64,000 nucleotides of DNA from Hyphomicrobium sulfonivorans. GTDB lineage: Bacteria; Pseudomonadota; Alphaproteobacteria; Rhizobiales; Hyphomicrobiaceae. Position numbers and translations under genes: made by a program. Shown piece after piece: positions 1 to 64,000 of this stretch (position 1 is its first letter; every line of letters starts with the position of its first letter). Below the pieces are notes generated by a model. The model saw nothing but the letters and a program-made list of their open reading frames with translations, was not told the origin of the DNA and searched no databases. The stretch is taken from contig NZ_PZPO01000002.1 in assembly GCF_013306565.1 (NCBI RefSeq), positions 446,501 through 510,500 on the forward strand. The letters are read 5' to 3'.

Positions 1-377
1 CTCTCGAACTTGCCGAACGGATCGGGCACGCGCGTCAGCGGCCGTTCAAGCGCCGAGTGCAGCAACTCCTGATTGGGCACGTTGGTCGGCACTTTGCGCA
101 GACCGTCCATATCGTCCGAGAAACAGATCAGGCGCGTCGGGCGCTTGCCCTCCGTCAGCATCTCGAAGGCATGACGAACCATGCTGGTGCGCGCCACTTC
201 GCCGAACGTGCCGATGTGCGGCAACCCTGACGGGCCATACCCCGTCTCGAAAATGACCGTTTTCTCAGCGCCGCCATTGATCTTGTCGAGACGCGCGATC
301 AGCCGGCGGGCCTCTTCGAAGGGCCAGGCGCGCGCGTTTGCCAGAGCTGACGACAGGTCGGGTGAGGAAGCGGACAT
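1..377 (-). CDS. lysK: Class I lysyl-tRNA synthetase (5' part, runs off the left edge)
   Basis: The reverse strand encodes the first ~125 residues of a class I lysyl-tRNA synthetase, which charges tRNA-Lys in the cytoplasm. Translation starts [16 protein letters not shown] and contains the class I HIGH-type motif as [12 protein letters not shown], followed by [15 protein letters not shown], typical of the archaeal-type LysRS that many alphaproteobacteria use in place of class II LysS. The ATG lies at 375-377. The gene is divergent from the TerB-like gene, so the 145 bp between them should hold both promoters. The KMSKS region and anticodon-binding part are outside the window. Confidence 0.9.
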
Positions 378-522
378 TGAGCGGCTATCTATCTTTGGTT
401 CGAGGGTTGGGGAGGTCGTGAATTTTTCGTGCCGGGAACCTATGTTCCACGCGGTGTCGGCGTCAATGTCCCTGAGGCAAAGGAGCCGCCCATTCTGTCT
501 GCAGCATACGGCGGAGGATCAT

Positions 523-963
523 TTGAATAGCAATGGCACAAGTTCTGGGGTTCTGACGCCGCAGGAAGCACTGATATACGCGATGTTTGCCGCTGCCGCA
601 TCGGACAGGACGGTTTCCCAGCCGGAACTATTGCGCATCAATTCCATGGTCGCGGAACTGCCGGCCTTTCGTTCTCTGGGTGGCGATTGGATGAGCCGGG
701 AAGCGCAGGATTGCGGCCGGTTGCTTTCCAAGCCTGACGGCATGGGCAAGGTCGTGCAAATGATCGTTGACGCGCTTTCGCCAGATCTTCGTGAAACAGC
801 TTATGCGTTGGCTGCAGAAGTCGCGTCTAGCGATCTGGCAATCAAGGACGGCGAAAGAGAGTTTTTGAAGCTATTGGAGGAGGCGCTGCAACTTGATCCA
901 CTGCTTAAAGCGGCTTTGGAAAAGGCCGCTGTGGTTCGCCATCGCAGCATTCCCGAAAATTAA
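523..963 (+). CDS. TerB-family (tellurite-resistance-like) small protein
   Basis: A 146-residue, mostly helical, acidic protein resembling the TerB family: hydrophobic and acidic helices such as ALIYAMFAAAASDRTVSQPE near the N-terminus and SSDLAIKDGEREFLKLLEE near the C-terminus, a pattern of acidic metal-binding loops known for TerB. I chose a TTG start at 523 because a GGAGG box sits five bases upstream (513-517). The frame stays open upstream to 181, with ATGs at 442 and 466, but those have poorer ribosome sites and the extra residues look random. No other ter gene is nearby, so tellurite resistance should not be assumed. Confidence 0.7.
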   Translation: MNSNGTSSGVLTPQEALIYAMFAAAASDRTVSQPELLRINSMVAELPAFRSLGGDWMSREAQDCGRLLSKPDGMGKVVQMIVDALSPDLRETAYALAAEVASSDLAIKDGEREFLKLLEEALQLDPLLKAALEKAAVVRHRSIPEN

Positions 964-1163
964 ATAATGGCGTGATCGGATATAATTAATTGGCGTTTCA
1001 TAAGGCAATTTGGCGCTAAAAATAACAGCTGTGCTTTTTTGTTGCAGCGCAAATAAGGTTTTTGCACGTATATCGGCGGAGTTTGTAACCTATTTTTATC
1101 GCGCATTGGGTTCGAATTGCTTTGGCGCGGCTGCGCGTCATACCAACTGCGGGGGCTTGGGCG

Positions 1164-3323
1164 ATGGCCATGGGCCGATATGCTGCTGATATCCAACTTG
1201 CGCCCCACGCGCCGGTGGCATTGTTTGATGAAGCCGGAAGAATTCAAGGCTGGTCGCCAGCCTTCGCCGACCATTGCATCAGCATCCTCCAAGACCTGAA
1301 CGACTGCAGAGCCGGCGATGTTTGGCCAGAGCTCGCCGATCGATGGGATGAGATCTGGGCCAACAGCAACCTCGATCGGCACGTCGCAGTTCTGGAGGTG
1401 GCGCCAAGAGCCGCTTCGGGATCAGGCGGCATGGCCGACGCCGTAAAGCTGGAAATCAGCCAGTTCATCGGTCCGGTCGGTCGGCTGGCGAAAGTGGAAG
1501 TGTGTAACTCTGCTGCTTCGCGGCTGCACGTGCTTCAGCAAGAAATGTTGCAGGCGATGGCCAACGGTACCCAACTTGCGCCGGTGCTGGAAACGATGTG
1601 CCGCAAGGTTGAGGCGCTCGCACCGGGAATCATCTGCAGCATTCTGGCAGTCGATGGTGGCAGTCAGCTCCGTCATCTGGCCAGCCCGGGACTTCCCTTC
1701 CACTATTCGAAAGCGGTCGACGGCGCGCTCATCGGTCCTAAAATGGGTTCCTGCGGCACCGCTGCGTTTCTTGGCGAACCCGTTGAGGTTGCCGACATTG
1801 CCAGCGATCCACTCTGGGATTCGTTCCGTCATCTGGCTTTGCCGCTAGGCTTGCGTGCGTGCTGGTCAAGTCCGATCAAGAACAGAGCAGGCCGGGTGAT
1901 TGGCGTTTTTGCGCTGTACAGCGTCGAAGCACGTTCGCCAACACCGCTTGAGCGGCAGATCATTGCTTGCTGCCAGCAACTGGCACTGATTGCGCTGGAG
2001 CAGGACGAGACCCGCACCCGCGCGTATGAGCATGCATTCACCGACGCACTGACCAAGCTGCCTAACCTGGCGCGCTTTCAGCAGCGATTGGCTGAGACAA
2101 TCTCAATCGTAGGCAACAGCGGCCAGTCGGTGGCGTTGCTTTATGTCGGCCTCGATCGCTTCCGGTCGATGAATGAGCAACTCGGATACGGCGGCGGCGA
2201 CGAACTGCTCCGGCGCGTTGCCGAGCGCTTGCGTGAGCTTATACGCGATCAGGATGCTGTCGCGCGCGTTGGCGGCGATGAGTTTGCGGTCATTTTTGTC
2301 GGAGACATCAAACCGCTCGACGTTGCCCGGCGTGCCCGTGAGATCATAGATGCCGTAAGTGCACCGCTGCTGATAGACGGGCGCCGCATTCAACTGAAGG
2401 CCAGCGTCGGCATCGCAATCGGGCAGGATGCCATCAGCGCCGATGAAATGATCCGCGATGCTGCCAACGCTATGCAGCGCGTGAAGGCGACGGGCAGCGG
2501 CACGTACTTCTTCCACGAGAAGGAAATGAACGCGCAGATGCATGAGCGTCATCGCGCCGAAACGGATTTGCGTCTGGCGATTGAGAACGAGCAGCTCGAA
2601 GTCCATTACCAGCCGGTATTCTGCCTGGAGCGCGGCCATATCATCGGCGCCGAGGCACTGGTGCGCTGGAACCATCCGACGCGCGGGATGGTGTCGCCGG
2701 CCGAGTTTATTCCTCTGGCCGAGCAGAGCGGTCTGATTGACGATCTCGGGGACTGGGTTCTGCGCCGCGCGTGCAATCATGCGAAGTCGTGGCGGGAAGA
2801 TCTGCGGGTCGCGGTCAACCTGTCGCCGGCTCAGTTCGAAAATCCTGCGCTCGCGCTAACGGTTGCTTCGATACTTGAACAGACCGGGCTCGAACCGTCG
2901 CGCCTGGAACTGGAAGTAACGGAGTCGGTGCTCCTGCGCGACAACGCGGTCAACATCGCGGTTCTGGATGAGTTGAGCGACCTGGGAGTTTCCATTGCCC
3001 TTGATGATTTTGGAACGGGCTACTCCTCGCTCAGCTATCTGCATCGCTTTTCATTCGATCGCATCAAGATAGATCATTCGTTCGTGCGGGATATCACCCG
3101 CAATGGTGGCTCGCTCAAGATTGTGCGGGCCATCATCATGTTGGCGCATAGCCTTGGTTTGCATGTTACCGCCGAGGGTGTCGAAACCGACGAGCAGTTT
3201 GCGATCATGCGCGGTGAAGGTGCCCAGCATATCCAGGGGTTCTACATCGGCGCTCCGATGCCGGTCTCAGACTTTTTAGCAAGAGTTCAAAATCCCGAAA
3301 CGCCCTTCATCTCCGCTGCCTGA
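1164..3323 (+). CDS. GAF-GGDEF-EAL bifunctional cyclic-di-GMP enzyme
   Basis: A ~719-residue soluble protein. After a short PAS-like N-terminal region it has a GAF domain (about residues 138-280, with GSCGTAAFLGEPVEVADI), a GGDEF domain with an intact GGDEF motif at about 370-374, and an EAL domain with EALVRW at about 497, DDFGTGYSS at about 614 and EGVET at about 671. Both catalytic signatures look intact, so it could make and break cyclic-di-GMP in response to a GAF-bound ligand. No membrane segment is visible. The start at ATG 1164 follows a GGGGGC stretch; the frame is open to a TTG at 1122. It appears to be a single-gene unit. Confidence 0.93.
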   Translation: MAMGRYAADIQLAPHAPVALFDEAGRIQGWSPAFADHCISILQDLNDCRAGDVWPELADRWDEIWANSNLDRHVAVLEVAPRAASGSGGMADAVKLEISQFIGPVGRLAKVEVCNSAASRLHVLQQEMLQAMANGTQLAPVLETMCRKVEALAPGIICSILAVDGGSQLRHLASPGLPFHYSKAVDGALIGPKMGSCGTAAFLGEPVEVADIASDPLWDSFRHLALPLGLRACWSSPIKNRAGRVIGVFALYSVEARSPTPLERQIIACCQQLALIALEQDETRTRAYEHAFTDALTKLPNLARFQQRLAETISIVGNSGQSVALLYVGLDRFRSMNEQLGYGGGDELLRRVAERLRELIRDQDAVARVGGDEFAVIFVGDIKPLDVARRAREIIDAVSAPLLIDGRRIQLKASVGIAIGQDAISADEMIRDAANAMQRVKATGSGTYFFHEKEMNAQMHERHRAETDLRLAIENEQLEVHYQPVFCLERGHIIGAEALVRWNHPTRGMVSPAEFIPLAEQSGLIDDLGDWVLRRACNHAKSWREDLRVAVNLSPAQFENPALALTVASILEQTGLEPSRLELEVTESVLLRDNAVNIAVLDELSDLGVSIALDDFGTGYSSLSYLHRFSFDRIKIDHSFVRDITRNGGSLKIVRAIIMLAHSLGLHVTAEGVETDEQFAIMRGEGAQHIQGFYIGAPMPVSDFLARVQNPETPFISAA

Positions 3324-3396
3324 ACGGTTAAAATGCTCCGTTCCGACGTGCGCGCCGGGGCGGGAAACGTGTGGGCTGATAGCCCGGGAGAACACC

Positions 3397-3921
3397 ATGA
3401 AACTGCAAATTGCCGCTGCCCTTCTTTCCATCGCAATGCTGCCGTTTGCAGGTGGCGCGCAGGCGCATCACCTGTCTTCCAAGGAAGATGTGGAAGTTAA
3501 GGTCGACAAGAACAAAAGCGCAGAAGAGCTCAAGGCGCTCTGGGACCAGTTCGGCGGCTGGTGCGCGATTGCCGATTGGCATCCGGCGGTAAAGACATGT
3601 GAAGAGATCAAAGAAGGCGATGACGTTTTCCGCAAGCTCACTTTGCAGGATGGCGGCGTCATCAAGGAAAAGCTCATCGAGAAGGGTGACAGCACCTATA
3701 CGTATGCCATCACCGAGAGCCCGCTGCCGGTGAAGAACTATCAGGCGCAGTTCTCGATCGTGCCCGACAACGACGACGCCGATGAGGTCAAGATCCTCTG
3801 GACAGCCAAGTACGACGCCGCCGACGGCAAGAAAGACGGTGACGCCACCGATACTATCGACGGCATCTTCAAGGATGGTCTGAAGAGCATCAAAGAAAAG
3901 CTCGGCAAGAAGGCTGACTGA
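3397..3921 (+). CDS. Exported SRPBCC-family (polyketide-cyclase-like) protein
   Basis: A 174-residue protein with a clear signal peptide (MKLQIAAALLSIAMLPFAGGAQA) followed by an SRPBCC-type START-like domain: ELKALWDQFGGWCAIADWHPAVKTCE is the usual first helix and strand, and the C-terminal helix contains DTIDGIFKDGLKSIKEKL. The family binds hydrophobic ligands in a deep cavity; the ligand here is unknown. It is probably periplasmic. The ATG is preceded by GGGAGA. A rho-independent terminator lies 78 bases after the stop, so the gene is probably monocistronic. Confidence 0.8.
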   Translation: MKLQIAAALLSIAMLPFAGGAQAHHLSSKEDVEVKVDKNKSAEELKALWDQFGGWCAIADWHPAVKTCEEIKEGDDVFRKLTLQDGGVIKEKLIEKGDSTYTYAITESPLPVKNYQAQFSIVPDNDDADEVKILWTAKYDAADGKKDGDATDTIDGIFKDGLKSIKEKLGKKAD

Positions 3922-3998
3922 CCTGTTGGCATTGCCGTGCGTTCGCCGTGTTTAGCGGTCCGCATCATTGGCAATCTGCAGTAATGGCCGTTTTGAAG

Positions 3999-4033
3999 CG
4001 CCTCCGGCAGTGTTGCCGGGGGCGTTTTCGTTT
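3999..4033 (+). terminator. Rho-independent terminator after the SRPBCC gene
   Basis: Stem CGCCTCCGGCA / TGCCGGGGGCG with a short loop, followed by TTTTCGTTT. It lies between the SRPBCC gene and the convergent hydrolase gene. Confidence 0.8.
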
Positions 4034-4086
4034 CGAAGGTGGAGCAGGCTTCCGACCCCAGTGCGGTGGCGGCATTGCACCACGTG

Positions 4087-4758
4087 TCAGCCGGGCATGG
4101 CGAAAGCTGCAACAGCATCCGCGGCGAGCGCCAGATTGCCGGCGCGCGTAAACCCGCTGTCCCGGCGCGGGGCGAAGTCATGATCGCCGTCAGGTATCCA
4201 AACCATTTCGATTGCAGGTGACAGATCATAAGCCGCATGCCCATCGGTGCCCTGCACCTCGGCGCGGGTGCCGAAAGGATCGCGCTCCCCCTGCACAATC
4301 AACGTCGGGCAAGAGATGTCGCGCAAATGGGCTGTGCGCAGATTTTCCGGCTTTGCGGGCGGATGAAACGGATAGCCAAGGCAAACCAGCCCGAATATGC
4401 GCTGTGCTGCATACAGTTCCTGGGCAACCATGCTGGCAACGCGGCCACCCATTGATTTGCCGCCAATGATGAGACGCTGCTTGCCGCTTTTCAGTGCAGG
4501 CGTCTGTTCATGAAGCGCTTCGACAGCAAGCAGGTATTCAGTTGTCAATCTATCGGCACGGGGTGGCGGTTTGCGTTTGCCGCCATCGCGGCGCGCTGCC
4601 ATATATTCGAACTCGAATCGCGATACCTGCAGACCGCGTTCGCAAAGCAGATCGCTCATGGCGTCCAGGTAGAGGCTTGTCATTGGCGCGCCAGCACCAT
4701 GCGCTAGCAATATATGCGCGAGAGCTTTGTCAGAACCTGCGGTCAAAAAGTTGATCAA
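4087..4758 (-). CDS. Alpha/beta hydrolase of the KANL3/Tex30 type
   Basis: A 223-residue alpha/beta hydrolase. Visible features are LLAHGAGAPM (oxyanion region), the nucleophile elbow GGKSMGGR with Ser at about 102, the acid in QGERDPFG (Asp about 160) and the histidine in DGDHDF (His about 193). This arrangement matches the small dienelactone-hydrolase-like KANL3/Tex30 family; the substrate is unknown. The start is a TTG at 4756-4758 with a modest purine-rich region upstream. The protein is cytoplasmic, with no signal peptide. It is divergent from mepA. Confidence 0.8.
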   Translation of the reverse strand: MINFLTAGSDKALAHILLAHGAGAPMTSLYLDAMSDLLCERGLQVSRFEFEYMAARRDGGKRKPPPRADRLTTEYLLAVEALHEQTPALKSGKQRLIIGGKSMGGRVASMVAQELYAAQRIFGLVCLGYPFHPPAKPENLRTAHLRDISCPTLIVQGERDPFGTRAEVQGTDGHAAYDLSPAIEMVWIPDGDHDFAPRRDSGFTRAGNLALAADAVAAFAMPG

Positions 4759-4878
4759 ATTCGCTCGCCAATTGTTTTCCTGGGTTAACGAAGGCTTCCG
4801 GTCAGCGGTCGCTTTTTAACGATATGGAACTATTATGGCCTGAACCTTGCTAGGCCTGAACCTGTTAAAGGGGGAGCT

Positions 4879-5967
4879 ATGCAACGCACCCGTGCCCTTT
4901 GCCTTATCGGATCGCTGTGTCTGATCCCTTATTCCGCCGCGGCGGAACCGCAAGCTGCCAAACCCGCAGCTGCGGCTAAGCTTGCGCCGGCCAAGGCAGC
5001 CATCAAGGCGCCCGTGCCAGTGGAGGCGCAGCGTGCGGCGGTTGCCGTGCCCGTGCCGGAAAAGAAAAACCCTCCGCCGCTGGCCAAGGAACTGTTCGGC
5101 AAGGCAAAAGTTGCCGCCGACCTCAGTCCGCGCGCCATTGGCTCGTATGCGAAGGGCTGTCTTTCCGGAGGTGTGCACCTGGCCGACACCGGCCCCAACT
5201 GGCAGGCAATGCGGCTGTCGCGCAACCGTGCCTGGGGGCACCCCAAGCTGGTCAAGCTGTTGCAGCGTTTCGCCAGTGAAGTGAAACAGGACGGCTGGAA
5301 CGGACTGCTTGTCGGCGACATCTCGCAACCGCGCGGTGGCCCGATGCTGACCGGCCACGCGAGCCATCAGATCGGTCTTGATGCAGACATCTGGCTTACG
5401 CCGATGCCCAACCGCGTGCTGACCCGCAAAGAGCGCGAAGAAATTTCAGCGACGTCGATGCTGGATAACACCAAGCTGGCGGTAAATCCCAAGGTGTTCA
5501 CCGCTTCCCATGCATCTGTGATCAAGCGAGCTGCGTCGTATCCATCGGTTGAGCGCGTGTTCGTGCATCCCGCAATCAAAAAGTCGCTGTGTGAGACAAC
5601 CAAGGACGATCCCGATCGTGCGGCATGGCTGGGCAAGGTGCGGCCGATCTGGGGCCATCACTATCACTTCCACATCCGCATCGGCTGTCCGAATGGTGGC
5701 TGTGAACCGCAGGTGCCGGTGAAGGGTGATGATGGATGCGGCGCTGAAGTGACCGGCTGGCTCAAGAAGATCGAGGCTTCGCTGAAGCCGCCGCCGCCGC
5801 CAAAGCCGGGCGCTCCGAAATGGGTCCCGCCCAGCGAGCGTCGCCGCATCACTCTCGATCAGCTGCCGCAGGAATGCCGTGTGGTGATTGAAAGCCCGGG
5901 CGCTCCGGTTGTCACCGAGGCGATGGCCGGCACTACAACCGGCGCAACCCCGCCAAAAAAGAAATAG
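4879..5967 (+). CDS. mepA: Penicillin-insensitive murein endopeptidase
   Basis: A 362-residue periplasmic LAS-family metallopeptidase that cleaves D-alanyl-meso-diaminopimelyl cross-links in peptidoglycan. It has a signal peptide (to about residue 22), an Ala/Pro/Lys-rich linker (about 23-65), then the MepA domain. The zinc site is visible as GHASHQIGLDADIW (His about 160, Asp about 168-170) and HHYHFHIRIGC (about 260-265). Conserved cysteines (CLSGG, GCPNGGC) fit the family. A Pro-rich tail follows residue 300. The ribosome site GGGGAG is very close to the ATG. A strong bidirectional terminator follows. Confidence 0.95.
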   Translation: MQRTRALCLIGSLCLIPYSAAAEPQAAKPAAAAKLAPAKAAIKAPVPVEAQRAAVAVPVPEKKNPPPLAKELFGKAKVAADLSPRAIGSYAKGCLSGGVHLADTGPNWQAMRLSRNRAWGHPKLVKLLQRFASEVKQDGWNGLLVGDISQPRGGPMLTGHASHQIGLDADIWLTPMPNRVLTRKEREEISATSMLDNTKLAVNPKVFTASHASVIKRAASYPSVERVFVHPAIKKSLCETTKDDPDRAAWLGKVRPIWGHHYHFHIRIGCPNGGCEPQVPVKGDDGCGAEVTGWLKKIEASLKPPPPPKPGAPKWVPPSERRRITLDQLPQECRVVIESPGAPVVTEAMAGTTTGATPPKKK

Positions 5968-6002
5968 CGGCACGGTTGGCGGTCTCATCCCCACGTCTGA
6001 CG

Positions 6003-6039
6003 AAAAAAAGCCAGGGCTTCCACCCTGGCTTTTGTTTTT
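6003..6039 (+). terminator. Bidirectional rho-independent terminator between mepA and msrA
   Basis: AAAAGCCAGGG, a six-base loop, then CCCTGGCTTTT, with T-rich sequence on one side and A-rich on the other. It can serve mepA (+) and the convergent msrA (-). Confidence 0.9.
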
Positions 6040-6121
6040 GTCGGACTGGACGTTTCGGACGGCCGTGATAGCGGGCCGTTCCATCGCGGCGCGCAAAGCG
6101 GGCAGCCATCACTCCGAGCGT

Positions 6122-6784
6122 TTATCCTTCGAGGCTGACGCCGGTTGGCATTGGGCAGCTCACGCCCGTTCCGCCCAGACCGCAGTAGCCCTGCGGCACT
6201 TTCGAGAGGTACTGCTGATGGTAGTCCTCGGCGAAAAAAAACTCCGGCGCGGGCAGAATTTCGGTTGTGATCTGTCCCAGCCGGTGCTGCGTCAGCGCCT
6301 GCTGATAGGCTGCCTTTGAGGCTTCCGCGGCCTGCCGTTGCGCCTCGGTGAACCAGTAAATTCCCGAGCGGTACTGCGTGCCGATATCGTTGCCCTGCTG
6401 CATGCCCTGCGTGGGATTGTGGTTTTCCCAGAACGTCTTCAGCAGCATTTCGTAGCTGATGAGCTTGGGGTCGTAGACGACCAGTACAACCTCGTTGTGG
6501 CCGGTCTGGCCGGAGCAGACTTCAGGATAGGTCGGGTTGGGCGTGTAGCCGCCAGCGTAGCCAACGGCGGTGATCCATATGCCGGTGCCGAGCGACCAGA
6601 ACTTGCGTTCGGCGCCCCAGAAGCAGCCGATGCCAAACATCGCCATCTCAAGCCCGGCCGGATACGGCCCTTTGAGCGGGCGTGAGAAAATGTCGTGCGC
6701 ATCGGCGGTCGGGATCGGTGCCGCGCGGCCCTTCAAAGCGGTTTCCGGCGTCGGCATCATTGGTTTTGGCTTGCGAAAAAGCAT
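6122..6784 (-). CDS. msrA: Peptide methionine sulfoxide reductase A
   Basis: A 220-residue MsrA, which reduces the S-epimer of methionine sulfoxide in proteins with thioredoxin as electron donor. The catalytic motif GIGCFWGAE places Cys at about residue 54. Family hallmarks [23 protein letters not shown] and AEDYHQQYL are all present, with a C-terminal cysteine region ([13 protein letters not shown]) for recycling. I chose the ATG at 6784, seven bases after GGAG, over a longer frame reaching 6841. Cytoplasmic; divergent from the next membrane-protein gene. Confidence 0.95.
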
Positions 6785-6942
6785 GTCTCCAATCCGGATC
6801 TGGTGTGGCTGTGGCACTGATATAGTATCGCGCCTGACCAATCGTCAGTGGTGGGCGAGGTCATGTTGTCGTGAAAATTGTTGCGTAAGCGCTGCTACGG
6901 TTTGTTTGAAGCGTCGGTGGGACGAGTTTCGAGGGGATGACA

Positions 6943-7782
6943 ATGGCAGATGTTGCGGTCGTCGATGGGGCGGCGCCCTCAGTGCCCGTTGGCAACGGGC
7001 AGGCGCATGAACGCACCGTTTATGAGGCGACGCGCGGGCGCAAGCTGGCGTTCTGCCTGGTGTTCATTCTGCTGCTGCCGTTTTACCTCAGCCTGGCGCC
7101 GATGCTGTTCTGGCGCCTCTCGCAGGGCGTATGGACGGGAACGTTCGGGCTTCTGGTGCTGGCGGCCGGCTTCAGCGCCATCATGTTTCTGCTGCTGATC
7201 GAGGTGATGCACTCGCTGCGCACGCGCATCGAACTGGGGCCGAAGTCGGTGAAGATGACGCTCCCCGCCGGTCGTGGTCCGACGCCGATCGTGCAGTATC
7301 GCAGCTTCGACATACCCTACGACGATATCGAGGCGGTTGAAACGCGGCGCGAGATTTATGGCGGCTCGGTTGCGCCGGTGTTGCTGCAGGGCGCGCGCAT
7401 CATTCTGAAGGATCAGTCGGCGCTGCGTCTCGGCTATATCAACGAAGCCAACACAGATCCCTGCTTCCCCTATCCTGTGATCGCGGAACAGATCGCGCAT
7501 CGCGCTGGGCTGGAGGTGCGCAATCGCGGCAACGTGCGCCGTTCAGTGCAGAAGAAGTTTCTGGGACTCAATCGCGACTTCATCAGTGAAAGCGAAGGCG
7601 AGGTGCCGGAAACGGAAATCGCCGCGCTCAATGCAACGCATCGGCGTTGGGTGATGCGCACCATCGCATTGCTGCTGGGGATGGTTGTTGTCGGCATTGT
7701 GCTGGACATTGTCTTCCCGCCCAGCAGCGGACTGCCGCCCGCATTGACCAGCGTAACGAAGGCCATCATGGGCGGTGGCTGA
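6943..7782 (+). CDS. Conserved membrane protein of unknown function
   Basis: About 279 residues. Two hydrophobic segments near the N-terminus (about residues 33-55 and 70-92) are followed by a ~140-residue soluble region that looks like a PH-like strand-rich domain (RSFDIPYDDIEAVETRREIYGG, then IILKDQSALRLGYINEA). A third segment near the C-terminus (about 237-258) precedes a short tail. I do not recognise a named family. GAGGGGA lies five bases before the ATG at 6943; an ATG six bases earlier is also in frame. The gene stands alone. Confidence 0.75.
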   Translation: MADVAVVDGAAPSVPVGNGQAHERTVYEATRGRKLAFCLVFILLLPFYLSLAPMLFWRLSQGVWTGTFGLLVLAAGFSAIMFLLLIEVMHSLRTRIELGPKSVKMTLPAGRGPTPIVQYRSFDIPYDDIEAVETRREIYGGSVAPVLLQGARIILKDQSALRLGYINEANTDPCFPYPVIAEQIAHRAGLEVRNRGNVRRSVQKKFLGLNRDFISESEGEVPETEIAALNATHRRWVMRTIALLLGMVVVGIVLDIVFPPSSGLPPALTSVTKAIMGGG

Positions 7783-7859
7783 GCCAGATCGTTTTGTCCT
7801 TGGCGCAGGAGAAAGTCGCGCCCGGATGCATGGCTAGAATGTGTCCGCTACAGCGATGA

Positions 7860-8174
7860 TCAGTTGATGTGAATGCGCAGCGCTTCGCGGCGGCGGCCGA
7901 AGTAGCCGCAGAGCACTGCAAGGCTCGCAAACAGCAGCGACATCGGGAAGTTGAGGATGCTGGTCAGCACCGGGTCCCACACCCATGGCCGCGTCATGGC
8001 CGTGATATTGGTTTGCGTCGCAGCCAGCGAGGCGGGCGCCAGTTCCGACCAGTAGCTCAGCACGCTGTGCGAGATAAACGGCGCATTGCCGTTAAGCGCC
8101 GGGGTCACGTCCGCTACGAACGCAACCACGGCGATAAGCGCAAACAGACTGGAAAGAAAGCGCAGGCTTGCCAC
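7860..8174 (-). CDS. Small two-helix membrane protein, conserved hypothetical
   Basis: A 104-residue protein with an N-terminal hydrophobic segment (LRFLSSLFALIAVVAFVADV) and a C-terminal one (ILNFPMSLLFASLAVLCGYFG) followed by an Arg-rich end (RRREALRIH). The middle contains a Trp-rich motif (RPWVWDPVLTSIL). Small proteins of this type recur in alphaproteobacteria without a known function. The GTG start at 8174 is supported by a strong GGAGG seven bases upstream. It lies downstream of mutA on the same strand, 82 bp away, and may be cotranscribed. Confidence 0.65.
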   Translation of the reverse strand: MASLRFLSSLFALIAVVAFVADVTPALNGNAPFISHSVLSYWSELAPASLAATQTNITAMTRPWVWDPVLTSILNFPMSLLFASLAVLCGYFGRRREALRIHIN

Positions 8175-8256
8175 GTATTTCCTCCGTGAGATGCGTATTC
8201 AGGGCGTGCGTCGAACGTATATCAGCTTCGCCCTGACTTCACCCGATAGTCCCACT

Positions 8257-10152
8257 TCACCCGATGGTTTTGTGCAGGCCGCCTAGCACTTCAACGGCAT
8301 TCTGTCCGGCGAAGATGAAGTCATTGACGCCGGCCGTGCGCAACGCTGCTTCCAGCTCGCCCGGCTTGCCGGCCAGCAGAATTTGCTGTGCTCCTGCGGC
8401 CTTCAATGCCTTGGCGACAGCCTCGGCGTCGCGTGCGTAAACTTCGTCGGATGAGCAGATGCAGGCGACGGTTGCGCCGGATGCCTTGAAATCTGCGGCG
8501 GCCTCGTCGGCCGACTTGTAGCCTTCGCTGCTGGTGAGGCCTTCGATGCCACCGGCGGCGAGGAAGTTCCACATCCACTGCGAGCGGCGATTGTGTTCGG
8601 CAATCTCGCCCAGGTTGGCCATGAACACTGCCTTGCGCTTGCCGGTGCTGGCCTCGAACGCATCGCCGGCATCGCGCAGCGCCTCAAAGGCTTCGCTGGT
8701 GCGATGCGGGGTAAGCGGTCGGCTAACAGCAGCGCCCGTCGCATCAACCTGCGGATAAGGCGTGACCTTCACGCCATCGTTGCCGAGGAACGGGAACACC
8801 GACACGCCGGTCAGTTCCTGGCGGCCGGTTGCGACGGCCTTGGTGCGCGCCTCGACCATCTTCGCGATGTCGTCCTGCAGCGCGCCGGAGCTCAGCACCG
8901 CGATGAGGCCGCCCTTCGCCTCGATATCCTGGAACAGGCCCCACGCCTTCTGCGCGAGATCGTTCGTCAGCTTTTCGACGTACCACGAGCCGCCGAGCGG
9001 ATCGACGACACGGCCGAGTTGAGACTCTTCCTGCAGCACAAGCTGCGTGTTGCGCGCGATGCGGCGGGCGAACCGATCCGGCAGGCCCAGCACCCAGGTG
9101 TAAGGCAGCACGGTGATCGCGTTGGCGCCGCCAAATGCAGCCGCCGCGCAGGCCGCTGTGGTGCGCAGCATGTTCGTCCACGGGTCGCGCTTGGCCATCA
9201 TGCGCGATGACGTGATCGCGGTGATGTGCAGTTCGGCAGCCGAGGCGCCGCTTGCTTCCGCGATGCGGGCGATGATGGTGCGGGCAGCGCGTACCTTGGC
9301 GGCGTTCAGGAACAGGTCGGTATCGACAGAAAGGGCGAACGCGATCTGCGGGAAGGCGTCCTTGGCGGAAACACCGGCAGCCTCGAACGCGCGCAGATAG
9401 GTGACAAGTGCTGCGGCGAGGAAGGCCAGTTCCTGGGCTTCGCTGGCGCCGGCTTCATGCGGCACGGTGGCATCGACCAGCACCGAGCTGATCGGACGAT
9501 CTGCCTGAGCTGCCTCCCTGGCGAACGCGACCGTTTCCGCCAGCGCAGTTTCAATCGGCGCCCACGTGGAGCCATAGCGCGCAAAGGTGCCGACGGGATC
9601 GACGTTGAGGCGCGAGACGGCGGTGCCGCCTTCTTCCTTTTTGATGGCAGCCAGTGCGCCGAGAAAATGCTTCGCGGCCTGTAGGCCACCTATGCCGCCG
9701 ACGAGCTGGATCGGCGCGTAATCGACATAGACGCCAGGCAGACACGTTGCTGCATCCCCAACGCTGGTGATGCGAATGCCGTTCTGACCGGGGCCTGCAA
9801 TCTGCAGCACCAGACCGTTGGCGCCGCCATCCAGCTCATCCATGATGACCTTGTTGGCCGCAGCCGGATCGGCTTCCACGACCCGCTGGTGGATCTGCCA
9901 TCCCAGATCCTGCGCGGACTCCGAGGTGCCACGGGTGAACGGGGCTCCGCCCGGCGCGATGCCATCGACGCCGGCCAGGGCGTCGGCGCGGGTGTAGATC
10001 GGATCGATCCGCAGGCCGTCGGCGGTCTTGGCCACGAGGCGGCGCTCGTAATCGGCGCCCTTAAGCGCCTTGTCCACGAGTTGGCGCCACGTGTCGAACG
10101 ATACCGGGTCGAATCCGGAAGCGAGGTCGATAGGGGCGGTCGTCTCGGTCAT
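8257..10152 (-). CDS. mutA: Methylmalonyl-CoA mutase small (non-catalytic) subunit
   Basis: A 631-residue homologue of the methylmalonyl-CoA mutase beta subunit. With MutB and adenosylcobalamin the heterodimer interconverts methylmalonyl-CoA and succinyl-CoA in the propionyl-CoA pathway. The TIM-barrel part is recognisable (FTRGTSESAQDLGWQIHQR, ISSVLVDATVPHEAGA, DPLGGSWYVEKLT). The C-terminal flavodoxin-like domain (from about residue 530) lacks the DxHxxG cobalamin-binding motif, as expected for the small subunit. mutB is not downstream within this window and the upstream gene is a divergent ATPase, so the large subunit must be encoded elsewhere. The ATG at 10152 has a weak ribosome site. 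Confidence 0.9.
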   Translation of the reverse strand: MTETTAPIDLASGFDPVSFDTWRQLVDKALKGADYERRLVAKTADGLRIDPIYTRADALAGVDGIAPGGAPFTRGTSESAQDLGWQIHQRVVEADPAAANKVIMDELDGGANGLVLQIAGPGQNGIRITSVGDAATCLPGVYVDYAPIQLVGGIGGLQAAKHFLGALAAIKKEEGGTAVSRLNVDPVGTFARYGSTWAPIETALAETVAFAREAAQADRPISSVLVDATVPHEAGASEAQELAFLAAALVTYLRAFEAAGVSAKDAFPQIAFALSVDTDLFLNAAKVRAARTIIARIAEASGASAAELHITAITSSRMMAKRDPWTNMLRTTAACAAAAFGGANAITVLPYTWVLGLPDRFARRIARNTQLVLQEESQLGRVVDPLGGSWYVEKLTNDLAQKAWGLFQDIEAKGGLIAVLSSGALQDDIAKMVEARTKAVATGRQELTGVSVFPFLGNDGVKVTPYPQVDATGAAVSRPLTPHRTSEAFEALRDAGDAFEASTGKRKAVFMANLGEIAEHNRRSQWMWNFLAAGGIEGLTSSEGYKSADEAAADFKASGATVACICSSDEVYARDAEAVAKALKAAGAQQILLAGKPGELEAALRTAGVNDFIFAGQNAVEVLGGLHKTIG

Positions 10153-10303
10153 ATCGGGGTGGTCTCAGTGCTGACGCTGGTGTTTCTGGCCGTTGCGGGG
10201 CATCGACCGGCGATTTTGTGAACCTTCTATAGGCTTTCCAGCTCCGGATCACCTGCGGAATTTAGAATGCCTGCGGTGTCGCGTCGCTTCGGCGCGCCGG
10301 AGC

Positions 10304-10390
10304 ATGGTCCTCAACCCACATACTTTTCCACCAGTCCGCCATGCAACTGCTGTTTGCAAAGGGTACTATCCCATGCCAAGAGCGAAATGA
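10304..10390 (+). CDS. Possible short upstream ORF (ATAVCKGY peptide)
   Basis: A 28-codon frame from ATG 10304 to TGA 10390 ends 45 bases before the HerA-like ATPase. Its segment at 10343-10366 encodes ATAVCKGY. The same eight residues are encoded at 49128-49151 upstream of suhB, and the six base differences between the two copies all fall on third codon positions. That pattern suggests translation. The ribosome site at ATG 10304 is poor (GGAG lies almost directly against the ATG), so the true start may differ. It could be a leader peptide; no function is known to me. Confidence 0.35.
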   Translation: MVLNPHTFPPVRHATAVCKGYYPMPRAK

Positions 10391-10435
10391 GCCCGTTTCT
10401 TCCGAGTCGCGCCACTATGGAGGCCAGAACCCGCT

Positions 10436-11932
10436 ATGAGCCAATCGGTGCTGCAGGACGGCAAGATCTTTATCGGTAAAAGCATCAAGTCGGAGTACCT
10501 CGATCTCAGCCTGGCAAACCGGCACGGTCTGGTTACCGGCGCGACCGGTACCGGCAAAACAGTGACGCTGCAGGTGCTGGCGGAAGGTTTTTCGCGTGCC
10601 GGTGTGCCGGTATTCGCGGCCGACATCAAAGGCGACCTATCCGGCATCGGCGAAGTGGGCGAGCCGAAAGACTTCCTGCTCAAGCGCGCTGCTGAAGTCG
10701 GCCTCGACGACTACAAGAACAGCGCCAGCCCGGTGGTGTTCTGGGACGTGTTCGGTGCCAGCGGACATCCGATCCGGGCGACGGTCGAGGATATGGGCCC
10801 ACTGCTGGTTTCGCGCATGCTCGATCTCAACGACGTGCAGGAAGGCGTGCTCAATATCGCTTTCCGCGTTGCGTCCGAGGAAGGCCTGCCGCTCATCAAT
10901 CTGGGTGACCTGCGCGCCATCGTCACCTACGTCGGCTCGCGCGCTAAGGAGCTTTCGGTCAAGTACGGCAACGTTGCCATCCAGTCCGCTGGCGCCATTC
11001 AGCGCCGTCTGCTGGTGCTTGAGGAGCAGGGCGCCGACCACTTCTTCGGTGAGCCGGAAATCGACATCTGGGATTTGATCCGCACCGGGCCGGACGGCAA
11101 GGGCGTTGTGAACATCCTGTCGGCCGACAAGCTGATGGAGCGGCCGCGCCTTTATGCAGTCTTCCTGTTGTGGCTGCTGACCAAGCTGTGGCAGACGCTG
11201 CCGGAAGTGGGCGATCAGCCCAAGCCGCGGCTGGTGTTCTTCTTCGACGAAGCGCATCTTTTGTTCGACGATGCGCCCAAAGCGCTGATGGAGCGCATCG
11301 AGCAGATTGCACGTCTCGTGCGCTCAAAAGGCGTGGGCGTCTATTTCATCACGCAGAACCCGATGGACGTGCCGAACTCCGTTTCAGCACAGCTCGGCAA
11401 CCGCGTGCAGCACGCCCTGCGCGCATTCACGCCGCAGGAGCAGCGGGCCGTGCGCGCTGCCGCTGAAACCTTCCGCCGCAATCCGGAGCTCAACACTGAG
11501 CGCGTCATCCTGGAGCTGAAGGTGGGCGAGGCGCTCGTTTCCACGCTGGAAAACAAGGGTGAACCGTCAATCGTGCAGCGCACGCTCATTCGGCCGCCGG
11601 AGGGACGCATTGGCCCGGTGACGGATGCTGAGCGCCGCGCGCTGATGGCTGGCAGCCCGTTCAGCGGCAAGTATGACACGGTAAAGAATCGCGAAAGTGC
11701 TGAGGAAATGCTGGCCAAGCGCAACGCCGAGGCGGCTGCGGCAAAGGAAGCCGATGCTTCCGGTGGTGGCGGCTGGCTCGACAGCATCTTCGGTGGCGGA
11801 CGCGGACCAACCGGCCGCAAACGGCAGGGCATGGGTGAGATGATCGGACGTGAAGTGCAGCGTTCGTTGGCGCGCACGGTCGCGTCGACGATCCGCAGCA
11901 TCATCATGAAGAGCATCGGCATGCGGCGCTGA
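10436..11932 (+). CDS. HerA-like P-loop ATPase (DUF853 / YjgR type)
   Basis: A 498-residue FtsK/HerA-superfamily ATPase. The Walker A motif GATGTGKT is at about residues 36-43 and Walker B lies in LVFFFDEAHLLF at about 265. Downstream, the arginine-containing stretch ARLVRSKGVGVYFITQNP fits the HerA/YjgR family. Residues from about 430 form a Gly- and Arg-rich basic tail. HerA-type proteins translocate DNA, but this bacterial subgroup is poorly characterised and there is no NurA partner here. A GGAGG lies 12 bases before the ATG, rather far; the preceding short ATAVCKGY frame could affect translation. Confidence 0.88.
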   Translation: MSQSVLQDGKIFIGKSIKSEYLDLSLANRHGLVTGATGTGKTVTLQVLAEGFSRAGVPVFAADIKGDLSGIGEVGEPKDFLLKRAAEVGLDDYKNSASPVVFWDVFGASGHPIRATVEDMGPLLVSRMLDLNDVQEGVLNIAFRVASEEGLPLINLGDLRAIVTYVGSRAKELSVKYGNVAIQSAGAIQRRLLVLEEQGADHFFGEPEIDIWDLIRTGPDGKGVVNILSADKLMERPRLYAVFLLWLLTKLWQTLPEVGDQPKPRLVFFFDEAHLLFDDAPKALMERIEQIARLVRSKGVGVYFITQNPMDVPNSVSAQLGNRVQHALRAFTPQEQRAVRAAAETFRRNPELNTERVILELKVGEALVSTLENKGEPSIVQRTLIRPPEGRIGPVTDAERRALMAGSPFSGKYDTVKNRESAEEMLAKRNAEAAAAKEADASGGGGWLDSIFGGGRGPTGRKRQGMGEMIGREVQRSLARTVASTIRSIIMKSIGMRR

Positions 11933-11982
11933 CCGCGCAGGGCTCAGTCTGTTGCGGGAATGCCGAGCTTTAGGGGAGCGTC

Positions 11983-12411
11983 ATGGCTGAAACATTCGCA
12001 GGCAGTGGAATTTCAGGCCGCACAGTGAAGGCTGGCGCGGTCTTGCCTGCGTTGTTGCTAGGGCTGACGCTGCTGGTTTCGTATCAGCCGGTTATGGCAG
12101 CGGACGCCGGCCCGGATGCCGCTGTGCCGTCCGCGCCGCTGTCGGTGGCTGATGCGATCGAGAAGGGCCGTGTTCTGCTGACCGACAACTGCTCGCGGTG
12201 CCATGCCATTGGCGCCGAGGGAGCAAGTCCGCACAAGGAAGCGCCGCCGTTCCGCGTGGTTGTTACGCGCTATCCGGCGGACAACCTCGCTGAGGCGCTG
12301 GCGGAAGGGCTGGTGTCCGGTCACCCGGACATGCCGGAGTTCGTTTTCGAAGTGGAAGAGGTTGGCGCCATTACCGCCTACCTCAATTCGCTGGAGCCGA
12401 AGACGGAGTAA
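11983..12411 (+). CDS. Class I cytochrome c, exported
   Basis: A 142-residue cytochrome c. It has an N-terminal signal or anchor (hydrophobic stretch about residues 18-40, ending VMAADA). A single heme site CSRCH lies at about 70-74, and a likely distal methionine is in GHPDMPEFVF. The length and single heme indicate a small soluble or anchored periplasmic electron carrier. The ATG follows GGGGAG by four bases. It ends at a bidirectional terminator shared with sodB. The redox partner cannot be told from context. Confidence 0.9.
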   Translation: MAETFAGSGISGRTVKAGAVLPALLLGLTLLVSYQPVMAADAGPDAAVPSAPLSVADAIEKGRVLLTDNCSRCHAIGAEGASPHKEAPPFRVVVTRYPADNLAEALAEGLVSGHPDMPEFVFEVEEVGAITAYLNSLEPKTE

Positions 12412-12482
12412 CTTCGGAGCGGTGGAACGGGGCTCAAAACGCCCGGATTTTTTCGCCGCAACAAACAATTGCATTTGAAAAT

Positions 12483-12518
12483 AAAACGGCGCCGCTCCTG
12501 TGAGCGACGCCGTTTTTT
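12483..12518 (+). terminator. Bidirectional terminator between cytochrome c and sodB
   Basis: AAAACGGCGCCGCTC, loop CTGT, then GAGCGACGCCGTTTTTT. It is T-rich on one side and A-rich on the other, so it can stop both convergent genes. Confidence 0.9.
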
Positions 12519-12535
12519 GTCAGTCTGGCTTTGGA

Positions 12536-13135
12536 TCAGAGCGCTTTCGCGGCCATTTCCTCAACGTGTTCCCAGTTTACGAGATTGTCGAACCAGGCTT
12601 CGAGATACTTCGGACGCGCGTTGCGATAGTCGATGTAATAGCTGTGCTCCCACACGTCGCAGCCGAGAATGGGCGATGCGCCGTGCATCAGCGGGTTTTC
12701 GCCGTTGGGCGTCTTCATCAGTTCCAGCTTGCCGTCGCGAACTGCAAGCCAGGTCCAGCCGGAACCGAACTGGGTCTTGCCGTTTTCGATGAAGTCGTTG
12801 CGAACCTTGTCGAAACCGCCGTACGCGTCGACCAGCTTCTGCACGTTGCCGGGCAGCTTGTTGCCGCCGCCGTCCTTCTTCATCCACTGCCAGAAGTGGA
12901 TGTGATTGAAGTCCTGGCCGACGTTATTGATGATCGGCTGCGCCTTGTCGGCATAGGCTTCGCGGCAGATCTCCTCGATGCTCTTGCCCTCATACTTCGA
13001 GCCGGGGATCAGCTTGTTGGCCATGTCGACATAGGCCTGATGGTGCTTGTCGTGATGATATTCCAGCGTTTCGGCCGACATGTATGGCGTCAGCGAGTCA
13101 TACGCATATGGAAGGGGCGGGAGCTTGAAGGTCAT
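12536..13135 (-). CDS. sodB: Fe/Mn superoxide dismutase
   Basis: A 199-residue Fe/Mn-family superoxide dismutase, converting superoxide to oxygen and hydrogen peroxide in the cytoplasm. Metal-ligand regions are EYHHDKHHQAYV (first His, about residue 27), FNHIHFWQWM, and CDVWEHSYYIDYRNARP carrying the Asp and last His. No signal peptide is present. Sequence alone does not settle iron against manganese. The MTFKLPPLPY start is typical of the family. The gene lies upstream of a long non-coding stretch that precedes the H-NS-like gene. Confidence 0.95.
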   Translation of the reverse strand: MTFKLPPLPYAYDSLTPYMSAETLEYHHDKHHQAYVDMANKLIPGSKYEGKSIEEICREAYADKAQPIINNVGQDFNHIHFWQWMKKDGGGNKLPGNVQKLVDAYGGFDKVRNDFIENGKTQFGSGWTWLAVRDGKLELMKTPNGENPLMHGASPILGCDVWEHSYYIDYRNARPKYLEAWFDNLVNWEHVEEMAAKAL

Positions 13136-13789
13136 GGTGGCGAGCCTCTGGCGTGAGTGCGAGTTTTAATGCGCGGCAATGCTAGGGGCACGCCGCAGCG
13201 CGGAACCTATCGGCTGATATACGTCATGGCAACGCGCGAACAGCCGTTCCGGTTGTTGATGATTTTATCGGGATGATGATTGATAGGCTGCGCCTATGAA
13301 AACGCGCGGCTTGACGCGCATTGATTTGCAAATCATGCCAACAGCGCAGCGGTCTATGCGCGGCTCGATCACAGCCCGGATTTCAGATCCGGTGGAGTGG
13401 AGCGCAGGCAGAGAAGGCGGCGAGGAGTTGAGGCGCAGCCCCCTGAACCGAACTGCGCCTCGTGGGGATCACTCCGGGAGAAGATGGGCGTCCAGGGTTT
13501 GGAAACGATATTCGTGGGCGCCTGAACGCGGCCTGAACGGCAAAATAGTTTGCTAAAAAATGGAAATGGCTGGGCTTCAGTTTCGGCCAAAAAGAAAAAA
13601 TGTTGATAACGGCCGCGGATATAAAAAGTCGCGCTAATCTTGAGCAACTGCTCCTATTCCATGCTTAACCGGCACGTATTTTGTGTAGGCTTCTTGACAA
13701 ATGGAAGGCAAAAAGTAATTGAACCGGACTAGGTTCATTGCAGCGGCATTTGCCGGGCATATGTGTGTGTAAACGAGAAGGACCGCCGG
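13136..13789. other. 654-bp intergenic region, no convincing gene
   Basis: I see no supported coding sequence here; short open frames lack ribosome sites or family resemblance. It contains a small hairpin at 13283-13297 (ATAGGCTGCGCCTAT), a 14-bp palindrome at 13322-13335 (TGATTTGCAAATCA), a GC-rich purine-biased middle, and an AT-rich stretch at 13550-13760 that carries the likely promoter of the H-NS-like gene. Confidence 0.6.
13694..13736 (+). promoter_or_regulatory. Probable promoter and dyad operator of the H-NS-like gene
   Basis: A consensus -35 TTGACA is at 13694-13699, with an AT-rich -10-like TAATTG at 13716-13721 (16-base spacer). GAACC at 13721-13725 and GGTTC at 13732-13736 form an inverted repeat just downstream of the -10, a position suited to repression. 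Confidence 0.5.
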
Positions 13790-14101
13790 ATGGCCATTCC
13801 CAATATCGATAAGCTGACGCTGAAAGAACTGATCGAGCTTGAGGCAAAGGTCCAGAAGGCGATCAGTTCGGCGCGGGATCGCGAACGGGCAGAGGTCAAG
13901 CAGGCGCTGGCGCAGCTTGCTGAAAAGCGCGGCTTTTCCGTTTCTGAGCTGTTTGGCGGACGTGGTCGGGGCAAGTCTAGCGCGGCAAAATACGCAAATC
14001 CCGATAACAAGGCGGAAACCTGGACTGGCCGCGGGCGCAAGCCGAATTGGTTGGTTGCGAAACTGAACAAGGGCGCAAAGCTCACTGATTTCGCAATTTA
14101 A
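13790..14101 (+). CDS. H-NS-family histone-like DNA-binding protein
   Basis: A 103-residue H-NS-like protein. The N-terminal half is a helical oligomerisation region (LTLKELIELEAKVQKAISSA, then basic and acidic heptads). The C-terminal part carries the H-NS DNA-binding signature TWTGRGRKPNWL at about residues 81-92. Such proteins bind the minor groove of AT-rich DNA and silence genes. I chose ATG 13790 (MAIPNIDKL) for the AGAAGGA box upstream; the frame is open nine codons further. The AT-rich upstream region with a dyad suggests autoregulation, which is an inference. Confidence 0.9.
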   Translation: MAIPNIDKLTLKELIELEAKVQKAISSARDRERAEVKQALAQLAEKRGFSVSELFGGRGRGKSSAAKYANPDNKAETWTGRGRKPNWLVAKLNKGAKLTDFAI

Positions 14102-14125
14102 CCCGGCCCTAATCCAATCATTGCA

Positions 14126-14161
14126 GCCCGCAGCCTCTCCCGCTGCGGGCTTTGTTGTTTT
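14126..14161 (+). terminator. Rho-independent terminator after the H-NS-like gene
   Basis: GCCCGCAGC, loop CTCTCCC, GCTGCGGGC, then TTTGTTGTTTT. Confidence 0.88.
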
Positions 14162-14250
14162 AACCAACAGCGCTCCGATTTGGCGGTTGTAGGAACATGC
14201 TGGGTTCGCGCTCCGTTTATTCGATCGTAATTGGATAATGGAGTACGGAC

Positions 14251-14808
14251 ATGCCTGCTATCAATGACAGCCGGATTTTGATCATGGCGACGGACGGTTT
14301 CGAATTGTCGGAGCTGACCGGGCCGCTGGAACAGTTGCGAAGCCACGGCGCGAAAGTTGAGGTTGCCGCGCCCCATTCAGGCAGCATTCGCGGGTGGCGC
14401 GGAAAGGATTGGGCGTCGTCGGTTGATGTCGATCTCGTTCTCGATAAGGTCGATGTCGACAATTACGATGCGCTGGTGCTGCCGGGCGGGCAGATCAATC
14501 CGGATCTGCTGCGGGTTGATGACAATGCCCTGGGGATCATCAGAGCGTTTCTCGGCAAGGGTAAAGTGGTTGCTGCGATCTGCCATGCGCCCTGGCTGCT
14601 GATCGAGACCGATGCCGTGAATGGCCGGGATGTGACGTCTTATATCTCGATCAAAACGGATATGAAGAATGCCGGCGGCAGATGGGTCGATCGTCCGGTG
14701 GTGGCTGACCAGGGCATCATAACCTCAAGAAATCCCAAGGATATTGACGCGTTTGTCGCCAAGATCGTCGAGGAGATCGAGGAGGGGACGCATCGCCGGG
14801 CGGCCTAG
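14251..14808 (+). CDS. DJ-1/PfpI-family protein (class I glutamine-amidotransferase fold)
   Basis: A 185-residue DJ-1/PfpI superfamily member. The nucleophile elbow AAICHAPWLL puts Cys at about residue 111 next to His 112, as in the PfpI/YhbO branch, and an acidic residue of the site is in DGFELSELTGP. Characterised members act as stress proteins with deglycase, protease or glyoxalase III activity; which applies here is not evident. The ATG at 14251 is a few bases after an ATAATGGAG stretch. It is monocistronic in appearance and cytoplasmic. Confidence 0.88.
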   Translation: MPAINDSRILIMATDGFELSELTGPLEQLRSHGAKVEVAAPHSGSIRGWRGKDWASSVDVDLVLDKVDVDNYDALVLPGGQINPDLLRVDDNALGIIRAFLGKGKVVAAICHAPWLLIETDAVNGRDVTSYISIKTDMKNAGGRWVDRPVVADQGIITSRNPKDIDAFVAKIVEEIEEGTHRRAA

Positions 14809-14994
14809 GTCTAGCAACTGCAGCGGCAGCTCGGACGCGACGGCAGGATTGTGGGGCGGGCGTGCTTTCCTGCGGTCGACGGCCGGCCCCAAGGTGCTGT
14901 GTCACGGCCCTGAACGCTCCCGACGACGAGTGCACTCGCGAGGACGGCAAGCTCGGTTGGCCCGCTTAGGGGGCGAGCAGGTCGATGCAACTTG

Positions 14995-15006
14995 TGATTT
15001 AAATCA
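14995..15006. promoter_or_regulatory. FNR/FixK-like dyad (near consensus)
   Basis: TGATTTAAATCA is a perfect 12-bp palindrome flanked by G on both sides. It resembles an FNR/FixK box (TTGAT-N4-ATCAA) with the outer T/A replaced by G. Its target is unclear because a terminator-like hairpin lies between it and groES. Confidence 0.3.
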
Positions 15007-15028
15007 GATCGTAAGGCAGCAGTTTTTT

Positions 15029-15065
15029 AAGGCGCGGCAACGCAAGTTTGCGGCGCCTTGTTTTT
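15029..15065 (+). terminator. Terminator-like hairpin upstream of the groESL promoter
   Basis: Outer stem AAGGCGC / GCGCCTT and inner stem CGCAA / TTGCG, followed by GTTTTT. It could end the DJ-1 transcript (220 bases from its stop) or a small RNA. Confidence 0.65.
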
Positions 15066-15077
15066 ATGTGGCGCCTG

Positions 15078-15120
15078 CTGGCACTCCCGCCTTGACAGTG
15101 CTAGCAGCCTTTCACATATA
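15078..15120 (+). promoter_or_regulatory. CIRCE operator overlapping the groESL promoter
   Basis: CTGGCACTC (15078-15086), nine bases, then CAGTGCTAG (15096-15104) matches the CIRCE inverted repeat bound by the HrcA repressor. A -35 TTGACA at 15092-15097 sits inside it, followed by a 17-base spacer and a -10 CATATA at 15115-15120. Repression by HrcA with release on heat shock is the established model for this arrangement. Confidence 0.88.
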
Positions 15121-15238
15121 CCCGGCGCGGGCCCAAGCGGCGGTCTGGCTAACCCAGCGATTTGGATGTCCGGATCGCGCGAGCTCGCAAAGCTTTCAAA
15201 AACTCTCGAATAGCAAACTGCATCATGAGGTTTGATCC

Positions 15239-15553
15239 ATGAAGTTTCGTCCTCTTCATGACCGTGTCGTCGTTCGGCGCGTCGAAGAAGATACCAAGAC
15301 GGCTGGCGGCATCATTATTCCCGATACCGCGAAGGAGAAGCCGCAGCAGGGCGAAGTCGTGGCGGTCGGCCCCGGCTCGCGCGATGAAACCGGCAAGGTC
15401 AACGCGCTCGATGTGAAGCCCGGCGACCGCGTGCTGTTCGGCAAGTGGAGCGGCACCGAAGTGAAGATCGACGGCGAAGACCTCCTCATCATGAAGGAGA
15501 GCGACATCTTCGGCGTGATCGACGGCAAGGCGAGCGTCAAGGCCGCCGCCTGA
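15239..15553 (+). CDS. groES: Co-chaperonin GroES
   Basis: A 104-residue Hsp10 that caps the GroEL ring during ATP-driven protein folding in the cytoplasm. It starts [17 protein letters not shown]. The mobile loop ([20 protein letters not shown]) and the C-terminal dome region ([18 protein letters not shown]) are typical. It is the first gene of the groES-groEL operon, with 75 bases to groEL, and is controlled by the CIRCE operator upstream. The leader from the inferred promoter is about 115 bases. Length is slightly above the usual 95-98 because of an alanine-rich C-terminus. Confidence 0.98.
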
Positions 15554-15601
15554 GCATTGCTTCTCGCAAACAATTCGCATTTCGGCCGCTTGTCGGCCTG
15601 A

Positions 15602-17272
<1,671 letters not shown>

Positions 17273-17281
17273 GACCATGAT

Positions 17282-17308
17282 CGCTTCGGACCCTAACAGT
17301 CCGAAGCG
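17282..17308 (+). other. Perfect hairpin directly after groEL, without a U-tract
   Basis: CGCTTCGGAC, loop CCTAACA, GTCCGAAGCG: a 10-bp perfect stem beginning ten bases after the groEL stop codon. With no following T-run it is more likely an mRNA 3'-end stabiliser than a terminator. Confidence 0.6.
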
Positions 17309-17329
17309 TCAATCATCGGTCCAAGAAAA

Positions 17330-17376
17330 GCTTAGAGCTGCGTCGCGTTTCGAAGAAAGGCGATCACGCTCTAAGC
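17330..17376. repeat. Imperfect palindromic element (GCTTAGAG/CTCTAAGC)
   Basis: GCTTAGAG at 17330-17337 pairs with CTCTAAGC at 17369-17376; the interior (GCGTCGCGTTTCG, then GCGATCACG) is partly complementary. It resembles short intergenic palindromes dispersed in Rhizobiales genomes, as I recall them. Confidence 0.45.
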
Positions 17377-17410
17377 CCCCTCCCTCGCGTCATAGTTGTG
17401 CAGAACATGG

Positions 17411-17438
17411 AAGCCCCGGCGGTTCGTCGGGGCTTTTT
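17411..17438 (+). terminator. Rho-independent terminator of groESL
   Basis: AAGCCCCG, loop GCGGTTCGT, CGGGGCTTTTT. Confidence 0.85.
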
Positions 17439-17604
17439 CGCGACTCACAAAGTATTTATCGGCAGCTGTTGCGTTACAGACCCACGTTAGCCTTGACGTA
17501 AAATAGTATCGATAGCCACATGCTTTACGCAGCGTATGCGTCGATTCTGGCCCAGCCACGGCCATTTTCTCCACCTAGCCTTCAGGCGCTATGGAGACTG
17601 AGGG

Positions 17605-20133
17605 ATGATCGAAAAAACGGGTGTATCGAAGCGCGTCGGGATGTTACCGGCGATCGCCGTGCTGTGGTTTGCTGGTTCGCTGGCTACCGTGAACGCACAA
17701 AATACAGTGTCGGCTCAAGCTGTTGCAGCTGCGACGGCACAGGTAGCCGAGCCAACGGTGGCTGCAGTTGCTGCGCAGACGGAGACGCCTTCAGGCCATC
17801 CGCTGAGCCCGCCGAACGTTGTGCCAGAACCACATCCTCAGTCGCAGCCGATAGATGCGGCAGCAACTCCGGCGGCATCGGATCAACAGCCGGCACCGGC
17901 TTCCGCCGCGGTGGTTCCTGCTGGCGCTTCACCGATCGAAACCGGCACGACCACGCCTTACGTGTCGGTCAATCCGGCACCGTCACAGCCGCCGGCAGCG
18001 ATTGACGCCGCGCCCGGCCCTTCGGTTATCGAGCAGGCACCTGCTGCAGCGGCATTGGACGCGCAGCCTGAGCCGCAGGCACACCCTGCTGCTGTCGCCG
18101 CTCCGACGCCACCTGTGACCGCTTCTGAACTTCCCGCCGTGGCTGCACAACCGGTTGCTGCGCCGCCGGTTGCCAATGCCGCTGTTGATGCGGTTGCCCC
18201 GGCAGCACCGGCTGCTGCGCCCAGCACTTCTGCGGCGGTTGCTCCGGTCCCGGTTCCTGAACCTGACCATCAGCCAGCGGCCGCACCCGCCGATGGCGCT
18301 GCGCCAGCTGCGACCGCTGCTATCGCCGTGCCGACGCCGGGCGAAGCGCTGTCGGATTCCACCGCGCAGGTGCTGCCGCCAGCCGATTCCGTGGTGGCTG
18401 CAATTCGCACCAAGCTTTCGTCGCTCAGCCAGACGCTGACCAACGATGAGCGCGAGGCACTGAGCAACTACTATGGCCAGATGACCGGAACGGCTCTGTG
18501 GGCATCACCCACCGGCCTGACCGCGAAGGGCAAGGCCGTTGTGTCGGAGATCGGCCGCGCCGAGAATTGGGGGCTGCCGGGCGAGGCATTCAGTGTGCCT
18601 TCGATCGGTATTTCGGAGTTGACGCCGGAAGCGGCAGCGGATGCGGAACTTCAGGTTTCGACCGCAGTGCTGCTGTATGCGCGCTACGCCCGTGGCGGAC
18701 GCATCAACCCGCGCAACATTTCACAGTTGATGGATCAGTCGCCGGATCTGGTGGCGCCCGCAACGGTGCTGAGCGAAGTGGCGGCTACGGGCAGCCCGGA
18801 TGTGTATCTGACATCCATGCACCCGCCGCATCCTCAGTTTGAGGCGCTGCGCAAGAAGCTGCTTGAGCTGCGCGGCGTGGACGGCAAGGAACATGATGAG
18901 CCGGAAGTTGATCCTGCTCTGACGGTGAAGCTGCCTCCGGGGCGTCTGCTGCGTCTTGGTGTGACCGATGATCAGGTTTCGCTTGTGCGCCAGCGGCTCA
19001 AGGTTCCCGCTGACGATCCCGCGGACGAAAACGTTTTCGACGAGAGCGTGCGCAACGCCGTGCTGGAGTTCCAGCGCAGCAACAATCTTGCGGCTGACGG
19101 TCTGGTCGGTAACGGCACGCGTCAGGTGCTGAATGGCGGCACCGCTCCGCCGCGGGCGAGCGCGGAGTCCACCATCCAGCGCATCCTCATCAATATGGAG
19201 CGCTGGCGCTGGGTGCCGCGCGACATGGGCGAGTTCCATGTGTGGGACAACGTGCCTGAATATCTCACACGCGTGGTGAAGAACGGTCAAGTTGTGCTGC
19301 GCGACGAGATCGTCGTGGGGCAGCCCTCATGGCCGACGCCGGTTTTCTCGGCCGACATGAAGACGATTGTGTTCCGTCCGAGCTGGGGCGTGCCCAACGG
19401 CATCAAGACCAAGGAGCTGGGGCCGCTTCTGCGTAAGAGCAACAGCGGTGGTGGCGGTCTGTTCGGCCTGTTCGGCGGCGGCGGTTACAGCGCCCAGGCG
19501 GTGCTGGATGCACATGATCTGCAGGCCTATCAGAACGGTCGCCGGATCGATCCAAACTCCGTGAACTGGGCGTCGGTTGATATTCGCGCCTATCACTTCA
19601 CCCAGCCGCCCGGCCCGAAGAACGTGCTGGGCGAGGTGAAGTTCATGTTCCCGAACAAACACGACGTCTACATGCACGACACGCCGCAACGGAATCTGTT
19701 CGCGAAGTCATACCGCGCGCTGAGCCACGGCTGTCTGCGCGTGCATCATCCGCGCCGGTTCGCCGAGGTTCTGCTGGAGCAGGACAAGGGTTGGTCGTCA
19801 TCGCAGGTGGGCAACATGTTCTCGCGCGGCGGTGAGATTGCCCTGTCGACGCACATTCCTGTGCACATCACCTATATGACCGCGCGGGTTGACGATAACG
19901 GCAAGCTGCACACGTTCGGCGATTTCTATGGTCTGGATAGCCGCACGGCTGCTGCGCTGACCGGAAGATCGATCCGCTTCGAGCAGCAGCCGGCTGATCT
20001 GGAGGCGATTGCTGAGGCTGAGGGACGTCCGCAGCCACAGCAGCAGCAGCGCAAGCAGCAACGTAAGCAGCAGTATTCGAACTCAAGCCCGAATTCGCTG
20101 TCGGACGTTATCCAGGGGCTGTTCTCGCCCTGA
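17605..20133 (+). CDS. Large L,D-transpeptidase (YcbB/LdtD-like) with Ala/Pro-rich N-terminus
   Basis: An 842-residue exported enzyme expected to form 3-3 peptidoglycan cross-links or anchor proteins. A signal peptide (to about residue 31, ending VNAQ) is followed by ~220 residues of Ala/Pro/Val/Gln low complexity, an N-terminal LDT helical domain (from about 265), a peptidoglycan-binding-like region (LRLGVTDDQVSLVRQRLK, then FQRSNNLAADGLVG), and the YkuD catalytic domain with SHGCLRVHHP (His about 708, Cys about 710). The C-terminus is Gln-rich. ATG 17605 follows GAGGG. The length is well above the ~600 residues usual for LdtD, mostly because of the low-complexity linker. Confidence 0.93.
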   Translation: MIEKTGVSKRVGMLPAIAVLWFAGSLATVNAQNTVSAQAVAAATAQVAEPTVAAVAAQTETPSGHPLSPPNVVPEPHPQSQPIDAAATPAASDQQPAPASAAVVPAGASPIETGTTTPYVSVNPAPSQPPAAIDAAPGPSVIEQAPAAAALDAQPEPQAHPAAVAAPTPPVTASELPAVAAQPVAAPPVANAAVDAVAPAAPAAAPSTSAAVAPVPVPEPDHQPAAAPADGAAPAATAAIAVPTPGEALSDSTAQVLPPADSVVAAIRTKLSSLSQTLTNDEREALSNYYGQMTGTALWASPTGLTAKGKAVVSEIGRAENWGLPGEAFSVPSIGISELTPEAAADAELQVSTAVLLYARYARGGRINPRNISQLMDQSPDLVAPATVLSEVAATGSPDVYLTSMHPPHPQFEALRKKLLELRGVDGKEHDEPEVDPALTVKLPPGRLLRLGVTDDQVSLVRQRLKVPADDPADENVFDESVRNAVLEFQRSNNLAADGLVGNGTRQVLNGGTAPPRASAESTIQRILINMERWRWVPRDMGEFHVWDNVPEYLTRVVKNGQVVLRDEIVVGQPSWPTPVFSADMKTIVFRPSWGVPNGIKTKELGPLLRKSNSGGGGLFGLFGGGGYSAQAVLDAHDLQAYQNGRRIDPNSVNWASVDIRAYHFTQPPGPKNVLGEVKFMFPNKHDVYMHDTPQRNLFAKSYRALSHGCLRVHHPRRFAEVLLEQDKGWSSSQVGNMFSRGGEIALSTHIPVHITYMTARVDDNGKLHTFGDFYGLDSRTAAALTGRSIRFEQQPADLEAIAEAEGRPQPQQQQRKQQRKQQYSNSSPNSLSDVIQGLFSP

Positions 20134-20172
20134 TGTGAAGCGGGAAGCATTGGCTTCGACTGCAACATTGCG

Positions 20173-20206
20173 ACGCCCCGGACTGATGTTCGGGGCGTTT
20201 TGCTTT
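20173..20206 (+). terminator. Terminator after the L,D-transpeptidase
   Basis: ACGCCCCG, loop GACTGATGTT, CGGGGCGTTTTGCTTTT. Confidence 0.85.
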
Positions 20207-20223
20207 TCCGGTGCTTTTGCGGG

Positions 20224-21510
20224 TCAGGACTTGCCGGCGGCATTCCTGCTGCGGCTCGCTGCTATCAGCGCGTCGAGCTTGCTATCCAGCATGCCTGCAT
20301 CATCGGGAAAGCCGGCGGCGATCCACCAGTTCTCGAATGCGGTGACAATGCTGCCGACTTCGGGGCCCGGCTCGATGCCGCGCTTCAGGACATCGGCGCC
20401 GCGCAACGGCAATTGCGGCGCCTGCCACTCGCGAGCGTCATCGAGATGCGCTGAGCGCGTTGCGTCGTTGGCCGCTGCGCCTGAGCGAGCCCATGCGAGC
20501 AGCGCGCCATCCTGATACGCTTGCGGACCATGGCGGTAGATGAAGGCGCGCACTGCGGATTGATCCGCTGTTGGATCGAAGGCCGCGTCTGTGCATCGGG
20601 CAGCATTGGTGAGGTGTGTCGTTTCCGCTGAGGACAGACGCAGCTTGCGCTGCAGTTCATCCGGCGGCACCGCGCCCGAGAGCGCTGCAAGGCGCAATAT
20701 CGGATCTGGTTTCAAACGTTGGGCGTGTTCGATCGCGGCGAGATGGGCAACGGCGTCAACATCGCCTGCGGTGCCGATCAGTGGGGCGATGAGATCGTTC
20801 TGCGCCATGGCGGCGAGCGCAGGGACTGCGCCAGGCGCCGCAAGCAGCTTCAGCAACTCGGCGCGGATGCGTTCGCCAGAGAGCGTGGTCAGCCCTTCGC
20901 GTTCGGCGCCCGTTGCGGCCATGCCCTCGGCGTCGGGTGAATAAGGATCGCCGTACTCGGCCATGAAGCGGAAGAAGCGCAGGATGCGCAGATAATCTTC
21001 ACGGATACGCGCGCGCGCATCGCCAATGAAGCGGACGCGCCGTTGGGTGAGATCGCCATATCCGCCGAGCGGATCGTGGACATTGCCGCCGGCGTCGGCA
21101 TAGAGCGCATTCATGGTGAAGTCGCGCCGCATCGCATCTTCGCGCCAGTCGGTCGAGAAGTTGACGCGCGCCTTGCGTCCGAAGGTTTCGACGTCGCGTC
21201 GCAGCGTCGTAACCTCGAACGGAATACCATCCGAGACAACGGTGACCGTGCCGTGGTCGATGCCGGTCGGGATGCACTGCAAGCCCGCCTGCTTTGCCAG
21301 CCGCATCACATCCTGAGGCAGCACGGTCGTCGCGAGATCGACGTCGCGCACCGGCAGACCCATCAGTTCATTGCGCACCGCGCCGCCGACCGCGCGCACC
21401 TCACCGCCATCGACCGCCAGCGCGTTAAACACAGCCTGTGCCGCCGGGTGCTGGAGCCAGTCGGCGCTGCCTATGGATGGCGGCAGGGAACTGGTGTTGC
21501 TGGACGCCAT
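20224..21510 (-). CDS. cca: CCA tRNA nucleotidyltransferase / poly(A) polymerase family
   Basis: A ~428-residue class II nucleotidyltransferase that adds or repairs the CCA 3' end of tRNA. The catalytic GG and DxD motifs are visible as AVGGAVRNELMG and VRDVDLAT (about residues 42-63). They are followed by the RRDFTMNALY neck motif and the flexible-loop/arginine region DPLGGYGDLTQRRVRFIG with EDYLRILRFFRF. I set the start at ATG 21510; a GTG immediately before it is also in frame. It is the last gene of a reverse-strand operon with DUF6111 and a NUDIX enzyme, 39 bp after the DUF6111 stop. Confidence 0.93.
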   Translation of the reverse strand: MASSNTSSLPPSIGSADWLQHPAAQAVFNALAVDGGEVRAVGGAVRNELMGLPVRDVDLATTVLPQDVMRLAKQAGLQCIPTGIDHGTVTVVSDGIPFEVTTLRRDVETFGRKARVNFSTDWREDAMRRDFTMNALYADAGGNVHDPLGGYGDLTQRRVRFIGDARARIREDYLRILRFFRFMAEYGDPYSPDAEGMAATGAEREGLTTLSGERIRAELLKLLAAPGAVPALAAMAQNDLIAPLIGTAGDVDAVAHLAAIEHAQRLKPDPILRLAALSGAVPPDELQRKLRLSSAETTHLTNAARCTDAAFDPTADQSAVRAFIYRHGPQAYQDGALLAWARSGAAANDATRSAHLDDAREWQAPQLPLRGADVLKRGIEPGPEVGSIVTAFENWWIAAGFPDDAGMLDSKLDALIAASRSRNAAGKS

Positions 21511-21549
21511 CACGCGATCCTGTGATGCGGGCGAAAAAGCGGAAACCCG

Positions 21550-21816
21550 TTATTCGAAGTGGCCGGGGATGACCTTGCCGTCCTTATAAACCGGTGGCTT
21601 GTAGACCTGTCCGGGTTTGCCACCTTCCATTTTTCCGAAGCTGGCCAGAACGATCACGACAAGAACGACGCCGGCCAGAAACAGCCAGAGCAGCGGCGCA
21701 TCGTTGAGCACGCGCTTTGCCTCCGGCTTTTCTTCGCGCGTCATGTAAACGTAAGCTACGTAAATTATGGTCGGCAGAAGAAAGAAAAAAATGTTTTCGG
21801 CGACGATGCGGATCAT
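21550..21816 (-). CDS. DUF6111-type small membrane protein
   Basis: An 88-residue protein with two membrane segments: IVAENIFFFLLPTIIYVAYVY near the N-terminus and LLWLFLAGVVLVVIVLASFG in the middle. They are followed by a polar tail GQVYKPPVYKDGKVIPGHFE that is typical of the DUF6111 family in alphaproteobacteria. Function is unknown. Its start codon overlaps the stop of the upstream NUDIX gene by four bases, and cca follows, an arrangement I recall as common in this class. Confidence 0.8.
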   Translation of the reverse strand: MIRIVAENIFFFLLPTIIYVAYVYMTREEKPEAKRVLNDAPLLWLFLAGVVLVVIVLASFGKMEGGKPGQVYKPPVYKDGKVIPGHFE

Positions 21817-22475
21817 TCTGCAAAGAGCCTTCTATGCATGTTCTTCACGATGCCAGCGGTAACACCCCATATATACCGTTGTTCGAATGGCATGGCGTGA
21901 AATCGGCGCTCTGCGCCCAGCCATTGCCGTGATGCCGTCTGGTGATTTGCGACATCCATCAGAAATGCGAGCGGAACTTCGAATGCTTCGTCAACTTCGC
22001 GCGGATCGAGCGTGAGCTTGAAGCCAGGGCTGACGAGAGCGACCACCGGATAGATGCGAAAGCCGGTCTGGGTTCGATAGACGTCCAGATAACCCAGCGG
22101 CTCTATAAACGAGGGATCGAGGCCGATTTCTTCCTGCGACTCGCGCAGGGCGGCGGCAATCGGATCTTTGTCCGTGGTTTCGATACGGCCGCCGGGAAAT
22201 GCGATTTGCCCTGCGTGGCGCTTCAGATGGGCTGTGCGTTGGGTCAGCAATATGGTCAGCGCATTGTCATGCGTAACGATCGGCACCAGAACCGCAGCAG
22301 GGGCCAGCGGTGTGCGCGCCAGTGTCGGGATGAGTTCGGGCGTCAGATCGTAATCGCTGGGTGTTTCGGAATCCGGATCGAACTGCGGCTGCATCAGGCT
22401 GAGAGCGCCGGAGACGAGATCGCGGAAGCCGGTTTCGGAAAAGGGCGACGGGCTGACAAGTTTAGGCTGTTGCAT
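21813..22475 (-). CDS. nudL: CoA pyrophosphatase-like NUDIX hydrolase
   Basis: A 220-residue NUDIX protein of the CoA pyrophosphatase (NudL/YeaB) type. The Nudix box is seen as GGRIETTDKDP...ALRESQEEIGL, preceded by the CoA-subfamily motif LTQRTAHLKRHAGQIAFPGG. It probably hydrolyses CoA or its derivatives to 4'-phosphopantetheine and adenosine 3',5'-bisphosphate. It overlaps the downstream DUF6111 gene (ATGA), indicating translational coupling. The ribosome site before ATG 22475 is weak. Confidence 0.88.
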   Translation of the reverse strand: MQQPKLVSPSPFSETGFRDLVSGALSLMQPQFDPDSETPSDYDLTPELIPTLARTPLAPAAVLVPIVTHDNALTILLTQRTAHLKRHAGQIAFPGGRIETTDKDPIAAALRESQEEIGLDPSFIEPLGYLDVYRTQTGFRIYPVVALVSPGFKLTLDPREVDEAFEVPLAFLMDVANHQTASRQWLGAERRFHAMPFEQRYIWGVTAGIVKNMHRRLFAE

Positions 22476-22645
22476 AGCGATACATTAGCCAGAGCCAGCG
22501 CAGGCTGGAAGTATTGCCTGCAGCGCACATCCATTTGAACCCGCGTGACCGGAACGGCTCGCATTTTTCGAACAAATCACGATAACGTCCAAGTTGAACG
22601 TAAATTTGCACGATGTGAATGCAGCAAATCGGAAAGGAGGCGCGC

Positions 22646-23860
22646 TTGCCTAGCGGGCATGGCCGGACATTGAGATCTGCCTTAGTCGCAACATTGCTGC
22701 TTTGGCTTGCGGGGCTGTCCAATGTGGCACTGGCTGATGCCGTGCAGGACTTCCTGGCGACGCTGCCATCAGCACAGAAGGCAGAGTTCAGCGCCTGGCG
22801 CGCGGCCAACGCAAGGCATGATCGCGCGGTGGATGCCTATTGGGCGCAGGTGGAGAGCAAGCGCAAGGGCCGCAACGCCAAGCGCAATAAAACCAAGTTC
22901 TTCAACTCGGACGATTACGTCTGGACTTTCCCGCCGACCTACAAGGGGCCGACACTAAACCCCGAGCTGCGGCAGCGTTGGAGCCGCTTCCTTGAGACGC
23001 GCAAGGCGCCTGAGCCGGGCAAGAAGGAACCGGAGCCCATCCCGGGCCTCGACGATTTCCTCAGCGCCGCAAGACAGCACTACGCATTCACGCCGACGCG
23101 TATTTCTGAGCGCGAGTTCAAGCGCCGCTATGCCCATGAAGCACTTTCGCTGGGCCTGACGAAAAGCCAGGTCGTGCGCGTCTATGCGCTGGAGACGGGC
23201 GGCAATGGCACCGCCGACATGCAGGCCGGCATCAACCCTCTCACCAAAAAGGGGCGGCCGATTTCATCGGCGCTCGGGTATGCGCAACTTCTGCATGCCA
23301 ATACGGTCGGCGAGCTGGTGAAGCATGGCGATGACTTCATCAAACGGCTGCAGCGCATGAGGGCCAATGCTCCGACGCAGGCGCGGGCGGATGAGCTGCA
23401 TCGTAAAATCCATTCGCTGCAACTGATGTTGAAGAGCGCCAAGTCGGTGCCGAACGATTGGTATCGCCATGTGGACTTTGCCAAGACATCGCGCGGCTAT
23501 GGCATGCATGCGATCAATCTCGATGGCGATATCGGCCCGTGGTTGCAGGCGCTGAAATTGCGCGGCCTGAAGGATTTCGCGCAGCGCAAGGGCGTGACCA
23601 ACCTCTCCGGCGAGGAAATCGAGCTGATGAACCTTTCGGGGCCAGGGACGGGCCTGGAAATGATGCAGCCGGTTGGGCTGACGGCACCCACGACGAATTT
23701 CTTTGCCCGCCGCGCCTACTATGTGAACAAGATGGTCAACGATAAGACATCGGCGGAGCTGCTGGCCGAGTTCACGCGCCGGATGGATGCCAGCTCGCGC
23801 AAGCCGGGGGCGGTGGAATTTGCCGAGGCGTTCGATGAGGTGATCGCCTCGCGCCGTTAG
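22646..23860 (+). CDS. Exported lysozyme-fold-like protein of unknown function
   Basis: About 404 residues. I chose a TTG start at 22646 because AAGGAGG lies five bases upstream (22634-22640); a slightly longer frame from 22619 has no ribosome site. A signal peptide (to about residue 32, VALADA) is followed by a basic region (SKRKGRNAKRNKTK). A segment near residues 185-235 resembles soluble lytic transglycosylases: VYALETGGNG, then a loop and SALGYAQLLHANT. If so, Glu in ETGG would be catalytic. No closer family is recognised. It probably acts in the periplasm on peptidoglycan. Confidence 0.7.
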   Translation: MPSGHGRTLRSALVATLLLWLAGLSNVALADAVQDFLATLPSAQKAEFSAWRAANARHDRAVDAYWAQVESKRKGRNAKRNKTKFFNSDDYVWTFPPTYKGPTLNPELRQRWSRFLETRKAPEPGKKEPEPIPGLDDFLSAARQHYAFTPTRISEREFKRRYAHEALSLGLTKSQVVRVYALETGGNGTADMQAGINPLTKKGRPISSALGYAQLLHANTVGELVKHGDDFIKRLQRMRANAPTQARADELHRKIHSLQLMLKSAKSVPNDWYRHVDFAKTSRGYGMHAINLDGDIGPWLQALKLRGLKDFAQRKGVTNLSGEEIELMNLSGPGTGLEMMQPVGLTAPTTNFFARRAYYVNKMVNDKTSAELLAEFTRRMDASSRKPGAVEFAEAFDEVIASRR

Positions 23861-24026
23861 AGTGTCGGGTCGGGGCACGTCATGAAGAGAGTGCGGGGGC
23901 ACGGCGCCCCGGCGCCCCGGCGCACCACCGTTCATCGGCGGATTTTTCTGTAGACGATGCAAATCTGCATCAGACAAGAACGCGGCACAGGCGTAGGATT
24001 CTCAGTCGGGATAACCGGGGGCATCC

Positions 24027-24725
24027 ATGTCTGCTGTCTTACAGACGCGCATTGGCGCGAGTATTGCGTTGAGCATCTTAGCGCTGGCCGTCAGCCTGCC
24101 AAACGCAGCCCATGCCTATGATCCCTTTCGGATTCCAAGCCTCGCCTGGGCCACGGACGGAGAGCTGGTCGACATCGATGGCTCTCGCAACGGCTTCATC
24201 CTGTCGCCGGACTGGGCCATCAACGATCAGGTGAATCTCAAGGGTGCCGGTGGCAAGCTGCTGAAGGACACAGCGGGCATCTCCATTGGCGGTAAGATTG
24301 GCTACGACTACTACGCCAATAACATCCTGCTGGGTTTCATCACCGACGCGTTCTACTCGTTCGCTGACGGCAAAGGCCGCGGTGCCGGCGCCGGTCTCTA
24401 CAAGTCAGAGCTGAACTATTACGGCACGGTGCGCGGCAAGCTGGGCGTCGGTCTTGGACGTTGGCTGCCTTATGCCACGGGCGGCTATGCCTACGGCGGG
24501 CTTGAGGTGAAGGACATCACCACCGGGGCCAAGAGCAGCCAGGGTCTGTCGGGCTGGACGTACGGCGGCGGCCTTGAATACATCTGGAACAACGATCTGA
24601 CGGTGCACGCGGGCTACCGCCGCATCGATTTCGACAGCGAAACGTTTTCCGTTCTGCCGCTTGGGCAGCGCACGATCACACCGCAGATGGACGTGATCGA
24701 CTTCGGTTTTGTGCACCGCTTCTGA
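24027..24725 (+). CDS. Outer-membrane beta-barrel protein (Opa/OmpW-like)
   Basis: A 232-residue exported protein with a signal peptide (about residues 1-33, ending AAHAYD). The remainder alternates aromatic and polar residues in a way typical of an eight-stranded beta-barrel: GGKIGYDYYANNILLGFITDAFYSF, VRGKLGVGLGRWLPYATGGYAYGG, LTVHAGYRRIDFD. It ends with the barrel-assembly signal FVHRF. It resembles the Omp25/Opa-like porin family of Rhizobiales. The ATG follows GGGGG by four bases. Confidence 0.85.
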   Translation: MSAVLQTRIGASIALSILALAVSLPNAAHAYDPFRIPSLAWATDGELVDIDGSRNGFILSPDWAINDQVNLKGAGGKLLKDTAGISIGGKIGYDYYANNILLGFITDAFYSFADGKGRGAGAGLYKSELNYYGTVRGKLGVGLGRWLPYATGGYAYGGLEVKDITTGAKSSQGLSGWTYGGGLEYIWNNDLTVHAGYRRIDFDSETFSVLPLGQRTITPQMDVIDFGFVHRF

Positions 24726-25277
24726 TCGCTCGCAGCACTGCTCAGAAGACACTGATGTTGCGCTCCGCGGCGTAGCGATTTAGCGCTGCGTGCGCTGGCG
24801 TTTCCGTGCGGTCTGATGTGATGTCCGATGCCGGTGCGCTGGCATTTGCTAATCCAGTGCTAACTCCAGCAGCGCTCTGCGCCTGACGCATGGCTACCCG
24901 GCTTCCGTGGCCTGCCTGCTGCGACGAATTGTTCCTATAATGCCAGCCACGCTTCTCAACCGTTTGCGGATGGGGACGAGGGCTATCCAATTCGCAGGCC
25001 CGGCATCATCCTCACCGGGTCTGGTCCATGTCGTCTCCACATATACTGCTGCACGCTTCCACGCTGTCCGGCGATCCAGTGACGGTTCCCCATGTCAGTC
25101 ATTTCAGGCGGTGCGCCAGCGTTGTCCGTTGTCGAGATCTATCTGACCGCGTGCTAAAATGACGAGCGCGGCGGCAGGGAAAATCAGTCGGCGCCGCTAT
25201 GCCAGCAGGGAGTAGCGAGCCGCTCGCGGTAGCGGCTGCGTGACTATTGGAGATCAGCGCGTGCGCGTGATCGCGCG
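24726..25277. other. 552-bp intergenic region, no well-supported gene
   Basis: A reverse-strand frame ending at 24742 (about 49 residues from an internal ATG near 24890, C-terminus ALNRYAAERNISVF) is possible but lacks a ribosome site. A hairpin AGCCGCT / AGCGGCT sits at 25218-25237 without a U-run. Otherwise I see nothing. Confidence 0.5.
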
Positions 25278-26219
25278 TTACGGCCACTTCACGACGGGTG
25301 GCATCGACGACAGGATTGAATCGACGTTGCCGCCGGTCTTGAGGCCGAACACCGTGCCGCGATCATAAAGCAGGTTGAATTCGACGTAGCGGCCGCGGCG
25401 CACGAGCTGTTCCTCGCGGTCGGCGTCAGTCCACTTCTGGGTGTAGTTGCCGCGCACGAGCATAGGATAAACGCGCTCGAAGGCGCGGCCGACATCCTGC
25501 GTGAAGGCGAACGCGGCGTCCCATCCGCCATCGGCCTCGGGCGGCGTCAGGTAATCGTAGAAGATGCCGCCAATGCCGCGCTTTTCCTTGCGGTGCGGCA
25601 GGTAGAAATACTCATCGCACCATTCGCGGTAGCGCGTGTAATCGGCGATCGGGTGACCGGCGCAGGCGCCATACATCGCGGCATGGAACGCCAGCGAGTC
25701 GGCGTCACCTTCAACGCGGCGGCGGTCGAGCACCGGTGTCAGGTCCGCGCCACCGCCGAACCACCACTTCGAGGTGACGACCATGCGCGTGTTCATGTGC
25801 ACGGCGGGCACGTTGGGGTTCTGCGGATGCGCGATCAGCGAAATGCCGGAGGCCCAGAAGTTCGGGTTTTCCTCGGCGCCGGGGATCTGCTTGCGGAATT
25901 CAGGTGCAAATTCGCCGTATACGGATGAGGTGTGGACGCCGACCTTCTCGAATACGCGGCCGCCCATCATGCTCATGACGCCACCGCCGCCGGGGGCTCC
26001 GGTATGGTCGGTGCGGTTCCAGGGCGTGCGGACAAAGCGGCCCGGAGCCATGTCGGACAGGGGAGCGCCAGCGGGCAGGTCATCCTCCAGCCGCTCGAAC
26101 GCGGAGCAGATGCTGTCGCGGAGCTGCTGGAACCAGGCCTCGGCCTTCTGCTTATGCTCAGCAAGGTTGCTATCCAGCGGGCCGTTCTGTGCGTTATTGC
26201 CCGTTTCGCTTGCCTGCAT
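25278..26219 (-). CDS. hemF: Aerobic (oxygen-dependent) coproporphyrinogen III oxidase
   Basis: A 313-residue HemF, which decarboxylates coproporphyrinogen III to protoporphyrinogen IX using oxygen in heme synthesis. Hallmarks are [39 protein letters not shown], the stretch [20 protein letters not shown] and the C-terminal [15 protein letters not shown] chose ATG 26219 (MQASETGNN); a purine-rich GAGGGA lies 12 bases upstream, and a TTG further out is also possible. A sigma-70-like -10 (ATATAT) lies upstream at about 26262-26272. Divergent from the ABC exporter. Confidence 0.95.
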
Positions 26220-26410
26220 GTCGCGTCTGTCCCTCAAACCCTTTTGTTGGCGCAATTCCCCCTATATATCCCGGGCGACAATGTCTAGGGGCGCATCGTT
26301 TCGAGCGGGGCTCCAAGGCCAGGAAAAGCCTTGCATTTTTAGGCCGATGTAAAGATGCAGCGATGCCGTCGCCGCTGCCCAGGATCGGTTTGGCAAGGGT
26401 GGAGCTCTCA

Positions 26411-28276
26411 ATGATCGCCCGAATTTTTGGTTGGCTCGAGCAGCGTATCGATGCCTTCCCCGCTAACCAGCCCACCAAGCCGCCGGCGACGTTCTGGGCG
26501 TTCGTCTACCATTACACGCGCCCGTTCCTGCCGATGCTTGCTGCTTCGGCGGCGCTGTCGGCGACGATCGCGTTGATCGAGGTGTCGCTGTTCGGCTTCC
26601 TGGGCCGACTGGTGGACTGGCTGGCGCAGGCCGATCAGGCGACGTTCTGGTCAACCCACGGCTGGTTCCTGGCCGGCATGGCGCTGCTGGTGCTGCTGAT
26701 CCTGCCGACGCTCAAGTTCCTGTATGAAGCCATCGTCCATCAGGGACTGGTCGGCAACTTCACCATGGCGACGCGCTGGCAGGCGCACCGTTACGTGCTG
26801 CGTCAGTCGATGGAGTTCTTTAACGACGACTTTGCCGGGCGCGTCTCCACCAAGGTGATGCAGACCGCGATGTCGGTGCGCGAGGTGGTGACGAAGGTCA
26901 CCGAAGTGATGCTCTACGTGTGCATCTACTTCACCGGCGCGGTGGTGCTGTTTGCTTCGACCGATCTGCGTTTGTCGGGGCCGCTGCTGATCTGGCTGGT
27001 CGGCTACCTGCTGGCGATGCGCTATTTCATTCCGCGTCTCGGCAAGATTTCCCATGCCCAGTCCGACGCTCGCTCGGTGATGACCGGGCGCGTGGTGGAC
27101 AGCTACACCAACATCGCCACCGTCAAGATGTTCGCCCATGCCGAGCGCGAGGACCGCTACGCATACGAAAGCATGCGTGCGTTTCTGGATACGGTGCACA
27201 CGCAGATGCGGCTGGTGACGCTGCTGACGGTGGTGCTGAACTGGCTCAACGGTGCGCTGCTGTTCATGGTGGCGGCGACGGCGCTGTGGCTGTGGTCGAT
27301 CGATGCCGTAACAACCGGTGCCATCGCGCTGTCGGTTGGCTTGGTGCTGCGTCTACAGGGTATGTCCCACTGGATCATGTGGGAGATGGCGGGCCTGTTT
27401 GAAAACGTTGGCATCGTGCAGGACGGCCTGGAAACCATCGCGCGTGACCGCACCGTGGTCGACGTGCCGGACGCCAAGGCGCTGACCGTCGACAAGGGCG
27501 AGATCGTTTTCGACCACATCAGCTTCAATTACGGGCGCGATGCGGAAGCAAACCGGGGCAGCGTGATCGAGGATCTGTCGTTGCGCGTAGCACCGGGCGA
27601 AAAGGTGGGGCTGGTAGGCCGTTCAGGCGCTGGCAAATCGACACTCGTCGGCCTGCTGATGCGTTTTTACGATCTCGACAGTGGCCGCATTCTGATCGAC
27701 GGGCAGGATATCTCGCAGGTGCAGCAAGACAGCCTGCGCGCGCAGATCGGCATGGTCACGCAGGATACATCGCTGCTGCATCGCTCGGTGCTGGATAACA
27801 TCCTCTATGGCCGCCCCGATGCGGGCGAAGTGGAAGCCATCGCCGCCGCCAAGAAGGCGGAAGCCCATGAGTTCATTGCCAATCTGCACGATGCGCACGG
27901 CCGCAGCGGTTATGAAGCCCATGTCGGCGAGCGCGGCGTGAAACTCTCCGGCGGACAGCGTCAGCGGGTGGCGATTGCGCGCGTGCTGCTGAAGGATGCG
28001 CCGATCCTGGTGCTGGACGAGGCCACCAGTGCGCTGGATAGCGAAGTGGAAGCGGCGATTCAGGAGCAGCTGGTCAACCTGATGGAAGGCAAAACGGTGA
28101 TCGCCATCGCGCATCGGCTTTCCACCATTGCCGCCATGGATCGCCTTGTCATCATGGATAAGGGCCGGATCGTTGAAGAAGGCTCGCACGCCGAGCTTCT
28201 GCGGCGGGGTGGACTTTATGCCGAGCTGTGGGCGCGCCAGTCCGGCGGGTTTCTTGCGCAAGACGCGGCAGAATGA
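26411..28276 (+). CDS. ABC exporter, fused membrane and ATPase domains
   Basis: A 621-residue ABCB-type half transporter that would work as a homodimer. The N-terminal half has six predicted membrane helices (about residues 35-320). The nucleotide-binding half has Walker A GRSGAGKST, Q-loop QDTSLLH, signature LSGGQRQRVAIARVLL, Walker B PILVLDEATSALDSE and H-loop AHRLST. The substrate is unknown; the family includes lipid and multidrug exporters. ATG 26411 follows GGAG by six bases. It stands alone, divergent from hemF. Confidence 0.93.
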   Translation: MIARIFGWLEQRIDAFPANQPTKPPATFWAFVYHYTRPFLPMLAASAALSATIALIEVSLFGFLGRLVDWLAQADQATFWSTHGWFLAGMALLVLLILPTLKFLYEAIVHQGLVGNFTMATRWQAHRYVLRQSMEFFNDDFAGRVSTKVMQTAMSVREVVTKVTEVMLYVCIYFTGAVVLFASTDLRLSGPLLIWLVGYLLAMRYFIPRLGKISHAQSDARSVMTGRVVDSYTNIATVKMFAHAEREDRYAYESMRAFLDTVHTQMRLVTLLTVVLNWLNGALLFMVAATALWLWSIDAVTTGAIALSVGLVLRLQGMSHWIMWEMAGLFENVGIVQDGLETIARDRTVVDVPDAKALTVDKGEIVFDHISFNYGRDAEANRGSVIEDLSLRVAPGEKVGLVGRSGAGKSTLVGLLMRFYDLDSGRILIDGQDISQVQQDSLRAQIGMVTQDTSLLHRSVLDNILYGRPDAGEVEAIAAAKKAEAHEFIANLHDAHGRSGYEAHVGERGVKLSGGQRQRVAIARVLLKDAPILVLDEATSALDSEVEAAIQEQLVNLMEGKTVIAIAHRLSTIAAMDRLVIMDKGRIVEEGSHAELLRRGGLYAELWARQSGGFLAQDAAE

Positions 28277-28557
28277 CTTGAATCTGTTTTTTTCCGTTGG
28301 ATCGCACTGCGGTAAGGCCGCTGTGCGCCAAATTGCCTATGCCTATCTCGCGCCGCAGGCTTGAGCGCCGTTTAGAACAATGTCAATAAACCGCATAGCG
28401 GCAGGCTCCGTTTTGTAGGCCTATCGCAACTCACCGTGCCCGATTTTGACGGCAGACGTCCTCAGATGCGGGTGCTGCCCGTCGGTGCCAGCCGGCGGAT
28501 AAAAAAACAAAGTTAAGTGCGGCACGACATCTGTCCAGCGCCCTAGCGGAGGCTCCC

Positions 28558-29130
28558 GTGGCAATTGAAGCCGAAGAACCGGATCGCCGGGACTTTCTCG
28601 TTCTCGCGGCCAGCGCCTTCGCAGCTGTTGGCGGCGCGATGACGCTTTGGCCCTTCATCCAGCAGATGAACCCCGACGCGGGCGCACAGGCGCTGGCATC
28701 GATCGAGGTGGATCTGTCACCGGTGAAGGTGGGCCAGGCCATCACTGTGCTGTGGCGCGGCAAGCCCGTGTTCATTCGCCACCGTACCGAAGAGGAAATC
28801 GCGGTCGCCAAAGCGGTGCCGATGAAAGACCTCATCGACGAATACGCGCGCAACGCTGCGCTGCCCGAAGATGCTCTCGCAACAGACCCCAACCGCACCA
28901 AGGACGGCCACGAGAACTGGCTGATCATGGTCGGCATCTGCACCCATCTCGGCTGCGTGCCGAAGGGGCAGGCGCAGGGTGACAGCAGGGGTGACTTCGG
29001 CGGTTGGCTGTGCCCGTGCCATGGCTCGCACTACGATACCGCGGGCCGAATTCGTAAAGGTCCAGCACCCCGCAATCTTGAGGTGCCGGTCTATAATTTC
29101 GTATCCGGTTCCTTGATCAAGATCGGCTGA
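28558..29130 (+). CDS. petA: Rieske iron-sulfur subunit of the cytochrome bc1 complex
   Basis: A 190-residue Rieske protein, accepting electrons from ubiquinol and passing them to cytochrome c1. It has a twin-arginine type N-terminus ([19 protein letters not shown]) acting as signal-anchor. The cluster ligands are in CTHLGC (Cys about 128, His about 130) and CPCHGSHYD (Cys about 152, His about 155), with the disulfide cysteines in the same boxes. GTG start with GGAGG eight bases upstream. First gene of petABC; 16 bp precede petB. Confidence 0.97.
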
Positions 29131-29146
29131 CGGGCGGGCGGACTCC

Positions 29147-30424
29147 ATGTCTGGAATTTCTTACAGCAGCTATAAGCCGACGACTAAAGTCGGCAAGTGG
29201 ATGGACGAGCGTCTGCCTGTCGGGCGGATGTTTCATGCGCAGTTCGTCGACTTTCCGACGCCGCGCAATCTGAACTACTGGTGGACCTTCGGCGGCATTC
29301 TCTCGTTCTGCCTGATGGCCCAGATCGTTACCGGCATTGTGCTGGCGATGCACTACCAGCCGAGCGGCGAAATGGCGTTCGACTCGGTTGAGCGCATCCG
29401 GCGCGACGTGAATTTCGGCTGGCTGATCCGCAACCTGCACGCGGTCGGCGCCTCGATGTTCTTCATCGCCGCCTACGTTCACATCTTCCGCGGTCTCTAC
29501 TACGGCTCGTACAAGGCACCGCGCGAAATCCTCTGGATCATCGGCGTCATCATCTTCATCGTCATGATGGCCACGGCGTTCATGGGCTACTCGCTGCCGT
29601 GGGGCCAGATGAGCTTCTGGGGCGTCACGGTTATCACCAACCTGTTCTCGTCGATCGACAGCATCGTGCCGGGCCTCGGCACCACGGTTGTTGAATGGCT
29701 GTGGGGCGGCTACTCGGTGACCGGCGTTACGCTCAACCGCTTCTTCAGCCTTCACTATCTGCTGCCGTTCGTGCTGGCGGGCCTCGTTGTCCTGCACGTC
29801 TGGGCGCTGCACGTGGTGGGCCAGAACAGCCCGATGGGCCTGGACGTGAAGACGCCTTCCGATGGCGTGCCGTTCACGCCGTATGCAACCTCGAAGGATG
29901 CGGTCGGCATGTTCGCCTTCCTGCTGTTCTTCTGCTGGTTCGCATTCTTCCTGCCCGATTACCTCGGCCACGCCGACAACTACGTCGAAGCCAACCCGCT
30001 GGTGACGCCGCCGCACATCGTTCCTGAATGGTACTTCCTGCCGTTCTACGCGATCCTGCGCGCAATCCCCTCCAAGCTGGGTGGCGTGATCGCGATGTTC
30101 GGTGCCATCGCCATCCTGGTGCTGGTGCCGTGGCTGGATACCAGCAAGGTGCGCTCGACCAAGTATCGTCCGCTGTACCGCTGGTTCTTCTGGCTGTTCG
30201 TGTTCTCCTGCGTGGCGCTGGGTTGGCTTGGCTCCAAGCCTGCCGAGGCAGAGTACGTATTCTGGGCGCGGGTGTTCACGTTCTACTACTTTGCGCACTT
30301 CATCGTCGTCATGCCGCTGGTGGGGTGGTTCGAAAAGCCACTGAAGGTGCCGGGGTCAATAACCGAGGCGGTGCTGGCGAAAAACAAAGGTGCTGCCGCG
30401 GCGGCGCCGGCCGCGAAGAGCTGA
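29147..30424 (+). CDS. petB: Cytochrome b of the bc1 complex
   Basis: A 425-residue, eight-helix cytochrome b carrying hemes bL and bH and the Qo/Qi quinone sites. The PEWY-type Qo motif is present as [14 protein letters not shown], and heme-ligand helices include [20 protein letters not shown] and [21 protein letters not shown]. The Qo helix stretch [17 protein letters not shown] is typical. It ends with an Ala/Lys tail. It lies between petA and petC in the standard alphaproteobacterial order, with eight bases before the petC start. Confidence 0.98.
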
Positions 30425-30432
30425 GGGGCGCC

Positions 30433-31344
30433 ATGGGACCGATGCAACGTTCAATGAAGCGCTCGTGGCTTAACGGCTGGGTCGTCGCCATCGCAGTCGC
30501 GGGCGCCATGGCAGCAGTGCTGCCGTTCTCGGCCGCAAACGCAGCGGGCGATTCAGCAGGCCACGCCATCGAGCGCCAGGAATGGTCGTTCGGCGGCTTC
30601 ACCGGCCAGTACGATCAGGCGCAGCTGCAGCGCGGTTTTCAGGTTTATCAGCAGGTGTGCACCGCCTGTCACGGCCTGAAGCGTGTACGCTTCCGCAACC
30701 TGGCGGAGCCGGGCGGCCCGATGTTCCCGGAAGCGGCGATCAAGGCGCTGGCCGCTTCATGGCCGTATCAGATCTCGGGCGAGCTGGACGATCAGGGTAA
30801 CCCGATTGACCGTCTGCCTGGTCCAGCCGATCAGATGGTTGGCCCTTACAAGAACGACGTGCAGGCCCGCGCGGCGCAGGGCGGCGCGCTGCCGCCGGAT
30901 CTGTCGCTGATCGTCAAGGCGCGCACGATCGAAACCCATGCACCCTGGTATAGCCACTGGTTCCACATGCTGGTGGACGTTGTGACTGGCTATCAGGAAG
31001 CCGGCGCTGACTATCTCTATGCGCTGCTGACCGGCTATCACGACGCTCCGGCCGGCGTGACCGTGGGCGACGGCATGTATTACAACACCGCGTTCCACGG
31101 CAATCAGCTGGCGATGCCGCCACCGCTGATCAAGGACGCCCCGGTTGAGTATCAGCCCGAAGCTGGCGTGAAGGCGACGCTGGAGCAGAACGCACGCGAC
31201 GTGACCGCATTCCTGGCCTGGGCATCCGACCCGACGCTGGATACGCGCAAGCGCCTCGGCTGGCAGGTGATGCTATATCTGCTGATCACCACGGTGCTGC
31301 TGTATCTGGTGAAGCGCAAGATCTGGTCGCGCATCGAGCACTGA
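30433..31344 (+). CDS. petC: Cytochrome c1 of the bc1 complex
   Basis: A 303-residue membrane-anchored cytochrome c1. It has a signal peptide (to about residue 38), the heme-binding motif CTACH (about 76-80) followed by GLKRVRFRNLAEPGGP, a likely Met ligand in NQLAMPPPLI, and a C-terminal anchor helix (VMLYLLITTVLLYLVKRKIW). It is a separate gene, not fused to cytochrome b as in fbcH of Bradyrhizobium. ATG 30433 follows GAGGGG by four bases. The operon ends at a strong terminator. Confidence 0.97.
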   Translation: MGPMQRSMKRSWLNGWVVAIAVAGAMAAVLPFSAANAAGDSAGHAIERQEWSFGGFTGQYDQAQLQRGFQVYQQVCTACHGLKRVRFRNLAEPGGPMFPEAAIKALAASWPYQISGELDDQGNPIDRLPGPADQMVGPYKNDVQARAAQGGALPPDLSLIVKARTIETHAPWYSHWFHMLVDVVTGYQEAGADYLYALLTGYHDAPAGVTVGDGMYYNTAFHGNQLAMPPPLIKDAPVEYQPEAGVKATLEQNARDVTAFLAWASDPTLDTRKRLGWQVMLYLLITTVLLYLVKRKIWSRIEH

Positions 31345-31375
31345 TATAGGCGCGTCACAGATTTGCATCAGTTTC

Positions 31376-31408
31376 AAACGCCGTCGGAGAATCTCCGGCG
31401 GCGTTTTT
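31376..31408 (+). terminator. Terminator of petABC
   Basis: AAACGCCGTCGGAGA, short AT loop, CTCCGGCGGCGTTTTT. Confidence 0.88.
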
Positions 31409-31543
31409 GCGTGCGGGTTGGGGATGCTAAAGGCAGTTCGATCGGCGCTTGACCCGGCGCCATGCAGGTTCAACAACAGAGCACGCAACAGCGGCTTCGA
31501 GCCTTTCAGCGTCCCGCTAAGGGCTCTAGCTGTTCGTTTTATC

Positions 31544-31640
31544 GTGCTTCTCTTGGGAACCGTTTCACACTTTTCCGGAAGCACTCGCTTTCCTATCGTG
31601 CTTCTTGCCGGAAAACCGGTTTCCACTTTTCCGGAAGCAC
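31544..31640. repeat. Two tandem palindromic repeats (GTGCTTC...GAAGCAC)
   Basis: Copy 1 (31544-31584) and copy 2 (31598-31640) each start GTGCTTC and end CTTTTCCGGAAGCAC, with an interior GGAAACCGTTTC / GGAAAACCGGTTTCC that is itself palindromic. They share roughly 80% of bases, are in the same orientation, and are about 14 bases apart. They resemble a dispersed Rhizobiales intergenic palindrome. Confidence 0.7.
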
Positions 31641-31661
31641 TTCACCTGACGGGGGAAGACC

Positions 31662-32540
31662 GTGGCGAAATCCGTTCTGGGCATCATCGGCGGCAGCGGT
31701 TTCTACAACCTGCCGGGCATCGAAAATCCTCACTGGGAGAAGGTGTCGACGCCGTGGGGCGATCCTTCCGATGAGATCCTGTTCGCTGAGGTTGACGGTC
31801 TGCCGTTCCGCTTTCTGCCCCGGCACGGGCGCGGGCATCGCGTCTCGCCGACGCACATCAACTACCGGGCCAACATCGATGCGATGAAGCGTGCGGGCGT
31901 GACGGACCTGGTTTCAATTTCCGCCTGCGGGTCGCTGAAGGATCAATACGCGCCGGGGCATTTCGTGCTGGTCGATCAGTTCATCGACCGTACGTTCGCG
32001 CGTGAGAAAAGCTTCTTCGGCGATGGCTGCGTGGCGCATGTTTCGATGGCGCATCCGGTCAGTCCGCTGCTGGTTGATGCAATCGAGCAGGCGGCGAAAG
32101 CCGAAGACATCGACTACACCAAGGGCGGCACTTATCTGGTGATGGAAGGTCCGCAGTTTTCGACGCGCGCGGAATCGTTCCTCTATCGCAACTGGGGCTG
32201 CGATGTAATCGGCATGACCAATATGCCAGAAGCCAAGCTCGCCCGCGAAGCCGAGATCTGCTACGCGACCGTCGCCATGGTGACCGATTACGACTGCTGG
32301 CACGAGGAAGTTGCGCACGTCGATGTGGCGGCCGTCATTGCGGTGATGAAGGACAACACCCTGAAGGCGCAACGGCTGGTGCACAGGCTGGCGGCGCAGT
32401 TCCCGCGCGAGCATCAGCCCTGTCCGCTTGGCTCCGATACGGCGCTGGATGTTGCGATCATCACGGCGCCAGAGGCGCGCGCGCCCGCGTTGATGGCCAA
32501 GCTGGATGCCGTTGCGGGCCGCGTGCTCGGCAAGGTGTGA
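31662..32540 (+). CDS. mtnP: S-methyl-5'-thioadenosine phosphorylase
   Basis: A 292-residue MTA phosphorylase, splitting methylthioadenosine into adenine and 5-methylthioribose-1-phosphate. Typical elements are LGIIGGSGFYNLPG, the phosphate-site RHGRGHRVSPTHINYRAN, the substrate-site TYLVMEGPQFSTRAES and GMTNMPEAKLAREAEICY, and VTDYDCWHE. GTG start with a GGGGGAAG stretch upstream. The products feed apt (adenine) and mtnA (methylthioribose-1-phosphate), both encoded about 4 kb downstream on the same strand, so the pathway genes are near but not adjacent. Confidence 0.95.
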   Translation: MAKSVLGIIGGSGFYNLPGIENPHWEKVSTPWGDPSDEILFAEVDGLPFRFLPRHGRGHRVSPTHINYRANIDAMKRAGVTDLVSISACGSLKDQYAPGHFVLVDQFIDRTFAREKSFFGDGCVAHVSMAHPVSPLLVDAIEQAAKAEDIDYTKGGTYLVMEGPQFSTRAESFLYRNWGCDVIGMTNMPEAKLAREAEICYATVAMVTDYDCWHEEVAHVDVAAVIAVMKDNTLKAQRLVHRLAAQFPREHQPCPLGSDTALDVAIITAPEARAPALMAKLDAVAGRVLGKV

Positions 32541-32680
32541 GCGAAGTGCCGGCCAGCGAACAGCGGCGCTAAATCTCGCTGGCTTTATGCTGCCGGTACC
32601 CGGCCCGTTGCCGGCTGTCCGCCGTTTGGATTGTGATATGCAATGCGAAGGTTGGGGCAGGGTTGATTCGCCGGCTATCC

Positions 32681-34138
32681 ATGGTCACCGCTCGACGTCA
32701 GGCCAGTGTCGCACGCGCATTCGCCACGCTGTTGCGCGGCGCTATCATGCTGGGGTTGCTCGGTGTGATGGTGACTGCGCGCGCCGGGCAGGACGACGCT
32801 GCGGTGCGGATTCCATCCTCCGCCAGAGAAGTTTACAGCCCGATCGATCGCACCTTCGATCACCAGCCTGCGCTGCCGGGCGGTCCGTATCACCCTGCCA
32901 GGCCCGATGACGGCGTTGAAACTGAAGCCGATGGCGAGCCGGTGCTGCTGCAGGATCTGAAGCAGCGGCTGCGCACGGCCGATCCGTTCCTCCGCGATAT
33001 GAAGGCGTCGCTGTATCTGCGCACGCAGCCGCTCGATCGCAACAACGCAACCGGTCCGCCGTCGCGCGCATGGGCGGCGGGCACGGCATTGGCGGTCCAG
33101 ACCGGTTTTTATGATGACTGGCTGCAATTGCAGGCAGCCGTTGCAACATCGCAGCCGCTGTGGGCGCCCGCCGGCGAAGGCGGCACGCTGCTGCTGACGG
33201 AAAATCAGGCCGAGGTGAGCTCGATTGCCATCGCCAACGCGAAGCTGCGCGGATTGGGGCAGGAGGTCGTGATCGGCCGACAGCTGATCAAGACGCCCTA
33301 CATCAACCCGCAGGACAATCGCATCATCCCCAATTCGTTCGAAGGCATCACGCTGTTGCGCCGTCGCGACGAGGCGCAAACTTTTGATTACGGCTTCGCT
33401 TACCTATGGGGCTTCAAGGCGCGTGACAGCAGCCATTTCTATTCCTTTTCCGAGGCACTTGGTGTGGCGGAGGAACGCGGCGCTTTTCTTGGCGGCGCCA
33501 AATACAGGCCTGCCAGCGGACTTACGGTCGGTGTGATCAACTATCTGATCCCCGACGTCGTCAACACGGCGTATGGCGCGGTGGATTGGTTCGTTGACCT
33601 GAAGCCGATCGAATTGCGTTTCAATGTCGGCTTCACCGATCAACGCACGGTCGGATCCAATCTGCTTCCGGGGGCGCCCTATAACACCCATCAGGTAACT
33701 GAGCGATTTGCTGCCAGTTACGCCAATGCAACCATTTTTGTTTCAGGGTCGCATAATAGCAGCGCCGCGGCTTTGAAAAGCCCTTTCGGCAGCTTTCCAA
33801 CCTACACAACGCTCGATCAGCTCAACTTCAACGATGCAGGGCAGCAAGCGATTGTCATTGGCGCCGCCTATGACTTCTCGAAAATTCTATTCGACGGTAT
33901 CAAGGCTCAGACGTTCTACGGCTGGTCGTGGGGTGCAATCGAACCGCAAACCGGCAATTCGCTCGGCCGTCAGAATGAATTCAACATCGAGCTGGAATAT
34001 GCTCCATCGCAGGGACCGTTGCGGAATTTGAGCGTGCAGGTGTTCCACTCGGCGGTTGCGTTTCCCGACAATCCGCCCGGCGAGACGCAGCAGCCGCAGA
34101 CGCGCGCGCTCGTGACCTATCGCATTCCGCTGCTGTGA
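32681..34138 (+). CDS. OprD-family outer-membrane porin
   Basis: About 485 residues. A signal peptide (from ATG 32681, hydrophobic stretch LLRGAIMLGLLGVMVTARAG) precedes a barrel with OprD-type landmarks: ASLYLRTQPLDRNN, WAAGTALAVQTGFYDDWLQL, and VVIGRQLIKTPYINPQDNRI followed by IPNSFEGITL. The C-terminus TRALVTYRIPLL fits an outer-membrane barrel. OprD-type porins pass small molecules such as basic amino acids or peptides; the substrate is not deducible. A GTG at 32633 would add 16 residues before the signal peptide and is less likely. The next gene encodes a proline iminopeptidase, 20 bp away. Confidence 0.8.
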   Translation: MVTARRQASVARAFATLLRGAIMLGLLGVMVTARAGQDDAAVRIPSSAREVYSPIDRTFDHQPALPGGPYHPARPDDGVETEADGEPVLLQDLKQRLRTADPFLRDMKASLYLRTQPLDRNNATGPPSRAWAAGTALAVQTGFYDDWLQLQAAVATSQPLWAPAGEGGTLLLTENQAEVSSIAIANAKLRGLGQEVVIGRQLIKTPYINPQDNRIIPNSFEGITLLRRRDEAQTFDYGFAYLWGFKARDSSHFYSFSEALGVAEERGAFLGGAKYRPASGLTVGVINYLIPDVVNTAYGAVDWFVDLKPIELRFNVGFTDQRTVGSNLLPGAPYNTHQVTERFAASYANATIFVSGSHNSSAAALKSPFGSFPTYTTLDQLNFNDAGQQAIVIGAAYDFSKILFDGIKAQTFYGWSWGAIEPQTGNSLGRQNEFNIELEYAPSQGPLRNLSVQVFHSAVAFPDNPPGETQQPQTRALVTYRIPLL

Positions 34139-34158
34139 GCGCATCGAGGTAAATCAGC

Positions 34159-35115
34159 ATGTCGTCATCCAGTGAAGCCCAACCGTTGCGCCCGTTCGAT
34201 GCGCGCATGCTGGATGTTGGCGATGGCCACTGGATCTATGTCGAGGAGGTGGGCCGCCGTGACGGTGTGCCGGCGCTGTTTCTGCATGGCGGTCCGGGCA
34301 GCGGATCGCAGCATCTGCATCGGCGGCTGTTCGACCCCGAGCGGCATCACGCGTTGCTGTTCGATCAGCGCGGCGCCGGGCGTAGTCATCCGTATCTTTC
34401 GCTGCATGAGAACACGACGCAGAAACTGATCGCTGACATCGAAGCGATCCGCACGCACTTCGGCATCGAGCGCTGGATCGTGGTCGGCGGTTCATGGGGC
34501 TCGACGCTGGCGGTAGCCTACGCTGAAGCGCATCCCGAACGCGTTGCAGCGCTGGCATTGCGCGCGGCATTTCTGGGCACGCGACGCGAGGTCGAGTGGG
34601 CTTTCGTCGAAGGGCCGAAGCTGTTCCGGCCGGAACTGTATGCGGATTTTGTCGGTGCGCTTCCCGAGTCTCAGCGCGCCGATCCGCTGGCTGCATATCT
34701 GGAGCGTTTGGCCGACCCAGACCCGAAAGTTCATCGTCCGGCGGCGGAAATCTGGGCGAGCTATGAGCGTGCGCTGTCTGAGCTGGCGCCAGGGCAATCG
34801 CGGATTGCGCCATCGACGGGACGCAGTGAACGCCTGCCGCCGACGCCGTTCGTCGAAGGGCACTACATCCGCAATGACTTCTTCCTGCAGTCGGATCAGC
34901 TTGTGCGCGAGGCGTCGAAACTGCGCGGCATTCCGGGTGTGATCGTGCAGGGGCGCTACGATCTGCTGTGCCCGCCGCACACGGCCTATGCGCTGAGCGA
35001 GGCATGGGGCAATTGCAGGCTGGAGATGTTGGATCGCGCCGGTCATGCCATCAGTGAGCAGGGTGTGATGGAAGCGCTGACGCGCGCCATCCGTGAGCTG
35101 ACGGATGCCGCGTAA
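34159..35115 (+). CDS. pip: Proline iminopeptidase
   Basis: A 318-residue alpha/beta hydrolase of peptidase family S33 that removes N-terminal proline from peptides. Visible: the oxyanion motif LFLHGGPGSGS, FDQRGAGRS, the nucleophile GGSWGST (Ser about 112), the acid in VQGRYDLLCPP and the catalytic His in DRAGHAISE. It has no signal peptide, so it is cytoplasmic. ATG 34159 follows GAGGT. Just downstream of an OprD-type porin gene, the pair could serve peptide uptake and use, which is speculative. Confidence 0.92.
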   Translation: MSSSSEAQPLRPFDARMLDVGDGHWIYVEEVGRRDGVPALFLHGGPGSGSQHLHRRLFDPERHHALLFDQRGAGRSHPYLSLHENTTQKLIADIEAIRTHFGIERWIVVGGSWGSTLAVAYAEAHPERVAALALRAAFLGTRREVEWAFVEGPKLFRPELYADFVGALPESQRADPLAAYLERLADPDPKVHRPAAEIWASYERALSELAPGQSRIAPSTGRSERLPPTPFVEGHYIRNDFFLQSDQLVREASKLRGIPGVIVQGRYDLLCPPHTAYALSEAWGNCRLEMLDRAGHAISEQGVMEALTRAIRELTDAA

Positions 35116-35183
35116 CGTCGATAGCGTTCGCTTAAGGCTGCGTGGTTAGACTTCTCGCCGCCTGCAGAAACCCGAGTGCCACC

Positions 35184-36011
35184 ATGCGCCACGTGTTGAC
35201 CGTCTGGACACTGTTGCTGCTGCTGAGCGTGGCCTCATTCGCCGCCGAGCGCGCACCTGCAACGCTGAATGTCGCCATCGGCAATAGCGTGCAGCGTTAC
35301 ACAGCGGATGAATTGTTGGCCCGGCGCGACGCAACGGCCATCACCGTGCCGGATGACGTTTCCTATGGGCGCAAGATGCACTATCGCGCGGTGCCGTTGC
35401 TTGCACTTGTGGGCGATAGCGCCGCGGGCAAGTTCGATACGCTGGAAGTCAAAGCATCCGATGGCTTTGCGTCGCAGCTGCCGCTGGAGCTCGTTCGGAA
35501 GGGTGCTGCGGGCGGCAGCGTTGCGTGGCTGGCCGTGGAAGATCCGAAAGCGCCGTGGCCGGATCTGCCGGGTAAGAAAACTTCCGCCGGACCGTTCTAT
35601 CTCATCTGGCAGTATCCGGAACGCTCTGGCATCGGTTCCGAACAATGGCCCTATGCCGCCGCATCAATCACGGCTGTTGCATCGCCGGCGTTGCGCTGGC
35701 CGCAAATGACGGTGGCGGAAACTTTGCCGGCTGACGCATTGGCGCGGCACGGGCAACAGGTTTTCACGGTGCAATGCATGCCGTGTCATCGCATGAATGA
35801 CGCGGGCGTCAGCGATGTCGGGCCCGATCTCGGCACGCCTATGAATCCGACGCAGTATCTGACGCCATCGGGTTTGCGCGCACTGATCCGCGATCCCAAA
35901 GCGGTGCGCACGTGGCCCGCTCAGCAGATGCCCGCGTTCGATGAAGGCAAACTCAGCGAAGCCGATCTCGATGCGCTGATTGCGTATCTAGACCATATGG
36001 CTGAGCGCTAG
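35184..36011 (+). CDS. Exported two-domain protein: sulfite-oxidase-like fold plus cytochrome c
   Basis: About 275 residues. A signal peptide (MRHVLTVWTLLLLLSVASFA) is followed by a ~150-residue domain (ATLNVAIGNSVQRYTADELL, then MHYRAVPLLALVG and VKASDGFASQLP) resembling the molybdopterin-oxidoreductase-like domain without the cofactor cysteine. A C-terminal cytochrome c domain follows, with CMPCH at about 198-202 and a distal Met in QQMPAFDEGKLSEADLDALIAY. It is likely periplasmic and involved in electron transfer. The ribosome site is weak. The substrate and partner are unknown. Confidence 0.8.
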   Translation: MRHVLTVWTLLLLLSVASFAAERAPATLNVAIGNSVQRYTADELLARRDATAITVPDDVSYGRKMHYRAVPLLALVGDSAAGKFDTLEVKASDGFASQLPLELVRKGAAGGSVAWLAVEDPKAPWPDLPGKKTSAGPFYLIWQYPERSGIGSEQWPYAAASITAVASPALRWPQMTVAETLPADALARHGQQVFTVQCMPCHRMNDAGVSDVGPDLGTPMNPTQYLTPSGLRALIRDPKAVRTWPAQQMPAFDEGKLSEADLDALIAYLDHMAER

Positions 36012-36015
36012 TTGA

Positions 36016-36579
36016 TCACACCGGTTTGGGCGGAGCACTGCCATCCGGGAAGGTAATCAGGATCTGCATGTGAATGAGCTCGGGGAAAAACGCCTTGAGC
36101 AGGGCGCCGCCGACCCAAAGAATGGCCGTCAGGAGAACCAGCGCGGGGATGGCGGCGACAACGGCCTTGATGGAGAAGGCCATGAGGTGTGCGAACGGCA
36201 CATCGAAACGCGACACGGCCGTTGCATCGCTGGGGCTGTGCTGGCCGCGAAAGATGGATGGCGCAGTGTAGTCGGCTCGATCGTAATCGGCGCTTTCAGC
36301 CTGCGGCGCTACTGAAGCAAAATCATGTGACAAGGAAGTGTCACGATCTCGGTTGCGTACATGATCGCGCCCGTGATCGGTTTTGCGGGCGACGCGTTCG
36401 GGCGATTTGGCTTCCCGTTCGCGCCTGTCGCGTGCCGCGATTTCCTGCTCCCGCGCCGCGCGTTCGGCTGCTTCACGCTCGCGGGCTGCACGTTCACGCG
36501 CCTCGCGTTCGCGCCGGATCGTGCGCGGAAGATCCTCGATGCCCTCGCCGGCCATAAGGGGGAAATCGACACTCGCCAC
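36016..36579 (-). CDS. Arg/Glu-rich charged protein with a C-terminal membrane segment
   Basis: About 187 residues. The GTG start at 36579 is supported by GAGGAGG eight bases upstream; a longer frame to 36666 has no such site. After MASVDFPLMAGEGIEDLPRT comes a ~60-residue RER/ARE-rich helical stretch that looks like a single charged helix or coiled coil, a low-complexity His/Asp/Arg region, then one membrane segment (KAVVAAIPALVLLTAILWVGG) and a short tail ending PPKPV. I recognise no family. It is divergent from apt. Confidence 0.65.
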   Translation of the reverse strand: MASVDFPLMAGEGIEDLPRTIRREREARERAAREREAAERAAREQEIAARDRREREAKSPERVARKTDHGRDHVRNRDRDTSLSHDFASVAPQAESADYDRADYTAPSIFRGQHSPSDATAVSRFDVPFAHLMAFSIKAVVAAIPALVLLTAILWVGGALLKAFFPELIHMQILITFPDGSAPPKPV

Positions 36580-36729
36580 GCTAAAAGCCTCCTCGAAAAA
36601 AACTGATCGCCCGCCGCTCGCGAAGGCGAAACCAGTGCCAAAGATTGGCACTTGCGGCAGCGTCAAACGCCTACCGCCCGAGGATCGATATTGCTATTTT
36701 GCGCCGGCAATTTGGCGGGAGGAAACCCT

Positions 36730-37260
36730 TTGAGTGATTTGCGCAGCTTGATCCGCAGTATTCCGGACTACCCAAAACCTGGCATCATGTTCCGCGATGT
36801 CACCACGTTGATGGGCGACGCACGGGGGTTCAAGGCCGCTGTCGAGGGTATGGCTGCGCCCTACGCCAACGAGAAAATCGATGCGGTTGCGGGCATTGAA
36901 GCGCGCGGCTTCATTTTAGGTGGAGCTGTCGCCGATCGGCTTTCGTGCGGTTTCATTCCCATCCGCAAGAAGGGCAAGCTACCGTGGAAGACCATCGGCC
37001 AGCAGTATGCGCTCGAATACGGCGTCGACATTATTGAAATTCACGAAGACGCGATCACGCCGGGTCAGCGCATTCTGATCGTCGATGATCTCATCGCCAC
37101 CGGCGGTACGGCGGAAGCGGCGGCCAAGCTCATCAGCCGCACGGGCGGACTGGTGGCTGGCGCTTCGTTTCTGGTCGACCTGCCTGAACTCGGCGGCCTC
37201 GATCTGTTGCGCAGCCACGGTGTGCGCACCCATACGCTGATCGCATTCGAGGGGCATTGA
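36730..37260 (+). CDS. apt: Adenine phosphoribosyltransferase
   Basis: A 176-residue APRT converting adenine and PRPP to AMP. The PRPP motif RILIVDDLIATGGTAEAA and the upstream AGIEARGFILGGAVADRL are typical. I chose a TTG start at 36730 (MSDLRSLIRSIPDYPKPG) because GGGAGG lies seven bases upstream; the frame also stays open to 36652. It salvages the adenine released by MtnP. The following zinc-ribbon gene starts two bases after its stop, and mtnA is next, so these probably form one transcript. Confidence 0.95.
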   Translation: MSDLRSLIRSIPDYPKPGIMFRDVTTLMGDARGFKAAVEGMAAPYANEKIDAVAGIEARGFILGGAVADRLSCGFIPIRKKGKLPWKTIGQQYALEYGVDIIEIHEDAITPGQRILIVDDLIATGGTAEAAAKLISRTGGLVAGASFLVDLPELGGLDLLRSHGVRTHTLIAFEGH

Positions 37261-37261
37261 T

Positions 37262-37507
37262 GTGGCTGGCGCTGGCGCAAGATCACTGCCATCGGATCGT
37301 GTGGGGCTGGCTATGCAACGCATCGCGGCGTGGCATGCGGCGCCGGACAGCGCCGTCGCCTGCCCGGTTTGCGACGCGCAGGGGCTGACGGTTCTGGATC
37401 GTTCCGCGCGTCCCTACGCTGAATGGTATGTGCTTGTCTGCAATGCGTGCGGACTTGAGCATACCCTGCAAATTCCCATGGCGCCCCTGACGCCGCCCAT
37501 TGAGTGA
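37262..37507 (+). CDS. Small zinc-ribbon protein between apt and mtnA
   Basis: An 81-residue protein with a treble-cysteine zinc ribbon: CPVC at residues 34-37 and CNAC at 60-63. The spacing suits a structural zinc site. The GTG at 37262 follows GAGGGG by seven bases, inside the 3' end of apt; an ATG at 37313 would give a 64-residue form with the same cysteines. No known family is recognised. Its place inside a methylthioadenosine-salvage cluster suggests a link, but that is inference from context only. Confidence 0.7.
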   Translation: MAGAGARSLPSDRVGLAMQRIAAWHAAPDSAVACPVCDAQGLTVLDRSARPYAEWYVLVCNACGLEHTLQIPMAPLTPPIE

Positions 37508-37519
37508 GAGTTGTTGCGG

Positions 37520-38614
37520 ATGAAGATTGAAGGCAAACCCTACCGCACTATCTGGCTGGCGCGGGACGGATGGTCGGTTGAAATCATCGATCAGACAAAG
37601 CTGCCGCATGCACTTGCCATCGTGCGTCTTGCAACGGTGGAAGCGGCCGCGCAGGCCATTCTCACCATGCAGGTGCGCGGCGCTCCACTCATTGGCGCGA
37701 CGGCGGCCTATGGCATGGCGCTGGCGATCCGCGACGATGCGTCGGATGACGCCATAGAACGCGCGAGTGCGTTTCTCGCCGCGCAACGGCCGACAGCCAT
37801 CAATTTGCGTTGGGCGCTGGATGAGATGCGCCGCGCGGTGCTGCCGTTGCCGGTAAATGCGCGGGCCGAAGCTGCTTATGCGCGCGCGGCGGCGATCTGC
37901 GATGAGGATGTCGAAACCTGCCGTCTTATTGGTGTGCACGGCCGCAAGCTGATCGAGCAAATTGCCGCGCGCAAGAACGGTGCGCCGGTCAATGTGCTGA
38001 CGCACTGCAACGCAGGCTGGCTTGCGTGTGTTGACTGGGGAACGGCGACGTCACCGGTTTATCAGGCGCACGACGCCGGTGTGCCGCTGCATGTGTGGGT
38101 GGATGAAACGCGTCCGCGCAATCAGGGCGCCTCGCTCACCGCGTTCGAACTGGGCAGCCATGGCATCGCGCATACGATTGTGGTCGACAACGCGGGCGGG
38201 CATCTGATGCAGCACGGCGATGTCGACATCGTCATCGTCGGCACGGATCGCGTGGCTGCGAATGGTGATGTGGCCAACAAGATCGGGACCTATCTGAAGG
38301 CGCTTGCGGCCCAGGACAACGCGGTGCCGTTTTATGTGGCGCTGCCGCACTCGACGATCGACTGGACCGTGCAGGACGGCGCCGAGATACCGATTGAAGA
38401 ACGTCACGGCGATGAAGTGTTGAAGATGCCGGGGCGATTGCCGGATGGCAGCGTTGTGACGGTGGAAATTGCGGCTCCGGGATCGCCTGCGGGCAATCCG
38501 GCGTTCGACGTTACGCCTGCGCGCCTCGTCACCGGCTTCATCACCGAGCGTGGCGTTTGTGCGGCCAGTCGCGAAGGATTGCTCTCGCTCTATCCCGAGC
38601 GCAGGGTGGGTTAA
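37520..38614 (+). CDS. mtnA: Methylthioribose-1-phosphate isomerase
   Basis: A 364-residue eIF2B-like isomerase turning 5-methylthioribose-1-phosphate into 5-methylthioribulose-1-phosphate. Signature elements: [29 protein letters not shown] (with the conserved Cys), [18 protein letters not shown], and [20 protein letters not shown] with the catalytic Asp. ATG 37520 is chosen; TTGs 6-9 bases before are in frame. It lies 12 bases after the zinc-ribbon gene. A class II aldolase gene follows, separated by a palindromic repeat locus. Confidence 0.95.
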
Positions 38615-38643
38615 ATTCGTTCGCCGGCGGCCGGTTCCAACTT

Positions 38644-38727
38644 GCGTTCGCTGGCACTTTGTTGGTTCGCTGGCGACTCCCCTGCGGGGAGCCCGCCGCC
38701 AGCGAACGAAGGGGCCAGCGAACCAAC
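38644..38727 (+). repeat. Palindromic repeat locus 1 (after mtnA)
   Basis: Core copy 38665-38707: left arm GTTCGCTGGC, GA, inner hairpin CTCCCC-TGC-GGGGAG, then CCCGCC and right arm GCCAGCGAAC. An extra left arm (GCGTTCGCTGGC) lies upstream. An extra right arm GCCAGCGAACCAAC at 38714-38727 pairs perfectly over 14 bases with GTTGGTTCGCTGGC at 38661-38674. It begins 30 bases after the mtnA stop. Confidence 0.85.
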
Positions 38728-38740
38728 GAAAGAGCCTTTT

Positions 38741-39412
38741 ATGGGTGACAGTGCTGAGAGACTTGAGCGGGATGCGCGCCGCGAGGTGATCGCGACGGCG
38801 CTGGCGATGAGCCGCTCCGGTCTGTCGCCTGGCCGCTCCGGCAATGTGTCGTGCCGCTGGAATGACGGCATGCTGATAACGCCCAGCGGCATGGCCTATG
38901 AAGAAACCAAACCGCGCGACATCGTTTTCGTTGATGGCGACGGTAACGTGCCTGACGCCAAGGCGCGGAAACCTTCCAGCGAATGGCGCTTTCATCTGGC
39001 CGCGTATCGTGGGCGCGCCGACATTGGTGCTGTGGTGCACACCCATTCCCTGCACGCAACGGTGCTTGCATGCGCGCACAAATCCATTCCGCCGTTTCAC
39101 TATATGATTGCCGTCGCGGGCGGAAAGGACATCCCGCTGGTGCCGTATGACACCTTCGGCACCGATCAGCTGGCCGATTATGTGCAAGCTGGGCTGGCCG
39201 AGCGCGACGCATGCCTGATGGCAAATCACGGCCAGATCGCAGTGGGTCGGGATCTTCCAACAGCGCTTGAACTGGCGCACGAGGTGGAGGTGCTGAGCAC
39301 GCAGTATGCAAAGCTGCTCACCATCGGCGAGCCGCATTTGCTGACCGATGATGAAATGGAGCGCGTGCTGGAGCGCTTCAAAACCTATCGGCAGAACGCG
39401 CAGAACACTTAG
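38741..39412 (+). CDS. Class II aldolase/adducin-family protein, candidate 5-methylthioribulose-1-P aldolase
   Basis: A 223-residue class II aldolase. The family's phosphate- and zinc-binding parts are visible as LSPGRSGNVSCR, LITPSGMAYEE, SSEWRFHLAAYR, the HTHS zinc motif in VVHTHSLHATVLA, and a third His in LMANHGQIAVG. Homologues include fuculose-phosphate aldolase, MtnB dehydratase, and the Ald2 aldolase of the DHAP shunt. Next to mtnA and with mtnP nearby, Ald2-like cleavage of 5-methylthioribulose-1-phosphate to DHAP and a methylthio-aldehyde is plausible; MtnB is the alternative. ATG 38741 has a weak ribosome site. Confidence 0.8.
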   Translation: MGDSAERLERDARREVIATALAMSRSGLSPGRSGNVSCRWNDGMLITPSGMAYEETKPRDIVFVDGDGNVPDAKARKPSSEWRFHLAAYRGRADIGAVVHTHSLHATVLACAHKSIPPFHYMIAVAGGKDIPLVPYDTFGTDQLADYVQAGLAERDACLMANHGQIAVGRDLPTALELAHEVEVLSTQYAKLLTIGEPHLLTDDEMERVLERFKTYRQNAQNT

Positions 39413-39434
39413 AGCGCGTCAGCTTTTTTGATGG

Positions 39435-39519
39435 CGCTCAGCGACTCCTCTGCGAGGAGCCGGCCGTGGTTATTTGTTGCGCTCGGCGACTCCCCTGCGG
39501 AGAGCCGGCCGCCGAGCGC
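39435..39519 (+). repeat. Palindromic repeat locus 2 (after the class II aldolase), two units
   Basis: Unit a (39435-39470): GCGCTCAGC, GA, CTCCTC-TGC-GAGGAG, CCGGCC, with a degenerate right arm. Unit b (39479-39519): GCGCTCGGC, GA, CTCCCC-TGC-GGAGAG, CCGGCC, GCCGAGCGC. The link GGTTATTTGTTGCGC is nearly identical to one in locus 5. It begins 23 bases after the aldolase stop, between convergent genes. Confidence 0.85.
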
Positions 39520-39575
39520 GTAGCCGGCTCAGGTGACGCTGAACCGGCTGTCGTTGTTCGTTCAGGCGCGCAAAA

Positions 39576-40496
39576 TCAGTATTTCGCGGGCACGTACATT
39601 TCGCGCGGCACGGGATGGCGCTGATAATCCGGATGATGCGTGCGGGCGGGCAGAACCACCGGCTCGTGCTGTACTTCCTGATATGGAATTTGAGCAAGCA
39701 GATGCGCGATGCAGTTCAGGCGCGCGCGCTTCTTGTCGTCGGCCTCAACCACCCACCAGCGCGCTTCCGGGATGTTGGTGTGTTCCAGCATCTGCTCCTT
39801 GACGCGCGTGTAGTCTTCCCAGCGGATGCGCGATTGCAGATCCATCGGGCTTAGCTTCCACTGCTTCAACGGATCGTCGATGCGACGCGTGAAGCGGAAA
39901 TGCTGCTCTTCGTCGGAGATCGAGAACCAGTATTTGATGACGGTAATGCCCGAGCGCACGAGCATCTTTTCAAATTCGGGCACCGAGCGGAAAAATTCCT
40001 CGACCTCGTCTTCAGTGCAGAAGCCCATCACGCGTTCGACGCCGGCGCGATTGTACCAGCTGCGGTCGAACAGCACGATTTCGCCGCCGGCAGGCAGGTG
40101 CGAGACGTAACGCTGGAAATACCACTGCGTACGTTCGCGCTCGCTGGGGGCAGGCAAAGCGGCGACCCGGCATACACGCGGATTGAGGCGCTGGGTGATG
40201 CGCTTGATGGCGCCGCCTTTGCCGGCTGCGTCGCGGCCTTCAAACAAGACAACAACTTTAAGCTTATTGGCGACAACGTGATCCTGCAGTTTCACCAGTT
40301 CGCCCTGCAGGCGGAACAGCTCTTTGAAATAGAACGCTCGCTCGATGCCTTCCGACAGGGAGCCAGCGCCTTCAGTGACGCCTTCCGACAGGCGCTCCAT
40401 GCGGATGTCGTCCAGTTCCATCTCCAGCTCTTCATCCAGGCTGTCGATCAGATCCGCGCGGGCACGTGCGTCGTAGTTCTGCGATGTGCTGGTCAC
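39576..40496 (-). CDS. ppk2: Polyphosphate kinase 2
   Basis: A 306-residue PPK2-family kinase transferring phosphate between polyphosphate and nucleoside diphosphates. The Walker A-like motif is FEGRDAAGKGG (about residues 86-95) and Walker B is IVLFDRSWYNRAGVERVMGFC. The family lid and C-terminus are seen in WKLSPMDLQSRIRWEDYT and EARWWVVEADDKKRARLNCI. The GTG start at 40496 has only a distant GGGGAA. A CCTATATAG -10-like element lies ~55 bases upstream in a small palindrome. Divergent from tdh. Confidence 0.94.
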   Translation of the reverse strand: MTSTSQNYDARARADLIDSLDEELEMELDDIRMERLSEGVTEGAGSLSEGIERAFYFKELFRLQGELVKLQDHVVANKLKVVVLFEGRDAAGKGGAIKRITQRLNPRVCRVAALPAPSERERTQWYFQRYVSHLPAGGEIVLFDRSWYNRAGVERVMGFCTEDEVEEFFRSVPEFEKMLVRSGITVIKYWFSISDEEQHFRFTRRIDDPLKQWKLSPMDLQSRIRWEDYTRVKEQMLEHTNIPEARWWVVEADDKKRARLNCIAHLLAQIPYQEVQHEPVVLPARTHHPDYQRHPVPREMYVPAKY

Positions 40497-40548
40497 GGGT
40501 TTGGAGTTCCCCAGGTCAGGTTGCGAGCAAAGCCGGTTTTATGCAGGC

Positions 40549-40560
40549 GCCTATATAGGC
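40549..40560 (-). promoter_or_regulatory. Probable -10 of ppk2 within a palindrome
   Basis: GCCTATATAGGC is a 12-bp palindrome containing CTATAT, the usual alphaproteobacterial -10 sequence, 53 bases upstream of the ppk2 start. Confidence 0.5.
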
Positions 40561-40607
40561 TGCGCTCCATGACAGATTTGCGAAGGCGGCATGCGGCGCT
40601 CCTTCGC

Positions 40608-40627
40608 GGGGGTGGTGCACCACCCCC
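40608..40627. promoter_or_regulatory. Perfect 20-bp palindrome in the ppk2/tdh intergenic region
   Basis: GGGGGTGGTGCACCACCCCC is a perfect inverted repeat. It directly follows a stem GCGAAGG / CCTTCGC (about 40580-40607) and lies 113 bases before tdh. It could be a regulator binding site or a hairpin. Confidence 0.5.
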
Positions 40628-40740
40628 ATAACGGCCAGGAGCGGAACTTTGTTCGCCGGCAATGAACACGCACGCAAAGTGAACGCTGTGTCTATCGAGA
40701 TATTTATAGTTTTCGCGTTCAATGCGGGCAGGAGGCTCGT

Positions 40741-41721
40741 ATGGGGAACATCCTCGTCACCGGGGCGCTCGGCCAGATCGGATCGGAACTGGTGCCTGCG
40801 CTGCGCGCTGAGTATGGCCGCGATCGCGTCATCGCGACCGATCTGAAAGTGTTGCCGCCTACGGGAGCGGAAGCGCTGGCGCCTTACGATCATCTCGATT
40901 GCACCGATCCGCACCAGTTGCACGAGGCGGTGCGCCGCCACGACGTTTCTACCATCTATCATCTCGCGGCATTGCTTTCAGCTTCGGCGGAAGCCGCGCC
41001 GCAGTTTGCATGGACGGTTAACATGAGCAGCCTTTACAACGTGCTGGAAGTGGCACGCGGCTATGGCTGTCAGGTATTCTTTCCCAGTTCGATTGGCGCG
41101 TTCGGCCCGGATACGCCGCGCGATATGACACCGCAGGTTACGGTGCAGCGGCCGACAACGATTTACGGTGTGACGAAAGTTTCCGGCGAACTGCTGTGCG
41201 ATTATTACGCTTCGCGTTTCGGCGTCGATACGCGGGGCTTGCGTCTGCCAGGGCTGGTGTCATATGCGGCGGCGCCCGGTGGCGGCACCACAGATTACGC
41301 GGTGGAGATGTTCTGCCACGCGGTTCGCTATGGCCAGTACACCTGTTTCCTTGCGCCCGATACGCGGCTCGACATGGCGTACATGCCCGATGCCATCGAC
41401 GGGATGATGCGGCTGATGGCAACGGATGCAGGCAAGCTGCGCTATCGCAACGCCTACAACATCACCGCGATGAGCGTGACGCCGGAGGAGATTGCCGCCG
41501 CGATATGCGCGCACATGCCCGGTTTCGAGATCGACTATGAGATCGATCCGGTGCGGCAGGCGATTGCCGATAGCTGGCCGCGTTCGCTGGATGACAGTGC
41601 AGCGCGCGCAGACTGGGGATGGTCGCCGAAATTCGATCTTCACGCCATGGCGCGCGATATGCTGCTGCGCCTCGGCGAAAAAATGAAGCCGGCGCGCCAG
41701 CGCGTTGAAGCCCGCCGTTGA
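40741..41721 (+). CDS. tdh: NAD-dependent epimerase-type L-threonine dehydrogenase
   Basis: A 326-residue short-chain dehydrogenase/epimerase-fold protein with N-terminal NAD motif VTGALGQIG (residues 6-14) and catalytic Tyr-x3-Lys at 142-146 (TIYGVTKVSGE). Features such as PSSIGAFGPDTP, GLRLPGLVSYAAAPGGGTTDYAVEMF and TRLDMAYMPDAI match the short-chain L-threonine 3-dehydrogenase group, distinct from zinc-dependent Tdh. It oxidises threonine to 2-amino-3-ketobutyrate. The next gene, kbl, 21 bp downstream, completes the pathway. A strong AGGAGG precedes the ATG. Confidence 0.9.
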   Translation: MGNILVTGALGQIGSELVPALRAEYGRDRVIATDLKVLPPTGAEALAPYDHLDCTDPHQLHEAVRRHDVSTIYHLAALLSASAEAAPQFAWTVNMSSLYNVLEVARGYGCQVFFPSSIGAFGPDTPRDMTPQVTVQRPTTIYGVTKVSGELLCDYYASRFGVDTRGLRLPGLVSYAAAPGGGTTDYAVEMFCHAVRYGQYTCFLAPDTRLDMAYMPDAIDGMMRLMATDAGKLRYRNAYNITAMSVTPEEIAAAICAHMPGFEIDYEIDPVRQAIADSWPRSLDDSAARADWGWSPKFDLHAMARDMLLRLGEKMKPARQRVEARR

Positions 41722-41742
41722 GTTCTGCTGATTGAGGTTGCC

Positions 41743-42987
41743 ATGCCGATCGATAAACTGACGCCTTTGCTGGACAAAAAACTGCATGAGCTTGCAGCGT
41801 CAGGCCGCTTGAAGGGCGATGAAACCGTCACCGTTGGCATGGTTGAGCCGGCTGACGGCAAAGGCCCGCGCTATCTCATTGAAGGCCACGGCAACCGTCC
41901 GTTTCTGCGCATGAACTCGAACAGCTATCTGGGGCTGTCGTTCGCAACGCGTGTGCTGGAAGCTGAGGAGGAAGCGGTGCGCCGCTACGGGTCCGGGCCG
42001 GGCGCTGTGCGCTTTATCTCGGGCACGTGGGCGCCGCATGTGAAGCTGGAGAAGCGTCTTGCCGATTTTCACGGGCGCGATGCAGCGATGCTGTTCTCGT
42101 CCGCATATGCCACGGTGATGGGGGTGCTGCCGCAGCTCATCACCGACAGCACGCTGGTGCTCAGCGATGCGCTCAATCACAACTCGATCATCAACGCGAT
42201 TGCGCTGTCACGTCCGGCTGAGAAGCGCGTCTACGACCATCTCGACTACAACGAGATCATGCGCCAGCTTGGCGCCTTCACCAAGAAGTGCAAGCGCGCG
42301 GTCATCGTGTCGGATGGAGTGTTCAGTATGCGCGGCGATCACGCGCGTCTTGATGAACTGATGCGGTTGGCGAAGCTGTTCCACCCGCTTTACGCCGAGG
42401 GCGTGATTGTCGTCGCGGACGATTCCCACGGTGTCGGCGCGTTCGGCAAAACCGGGCGCGGCACTGAGGAAGTATGCGGCGGGGCGCATGTCGATGTGCT
42501 GATCGGCACGCTGGGCAAGGCGTTTGGTGTCAACGGTGGTTATGTCACCGCAGCAACATCCATCATCGACTATCTGCGCGAGACGTCGCCATTCTATATC
42601 TACTCCAACCCCATCACGCCGGGTGAGGCTGAGGCTGCGCGCGTTGCCGTCGACCGCGTGGACAGCGCCGAGGGCGAAGGCTTGCTCGCGCATCTCAGTG
42701 CGATGGGCGTGCGCTTCCGCAATGGGCTTGCAAAGCTTGGGCTGGAAACAATCCCCGGCGAGCATCCAGTTGTGCCGCTGATGGTGCGCGATACCGAACG
42801 CACGAAACAGCTCGTCGCTCACCTGCGCGACAGCGGCATTCTGGCGACGGGGCTGGCCTATCCGGTGGTGCCCAAGGGCGAGGACGAAATCCGCTTTCAG
42901 ATTTCGGCCGACCATACCGGCGATGACATCGATGCGGCACTTGCCGCATTGGCAGCTTTTGCCGAGGCGCATGCGGCCACGGCATAA
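41743..42987 (+). CDS. kbl: Glycine C-acetyltransferase (2-amino-3-ketobutyrate CoA ligase)
   Basis: A 414-residue PLP enzyme of the alpha-oxoamine synthase family that cleaves 2-amino-3-ketobutyrate with CoA into glycine and acetyl-CoA. Visible: NSNSYLGLSFATRV, SGTWAPHVKLEKRLADFHGRDAAMLF, the Asp/His of VVADDSHGVGAFG, and the PLP-lysine motif IGTLGKAFGVNGGY. Its place right after tdh, with similar codon use, supports the threonine-degradation role over 8-amino-7-oxononanoate synthase. Confidence 0.92.
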   Translation: MPIDKLTPLLDKKLHELAASGRLKGDETVTVGMVEPADGKGPRYLIEGHGNRPFLRMNSNSYLGLSFATRVLEAEEEAVRRYGSGPGAVRFISGTWAPHVKLEKRLADFHGRDAAMLFSSAYATVMGVLPQLITDSTLVLSDALNHNSIINAIALSRPAEKRVYDHLDYNEIMRQLGAFTKKCKRAVIVSDGVFSMRGDHARLDELMRLAKLFHPLYAEGVIVVADDSHGVGAFGKTGRGTEEVCGGAHVDVLIGTLGKAFGVNGGYVTAATSIIDYLRETSPFYIYSNPITPGEAEAARVAVDRVDSAEGEGLLAHLSAMGVRFRNGLAKLGLETIPGEHPVVPLMVRDTERTKQLVAHLRDSGILATGLAYPVVPKGEDEIRFQISADHTGDDIDAALAALAAFAEAHAATA

Positions 42988-43028
42988 CCCCCGCACCTTG
43001 GCCGTCACGCGGACACAGTCAGCGCCGA

Positions 43029-43265
43029 TTACATGCGATCCTTGAAACCGATTACGTTATTTTGCGCTGCGCAATGCGCACAGCAAAAGATCTTGCCGTC
43101 CGCGGACTCGACGCCGTGGCCGATGACGCGGCAGTTGCAATGCTCGCAGCGCGGCGCCATTGCCGATATTGCGCATTCGAAGCTGTCGAATGTCATGGTC
43201 TTGCCGGCCCGCGTGATCTGAAAGGTCCTGTCGTAATCGTTGCCGCATGTATCGCAGACAGCCAT
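43029..43265 (-). CDS. Small Cys-rich zinc-binding protein
   Basis: A 78-residue protein with CDTCGN near the N-terminus, SFECAI in the middle, then CEHCNCRVIGHGVE and CCAHCA. The four cysteine clusters suggest two zinc sites (a metallothionein-like or treble-clef fold). Similar short proteins are widespread in bacteria without a defined function. GGAGG lies five bases before the ATG. A second small gene on the same strand starts upstream (43449), 25 bp away, so they are probably cotranscribed. Confidence 0.75.
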   Translation of the reverse strand: MAVCDTCGNDYDRTFQITRAGKTMTFDSFECAISAMAPRCEHCNCRVIGHGVESADGKIFCCAHCAAQNNVIGFKDRM

Positions 43266-43290
43266 GGCGTCCTCCGTATTAGCTTCCGTA

Positions 43291-43449
43291 TTAGCTAAAG
43301 ATCAGCGCGCCAATAAATGGCAGCGCAATCATGCCGATCAGACCGGCGATGAAAACGATGCGCTGGGTGCGGGTTTTCAGGATCATCTCGCCCTGCCGCG
43401 CCTTTTGCGCCGGATAGTTCTGCAGATCATCCGTGGTCGGGCGAGCCAT
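43291..43449 (-). CDS. 52-residue single-helix membrane protein
   Basis: The reverse strand from ATG 43449 to TAA 43291 encodes 52 residues: a polar N-terminus (MARPTTDDLQNYPAQKARQG) followed by EMILKTRTQRIVF and a hydrophobic helix (IAGLIGMIALPFIGALIF). A strong AAAAGGAG box lies six bases upstream. It is too short for most gene finders, but the ribosome site, the coherent topology and the adjacent co-oriented Cys-rich gene support it. Function unknown. Confidence 0.7.
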   Translation of the reverse strand: MARPTTDDLQNYPAQKARQGEMILKTRTQRIVFIAGLIGMIALPFIGALIFS

Positions 43450-43772
43450 GGCGCGCTCCTTTTCTCAGGGTTGATCGCTATTGATGGCCAACGTTTGCGG
43501 GGGCGGACGGTTCCGGATCGGGCCAATACTGGACGTTGGCCATCGCCGGCTATGGCGGGGCGTAACCGCCGGGTTCTCACTGAACTTGACCGGGATCAGG
43601 TTTCTGCGGCCTGTCCGGGGCCGGTTGCCGGCCGGATCGGGGAAACCCTACCCCGTCGATGCGGTTATGCACGCTGCAGGTACTATTGACGGACCTGCCG
43701 GGGCTGGCCCTCTGGGCGTTTTGGCGCTAAGTCCAGCCGGTAGAATTATGCCTTCCTATGCGAGGAATGTTC
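43450..43772. other. 323-bp structured region upstream of the class I aldolase
   Basis: A 12-bp perfect inverted repeat (GATGGCCAACGT at 43483-43494 / ACGTTGGCCATC at 43533-43544) is followed by a hairpin AACTTGA-CCGGGA-TCAGGTT (43583-43602) and a run of GC-rich complementary segments to about 43660. A GACGGACCTGCC stretch and the RBS of the aldolase follow. No coding sequence is supported. It could be an operator plus structured 5' leader. Confidence 0.5.
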
Positions 43773-44807
43773 ATGACTGAAGAGCTTGCAAAGATCGCCC
43801 AGGCCATGGTTGCTCCCGGAAAGGGCATCCTCGCCGCCGACGAGAGCTCTGGAACTATCAAAAAGCGCTTTGATTCCATCGGTGTAACATCAACCGAGGA
43901 CTCGCGCCGCGACTACCGCGAGATGCTGTTCCGCGCCGACGACGCCATGAAGAACTATGTGTCCGGCGTCATCCTGTATGACGAGACCATCCGCCAGAAG
44001 GCCAAGGACGGCACGACGCTGGTTGATGTCATGAAGGCCGCGGGCTCCATTCCGGGTATCAAGGTTGACACCGGCGCCAAGGCGCTGGCTGGCCGCAATG
44101 CCAGCATCGAAACCGTCACCGAAGGCCTCGACGGCCTGCGCGAGCGGCTGGCTGAGTATCACCAGCTTGGCGCCCGTTTCGCCAAGTGGCGTGCGGTCAT
44201 CACCATCACCGACAGTCTGCCGTCGTGGAACAGTGTGAAGGCTAACGCCCATGCGCTGGCCCGTTATGCGGCGCTGTGCCAGGAAGCCGGCATCGTTCCG
44301 ATTGTTGAGCCGGAAGTGCTGATGGATGGCGCCCACGCCGGTCACACGATCGAGCGCTGCTATGACGTCACCGAGTGGACGCAGCGTGTCGTGTTCCAGG
44401 AACTGTATGACGCTGGCGTCGCGCTGGAAGGCATGGTGCTGAAGCCGAACATGGTCATCGCCGGTCAGAAGTGCGCCAAGCAGGCATCGCCCGAGCAGGT
44501 GGCCGAGCTGACGGTGAAGTGTCTGAAGTCGACCGTGCCTTCAGCCGTGCCGGGCATCGCGTTCCTCTCCGGTGGCCAGAGTGATGAGCAGGCGACGCAG
44601 AACCTGTCGCTGATCAACGAGATCGGCGATCTGCCGTGGAAGGTCACGTTCTCCTATGGCCGCGCGCTGCAGGCCGCCGCGCTGAAGGCCTGGGGCGGCA
44701 AGGCTGAGAATGTCGCTGCCGGTCAGAGCGCATTTACGCACCGCGCCAAGATGAACTCGCTGGCTGCTCTGGGGCAGTGGAAGCAGAATCTGGAAAAGGC
44801 AGCGTAA
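43773..44807 (+). CDS. fda: Class I fructose-bisphosphate aldolase
   Basis: A 344-residue class I (Schiff-base) aldolase interconverting fructose-1,6-bisphosphate with DHAP and glyceraldehyde-3-phosphate. Landmarks: GKGILAADESSGTIKKRF, FAKWRAVI, GIVPIVEPEVLMDG, and the Schiff-base lysine in EGMVLKPNMV, with LSGGQSDEQAT near the phosphate site. ATG 43773 is preceded by GAGGA at eight bases. A terminator follows 38 bases after the stop. It has a long, structured upstream region. Confidence 0.95.
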   Translation: MTEELAKIAQAMVAPGKGILAADESSGTIKKRFDSIGVTSTEDSRRDYREMLFRADDAMKNYVSGVILYDETIRQKAKDGTTLVDVMKAAGSIPGIKVDTGAKALAGRNASIETVTEGLDGLRERLAEYHQLGARFAKWRAVITITDSLPSWNSVKANAHALARYAALCQEAGIVPIVEPEVLMDGAHAGHTIERCYDVTEWTQRVVFQELYDAGVALEGMVLKPNMVIAGQKCAKQASPEQVAELTVKCLKSTVPSAVPGIAFLSGGQSDEQATQNLSLINEIGDLPWKVTFSYGRALQAAALKAWGGKAENVAAGQSAFTHRAKMNSLAALGQWKQNLEKAA

Positions 44808-44844
44808 CGGTTTTCGCTGCAACATTCCGCAGGTTTGACCATCG

Positions 44845-44883
44845 AAGACGTTTCGCGCTCCAACGCGCGGAACGTCTTTTTTG
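44845..44883 (+). terminator. Terminator of the class I aldolase
   Basis: AAGACGTT ... AACGTCTT with an inner CGCG/CGCG pairing, followed by a run of T. Confidence 0.88.
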
Positions 44884-45096
44884 TTAGAGCGTTTTTAATG
44901 CCGGGAGCACTCCGGCGCCGCGCCCGGCCTGATGGGATGGTCGGTTGCCTGAGGGCTGCGTGGCCGATCCTGTACCCGTGCGCTCAATCGGAATGCATTT
45001 GATTTGGTATTGCGCGGGCTTTGTTGTCCCCCCATTTACGCGCGTCTGTAATTTTTGCTCCGGCAGAATCCCTGCCGATACTCCCTGGAGATACTC

Positions 45097-45531
45097 ATGC
45101 ACGTTACGATGAAGAGTGCCTTGGCCGCCATCGAGGCTGCCCGCAAGGAAGCCGTGAAGCTGAAGACGCAGATGTGCATCGCGGTCGTCGATTCCGGCGC
45201 CAACCTGAAGGCGTTCGTGCGCATGGACGATGCGTGGGTCGGCTCCATCGACATCGCGATCAAGAAGGCCAAGACGGCGGTCTATTTCGGCATGCCCACG
45301 GGCGAGATCGGCAAGCTTTCGCAGCCGGGCGGTTCGCTGTTCGGCATCGAGCATTCCAATGACGGGCTCATCACCTTCCCCGGCGGTCTGCCGATCGTCG
45401 ATGAGGAAGGCGTGCTTGTCGGCGCCATCGGCGTTTCGGGCAGCTCGGTCGAGAACGATCACAAGGTTGCCGCCGCCGGCCTCAAGGTTGTCGGTATCTG
45501 CGATCTGCCGCAGCATCCGTGGCGGACTTGA
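45097..45531 (+). CDS. GlcG/HbpS-family (heme-binding-like) protein
   Basis: A 144-residue protein of the GlcG/HbpS family ([72 protein letters not shown]). The fold is known from HbpS, a heme-degrading sensor partner, and from GlcG and PduO-C proteins. No signal peptide is present, so it should be cytoplasmic. A GGAG box lies six bases before the ATG. It is isolated, followed by repeat locus 3 five bases after its stop. Confidence 0.87.
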
Positions 45532-45535
45532 TTGG

Positions 45536-45628
45536 CTGGCGCGGGCGACTCCGCTGTACGGAGCCGGCCGCCAGCGCATTTTAAGTTAGCGCTGGCGACT
45601 GCCCTCCGGTTAGCCGGCCGCCAGCGCT
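45536..45628 (+). repeat. Palindromic repeat locus 3 (after the HbpS/GlcG gene), two units
   Basis: Unit a (about 45536-45577): degenerate left arm, inner CTCCG-CTGTA-CGGAG, CCGGCC, GCCAGCGC. Unit b (45588-45628): AGCGCTGGC, GA, CTGCCC-TCC-GGTTAG, CCGGCC, GCCAGCGCT; its inner stem has decayed while the outer arms remain perfect. Confidence 0.85.
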
Positions 45629-45644
45629 GGTTGGTATGACAAAC

Positions 45645-45678
45645 AAAAAGGCGGGGCTGCAAAGCCCCGCCTTTTTTT
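45645..45678 (+). terminator. Bidirectional terminator between the HbpS/GlcG gene and the exported hypothetical
   Basis: AAAAAGGCGGGGCT ... AGCCCCGCCTTTTT with a four-base loop. Confidence 0.9.
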
Positions 45679-45731
45679 ATGTGATGACGCGAAATGGTGA
45701 GTGCGTGGAGGCAGGCGAATGCTGCCTCGTC

Positions 45732-46055
45732 TCACAGCTTCTCGACGCTGTCGGCCATGTTACCGACGACGCGAACGCGATACTCGGCGTTCTCGCAGGT
45801 CAGAATCCAGACCGGCTCGTCAGCCCGCGAAGCAGCAGGATCGCGCTTTGCCCCCGAAGGGTTCTTGCACTCATAGCCCTGCTTGCGGATCTGTACCGCG
45901 AGGATGTCGGCGGGGATCTCTTCGTTGGCGACGGTGGTGGTCGAAAGTTCGGCCACCTGCTGTGCCTGGGCGCTGTCCATACCGCCGGACGTGGCGGCGT
46001 TGAGAAACAAACCTGCACCCAAAGCTAACACTGGAAACAAAGCCAGCTTTTCCAT
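45732..46055 (-). CDS. Small exported protein of unknown function
   Basis: About 107 residues. A signal peptide (MEKLALFPVLALGAGLFLNAA) precedes a ~75-residue mature part containing two cysteines (GYECKNPSG and LTCENAEYRVRVVG), which could form a disulfide. No family is recognised. ATG 46055 is chosen; a TTG two codons upstream has better spacing from the GGGGAG box and is equally possible. The downstream end meets the shared terminator. Confidence 0.65.
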   Translation of the reverse strand: MEKLALFPVLALGAGLFLNAATSGGMDSAQAQQVAELSTTTVANEEIPADILAVQIRKQGYECKNPSGAKRDPAASRADEPVWILTCENAEYRVRVVGNMADSVEKL

Positions 46056-46106
46056 CGGCAACCCAACTCCCCGCCATGTTACGCGTCTAAATCGCTTGCA
46101 ATCCGA

Positions 46107-46706
46107 TCAGCGGGCAGCAGGCACAGCCTTGTCGTGCTCGCTCTTCCCCGCCAGAGCGAGGAAAATATAGCTCCAACCGGAGAACAGAAGGTTGATGCCG
46201 ACCAGAAGACCGAGCGCCCACGTTGCCGAACCCGGCAGGCCGAGTGCGATCAGTACACCGACGGCGATGGCGGCGATGCCCGACAGCAGCAGCCAGAACC
46301 AGCCTTCATGCGGGCTGACGCGATAGGCCATCACGATCTCGAAGATGCCTTCCGCGATGAAGAGCGCGGCAAGCACGACGGCGAGAGTGAGCAGGCCGGT
46401 GAGCGGGAAGAAGGCGAGATAGCCGCCGACGATCAGATACAACGCGCCGATAATCAGCTCCCACAGGAAGCCCGACCACTGCGGAGCCTGGAAGGCATGG
46501 AATACCAGCAGCGCGCCGCCGATGAGGAACAGCCAGCCCAGCATGATCTTGGCGGCGATGGTGGAAACCAGCGGGAACGCGATGGCGGCGATGCCGGCGA
46601 TGATGAGGCCGATGCCGAGTGCGAGGAACCAACCCCACTTTTCAGAGATCAGTGCCTTCGTTTCGGCGACGCGCATTTCCATTTCCGGAACTGTAAGTGA
46701 AGCCAT
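46107..46706 (-). CDS. HdeD-family membrane protein
   Basis: A 199-residue protein with six predicted membrane helices in the HdeD arrangement (WGWFLALGIGLIIAGIAAIAF, then MLGWLFLIGGALLVFHAFQ, ALYLIVGGYLAFFPLTGLLTL and three more). HdeD proteins are associated with acid resistance in enteric bacteria; the role here is not known. ATG 46706 is supported by GGAGG eight bases upstream. It is upstream of, and on the same strand as, the small exported protein, 51 bp apart. Divergent from the ThiE-like gene. Confidence 0.88.
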   Translation of the reverse strand: MASLTVPEMEMRVAETKALISEKWGWFLALGIGLIIAGIAAIAFPLVSTIAAKIMLGWLFLIGGALLVFHAFQAPQWSGFLWELIIGALYLIVGGYLAFFPLTGLLTLAVVLAALFIAEGIFEIVMAYRVSPHEGWFWLLLSGIAAIAVGVLIALGLPGSATWALGLLVGINLLFSGWSYIFLALAGKSEHDKAVPAAR

Positions 46707-47079
46707 GAGGATGTCCTCCCGTTGCGACAGATGTCGAATAGAGCCAGGCCGAGGAACCCGAGCGGACGGCAAATTTGGCGTGCGCCATCGCGATCGCTTC
46801 CGGGGCCGATCGGGGACAGCATGCCACTTGCGGGTTGAGTTTTTGGCGCTGCGGAGGTGCTAAATGGCTTCGAATGTCCCGCGATTTTTTTACCCGCGCT
46901 TAGGATGCGAGAAGGCTCTGAGCGCTTCTGGATGCGCAGGCAACCTGTGGTAGAGTGGCGTTGTGTCCCTGCCCAAAAATCCGCGATGGGTGTGGCCGCG
47001 ATGGATTGCCATTTGGAGGGGTCGCTTTTCCGCCTTATTGAGCCCTATTAGGCTTCAGCTGGCGGGATTGGAAAAGGCG
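46707..47079. other. 373-bp divergent intergenic region
   Basis: It separates HdeD from the ThiE-like gene. The frame of the latter is open back to a GTG at 46963, but the extra residues are Trp/Arg-rich and unlike the family. No other feature recognised. Confidence 0.5.
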
Positions 47080-47742
47080 ATGGCACGGCAGGATCAGGAA
47101 CAGGATCAAAAGGATGGGCCGGCGCTGTGCGTGGTCGTGACGGCCGGGTCGAGCCACGATGCGCTGGCCGACGTGCTGAAGCGCGCGCATCCGGCGAGCG
47201 TCATCATCGCTCCTTCAGATAGCGAGCCGCTCACGGCTGCAAACGCGCGGCCGCTGGTGGAGCTGGTGCAGTCGCAGGAAATCGCCGCGCTGATTTATGG
47301 CGATGCGCAGCTGGCCCGCACGTTGCGTGCTGATGGTGTTCATCTGCCCTGGCATCAGGACGTTGTGGCGCAGTATGGCGAGGCGCGCGATATTCTCGGC
47401 ACGCGCTACATCGTCGGCATCGATGTCGGTCGCTCGCGCCATGATGCGATGACGCTGGCCGAGGAAGGCGCCGATTATATTGGCTTCGGTATTCCCCCCC
47501 ATGTCGAGGATCGCGAAGCAGCAGGCAACCGCCGCCGCGAACTGGTGGCCTGGTGGAGCGAGATCTTCGAAGTGCCGTGCATCGCGCTGGATGTTGAGAC
47601 GCCGGAGGAAGCGGAAACGCTGTCTGCAGCGGGTGCCGATTTCATCGCGCTGGTGCCGTCATGTGCGTTGACGGCGGATGAGTTTGCGACGCTTCGCGAC
47701 GCCATTGTTGCGGCGGCTCCGGTGCGCGAGGAAGTGGCATGA
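47080..47742 (+). CDS. ThiE/TenI-like TIM-barrel protein
   Basis: A 220-residue protein with the thiamine-phosphate-synthase/TenI barrel pattern: VVVTAGSSHDALADVL, LARTLRADGVHLPWHQD, IVGIDVGRSRHDAMTLAEEGADYIGFGIPP, and a C-terminal strand FIALVPSCALTADE. The catalytic box normally read as VHLGQxD is VHLPWHQD, and the N-terminal QLR-type pyrophosphate motif is not seen, so it may be a TenI-like paralogue without synthase activity. ATG 47080 is preceded by GGAAAAGG. It overlaps the Sel1 gene by four bases. Confidence 0.72.
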   Translation: MARQDQEQDQKDGPALCVVVTAGSSHDALADVLKRAHPASVIIAPSDSEPLTAANARPLVELVQSQEIAALIYGDAQLARTLRADGVHLPWHQDVVAQYGEARDILGTRYIVGIDVGRSRHDAMTLAEEGADYIGFGIPPHVEDREAAGNRRRELVAWWSEIFEVPCIALDVETPEEAETLSAAGADFIALVPSCALTADEFATLRDAIVAAAPVREEVA

Positions 47743-48908
47743 AGCAGCGGCGGCGTCATCGCATCGTCAGGCAGGTGTGTGCATGGCCGCCGCAAGGTGT
47801 GCGTGCACGCCGCTTGGTGCGTATGACTGCGCGGGCGCCGCTTTGCAGCCTGTTGGCGATGACGGCAGTTCTGTTTGGAGCCGCACCGCCGCTGAGTGCT
47901 GACACCAGCTCGTGGATCATGAAGTCCACCGAGGTGCCAAAGCCAAATAGCGGCAAGCCGGTGAAGGTGGCGCCGAACGAAAAGTTCGCCAAGCCCGCGC
48001 AATCTGCCCAGCCAATTCCGCAGGCGCAGGGCAAAGGCTTTGGTGAAAAGCTGCTGGCGGAGCCAAGCGGCGATGAGGCGCCCTATATCGCTTTCGATCA
48101 GGGGCAATATCTCACCGCTGCGAAGCTGGCGCGCGAGGCCGCAACGAAGGGCGATCCGCAGGCCCATACGCTGATGGGCCGGCTTTATGCTGAAGGCCTC
48201 GGCGTCAGCAAGGATCTTTCGACCGCCATCAAATGGTATGCCCATGGCGATGAGTTGGGAGACGTGCAATCCACGTTCGCGCTTGCGGTGCTGCTGGCCG
48301 AAGGGCGCGGCGTGAAGAAAGACCGCAAGCTATCCGCCGAACTGTTCGAGAAAGCGGCGCGGCAGGGCCATCCGCAAGCCAACTACAATCTTGGGCTGCT
48401 GTTCATGAAGGGCGACGGCAAGCCGCAGAATCCATATCGTGCTGCGATGCATATTCGTTACGCGGCCGAGAAGGGCGTTGCTGTTGCGCAGTACGATCTC
48501 GCCAGCATGTATCAGAACGCAACCGGCGTTGAGCCGAGCGCGCTGGAGGCTGCTCGCTGGCTGAGCAAGGCGGCGGAGCAGGGCATGCCGGAGGCGCAGT
48601 TCGACTATGCGGTGGTGCTGCTGCGTGGGCTGGGGCTGACCAAGGACGAACCGAAGGCCATTCCTTATCTGCACACGGCGGCCCAGAAGGGGCTGGTGGC
48701 GGCGCAGAACCGGCTGGCGCACGTTTACGCGCAGGGCGTGGGCGTGAAAAAGGACCCGAAGGAAGCAGCGAAGTGGCGCTTCATCGCCCAGGCGGGCGGG
48801 CTGAAGGACGAGGAGCTCGACGCCTTCGTTGAAAAGCTGCCCAAGGCGCAGCGGTTGGCTGCGCAACAGGCCGCGATGGAATGGCGCGAAGACGCCGGCA
48901 TGTTCTAG
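47739..48908 (+). CDS. Exported Sel1-repeat (TPR-like) protein
   Basis: A 389-residue protein with an Arg-rich N-region and hydrophobic segment (LCSLLAMTAVLFGAAPPLSAD) as signal peptide, then about six Sel1 repeats from residue 125 on (AHTLMGRLYAEGLGVSKDLS, ANYNLGLLFMKGDGKPQNP, and further copies) ending in KWRFIAQAGGL. Sel1-like repeats mediate protein-protein contacts. The ATG overlaps the ThiE-like stop (ATGA) with AGGAAG upstream, indicating translational coupling; ATG 47823 is an alternative start nearer the hydrophobic core. Repeat locus 4 follows. Confidence 0.85.
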   Translation: MKQRRRHRIVRQVCAWPPQGVRARRLVRMTARAPLCSLLAMTAVLFGAAPPLSADTSSWIMKSTEVPKPNSGKPVKVAPNEKFAKPAQSAQPIPQAQGKGFGEKLLAEPSGDEAPYIAFDQGQYLTAAKLAREAATKGDPQAHTLMGRLYAEGLGVSKDLSTAIKWYAHGDELGDVQSTFALAVLLAEGRGVKKDRKLSAELFEKAARQGHPQANYNLGLLFMKGDGKPQNPYRAAMHIRYAAEKGVAVAQYDLASMYQNATGVEPSALEAARWLSKAAEQGMPEAQFDYAVVLLRGLGLTKDEPKAIPYLHTAAQKGLVAAQNRLAHVYAQGVGVKKDPKEAAKWRFIAQAGGLKDEELDAFVEKLPKAQRLAAQQAAMEWREDAGMF

Positions 48909-48920
48909 ATTTGCTTTTTC

Positions 48921-49005
48921 GCACCGACGACTCCCCGGTGGGAGCCGGCCGCCGTGTTTTTAGGTCGCGCTGGCGACTCTCCTCCGGAGAGCCGGCCGCC
49001 AGCGC
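48921..49005 (+). repeat. Palindromic repeat locus 4 (after the Sel1 gene), two units
   Basis: Unit a (48921-48956): CTCCC-CGGT-GGGAG, CCGGCC, partial outer arms. Unit b (48967-49005): GCGCTGGC, GA, CTCTCC-TCC-GGAGAG, CCGGCC, GCCAGCGC, a perfect copy. It starts 12 bases after the Sel1 stop. Confidence 0.87.
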
Positions 49006-49202
49006 TGATTGGTGCGCGCTCCTCCTTCTCCGAACGGTATTTCGCCAACCGTTCTTAATCCTGTACTGACGCCTGAAGTTTAGACTTCCTTTTGCATTTC
49101 TCGCCCGCAGCGGCCGTTCGCGCCCTTGCCACAGCAGTCTGCAAGGGTTACTCGGGCCGTCCGTGCCGGAGGGTCGGCCCGCTCGCCAAGGATTTTCGCA
49201 CC

Positions 49203-49994
49203 ATGCCCGCTTCAGCGCTTATGAACGTGATGATCGGCGCCGCCCGCAAGGCCGGGCGCAGCCTCAGCCGCGATTTCGGCGAGGTGGAGCAGTTGCAGGT
49301 GTCGGTGAAGGGGCCGGGCAACTTCGTTACCGCTGCCGATCTGCGCGCTGAAGAAATCATCTATCGCGAGCTGGCCAAGGCGCGGCCGGGCTATTCGTTC
49401 CTGATGGAAGAGCGTGGCGAGGTTGTCGGCGATGATCGCACGCACCGCTGGATCGTCGATCCGCTGGATGGCACCACCAACTTTCTGCATGGCGTGCCGA
49501 TGTTCGCCATCTCGATCGGACTGGAGCGCGAAGGCCAGCTTGTTGCGGGCCTCATATACAATCCGATTTCGGACGAAATGTTCACGGCCGAGAAGGGCAA
49601 AGGCACCTTCCTGAACGATCGCCGCCGTCTGCGTGTTGCGGCCCGCAAGCGGCTGTCGGATGCGTTGGTAACGACGGGCATTCCGCACATCGGCCGTCAG
49701 GGCCACGCGGTGTTCAAGCGCGAAGCCCATGCTGTATTTCCGCAGGTTGCCGGGGTGCGGCGCACGGGCTCGGCTGCGCTCGATCTCGCCTGGGTCGCTG
49801 CCGGGCGCTTCGATCTGTACTGGGAGCGCGGCATCAAGCCGTGGGACATGGCGGCCGGCATCCTGATGGTGCGTGAGGCGGGCGGTACTGTCACAGATCT
49901 TTCCGGCGCTAGCGATATGCTGGTCCATGGCGAAGTGGTGGCCTCCAACAGCGCCCTGCATAAAGAATTCCTGCCGCTCATCGCCGCCGGTTGA
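49203..49994 (+). CDS. suhB: Inositol monophosphatase family protein (SuhB)
   Basis: A 263-residue Mg-dependent phosphatase. The metal-binding motifs are FLMEERGEVVGDD, WIVDPLDGTTNFLHG and KPWDMAAGILMVREAGG. Family members hydrolyse inositol-1-phosphate or related sugars, and SuhB also affects rRNA transcription in enteric bacteria. The usual start is ATG 49203, but the frame is open to TTG 49092 and the intervening sequence encodes an ATAVCKGY peptide shared with the region upstream of the HerA-like gene, so the true N-terminus is uncertain. The MotA/MotB-like pair follows. Confidence 0.92.
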   Translation: MPASALMNVMIGAARKAGRSLSRDFGEVEQLQVSVKGPGNFVTAADLRAEEIIYRELAKARPGYSFLMEERGEVVGDDRTHRWIVDPLDGTTNFLHGVPMFAISIGLEREGQLVAGLIYNPISDEMFTAEKGKGTFLNDRRRLRVAARKRLSDALVTTGIPHIGRQGHAVFKREAHAVFPQVAGVRRTGSAALDLAWVAAGRFDLYWERGIKPWDMAAGILMVREAGGTVTDLSGASDMLVHGEVVASNSALHKEFLPLIAAG

Positions 49995-50134
49995 GGCACG
50001 AATAACGCTGCCCGGTGTGGCTGAGATGCGCTTTATGTAGCGCCGGGCACGATGTTGCCCGGTTTGTGCTGTCATTGGCTTCGGGTATTGTCGCGGGCTG
50101 GTAAAATTTTGAAGCGGCGGGTCGGAGCTCGGGG

Positions 50135-51190
50135 ATGGCAAGACGACGCAAGAATGAAGCGAGCGGATCGGCGCTGGGGCATCGGCCATTGACGCCGCCG
50201 GGTGTGTTTCTCATCCGCATGCTCATCTTTTTGACGCTGGTGGCGTTCCTCGTTGCCATTCTGCACAAGCAACTCATCGAGAGCTTCCTGCACAACCCTG
50301 GCCTCAACGGTCTGATCGTTGGCGTGCTGGCGCTGGGCATCATCTATGCGTTCCGGCAGGTCATCCGGCTTTATCCCGAAATCCGCTGGGTGAATGCGTT
50401 CCGCATCGCTGATCCGGGGCTCGCCATTGCGCATCAGCCGGTGCTGCTGGCGCCGATGGCGGCGATGCTGCGCGATCGCACCGGCGCGCTGTCGCTCTCC
50501 ACCGCATCGCTGCGGTCGATTATGGATTCCATCGGCTCGCGCCTCGATGAAGCGCGCGACACGGGGCGGTATCTCGTTGGCCTCTTGGTGTTCCTCGGTC
50601 TGCTCGGCACCTTCTGGGGTCTGCTTGAAACCCTTGAATCGGTTGGCGGTGCCATCGATTCCATCGACACCAACGCCGCCGACAACGTCACCATGTTCTC
50701 CGACCTCAAGGCCAGCCTGTCCGCGCCGCTGAAGGGCATGGGCACGGCGTTTTCGTCATCGCTGTTCGGTCTCGCCGGTTCGCTCGTGCTTGGCTTTCTG
50801 GAACTGCAGGCCAGCCACGCGCATAACCGCTTTTACAACGAGCTGGAGGAATGGCTGTCTGGCATCACCGAGCTGACACCGGGATCGACCGGCTCGTCGG
50901 ATCAGGTGAACCGCCAACTCTCCACCGCCATCCTGCACATGCAGCGCGCGGTTGAGGACCTCTCCAACCGGCTATCCGATCAGGCTATGGCGGGTGCGTT
51001 GGGTGGTGGCGGCAGTGCGGGCAGCGAAGAGCAGCTGCGCGAGCTTGCCCGTGGCGTTAATCAGCTCGTGGCCCAGATGCGCGCCGAACAGAAGGTGGTG
51101 CGTGAGTGGGTCGATGAGCAGGCCGGTCAACAGACCGAGCTGTCGAAGACGCTGAAAGAGCTTTCCCTCAACCTGCAACGCCGGAGCTAG
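50135..51190 (+). CDS. MotA/TolQ/ExbB-like proton-channel protein
   Basis: A 351-residue inner-membrane protein with about four hydrophobic helices (about residues 26-47, 55-75, 145-165 and 205-225) in the MotA/TolQ/ExbB pattern; the hallmark GLLGTFWGLLETLESVGGA and GMGTAFSSSLFGLAGSLVLGFLEL correspond to the channel helices. A Gln/Glu-rich C-terminal helix follows. With the next gene it forms the pair often called MotA/ExbB plus MotB/OmpA in Rhizobiales. No flagellar genes are nearby, so cell-envelope work is more likely than motility. RBS GGAG seven bases upstream. Confidence 0.88.
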   Translation: MARRRKNEASGSALGHRPLTPPGVFLIRMLIFLTLVAFLVAILHKQLIESFLHNPGLNGLIVGVLALGIIYAFRQVIRLYPEIRWVNAFRIADPGLAIAHQPVLLAPMAAMLRDRTGALSLSTASLRSIMDSIGSRLDEARDTGRYLVGLLVFLGLLGTFWGLLETLESVGGAIDSIDTNAADNVTMFSDLKASLSAPLKGMGTAFSSSLFGLAGSLVLGFLELQASHAHNRFYNELEEWLSGITELTPGSTGSSDQVNRQLSTAILHMQRAVEDLSNRLSDQAMAGALGGGGSAGSEEQLRELARGVNQLVAQMRAEQKVVREWVDEQAGQQTELSKTLKELSLNLQRRS

Positions 51191-51193
51191 CCG

Positions 51194-52222
51194 ATGGCGG
51201 GCGGGCGATCGCGGCGGCGCGCGGAGTACAACGATTTCTGGCCCGGCTATGTCGACGTTCTGTCGACGCTGCTGCTCGTCGTCACGTTCCTGATGTCGAT
51301 CTTCATGCTGGCGCAGTATTTCGCCGGCCAGGAAGCCAGCGGCAAGGACAGCGCGCTGCGCCAGTTGACGCTGCAGATCACCGAACTCACCAACCTGCTG
51401 TCGCTGGAGAAGGGCAAGAGCAAGGAGGCGCTGGATGAGATGGCGGCGCTTCAGGCCACGCTGTCCAGCCTGCGCGCCGATAACAGCCGCCTGTCCGGTT
51501 CTGCGCTGTCGGGTGATGAAGCCGCCAAGTCAGCCGATGCGCGCATCTCCGGGCTCACCATCGAACTCGAAAACCAGAAGAAGGTTTCCGATGAAGCACT
51601 GGCTAAGGTTGACCTGCTGAACCAGCAGCTTTTGTCGCTGCGCCGGCAGATCGCGGCGCTCAACGAGGCGCTGGAGGCATCTGAAAAGAAGGATGCCGAA
51701 AGCCAGACGCGCATCAAGGATCTGGGCGCCCGCCTCAACGCAGCCCTCGCGCGGCAGGTGCAGGAGCTGCAACGCTATCGCTCCGACTTCTTTGGCCGCC
51801 TGCGCGAGCTGCTGCGCAACCGCAAGGACATTCGCGTTGTCGGTGACCGCTTCGTGTTTGAATCCGAAGTGCTGTTCCCCTCCGGCTCCAACCAGCTGAC
51901 GCCCGAGGGCCTGGCCGCCATGGACCAGCTCGCCTCGGCGATCATCGAGCTGGAAAAGGAGATCCCGAAGGAGATCGACTGGGCGTTGCAGGTGGATGGC
52001 CATACCGACATCCGGCCGATCAACAGCCCGACGTTCCCATCCAACTGGGAGCTATCGACGTCGCGCGCGATCGCTGTGGTGCGTTATCTCGCCAGCCGTG
52101 GCGTGCCGCCCGAGCGGCTGGTGGCGGCGGGCTTCGGCGAGTTCCGACCGCTGGAAGCTGGCACCGACGAGCTGAGCCTCCAACGCAACCGCCGTATCGA
52201 GCTGAAGCTCACCAATCGCTAG
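51194..52222 (+). CDS. MotB/OmpA-type peptidoglycan-binding protein
   Basis: A 342-residue protein with one N-terminal membrane helix (VDVLSTLLLVVTFLMSIFMLAQYF, about residues 20-43), a long coiled coil (about 55-190), and a C-terminal OmpA-like domain (DGHTDIRPINSP, then ELSTSRAIAVVRYL and GFGEFRPLEAG). It begins three bases after the stop of the MotA/ExbB-like gene, with GGAG inside that gene's 3' end, so they are translated together. It likely anchors a proton-driven complex to peptidoglycan. Repeat locus 5 follows its stop by 18 bases. Confidence 0.9.
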   Translation: MAGGRSRRRAEYNDFWPGYVDVLSTLLLVVTFLMSIFMLAQYFAGQEASGKDSALRQLTLQITELTNLLSLEKGKSKEALDEMAALQATLSSLRADNSRLSGSALSGDEAAKSADARISGLTIELENQKKVSDEALAKVDLLNQQLLSLRRQIAALNEALEASEKKDAESQTRIKDLGARLNAALARQVQELQRYRSDFFGRLRELLRNRKDIRVVGDRFVFESEVLFPSGSNQLTPEGLAAMDQLASAIIELEKEIPKEIDWALQVDGHTDIRPINSPTFPSNWELSTSRAIAVVRYLASRGVPPERLVAAGFGEFRPLEAGTDELSLQRNRRIELKLTNR

Positions 52223-52240
52223 CGCGATCTCTTTTGTTTT

Positions 52241-52382
52241 TGCACCGGCGACACCCCTGCGGGGCGCCGGCCGCCGGTGCATGATTGGCGCGGGCTGGCC
52301 CGCGGTGCTCCGCTGCGCGGAGCCGGCCCTGGTTGTTTGTTGCGCTCGGCGACTCTCCTTCGGAGAGCCGGCCGCCGAGCGC
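52241..52382 (+). repeat. Palindromic repeat locus 5 (after the MotB/OmpA gene), three units
   Basis: Unit a (52241-52281): TGCACCGGC, GA, CACCCC-TGC-GGGGCG, CCGGCC, GCCGGTGCA. Unit b (52308-52328): inner CTCCGC-TGC-GCGGAG and CCGGCC, outer arms degenerate. Unit c (52342-52382): GCGCTCGGC, GA, CTCTCC-TTC-GGAGAG, CCGGCC, GCCGAGCGC. Confidence 0.88.
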
Positions 52383-52520
52383 GTAACGGCTTGTGCGGAG
52401 GCAAGCCTCCGCGCAACGTCATCCCGACAACGGTCGAGATTCATGCCAGTTTGCGCGTTTGACCGGTTGCAGAAGAATGCAAGCACTGTCGTCGCGTCAG
52501 GCAATAAACGAAGCAGCGCA

Positions 52521-53090
52521 ATGCCATATCTTATCGAAACAACGGGAAACGACTCCAGGTCGGTCAGCAAGGAGTTCGTCCCGGAAATAACGCCGCGCCA
52601 GAAGGTGTTCATCGATGGCATGAGTCCACGTCCGCCGGACGTGAGCGCCGAACTCCCGACCGGTCTGCGCGTCGGCAAGCCTCGCAAGGGCGCAACGCCG
52701 CATATCTTGGGCTGGTCCCTTGGACCCTGGATCGTTTCGCCGCGAGTCAAAGAGATCATCGACGAACTCGAGCCGGGCTTGCACGCGTCCGTTCCTATCA
52801 CGCTGATCGCGGAAAAGACGGGCGAGCCTTTCGACACCTACCATCTTCTCCTGGCAACGCCGATCGTAGATGCCCTTGACTCAGGCAATAGCGATACTAA
52901 CCGCGCGGGAGGGCTCGCGCGGACTGGCCGGATCGGTCTTAAGCGCAAGACTATTTCAGACCGACACTTATGGAAGCTGCCCCTGCCATTTACGCAGACG
53001 TATTTCTGCTCGGATGAACTACGCGCCCGGCTCCAGCGAGAAGGTCTCGATGGGTGGCGCATGGACAGAAAATGCCTTGTGACGGAGTGA
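52521..53090 (+). CDS. Orphan Imm11-family (DUF1629) immunity-like protein
   Basis: A 189-residue protein resembling Imm11 (DUF1629): the stretch WIVSPRVKEIIDELEPGLH and the C-terminal ISDRHLWKLPLPFTQTYFCSDELRARLQREGLDGW match that family's layout. Imm11 proteins usually neutralise a polymorphic or contact-dependent toxin encoded next to them. No toxin is encoded nearby, so this is an orphan immunity gene or a domesticated relative. ATG 52521 has a weak ribosome site; the frame remains open further upstream through the repeat locus. Confidence 0.65.
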   Translation: MPYLIETTGNDSRSVSKEFVPEITPRQKVFIDGMSPRPPDVSAELPTGLRVGKPRKGATPHILGWSLGPWIVSPRVKEIIDELEPGLHASVPITLIAEKTGEPFDTYHLLLATPIVDALDSGNSDTNRAGGLARTGRIGLKRKTISDRHLWKLPLPFTQTYFCSDELRARLQREGLDGWRMDRKCLVTE

Positions 53091-53217
53091 ACGCACACTT
53101 GAAAGAATAGCGCCGCTATCAATATGCGCTCTGCCTCGGCGTGGCCTAACCCAGCGAGCTTTGCGTGTCGCTCGACACTGAAGCCGGGACGCCTATGCGC
53201 TTCAATCCCGGAAAACG

Positions 53218-53254
53218 AAAAGGCGCCCGATTGCTCGGACGCCCTTTTTATTTT
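53218..53254 (+). terminator. Terminator downstream of the Imm11-like gene
   Basis: AAAAGGCGCCCGA, loop TTGC, TCGGACGCCCTTTTTATTTT. It is A-rich on the left, so it may also serve reverse-strand transcripts. Confidence 0.8.
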
Positions 53255-53328
53255 CAAGCGCTGTGATCCCGCGGCTTAGCTGAAACGCGGATCGACCCGC
53301 TCCAAAGCTGCGGCTCACAGCTCGCCGA

Positions 53329-53973
53329 TCACGGTGCTGCGGGTGCAGCGTCCTGCGAAGGCGGCGGCATCGGCACCGGGCTCACCTGCTCGCGTTCCTT
53401 CTTCAGGTCCGCCTGAGCCTGGCTGAGCCGCTTCTGCGCGGCTGCAAGCTGACCCTTGAGATCAGCCTCCAGAGCGTCCTTGGCGGCGTTGGCGGCCTTC
53501 AGCGCATCCTCAGCGGCGGCGCGGGCCTTTTCCAGCACGCCGGTCTGCTGTTCCAGATCGGCTGCCTTCTTCTTCAGGCCCTCAAGCTGGCTCTGGGCAT
53601 CATCGACCTTCTGGCGGGCGGCGTTCTGCAACTCGGCCACCTGCTTCTGCAAATCGGTGATCTGAGCCTGCGCGGCTTCAGTGTCGGCGCGCGATTGCTT
53701 CAGCGCGTTCTCGACCTCCTGCCGCGAAGCGTTGGCCTGCTCCATCTGACGGGTCAGGTCGGTCGCGTTGGCCTTCAGCCGGTCACGCTGGGACGTGAGA
53801 TCCGCGCGCGCCTTTTCCGATTCAAGGTGCTGCTGATGCTTTGAAAGCGCCGTGTACCCCGAATAGGCAGCGACGGCGCCAAGGCCGATCAGCAGCAGCA
53901 AGATCCACAGCGGTGCAGGGTTGCCCTGCGTGGTTTCCTCGGGCTGCGTGCCCGGGTCGAGTTCAGTTGACAT
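53329..53973 (-). CDS. Membrane-anchored coiled-coil protein
   Basis: A 214-residue protein: acidic/Thr N-terminus, one membrane helix (PLWILLLLIGLGAVAAYSGY, about residues 21-40), then a ~150-residue Ala/Gln/Glu/Lys coiled coil (for example ADLTSQRDRLKANATDLTRQ) and a Pro-rich tail (PVPMPPPSQDAAPAAP). No enzymatic motif is seen. GGGGGG lies five bases before the ATG. It lies downstream of, and on the same strand as, the ABC exporter, 105 bp away. Function unknown; a scaffolding role is only a guess. Confidence 0.7.
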   Translation of the reverse strand: MSTELDPGTQPEETTQGNPAPLWILLLLIGLGAVAAYSGYTALSKHQQHLESEKARADLTSQRDRLKANATDLTRQMEQANASRQEVENALKQSRADTEAAQAQITDLQKQVAELQNAARQKVDDAQSQLEGLKKKAADLEQQTGVLEKARAAAEDALKAANAAKDALEADLKGQLAAAQKRLSQAQADLKKEREQVSPVPMPPPSQDAAPAAP

Positions 53974-54078
53974 GGTGTTCCCCCCTAGTCCCGATAGTTT
54001 CGTTTGGGCGTCACATTACGCCGCTTTTCGTGACCCTGTCACCGGGCACTGGCGGCATGATGCGCGGGAATGGGGCGG

Positions 54079-55968
54079 CTATTCGGCGGCTTCGGCTGAG
54101 AACTGCATTTCTGCCAACCGAGCATACAGACCACCCCGGGCGATCAGCTCGCCATGGGTGCCCTGTTCGACGATCTCGCCCTTGTCCATGACGATGATGC
54201 GGTCGGCCTTCTGCACGGTCGAAAGGCGGTGGGCGATCACCAGTGTGGTGCGGCCGGTCATCAGGCGTTCCAGCCCCCGCTGCACCAGGGCTTCGCTTTC
54301 GGTGTCGAGCGCGCTGGTGGCTTCATCGAGCAGCAGGATCGGCGCGTCCTTCAGGATGGCGCGGGCAATAGCGATGCGCTGGCGCTGGCCACCCGATAGC
54401 GTGATGCCGCGCTCGCCCAGCCGGGTGTCGTAACCGTCCGGCAGCGCGCGGATGAAGCCAGCGGCCTGCGCTGCTTCTGCGGCCCGCTCCACCGCCTCGC
54501 GGGAGGCATCGGGGCTGCCGTAGCGGATATTGTCGGCGATGGTGTCTGCAAACAGCGCCACGTCCTGGGGCACCAGCGCCATGCGGGCGCGCAGGGCATC
54601 AAGGTCTACCCGGCGCACGTCGATGTCATCCACCAGCACAGCGCCCTGCTGCGGATCGAAGAAGCGCAGCAACAGATTGAAGATGGTGCTCTTGCCGGCG
54701 CCGGAAGGACCGACGATGGCGATGTTCTCACCGTGGCGGGCGCGCAGCGAAACGTTATCCAGCGCAGGAAGATCAGGGCGGCCCGGATAAGCAAAGCTCA
54801 CCCCGTCGAGCGCCACTTCGCCTAGCGGCGGGACGGGCAACGGCGCCGGATCGGCGGGCGAGGTGATCTCCGGCTGCAGCGCCAGCAGTTCGGTCAGGCG
54901 CTCGGCGGCGCCAGCCGACTGGTTGATCTCGCCCCAGATTTCCGAGACCTGCGCGAACGAGGCGCCGGCAAACACCGCGTACAGCACAAACTGGCTGAGG
55001 CGGCCCACCGACATGCTGCCATCGACGACGGCCGCAGCACCGAACCACAGGATGCCGACGATGCAGGCGATGACGAGGAACATCGCCAGCGCTGTCAGCG
55101 CCGCGCGGGCACGCATGCGTTCGCGTGCGGCTTCGAATGAAACCTCAACGGCGCTGCGATACTGGTTGGCCGCTTCCTTCTCGTGCGCGAAGGCCTGCAT
55201 CGTGCGCGAGGCGGCGAGGTTTTCCGAGGCATAGGCCGAAGCTTCCGCCAGCGTATCCTGTGCCCGGCGGCTCAGACGGCGCACCATGCGGCCCACCGCG
55301 ATCAGCGGCAGTACGGTCAGCGGGATTGCCAGCAGCACCAGCAACGACAGATGCACGCTGGTGACGAACATCATGACCAGCGCGCCAACCATCATGATGA
55401 GGCTGCGCAGCGCCTGCGAAAGCGAGGTGCTGGCCATCGCCTTGATCTGCGTGGTGTCGGCGGTCAGGCGGCTCATCAGCTCGCCCGAATGGTTGCGCTC
55501 GAAGAAGGCGGGGCCAAGCTCGGCAACGTGGCGGAACACGTCGCTGCGCAGATCCGCAACCACCCGCTCGCCCAGCCAGTTGACGTAGTAAAACCGTGCC
55601 GCGCTGGCGACGGCCAGCACAAAGCCGATCAGCACCAGCACAGCGAAATAACGGTCGATCAGCACGCCGTCGTGGCTGCCGAAGCCCATGTCGATGACGC
55701 GTCGCACCGCCAGCGGAATGGCAAGCATGGCGAGTGCAGAAACAACCAGAGAGATTGCGGCGAGGGTCAGCTTGCCCCGGTGGCGGGCTACATAGGGCCA
55801 TAGCGCCGCGAGAGGTCGCAGGCGGGGCCGCCGTGAGGCATTGTCCACTTCATTCGCGGCCACGGAGGGCAGTTCGGTATTTTTTGTTTTTTTGTCTTTT
55901 TTCAAGACGTTAACTCTTTGGTCGGCCCCGTCGGACAGGTGCGTCAATTTTGACGGACCATGCCCCAC
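54079..55968 (-). CDS. ABC exporter (MsbA-like half transporter)
   Basis: About 629 residues. Six membrane helices lie in the first ~330 residues. The ATPase domain carries Walker A GPSGAGKST, Q-loop PQDVALFAD, signature LSGGQRQRIAIARAIL, Walker B PILLLDEATSALDTE and H-loop AHRLSTVQ. Annotated relatives include lipid A and multidrug exporters; the substrate is unknown. The GTG at 55968 lacks a good ribosome site, and a TTG about 22 codons inside (TTG-AAA-AAA) after AAAGAG may be the true start. Divergent from rpmE. Confidence 0.9.
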   Translation of the reverse strand: MGHGPSKLTHLSDGADQRVNVLKKDKKTKNTELPSVAANEVDNASRRPRLRPLAALWPYVARHRGKLTLAAISLVVSALAMLAIPLAVRRVIDMGFGSHDGVLIDRYFAVLVLIGFVLAVASAARFYYVNWLGERVVADLRSDVFRHVAELGPAFFERNHSGELMSRLTADTTQIKAMASTSLSQALRSLIMMVGALVMMFVTSVHLSLLVLLAIPLTVLPLIAVGRMVRRLSRRAQDTLAEASAYASENLAASRTMQAFAHEKEAANQYRSAVEVSFEAARERMRARAALTALAMFLVIACIVGILWFGAAAVVDGSMSVGRLSQFVLYAVFAGASFAQVSEIWGEINQSAGAAERLTELLALQPEITSPADPAPLPVPPLGEVALDGVSFAYPGRPDLPALDNVSLRARHGENIAIVGPSGAGKSTIFNLLLRFFDPQQGAVLVDDIDVRRVDLDALRARMALVPQDVALFADTIADNIRYGSPDASREAVERAAEAAQAAGFIRALPDGYDTRLGERGITLSGGQRQRIAIARAILKDAPILLLDEATSALDTESEALVQRGLERLMTGRTTLVIAHRLSTVQKADRIIVMDKGEIVEQGTHGELIARGGLYARLAEMQFSAEAAE

Positions 55969-56035
55969 GGGCTTATGTCACTCAAGTGCCATCAGGACGC
56001 GGGCATAGTGATCGCTTCGCGTGAGGCGGTCTGGC

Positions 56036-56063
56036 TTGTTTCTGGCGGCCATCTCGACTATAG
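56036..56063 (+). promoter_or_regulatory. Probable promoter of rpmE
   Basis: -35 TTGTTT at 56036-56041, 16-base spacer, -10 CTATAG at 56058-56063. This gives a leader of about 75 bases before rpmE. Confidence 0.55.
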
Positions 56064-56143
56064 AGGCCGCTTCCGAACACACAAATCTGCCCGGACAGAC
56101 AGGCTACTGGCCAGCGGGCGAGGCATTCAGTCAGGGCGCACCT

Positions 56144-56368
56144 ATGAAGAACGATCCCGATCTGCATCCGGATTACCATCAGATCAAGGTCAAGATGACC
56201 GATGGTACGGAATTCATCACCTATTCGACCTACGGCGCCGAGGGCGACGAGCTGGTGCTCGACATCGATCCGTCCTCGCACCCGGCCTGGACCGGCGGCG
56301 ATCAGCGCCTGATGGACCGTGGTGGCCGCCTGTCGCGCTTCAAGAAGAAGTTCGAAGGCATGTTCTAA
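56144..56368 (+). CDS. rpmE: 50S ribosomal protein L31
   Basis: A 74-residue L31 of the large ribosomal subunit: [20 protein letters not shown], then the conserved [13 protein letters not shown] and the C-terminal [13 protein letters not shown]. The zinc-binding cysteines are absent, which marks the C-minus (zinc-independent) form. It is divergent from an ABC exporter, a neighbourhood I recall from other alphaproteobacteria. Promoter and terminator are visible, so it is monocistronic. Confidence 0.95.
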
Positions 56369-56421
56369 GCGCTTTGCGCGTCGGGGCACTGCCTCGGCAG
56401 CGCAAACGTCGATCAAACGAG

Positions 56422-56459
56422 AAAGCCCGGCCGCTGCACAGCGCCGGGCTTTTTTGTTG
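56422..56459 (+). terminator. Terminator of rpmE
   Basis: AAAGCCCGGCCGCT, loop GCAC, AGCGCCGGGCTTTTTTG. Confidence 0.9.
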
Positions 56460-56515
56460 TGGCATCGATCAAGGGCGCGTGCCTGATCTGGCAGACGGAG
56501 CGAGGCTCCTAAGCG

Positions 56516-56974
56516 TCAGGCCTGCTGCAAACGGGCTTTCAGACCTGTCGGATATAGTGCTGGGCCGTCGGCCAGATCCAATTCGTCCAGGTTGAACCAG
56601 CGCGCAATCGAGGTCGCGCCGTTGTCTTCAGCAAAGGGGATGTGTGTCAGCTCCGCGAAGGCGCCAGCGGGAAACTCGACGTTGAACAGGATCACGAGTT
56701 CGTGGCCGGGCGCGCCTTCGTGCACATAAATGTTTTCAAGGAAAAACGGGTCGCCGCTGATCGTGGCCTCGATCCCTAGTTCCTCCCGGAATTCGCGGAC
56801 GACGGCCGTGCGCGCGGTTTCCCCGAATTCGACGCTGCCGCCGAGCGGGCGAACGCCCTTTATGCGTCCGCTGTCGTCATAGACCTCGGCCGCCAGCAGT
56901 CGCCCGTCGCGCCAATGTAGCCCTAAGGCTTTGACGCGGATGCGGATTTGCGCGGGCGGTCGCCAGATGGTCAT
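56516..56974 (-). CDS. NUDIX hydrolase
   Basis: A 152-residue NUDIX protein with the box GGSVEFGETARTAVVREFREELGI in the expected position (about residues 45-68), preceded by the leading strand IRIRVKALGLHWRDGRLLAAEV. It ends in a helix rich in Leu (LADGPALYPTGLKARLQQA). The substrate cannot be told. Convergent with rpmE. The ATG at 56974 lacks an obvious ribosome site. Confidence 0.88.
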   Translation of the reverse strand: MTIWRPPAQIRIRVKALGLHWRDGRLLAAEVYDDSGRIKGVRPLGGSVEFGETARTAVVREFREELGIEATISGDPFFLENIYVHEGAPGHELVILFNVEFPAGAFAELTHIPFAEDNGATSIARWFNLDELDLADGPALYPTGLKARLQQA

Positions 56975-57133
56975 GATGTGCGTGCGGGCAATTTTGTTTG
57001 AAGGGAATTGGCGGCTGGCACTTGGCGCGGGGCCGCGGCGCGATCGCTACGGGCGGTGGATCGAAATCCAGAGGGGCGATGCCGTCGCGGTGCACCGGAT
57101 TAGATGAACAGTCGGCCCGGTTTGTAGCGCTGT

Positions 57134-57161
57134 AAATCCCGCGGAGATTTCCGCGGGATTT
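57134..57161 (+). terminator. Strong inverted repeat, probable bidirectional terminator
   Basis: AAATCCCGCGGA-GAT-TTCCGCGGGATTT at 57134-57161, with TT(T) on one side and AAAT on the other. It lies between the NUDIX gene start and the RcdA stop, so it can end the rcdA transcript on the reverse strand. Confidence 0.65.
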
Positions 57162-57245
57162 TGCGTCTGTGTGAGATGATTTGCGTAGTAGGCCGGCGCA
57201 GAACTGCGCCAGCGTGTCGGTGTAAGTCCGGTCGCTCGCCAGCCG

Positions 57246-57794
57246 TCAGTTGCCGAAAGCGACGCGTAAACGGTCGAGTTGGTGGCCGACAGGGTTCGCC
57301 ATGCCGAGGCCGGCATTGAGCCCAACGGTGTCCGGCTTGACGCTCATGGCGCGGTCAAGCTGCACGATGCGATCCTGGAGACCATAGCTTTCTTCGACCA
57401 GCCCACGCAGCGTTTCAGGCAGTTCGCTGAAACCACCGACGTGCGAGGAACGCGACGGCGCCTGCAGCAGCACGCCTTTGCGTTTGCGCTGGGCTTCAGC
57501 CTCGCTGATGTCGCCTTCCTTCACCGCGCGGCGGATCAGAAGCCAGGAAGCCATATCGAGCAGGCGCGTCGTCAGGCGCATGCTTTCTGAGGCGTAAAGA
57601 ACGTTGACGGAGGGTGGCAGCCGCTTGGCTTCAACCCGGCCCGGCCCTTCAAGATAAGCGGCAGTGCGCTCAACAAGCGCCATGCCTTCCTTGAAGACGG
57701 CATCAAATTGACCGGAGGCTTGGAAGCGTTCACCGAACGATACAGTGACGGCTCCGCCAGCTAGGGACGCTTCGGCACGCGATACGTTGCTCAT
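57246..57794 (-). CDS. rcdA: RcdA-like protease adaptor (DUF1465)
   Basis: A ~182-residue DUF1465 protein, the family of RcdA, which in Caulobacter helps ClpXP degrade the cell-cycle regulator CtrA. Conserved elements: FGERFQASGQFDAVFKEGMALVERTAAYL, ASESMRLTTRLLDMASWLLIRRAVKEGDIS, then a helical C-terminus (LVEESYGLQDRIVQLDRAM). ATG 57794 is preferred, but a GTG at 57815 (after AGGTGA) is also in frame. DUF1192 and a quinone oxidoreductase follow upstream, which is the usual alphaproteobacterial neighbourhood as I recall it. Confidence 0.85.
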   Translation of the reverse strand: MSNVSRAEASLAGGAVTVSFGERFQASGQFDAVFKEGMALVERTAAYLEGPGRVEAKRLPPSVNVLYASESMRLTTRLLDMASWLLIRRAVKEGDISEAEAQRKRKGVLLQAPSRSSHVGGFSELPETLRGLVEESYGLQDRIVQLDRAMSVKPDTVGLNAGLGMANPVGHQLDRLRVAFGN

Positions 57795-57924
57795 GACTAG
57801 ATTTGACACACTCACTCACCTGCAGATCATCTTTAACACGGTCACATCCTGCCAAGCCATAGTTAACAACATGACCAAAAGCGGGACGATCTTGAGAGGT
57901 TCAGAACCTAGTTGGGGAATATGC

Positions 57925-57953
57925 AAAAAAAGAGCCGCCCGTGAGGCGGCTCT
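57925..57953 (-). terminator. Terminator on the reverse strand, downstream of DUF1192
   Basis: AGAGCCGCC, loop CGTGA, GGCGGCTCT; on the reverse strand the stem is followed by seven T. It lies 311 bases downstream of the DUF1192 stop and 131 bases before rcdA. Confidence 0.85.
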
Positions 57954-58263
57954 GAAGTCAACAGGGAGGCGTCAAACAAGAGCGGCCGGGCCGCTCGGAT
58001 CCAGGTGACTGGATGTGATCGTAAGGTGACTGAGTAAGCCTAACAAAGCCTTAAGGGTGAATTTTCCGTTGGCGCGCATATGTGTGCGCTGCAAAACGGC
58101 GTTCAGCTCTGTTGATTGAACATTTAGCGGCGTCCCGCACGGTCGGCCCCGCGTTGAAGGCCGAAATGCCGGCCCTCTACACAATTTGTTGAGCATGATT
58201 TTTTGCACAGCGGATTGGCGGCGGGTGCGCCGCCTGATCCATGCGGTCCGGCCATCAGCAGGC
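57954..58263. other. 310-bp region between DUF1192 and its downstream terminator
   Basis: No convincing coding sequence. On the reverse strand this would be a long 3' untranslated region of DUF1192, or a small RNA ending at the terminator (57925-57953). Confidence 0.5.
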
Positions 58264-58458
58264 TCAACTTTTGAACAGCGCGCTGGCAGCGGCCTCGTGG
58301 CGGCGCTTCTTTTCCAGCTCATCGCGCACGCGTGCAATTTCAGTTTCAAACACCAGGATGCGCTGCTCAAGCTCGGCTACGGATAACGTTTCAAGGTTGT
58401 CGCCCACTACAACCTGCAGGCCCCTCGCCGTTTTCGGCACGATGTCGTCCCAATCCAT
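58264..58458 (-). CDS. DUF1192 family small coiled-coil protein
   Basis: A 64-residue DUF1192 protein: MDWDDIVPKTARGLQ, then GDNLETLSVAELEQRILVFETEIARVRDELEKKRRHEAAASALFKS, whose LSVAELEQRI-to-ALFK pattern is the family signature. Function is unknown. ATG 58458 is supported by GGAG eight bases upstream; a GTG three codons earlier is also open. It sits between rcdA and a quinone oxidoreductase. Confidence 0.85.
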   Translation of the reverse strand: MDWDDIVPKTARGLQVVVGDNLETLSVAELEQRILVFETEIARVRDELEKKRRHEAAASALFKS

Positions 58459-58671
58459 GGCAATCACTCCTCTGCGCGCATGTTCTGTTCATTCGCGCGC
58501 TTTAGCTGACACATCGGACTGTCGGCCATTCACGTATCGCAGGCAATCGGCGGCACGCGCTTCGTTCTGATTCCAAAGGTCGCGCAATTCCATAGGTCGC
58601 GCCTCGACTGGCTTGTCTCGAAGCGTGGCGTCAGGCATCAGGTGCCAGTTGCACCCTGAAAGGAACCCACC

Positions 58672-59664
58672 ATGACCGTACCGCAGAGCATGACCGCAAT
58701 CGCTATCGTCGGCAAAGGCGGGCCGGAGGTTTTGCAGCCGGCGACGGTGCCGGTTCCGGTGCCTGAGGGCAGCGACGTGCTCATCAAGGTGGCGGCCGCT
58801 GGCGTCAATCGCCCGGATGTGATGCAGCGTCTCGGGCTTTACCCCGCGCCCAAGGGGCACTCTGAGATTCCGGGGCTCGAAGTTGCGGGCGAAATCGTTG
58901 CGCTGGGGCCGGACGCGCATCGCTTCAAGGTTGGCGATCGCGTTATGGCGCTGGTGAACGGGGGCGGCTACGCGGAATATTGTCTGGCCGACGCGGGCTC
59001 GTGCATCCCGGTGCCCGATGGCATCTCGATGTTTGAAGCGGCGGCGCTGCCTGAAGGGTTTTTCACCGTCTGGCACAATGTGTTTGAGCGCGGCGGCCTG
59101 GAGCCGGGCAACTGGTTCCTTGTTCATGGTGGCACCAGCGGCATCGGCACCGCGGCGATACAACTTGCAACGGCGTTCGGCGCCAAGGTCATCGCCACCG
59201 CCGGATCGCAGGAAAAATGCGCCGTATGCCGCGAACTGGGTGCGGTGCATGCAGTCGATTACAAAACGGAAGACTTCGCCGAGGTTGTGAAGGCGGAGAC
59301 GGGAGGCCGCGGCGTCAATGTCATCCTGGATATGATCGGTGGCGATTATGTTGAGCGCAACATCCGCTCGCTGGCCGACGATGGTCGCCTCGTCAATATC
59401 GCGTTCCAGGGCGGCTCGAAGGTGACCATCGACATGATGCGCATCATGCTAAAGCGCCTCACTGTCACCGGATCGACGCTGCGCATCCGCCCGGCCGACG
59501 TCAAAGCTGGCATCGCGCGGCAGGTTGAGGAAAAGGCCGTGCCGCTGGTGGTCGATGGCCGTGTGAAGGTCATTATCGATCACACGTTCCCGCTCGCCGA
59601 TGCTGCCGCCGCGCACGCGCGCATGGATGAAGCGCACATCGGCAAGATTGTATTAACCGTTTAG
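58672..59664 (+). CDS. NAD(P)H:quinone oxidoreductase (zinc-independent MDR family)
   Basis: A 330-residue medium-chain dehydrogenase/reductase: GROES-like N-terminal part (AAAGVNRPDVMQRLGLYPAP), NAD(P) motif HGGTSGIGTAAIQLA (about residues 148-162), and C-terminal NILDMIGGDYVERNIR-type region. The zinc-ligand cysteines are absent, as in quinone oxidoreductases. Divergent from DUF1192. GAAAGGA lies before the ATG. Confidence 0.93.
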   Translation: MTVPQSMTAIAIVGKGGPEVLQPATVPVPVPEGSDVLIKVAAAGVNRPDVMQRLGLYPAPKGHSEIPGLEVAGEIVALGPDAHRFKVGDRVMALVNGGGYAEYCLADAGSCIPVPDGISMFEAAALPEGFFTVWHNVFERGGLEPGNWFLVHGGTSGIGTAAIQLATAFGAKVIATAGSQEKCAVCRELGAVHAVDYKTEDFAEVVKAETGGRGVNVILDMIGGDYVERNIRSLADDGRLVNIAFQGGSKVTIDMMRIMLKRLTVTGSTLRIRPADVKAGIARQVEEKAVPLVVDGRVKVIIDHTFPLADAAAAHARMDEAHIGKIVLTV

Positions 59665-59886
59665 CCGTTTCGATACCGGGAGAACGGATTGGCGCGGCGC
59701 GGGGGATCGTCGCTGCGCTGATCCGCTGTTTGGGGACGGGCCAACGGCTTGGGGGCGCGCACGCCGCACCTGCCGTTCATGGCGCTGCCATCAAATTGAC
59801 AATACGCGGTTTTCTTCTGGACCTCCGGCGCGGGGTGAGTGCTGGAAAACCGCAAATCCCGGAAGGATGCGTACGTGAGGGTGCGG

Positions 59887-60882
59887 ATGGGTTGTTTTAT
59901 GCGTCGTTATTGGCTGCGAGCCGTTGCGCCCGTTCTGGCGCTTCTCATCGCGCTGGCGATGCCGTTTGCCGCCGATGCGGCAAAAAAGAAAAAGCAGCCT
60001 GAGCCGCAGCAGTTCTCGCGCACCGAAACCATTCTCGGCTGGATCAACGACTATCGCCTGAAGCCAACGCCTGAGCGTCTGCCGGCTGCTTTTACCGCGA
60101 TGCGCGAGCAGGGCCAGTTCAAGGAAATTGAGCAGGCCGGCATTTATGTCGGCTTCATCGCCGGCGTCCTCGGCGCCAATCCCGATATGGCCGAAAAGCT
60201 CATCACCGAAATGTTTCCCATGCCGCCGCACGATCAGGTCGTGGTGGTGAAGGCGATTGCCTATTCCGGTCTTGCGGACTGGAAAGAGCTCATGGGCAAG
60301 TTCGTTGAGCGCATGCCGGCGCGCAAGGTCATCATCGAGCGCTATCTTTACGGCAAGATGCAGGTGCTGCGCGATCTTCCGCTTGAAAGCCCGATCGCGG
60401 TCGATGCCAACTGGGGCTATTATTTCGCGACCGGTTCCGCCGAGCCAATCCAGCGGCTGGTGCGCGCGCTTGAATGGTCGCGCGAGAAGAACGACGTCGA
60501 AAAGCTAACCATCGGATCGATGGTGAAGTGGACTTTAGCGCAGAACGCATCGAAGGATAACGATCTGCTGCGTTACCTGAAGCTTTCGCTGCCGCGACAG
60601 CCGGACAATATATCGGTGCCGCTGACGGAAGTGATTGAAGGCGCTGAGACGTTCGAGCTGGCGCAGATCCGCAAGGATGCTCTGACTGCAATCGAGGATC
60701 TGAAGACCAAGGGCCCGCAAAATTCGCGCAACTTCGCGTGGTGGGGGCAGGCGGGCCAGACCGTATTCGCGCTGGGTTGTGTCGCTGCTGGCGTAATGGG
60801 TCAGGTTTACATGGGCGTGCCCTGTGTGGTCGGCGGTGCGCTGTCCAACGTCGCGCTCAAGTATCTGGCACCGGCGCAGTAA
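59887..60882 (+). CDS. Exported protein of unknown function
   Basis: A ~331-residue protein with a signal peptide (MGCFMRRYWLRAVAPVLALL, cleavage near DAAKKKK) and a mostly helical, charged body (GFIAGVLGANPDMAEKLITE, FVERMPARKVIIERYLYGKM). No named family is recognised. It ends with a weakly hydrophobic segment (AWWGQAGQTVFALGCVAAGV). I chose ATG 59887 for the GAGGG five bases upstream; an earlier GTG (59839) is in frame. Confidence 0.7.
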   Translation: MGCFMRRYWLRAVAPVLALLIALAMPFAADAAKKKKQPEPQQFSRTETILGWINDYRLKPTPERLPAAFTAMREQGQFKEIEQAGIYVGFIAGVLGANPDMAEKLITEMFPMPPHDQVVVVKAIAYSGLADWKELMGKFVERMPARKVIIERYLYGKMQVLRDLPLESPIAVDANWGYYFATGSAEPIQRLVRALEWSREKNDVEKLTIGSMVKWTLAQNASKDNDLLRYLKLSLPRQPDNISVPLTEVIEGAETFELAQIRKDALTAIEDLKTKGPQNSRNFAWWGQAGQTVFALGCVAAGVMGQVYMGVPCVVGGALSNVALKYLAPAQ

Positions 60883-61042
60883 CCGGATCAGCGCTGTGCA
60901 GGGCCTGACATCCGTGCACTGATTGTGGCAGTGATGACGGATCGATGACGCCACTGTGCGTGCCGGGCCGTTGCTGTGTCATCAACGTGTCATCGATTCC
61001 GGGGCAAGACTGTGTGCAACAATTCGTTGCGCAAGGTCGATC

Positions 61043-62191
61043 ATGGATCACATCGCCTTAGGCTGCCTTCTGTTTGCCGGTTTGGCCACGCTGCTGCACT
61101 TCGCCAGCGCCGCAATTGCAGCTTTCAGGGCCCGCCGCGGCGCAGCACCCCCGGCATTCGCAGCCGATATTCCTGTCGACGCACTGCCGCCCGTCACCAT
61201 CCTGCGCCCCGTCTGCGGCCGTGATCCCTACGACGAGCTGACGCTGCGCTCCGGCTTCATGCTGAGCTACGCCAACTACGAGCTTATCTTCTGCTGCGAT
61301 GACGCGAACGATTCTATCGTGCCGCTCATCCGCCGTCTGATGGACGAACACAGCCACGTAAATGCGAAGCTGCTCATCGGTCGCGATACGCTGACGTCAA
61401 ACCCCAAGCTGAACAATCTCATCAAGGGCTGGCGTGCGGCGGGGCATGATTGGGTTGTGATGGCGGACAGCAACGTGCTGATGCCTGCCGACTACTTGCA
61501 ACGGTTGCTCGGCGGCTGGCGCGCGGACACCGGACTGCTGTGCGCGCCGCCTATCGGCTGCATGCCAACCGGTTTCTGGGCCGAAGTGGAATGCGCGTTC
61601 CTCAACACCTATCAGGCGCGCTGGCAGTACGCGGCCGATACGCTCGGCCTTGGTTTCGCTCAGGGCAAGACGATGTTGTGGCGCCGCGCCGATCTGGAGC
61701 GTGCGGGTGGCATTCGTGCGCTCGGGCTTGAGATTGCAGAGGACGCCGCGGCGACCAAGGTTGTGCGCAGTGCCGGCAAGCGCGTGCGTCTGGTTGATCG
61801 CGCTTTCGGTCAACCGCTTGGCTTGCGCAGCGCTGCGCAGATCTGGTCGCGCCAGGTGCGCTGGGCTCGTCTGCGTCGGGCGACGTTCCCCGTGTTCTTT
61901 CTGCCGGAAGTTCTGTCCGGCAGCGTAGCGCCGCTGGCCGCTGCAGGTTTTGCGGCGTTTGCGCTTGATGTTCCGGTTATCGCTGCTGTCGGCGGTCTCG
62001 CCGTCGCCTGGTATGGCGCGGAAGCACTGCTGGCGCGCGCTGCGGGGTGGCATTTGTCGGCGCTCTCGCCGCTGGCATGGATGGCGCGCGATGCGATGCT
62101 GCCGGTTCTGTGGGTGCAGGCGTGGCTGGGCAATTCGTTCAGCTGGCGCGGCAACGACATGCATCTCGCCGATGCGGTTGCGGGCAACTGA
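61043..62191 (+). CDS. GT21-type ceramide glucosyltransferase-like glycosyltransferase
   Basis: A 382-residue membrane glycosyltransferase of the ceramide glucosyltransferase family. N-terminal helix (HIALGCLLFAGLATLLHFAS), then VTILRPVCGRDPYDELTLRS, the D1/D2 motifs in FCCDDANDSI and VVMADSNVLM, and the QxxRW motif as QVRWARLRRA. Two to three C-terminal helices follow. Such enzymes glycosylate ceramide or, in some bacteria, diacylglycerol or hopanoids. Hopanoid genes are not present here. RBS AAGG six bases upstream. Confidence 0.85.
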   Translation: MDHIALGCLLFAGLATLLHFASAAIAAFRARRGAAPPAFAADIPVDALPPVTILRPVCGRDPYDELTLRSGFMLSYANYELIFCCDDANDSIVPLIRRLMDEHSHVNAKLLIGRDTLTSNPKLNNLIKGWRAAGHDWVVMADSNVLMPADYLQRLLGGWRADTGLLCAPPIGCMPTGFWAEVECAFLNTYQARWQYAADTLGLGFAQGKTMLWRRADLERAGGIRALGLEIAEDAAATKVVRSAGKRVRLVDRAFGQPLGLRSAAQIWSRQVRWARLRRATFPVFFLPEVLSGSVAPLAAAGFAAFALDVPVIAAVGGLAVAWYGAEALLARAAGWHLSALSPLAWMARDAMLPVLWVQAWLGNSFSWRGNDMHLADAVAGN

Positions 62192-62231
62192 ATAGCCGAA
62201 CTAGATGTCAACCCCGCGCGGCCGGGCGACG

Positions 62232-63713
62232 TCAGCCCGTGCGTGTGGCGGATCGTACCGGCGCGGCCGGTGCACCGGGGCAAAGCTCCCGCGCCTTGGC
62301 CATCGCGTCGTTGCGGTTGGCAAACTCACCGATGCTTTCGCCGCCTGGCGCGCTGGCCTTGAGGTAGTTCTCCAGCATCGACTTTTCGAATCCGGCCAGC
62401 ACGTTCAACACCGTGTAACGCACATCCATGCCGCTGCCGGAGCGGATGAGAAATGCCTTCTGGCCGCCGTAGCTGGCGTTGGCGATCTGGCAACCGGCCG
62501 AAGCAGACGCAGACGGTTGCGCAGCCGGCTGCTGGCGCTGTGCGCTGCTGCCGAGCATGCTCCCCATCGCGCCAGCGTAGGCAAATGCAAGCGGGCGGCT
62601 GCGATCGGGCTGTGGCTGTGGCGTGGTGCGCGTGTGCTGCGACGTGTTGCTGGCGATGTCGATGTTCGACGCCGGTGCAGTGTCGAGATCAGCCAATGCA
62701 AGCTGAACCGGCTGTTCTGCACCGGTCTGGATCATCTGTTCGGCGACGGTGCTGTAGGCCGACGGCGTTTCAGCGCGCGCGCTATCGGCAATGCGCGCCG
62801 GTTTGCGTTCGGGAGCTGGTGCTGGCGCGGATGGAGCAGCGCCAGCGCGTGCAAAGCTGACCGCTGCTGGCGGAGTATTTACGTTTGCCCGCGCGGCAAC
62901 GGGGCCGGGCCGCGGACTCGCCTGCCAGACCGTGCGCACGGGGGAAGCCGGGGGCGCAGTCGGTCGGCTCTCGAGCGGCGGTCCGCCGAGATTTGCCCGT
63001 GCAACTTCCATCGTCTTACGATCCGCCGGCTCGGCGTCGGCTGCGTTATTGCGGCCGGTGCAATACTGTTCGCGGAAGCTGTTAGCGACCCATTCGATGG
63101 AACGCCCGTAGTTGCGGTCGGCGGCCCAGCGGCGGGCGAGATCAGCAAACGTCATGCGCCCGTTCTTCGGTGCGCTGGCGGCCAGAATGTGATCCTGCTT
63201 CAGGCGCGTGCGTTCACCCACCGGGGATGCGATGCGCTCGCCGGAATAGACAACGAGATGCTGAATCTGTGCCAGCACGCCGGTGTTCACATCCGGGTAG
63301 CTGTCACCGGGAACGCCACCGCCTGTGGTGCCCAGTCCGGCGAAGTTGTTCTGCCTGGGATTGACGTCGCCCCATTTGCCATTGCCCTGGCGATAGGTCA
63401 GGAAGTTGGTTTCCAGTGCCATCTGGAAGAAGGCGTAGTCCCAGCGAACGTTCCAGGCTTGCCCGTGCCGCTTATAGAACTCGGCGATGTTGCCGAAGCG
63501 CGGATTGAGATTGGTGTTGCGCGTCTTGAGGAACGCCATCAATCGCTGGGGCGTGACGCAGCGGGGCACGACGTTACCGGCGTCGGTGCGGATGCGCGGC
63601 GGTGCAGCTTCGGCCGTTGCGATAGAGCCTGCCAACAGCAACACCGCCAGCGCCGGACGGAGCGCTCGCTTGCGTGCGCTTCTGCGCGTCGTCGCCATCA
63701 AGTGAGGTGCCAT
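62232..63713 (-). CDS. Glucosaminidase-like exported protein with extra C-terminal module
   Basis: A ~493-residue exported protein. Signal peptide to about residue 36 (TAEAAPP). A Bax-like/GH73 glucosaminidase domain follows (NVRWDYAFFQMALETNFLTY, RQNNFAGLGTTGGGVPGDS, VNTGVLAQIQHLVVYSG); Glu in ALETNF is the likely catalytic acid. Next comes a ~170-residue Ala/Pro-rich linker, then a ~70-residue C-terminal module (AFLIRSGSGMDVRYTVLNV, ending ARELCPG). That module is related to the protein encoded at the right edge. ATG 63713 is chosen; TTG 63734 and ATG 63698 are alternatives. Confidence 0.82.
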   Translation of the reverse strand: MAPHLMATTRRSARKRALRPALAVLLLAGSIATAEAAPPRIRTDAGNVVPRCVTPQRLMAFLKTRNTNLNPRFGNIAEFYKRHGQAWNVRWDYAFFQMALETNFLTYRQGNGKWGDVNPRQNNFAGLGTTGGGVPGDSYPDVNTGVLAQIQHLVVYSGERIASPVGERTRLKQDHILAASAPKNGRMTFADLARRWAADRNYGRSIEWVANSFREQYCTGRNNAADAEPADRKTMEVARANLGGPPLESRPTAPPASPVRTVWQASPRPGPVAARANVNTPPAAVSFARAGAAPSAPAPAPERKPARIADSARAETPSAYSTVAEQMIQTGAEQPVQLALADLDTAPASNIDIASNTSQHTRTTPQPQPDRSRPLAFAYAGAMGSMLGSSAQRQQPAAQPSASASAGCQIANASYGGQKAFLIRSGSGMDVRYTVLNVLAGFEKSMLENYLKASAPGGESIGEFANRNDAMAKARELCPGAPAAPVRSATRTG

Positions 63714-63808
63714 GGCGTTGCTACGCTTCTTCAACGGAATGCTCTGGGCGGGGCGTGCAGTCAGTCTGATTTGTCACCGATGATTGTTGCATCGGTGACA
63801 GCGCGAAC

Positions 63809-64000
63809 TCAGCCTTCAGGGCAAAGCTCGAAAGCCTTGTTGAGCGCTTTGGACTGATTGGAGAACGATGCAACCTTCTCGCCACCCTTTGCATACGCCG
63901 CGATGTAGGCGTCAATTTCGCGCTTCTCGTTGGCCTCGGTCACGTCCAGCACGGTGTAGTTCACCATGTCCTTGCCCTTGGCCTTGATGATGACCGCGCG
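63809..64000 (-). CDS. C-terminal part of a small exported-type protein (runs off the right edge)
   Basis: The last 63 residues of a reverse-strand gene. Visible are DMVNYTVLDVTEANEKREID, YAKGGEKVASFSNQS and the end KAFELCPEG. It aligns with the C-terminal module of the glucosaminidase-like protein (YTVL-V, GGE, F-N, ELCPG in the same order). The start and any signal peptide lie beyond the window. Function unknown. Confidence 0.6.
   Translation of the reverse strand, partial: RAVIIKAKGKDMVNYTVLDVTEANEKREIDAYIAAYAKGGEKVASFSNQSKALNKAFELCPEG

Follow-up and report, generated by a model that had tools for sequence, protein, structure and literature searches.

REP elements in general are short palindromic hairpins that are extragenic, are present in high copy number, and lie in gaps between convergent or tandem genes and rarely between divergent ones. 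The repeat family described here, found in a 64,000-nucleotide stretch of the Hyphomicrobium sulfonivorans genome (the window), has each of these properties. Caulobacter CIR repeats, which are also alphaproteobacterial and intergenic, share a GANTC site with it; however, they are over 100 bp long, and the Hyphomicrobium unit lacks the site (GACTC) in 48 of 122 copies. These 122 copies underlie the column and arm counts given below out of 122, from which 28 of 150 copies (match length other than 35), as well as longer-arm alignments, which are gapped inside the arms, are excluded.

The GTAG-tagged REPs and REPINs, chiefly of Gammaproteobacteria, resemble the Hyphomicrobium family in being short, palindromic, high-copy, intergenic, convergent or tandem in location, and clustered. 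The E. coli REP is described, in the available text of PMC8266576, as requiring a bulge in its stem, which can be compared with the loop in the stem of the Hyphomicrobium hairpin. However, the Hyphomicrobium family has no GTAG tag (present before the arm in 2/122 copies and after it in 7/122), no RAYT was found for it, its hairpin has two storeys and an asymmetric loop, and its arrays run mostly in one orientation. The CGTC-tagged REPs, as presented in the accessible part of Di Nocera et al. 2013 (PMC3733652), are likewise found in Alphaproteobacteria, chiefly so, and are intergenic and without a dedicated transposase. They have an 8-9 bp stem, a 4-5 nt loop, and a CCA-like tail, and occur mainly as head-to-head dimers; in contrast, the Hyphomicrobium family carries CGTC in only 2/122 copies, differs in stem-loop and tail, and does not consist mainly of head-to-head dimers, 34 of its 42 multi-copy clusters having a single orientation.

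A further point of comparison is the correction of inverted-repeat arms. Template switching is reported to homogenise such arms and to invert spacers (PMC8604942, available portion), and hairpins are reported to be maintained by this process (PMC8794818, available portion). Arm homogenisation with spacer inversion has its likeness at 38.6 kb in the window; however, these reports concern resident inverted repeats, whereas the Hyphomicrobium family is dispersed.

The literature searched, including the accessible part of PMC12306157, held no description of this hairpin family, which is weak evidence of novelty, as subscription papers lay outside its scope. We read the family as REP-like and of a new structural type. 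It enlarges the REP world by a family whose two-storey hairpin is distinct and for which no transposase was detected. The Hyphomicrobiaceae include culturable budding bacteria, and the arrays of a close relative differ by single units; consequently, the question of how REPs without a RAYT multiply becomes testable, as does the question of whether hairpin covariation arises from selection or from template switching.

The repeat units of the window

One unit is about 50 nt long and consists of a T-rich tract followed by a two-storey hairpin, which has an outer stem of 8-9 bp, a 6-bp inner stem, and a TNC loop (Table 1). The internal loop between the stems is asymmetric, with GA on the 5' side and CCGGCC on the 3' side. 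The order of arm, GA, inner stem, 3-nt loop, CCGGCC, and arm is that of the original prediction, and all ten of the palindromic units that it listed are present: an unfiltered covariance-model run on the window returns ten matches at those positions, all with E <= 2.7e-4, and the next-best match has 17.4 bits (E 0.088). The model was built from 40 copies of the host genome, six of which come from the window and so match by construction. Three of the ten units are degenerate (39442, 48923, and 52308).

Table 1. Repeat units of the window and the neighbouring terminator (CM, covariance model)
Feature	Position	Strand	Remarks
Unit 1, core hairpin	38665-38707 within 38661..38727	+	arms GTTCGCTGGC/GCCAGCGAAC, loop CCCGCC
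Unit 1, outer pair of same arms	38661-38674 with 38714-38727	+	encloses core
Unit 1, CM match	38669-38703	+	51 bits
Unit 2a	39435..39467	+	degenerate, without right arm; CM match 39442-39466, 30.8 bits
Unit 2b	39479..39519	+	arms GCGCTCGGC/GCCGAGCGC; CM 56.7 bits
Unit 3a	45538..45578	+	CM 48.1 bits
Unit 3b	45588..45628	+	CM 51.4 bits
Unit 4a	48921..48959	+	degenerate arms; CM 27.6 bits at 48923-48957
Unit 4b	48966..49006	+	CM 57.8 bits
Unit 5a	52241..52281	+	arms TGCACCGGC/GCCGGTGCA, A.C in inner stem; CM 56.2 bits
Unit 5b	52308..52328	+	degenerate, only core left; CM 27.8 bits
Unit 5c	52342..52382	+	arms GCGCTCGGC/GCCGAGCGC; CM 58.6 bits
Intrinsic terminator, not part of an element	45645..45676	.	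downstream of units 3a-3b; 14-pair stem, T-run on either strand

Some details had to be amended. The CCGGCC loop, thought to be constant, is altered in the first unit, and in unit 5a the mispair replaces a T-A pair. The loci were placed 5-30 bases past a stop codon; at four of them the first unit does begin at 4-22 nt, but at the first locus it begins at 50 nt. Finally, the family is indeed confined to 38.6-52.4 kb within the window; genome-wide, however, copies are dispersed, and a purely local family is ruled out by the genome-wide covariance-model matches. A search of Rfam 15 over the gathering score matched none of the units, its sole match in the window, BjrC1505, being located elsewhere. 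A CGTC-type element, separate from the hairpin family, is present at 52417.

Copies and gene context in the host genome

Across the 3.55 Mb genome, the covariance model found no fewer than 150 copies, with 152 matches in its tally, and the copies form 90 clusters. Successive copies are spaced by 48-53 nt in 22 of 60 cases, and 20 of these 22 pairs are on the same strand. Gene context was taken from purpose-written codon-score gene calls rather than from annotation. On this basis, 49 of the 90 clusters lie in convergent gaps, 33 in tandem gaps, and only 3 in divergent gaps (the other 5 are overlapping or at an edge), compared with 21 convergent, 120 tandem, and 52 divergent among element-free control gaps of 60-800 nt at the same loci. 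Nearly all listed copies (146/150) are free of an overlap of >=20 nt with a called gene.

Convergent gaps say nothing on sense versus antisense; in tandem gene pairs, 22 clusters are sense, 9 antisense, and 2 mixed. Thus, the sense orientation after stop codons proposed earlier holds as a bias but not as a general rule. It had also been argued that genome-wide copies without covariation, with random orientation, or frequently inside genes would refute the original interpretation; copies are indeed genome-wide, yet they covary, their orientation shows a bias instead of being random, and 4/150 overlap called genes.

Conservation extends from about -11 to +45 and falls to background level beyond. 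TTTT occurs within the 11 nt that form the 5' foot in 57/122 copies, versus 11/366 control stretches.

Covariation of the arms

Among 35 distinct copies, 96.2% of cells are paired, versus 78.2% in shuffles, changes occur on both sides in 9 of 12 pairs, and the covariation score is 0.477 versus 0.144; this set was, however, in part selected for pairing beforehand. A less biased set consists of 50 of the 54 matches to a strict pattern that leaves arm positions 4-8 free, the four omitted ones (match length other than 35) comprising three with a longer loop and one with mismatched arms (C6:1116525). In this set, each of positions 4-8 is paired in 46 to 49 of 50 copies, versus 22 to 39 expected. 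The claim that arms and inner stems co-vary is thus borne out well above shuffled controls, and the GA and CCGGCC loops, although not invariant, are near-fixed (115/122 and 111/122 copies, respectively).

Eight Watson-Crick arm pairs are present in 77/122 copies, and 88/122 are without mismatch when G-T is allowed, leaving a third imperfect. The perfect 8-nt arms of the 77 copies fall into 20 distinct sequences that vary block-wise, 143 of 190 pairs of them being 3-5 changes apart. The seventh pair is C-G in 57 copies and G-C in 53, and is unpaired in 4/122. When eight units were folded as single-stranded DNA, the inner stem was predicted in five and another fold in three, and unit 4a folded no better than shuffles. 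In some genomes, an inner stem that is mispaired in the proposed fold, CTCTCC-TTC-GTCGAG, has multiplied.

Compensatory change around fixed loops had been taken to suggest a structure under selection or a REP-like mobile element. The pattern is confirmed, but taken alone it is no proof of selection on the structure, because template switching between arms yields it as well.

Comparison with relatives

In a close relative, G420, the 38.6 kb site holds the core of unit 1 in the opposite orientation between its arms, and the right arm in G420 is reverse-complementary to the left arm of the window, GTTGGTTCGCTGGC. This core inversion, with copied arms, is a template-switch signature, and it is found at this single site; such switching can itself produce arm covariation. 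Other differences involve whole units. G420 has one unit at 39.4 kb where the window has two (2a and 2b), and at 52.2 kb it has one extra unit, inserted into the right arm of unit 5a. Further unit differences occur at L189, L223, and L251 among the 13 of 14 additional locus pairs that could be aligned; of these 14, one has no flank, L213 and L214 are a single site, and several have further, unscored differences. The array 3a-3b is missing at the corresponding site in two other relatives, G417 and G418. The comparison of occupied and empty sites comes to whole-unit differences and one array missing in two relatives, with no target duplication defined.

By the covariance model, the family is present in 52 of 103 Hyphomicrobiaceae genomes and 15 of 25 genera, and is nearly absent among the genomes sampled outside this family. 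At E 1e-4, four of seven other genomes of the same genus have no match.

Origin of the family

Taken together, copy number, an intergenic position after genes, patchy spread, and whole-unit differences from a close relative uphold the idea of a REP-like dispersed element. We consider it probable that the ten units belong to a non-autonomous, REP-like family of repeats in the Hyphomicrobiaceae that has been spread, and its arms rewritten, at the replication fork. In this model, the hairpin would form on single-stranded DNA at the fork, where template switching, or else an enzyme that acts in trans or has since been lost, would multiply it into arrays and carry it to new sites. Foldback replication would rewrite the arms from each other, so that complementarity is kept while the sequence drifts, and copies would persist chiefly behind stop codons because they do the least harm there. 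The elements may also affect mRNA 3' ends. Movement to new sites is only inferred, because the analysis found neither a transposase nor an excision product nor a target-site duplication; copies that were present ancestrally and later lost would leave a similar picture. Recognition of the element by some protein is suggested by the near-fixed GA and CCGGCC and by an occurrence in 15 of 25 genera, and template switching alone does not explain this. The block-wise arms and the near-even split of C-G and G-C at the seventh pair fit the model, but block-wise arms are also expected from the mere amplification of a few old variants. Also against the model, a third of copies are imperfect, and some genomes multiply copies with the mispaired inner stem.

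It is also conceivable, although unlikely, that the hairpin is selected as RNA, with the transcribed structure protecting the 3' end of the upstream mRNA or timing its decay. The strong covariation, the position after stops, the avoidance of divergent gaps, and the sense excess in tandem pairs are all compatible with this. However, 9 of the 31 single-orientation tandem clusters are antisense, more than half of the other same-genus genomes lack a match, and unit number varies against G420. Furthermore, several relatives carry nearly all copies on one strand while the sampled genes lie on both, a comparison scored by chromosome strand and not by neighbouring gene.

Mobilisation as a classical REP by its own RAYT (Y1) transposase appears somewhat less likely still. 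Size, copy number, the mismatched stem loop, and the 3' position fit, and Y1 enzymes act on the lagging-strand template according to the available text of PMC6006769, which could yield strand polarity. However, the REP-associated tyrosine transposase that the original prediction proposed to look for is not found: a PF01797 search of the host genome gave no match. This domain occurs in 14/103 Hyphomicrobiaceae genomes, and strict-pattern elements are present in 4 of these 14, versus 38/103 overall. In the 1.8-3.4 kb around ten of the 19 listed Y1 matches, the pattern was matched loosely three times and the hairpin was seen at none of these places; GTAG, as noted, rarely precedes the hairpin. 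Among genes enclosed between neighbouring clusters, no transposase was recognised by Pfam in the 12 of 14 tested (6 outside the window and 6 of the 8 inside); 8 belong to ordinary families and 4 have no Pfam match.

A signal read by the cell at the DNA level, such as a methylation site or a site for a nucleoid or segregation protein, is improbable. It could account for the near-fixed loops, for the GANTC site in 74/122 copies, and for the one-strand polarity of several relatives, but the site is missing from the other copies, base skew is unrelated in the host genome, strands are equal in G435, and about half of the Hyphomicrobiaceae genomes have no match. A GANTC methylation element as such is rejected on the same count of 74/122.

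Intrinsic terminators, the least probable reading, are rejected: the hairpins directly follow stop codons, but the T-tract lies 5' of the hairpin, with TTTT <=12 nt 3' of it in only 7/122 copies, the array at 45.5 kb stands between the stop and a separate terminator, a terminator-like sequence follows the stop also in G417 and G418, which lack that array, and one unit, 4a, is among the 13 terminator-like sites found, where 12.2 are expected by chance.

Strand polarity

In the host genome, cluster strand has no relation to GC skew (38 clusters on the G-rich strand versus 44, with 8 mixed clusters dropped), and in G435 elements are equal on both strands. In several other relatives, unexpectedly, nearly all copies lie on a single chromosome strand, with strict cores at 40/41 in G429, 27/28 in G444, and 18/19 in G427. 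Mean sampled GC skew has the same sign as the element strand in four polar chromosomes; in G429, all 13 strict cores of the 1.0-2.4 Mb region, where base skew is weak or opposite, are on the same strand. E. coli whole-genome skew is near zero, and the E. coli control gave a pooled value of -0.017 with both signs, from 8 stretches, too few for a clean contrast.

One explanation, which we regard as unlikely, is that insertion or rebuilding of the elements is restricted to a single type of strand at the fork, so that polarity would record mostly one-directional replication of the whole chromosome, or an origin and terminus that are far from opposite. Polarity reflecting replication direction would be very surprising, and one-way replication runs against the usual two-replichore rule. 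In G463, 41 elements are spread over 12 contigs, each of which is single-strand, and the looser model adds copies on the opposite strand of contig C1.

A genome-wide REP-like family

The ten palindromic units of the original prediction are all present in the window, at five loci, and they belong to a real, genome-wide, REP-like family. A covariance model, built from 40 copies of this genome, six of them inside the window, recovered all ten units at E <= 2.7e-4 (three of the ten are degenerate) and gave no further clear match in the window, where the next-best match scored 17.4 bits (E 0.088). Across the genome (3.55 Mb, 14 contigs), it finds at least 150 copies, which fall into 90 clusters; 48 clusters hold a single copy, 34 of 42 arrays have one orientation, and 22 of 60 spacings between copies measure 48-53 nt. 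An Rfam search gave no match for any unit. The element has the general features of REPs, but it lies outside the definitions of both the GTAG and the CGTC class.

In 122 full-length copies, conservation spans about -11 to +45, and the order 5' to 3' is a T-rich tract, an outer arm of 8-9 bp, GA, a 6-bp inner stem, TNC, CCGGCC, and the right arm. GA is kept in 115 of these copies and CCGGCC in 111, and in 12 the inner stem has A.C in place of T-A. Among the 77 copies with perfect 8-nt arms there are 20 different arm sequences, three of which account for 56 copies. That the arms co-vary, as had been proposed, was borne out, with pairing covariation far exceeding that of shuffled and slid controls. 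In a less selected set (50 of 54 copies matched by a pattern with no constraint on arm positions 4-8), each of these positions is paired in 46 to 49 of the 50 copies, when 22 to 39 would be expected. Folding of eight units as single-strand DNA predicted the inner stem in five and other folds in three, with z-scores from -6.0 to 0.0. An inner stem of CTCTCC-TTC-GTCGAG defines a subfamily in six of the compared genomes (G425, G426, G427, G428, G435, and G444); it is mispaired in the standard fold, yet several near-identical copies occur in G427.

Among the matches listed, records that carry both a name and the strict core come from Hyphomicrobium species or from bins labelled as Hyphomicrobiaceae, Rhizobiales, or unplaced proteobacteria. 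The model finds copies in 52 of 103 genomes and 15 of 25 genera of the family Hyphomicrobiaceae. Copies are present in 7 of 249 genomes of an order-level sample, one of the seven, with a single copy, lying outside the family, and the strict pattern is positive in 1 of 385 genomes of a class-level sample, namely this one. Distribution inside the genus Hyphomicrobium is patchy: under stricter filters, the model gave 64 matches in one of seven other genomes, 2 and 3 in two, and none in four.

Position relative to genes

By our own gene calls, 4 of 150 copies overlap a called gene by at least 20 nt. Two of the intragenic copies sit in strong reading frames (Table), with in-frame read-through between domains of UvrA and ThiC; intragenic REPs have been reported in repair genes (PMC3733652, excerpt). 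The 90 clusters occupy 49 convergent, 33 tandem, 3 divergent, and 5 unclassed gaps, compared with 21 convergent, 120 tandem, and 52 divergent element-free gaps at the same loci. In tandem gene pairs, where orientation is testable, 22 clusters are sense, 9 antisense, and 2 mixed, and in 26 of 43 convergent gaps the element is closer to the gene on its 5' side. Thus, of the predicted sense orientation after stop codons, the placement is strong, but sense orientation is only a weak bias (22 versus 9, binomial about 0.03, two-sided).

A reading as intrinsic terminators was rejected, as TTTT lies 5' of the hairpin in 57 of 122 copies and 3' of it in 7. The strong terminator beyond array 3 (units 3a-3b) is separate from that array.

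Comparison with related genomes

The close relative G420 aligns to the window over 15.6 kb at 91% overall, with pieces elsewhere at 90-98%. At 39.4 kb, the window has two units and G420 one; at 52.2 kb, G420 carries two additional units, one within the right arm of the first unit and one at the end. The core between the arms at 38.6 kb is inverted in G420 relative to the window, whose version reads as an inverted copy of the G420 hairpin set within the same pair of outer arms; the inner left arm of the window version matches the reverse complement of the G420 right arm. Elsewhere in this genome, two units at L223 are missing from G420, and units differ at other loci too; at some loci, such as L196 and L234, both genomes have the unit. 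At 45.5 kb, two genomes of the genus (G417 and G418) are without the array and have a stop codon followed by terminator-like sequence; G421 and G423 gave only partial alignments there, and three more distant genomes gave no flank pair.

Maintenance and spread

What is observed directly is dispersal, the presence of arrays, turnover of units relative to one other genome, and a single core inversion. A REP-associated (Y1) transposase was looked for: a PF01797 profile search, positive in 5 of 14 control genomes including E. coli and Caulobacter, gave zero matches in this genome. Of 12 tested genes enclosed by adjacent clusters, 8 fall in ordinary families and 4 are without a family match.

The element is probably kept up by template switching at hairpins at the replication fork. 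Hairpins would form on single-stranded DNA at the fork; template switching would copy and refold them, giving new array units, and would rewrite one arm from the other. New sites would be reached by template switching or by an unseen enzyme, and copies would survive behind stop codons through least harm. Arm homogenisation and spacer inversion have been named as outcomes of template switching (PMC8604942, excerpt), and hairpin maintenance has been tied to it (PMC8794818, excerpt). In addition, because GA and CCGGCC are near-fixed, some recogniser of the element is suggested, by analogy with the E. coli REP, in which a bulge is required (PMC8266576, excerpt).

Strand polarity and GC skew

The aspect most deserving follow-up is strand polarity. 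In six genomes of another Hyphomicrobiaceae genus, all closed or nearly so (G424, G425, G427, G428, G429, and G444), strict cores favour one strand (p = 2e-10 to 0.02, with 5-kb clusters as units and mixed clusters dropped). Among five of these compared, one domain beats two equal replichores in G425, G427, G429, and G444 and fits about equally in G424. The 41 strict cores of G463 lie on 12 contigs, each of which carries them on one strand only. The genomes counted here and in the table below were picked partly since a first count appeared one-sided.

Strict-core strand counts and GC skew (20 evenly spaced 10-kb samples per chromosome; fourfold-site skew is the mean of both gene strands)
Genome	Cores plus:minus	Mean skew	Standard errors from zero	Samples with element-strand sign	Most opposite sample	Fourfold-site skew
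G444	27:1	+0.025	4.2	15/20	-0.015	+0.085
G429	1:40	-0.019	2.6	14/20	+0.041	-0.106 (2/20 samples yielded no called genes)
G424	25:9	+0.025	5.2	17/20	-0.026	+0.113
G427	18:1	+0.038	5.2	17/20	-0.011	+0.140
G425	21:4
G428	18:6
G426	33:4
G466	30:10
G463	9:32
G435	8:8

In all four genomes sampled for skew, the sign of the mean is that of the element strand. Skew is about zero across roughly one third of the G444 chromosome and is weak and mostly opposite at 1.1-2.3 Mb in G429. In this genome, there is no relation between strand and GC skew (38 clusters on the G-rich strand versus 44 on the other). One-signed skew has elsewhere been interpreted as one-way replication or adjacent origin and terminus (PMC7143001, excerpt), and unidirectional replication has been measured in chromids (PMC7858055, excerpt). 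The skew seen here may point the same way, to one-way replication or a neighbouring origin and terminus, a reading that is only suggestive, given small samples, an overly noisy E. coli control of eight stretches, and no located origins.

Other sequence features

Positions of individual features
Feature	Location	Strand	Remarks
Strong terminator	window 45645-45676	T-run on either strand	follows the HbpS-like gene and array 3
Intragenic copy	L249 2201-2235		uvrA reading frame
Intragenic copy	L175 2201-2235		thiC reading frame
Doublet	window 39442-39487
Doublet	window 52308-52350
Second repeat family	window 52417-52446	+	adjoins array 5 (units 5a-5c)
BjrC1505	window 57925-58062	-	Rfam match, 64.7 bits

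A doublet, consisting of a core without its right arm and then about GTGGTTGTTTGTTGCGCTCGGCGACTC, with small differences between examples, recurs in the window and at three other loci of this genome (L020, L021, and L214); this may represent a copying unit of larger size. The second repeat family, CGTCATCCCGACAACGGTCGAGATTCATGC, looks like a CGTC-type REP of Alphaproteobacteria; a search of 379 kb of other loci, on two strands, gave a count of 12 for its perfect core motif, with palindromes entering twice. BjrC1505 is an alphaproteobacterial sRNA.
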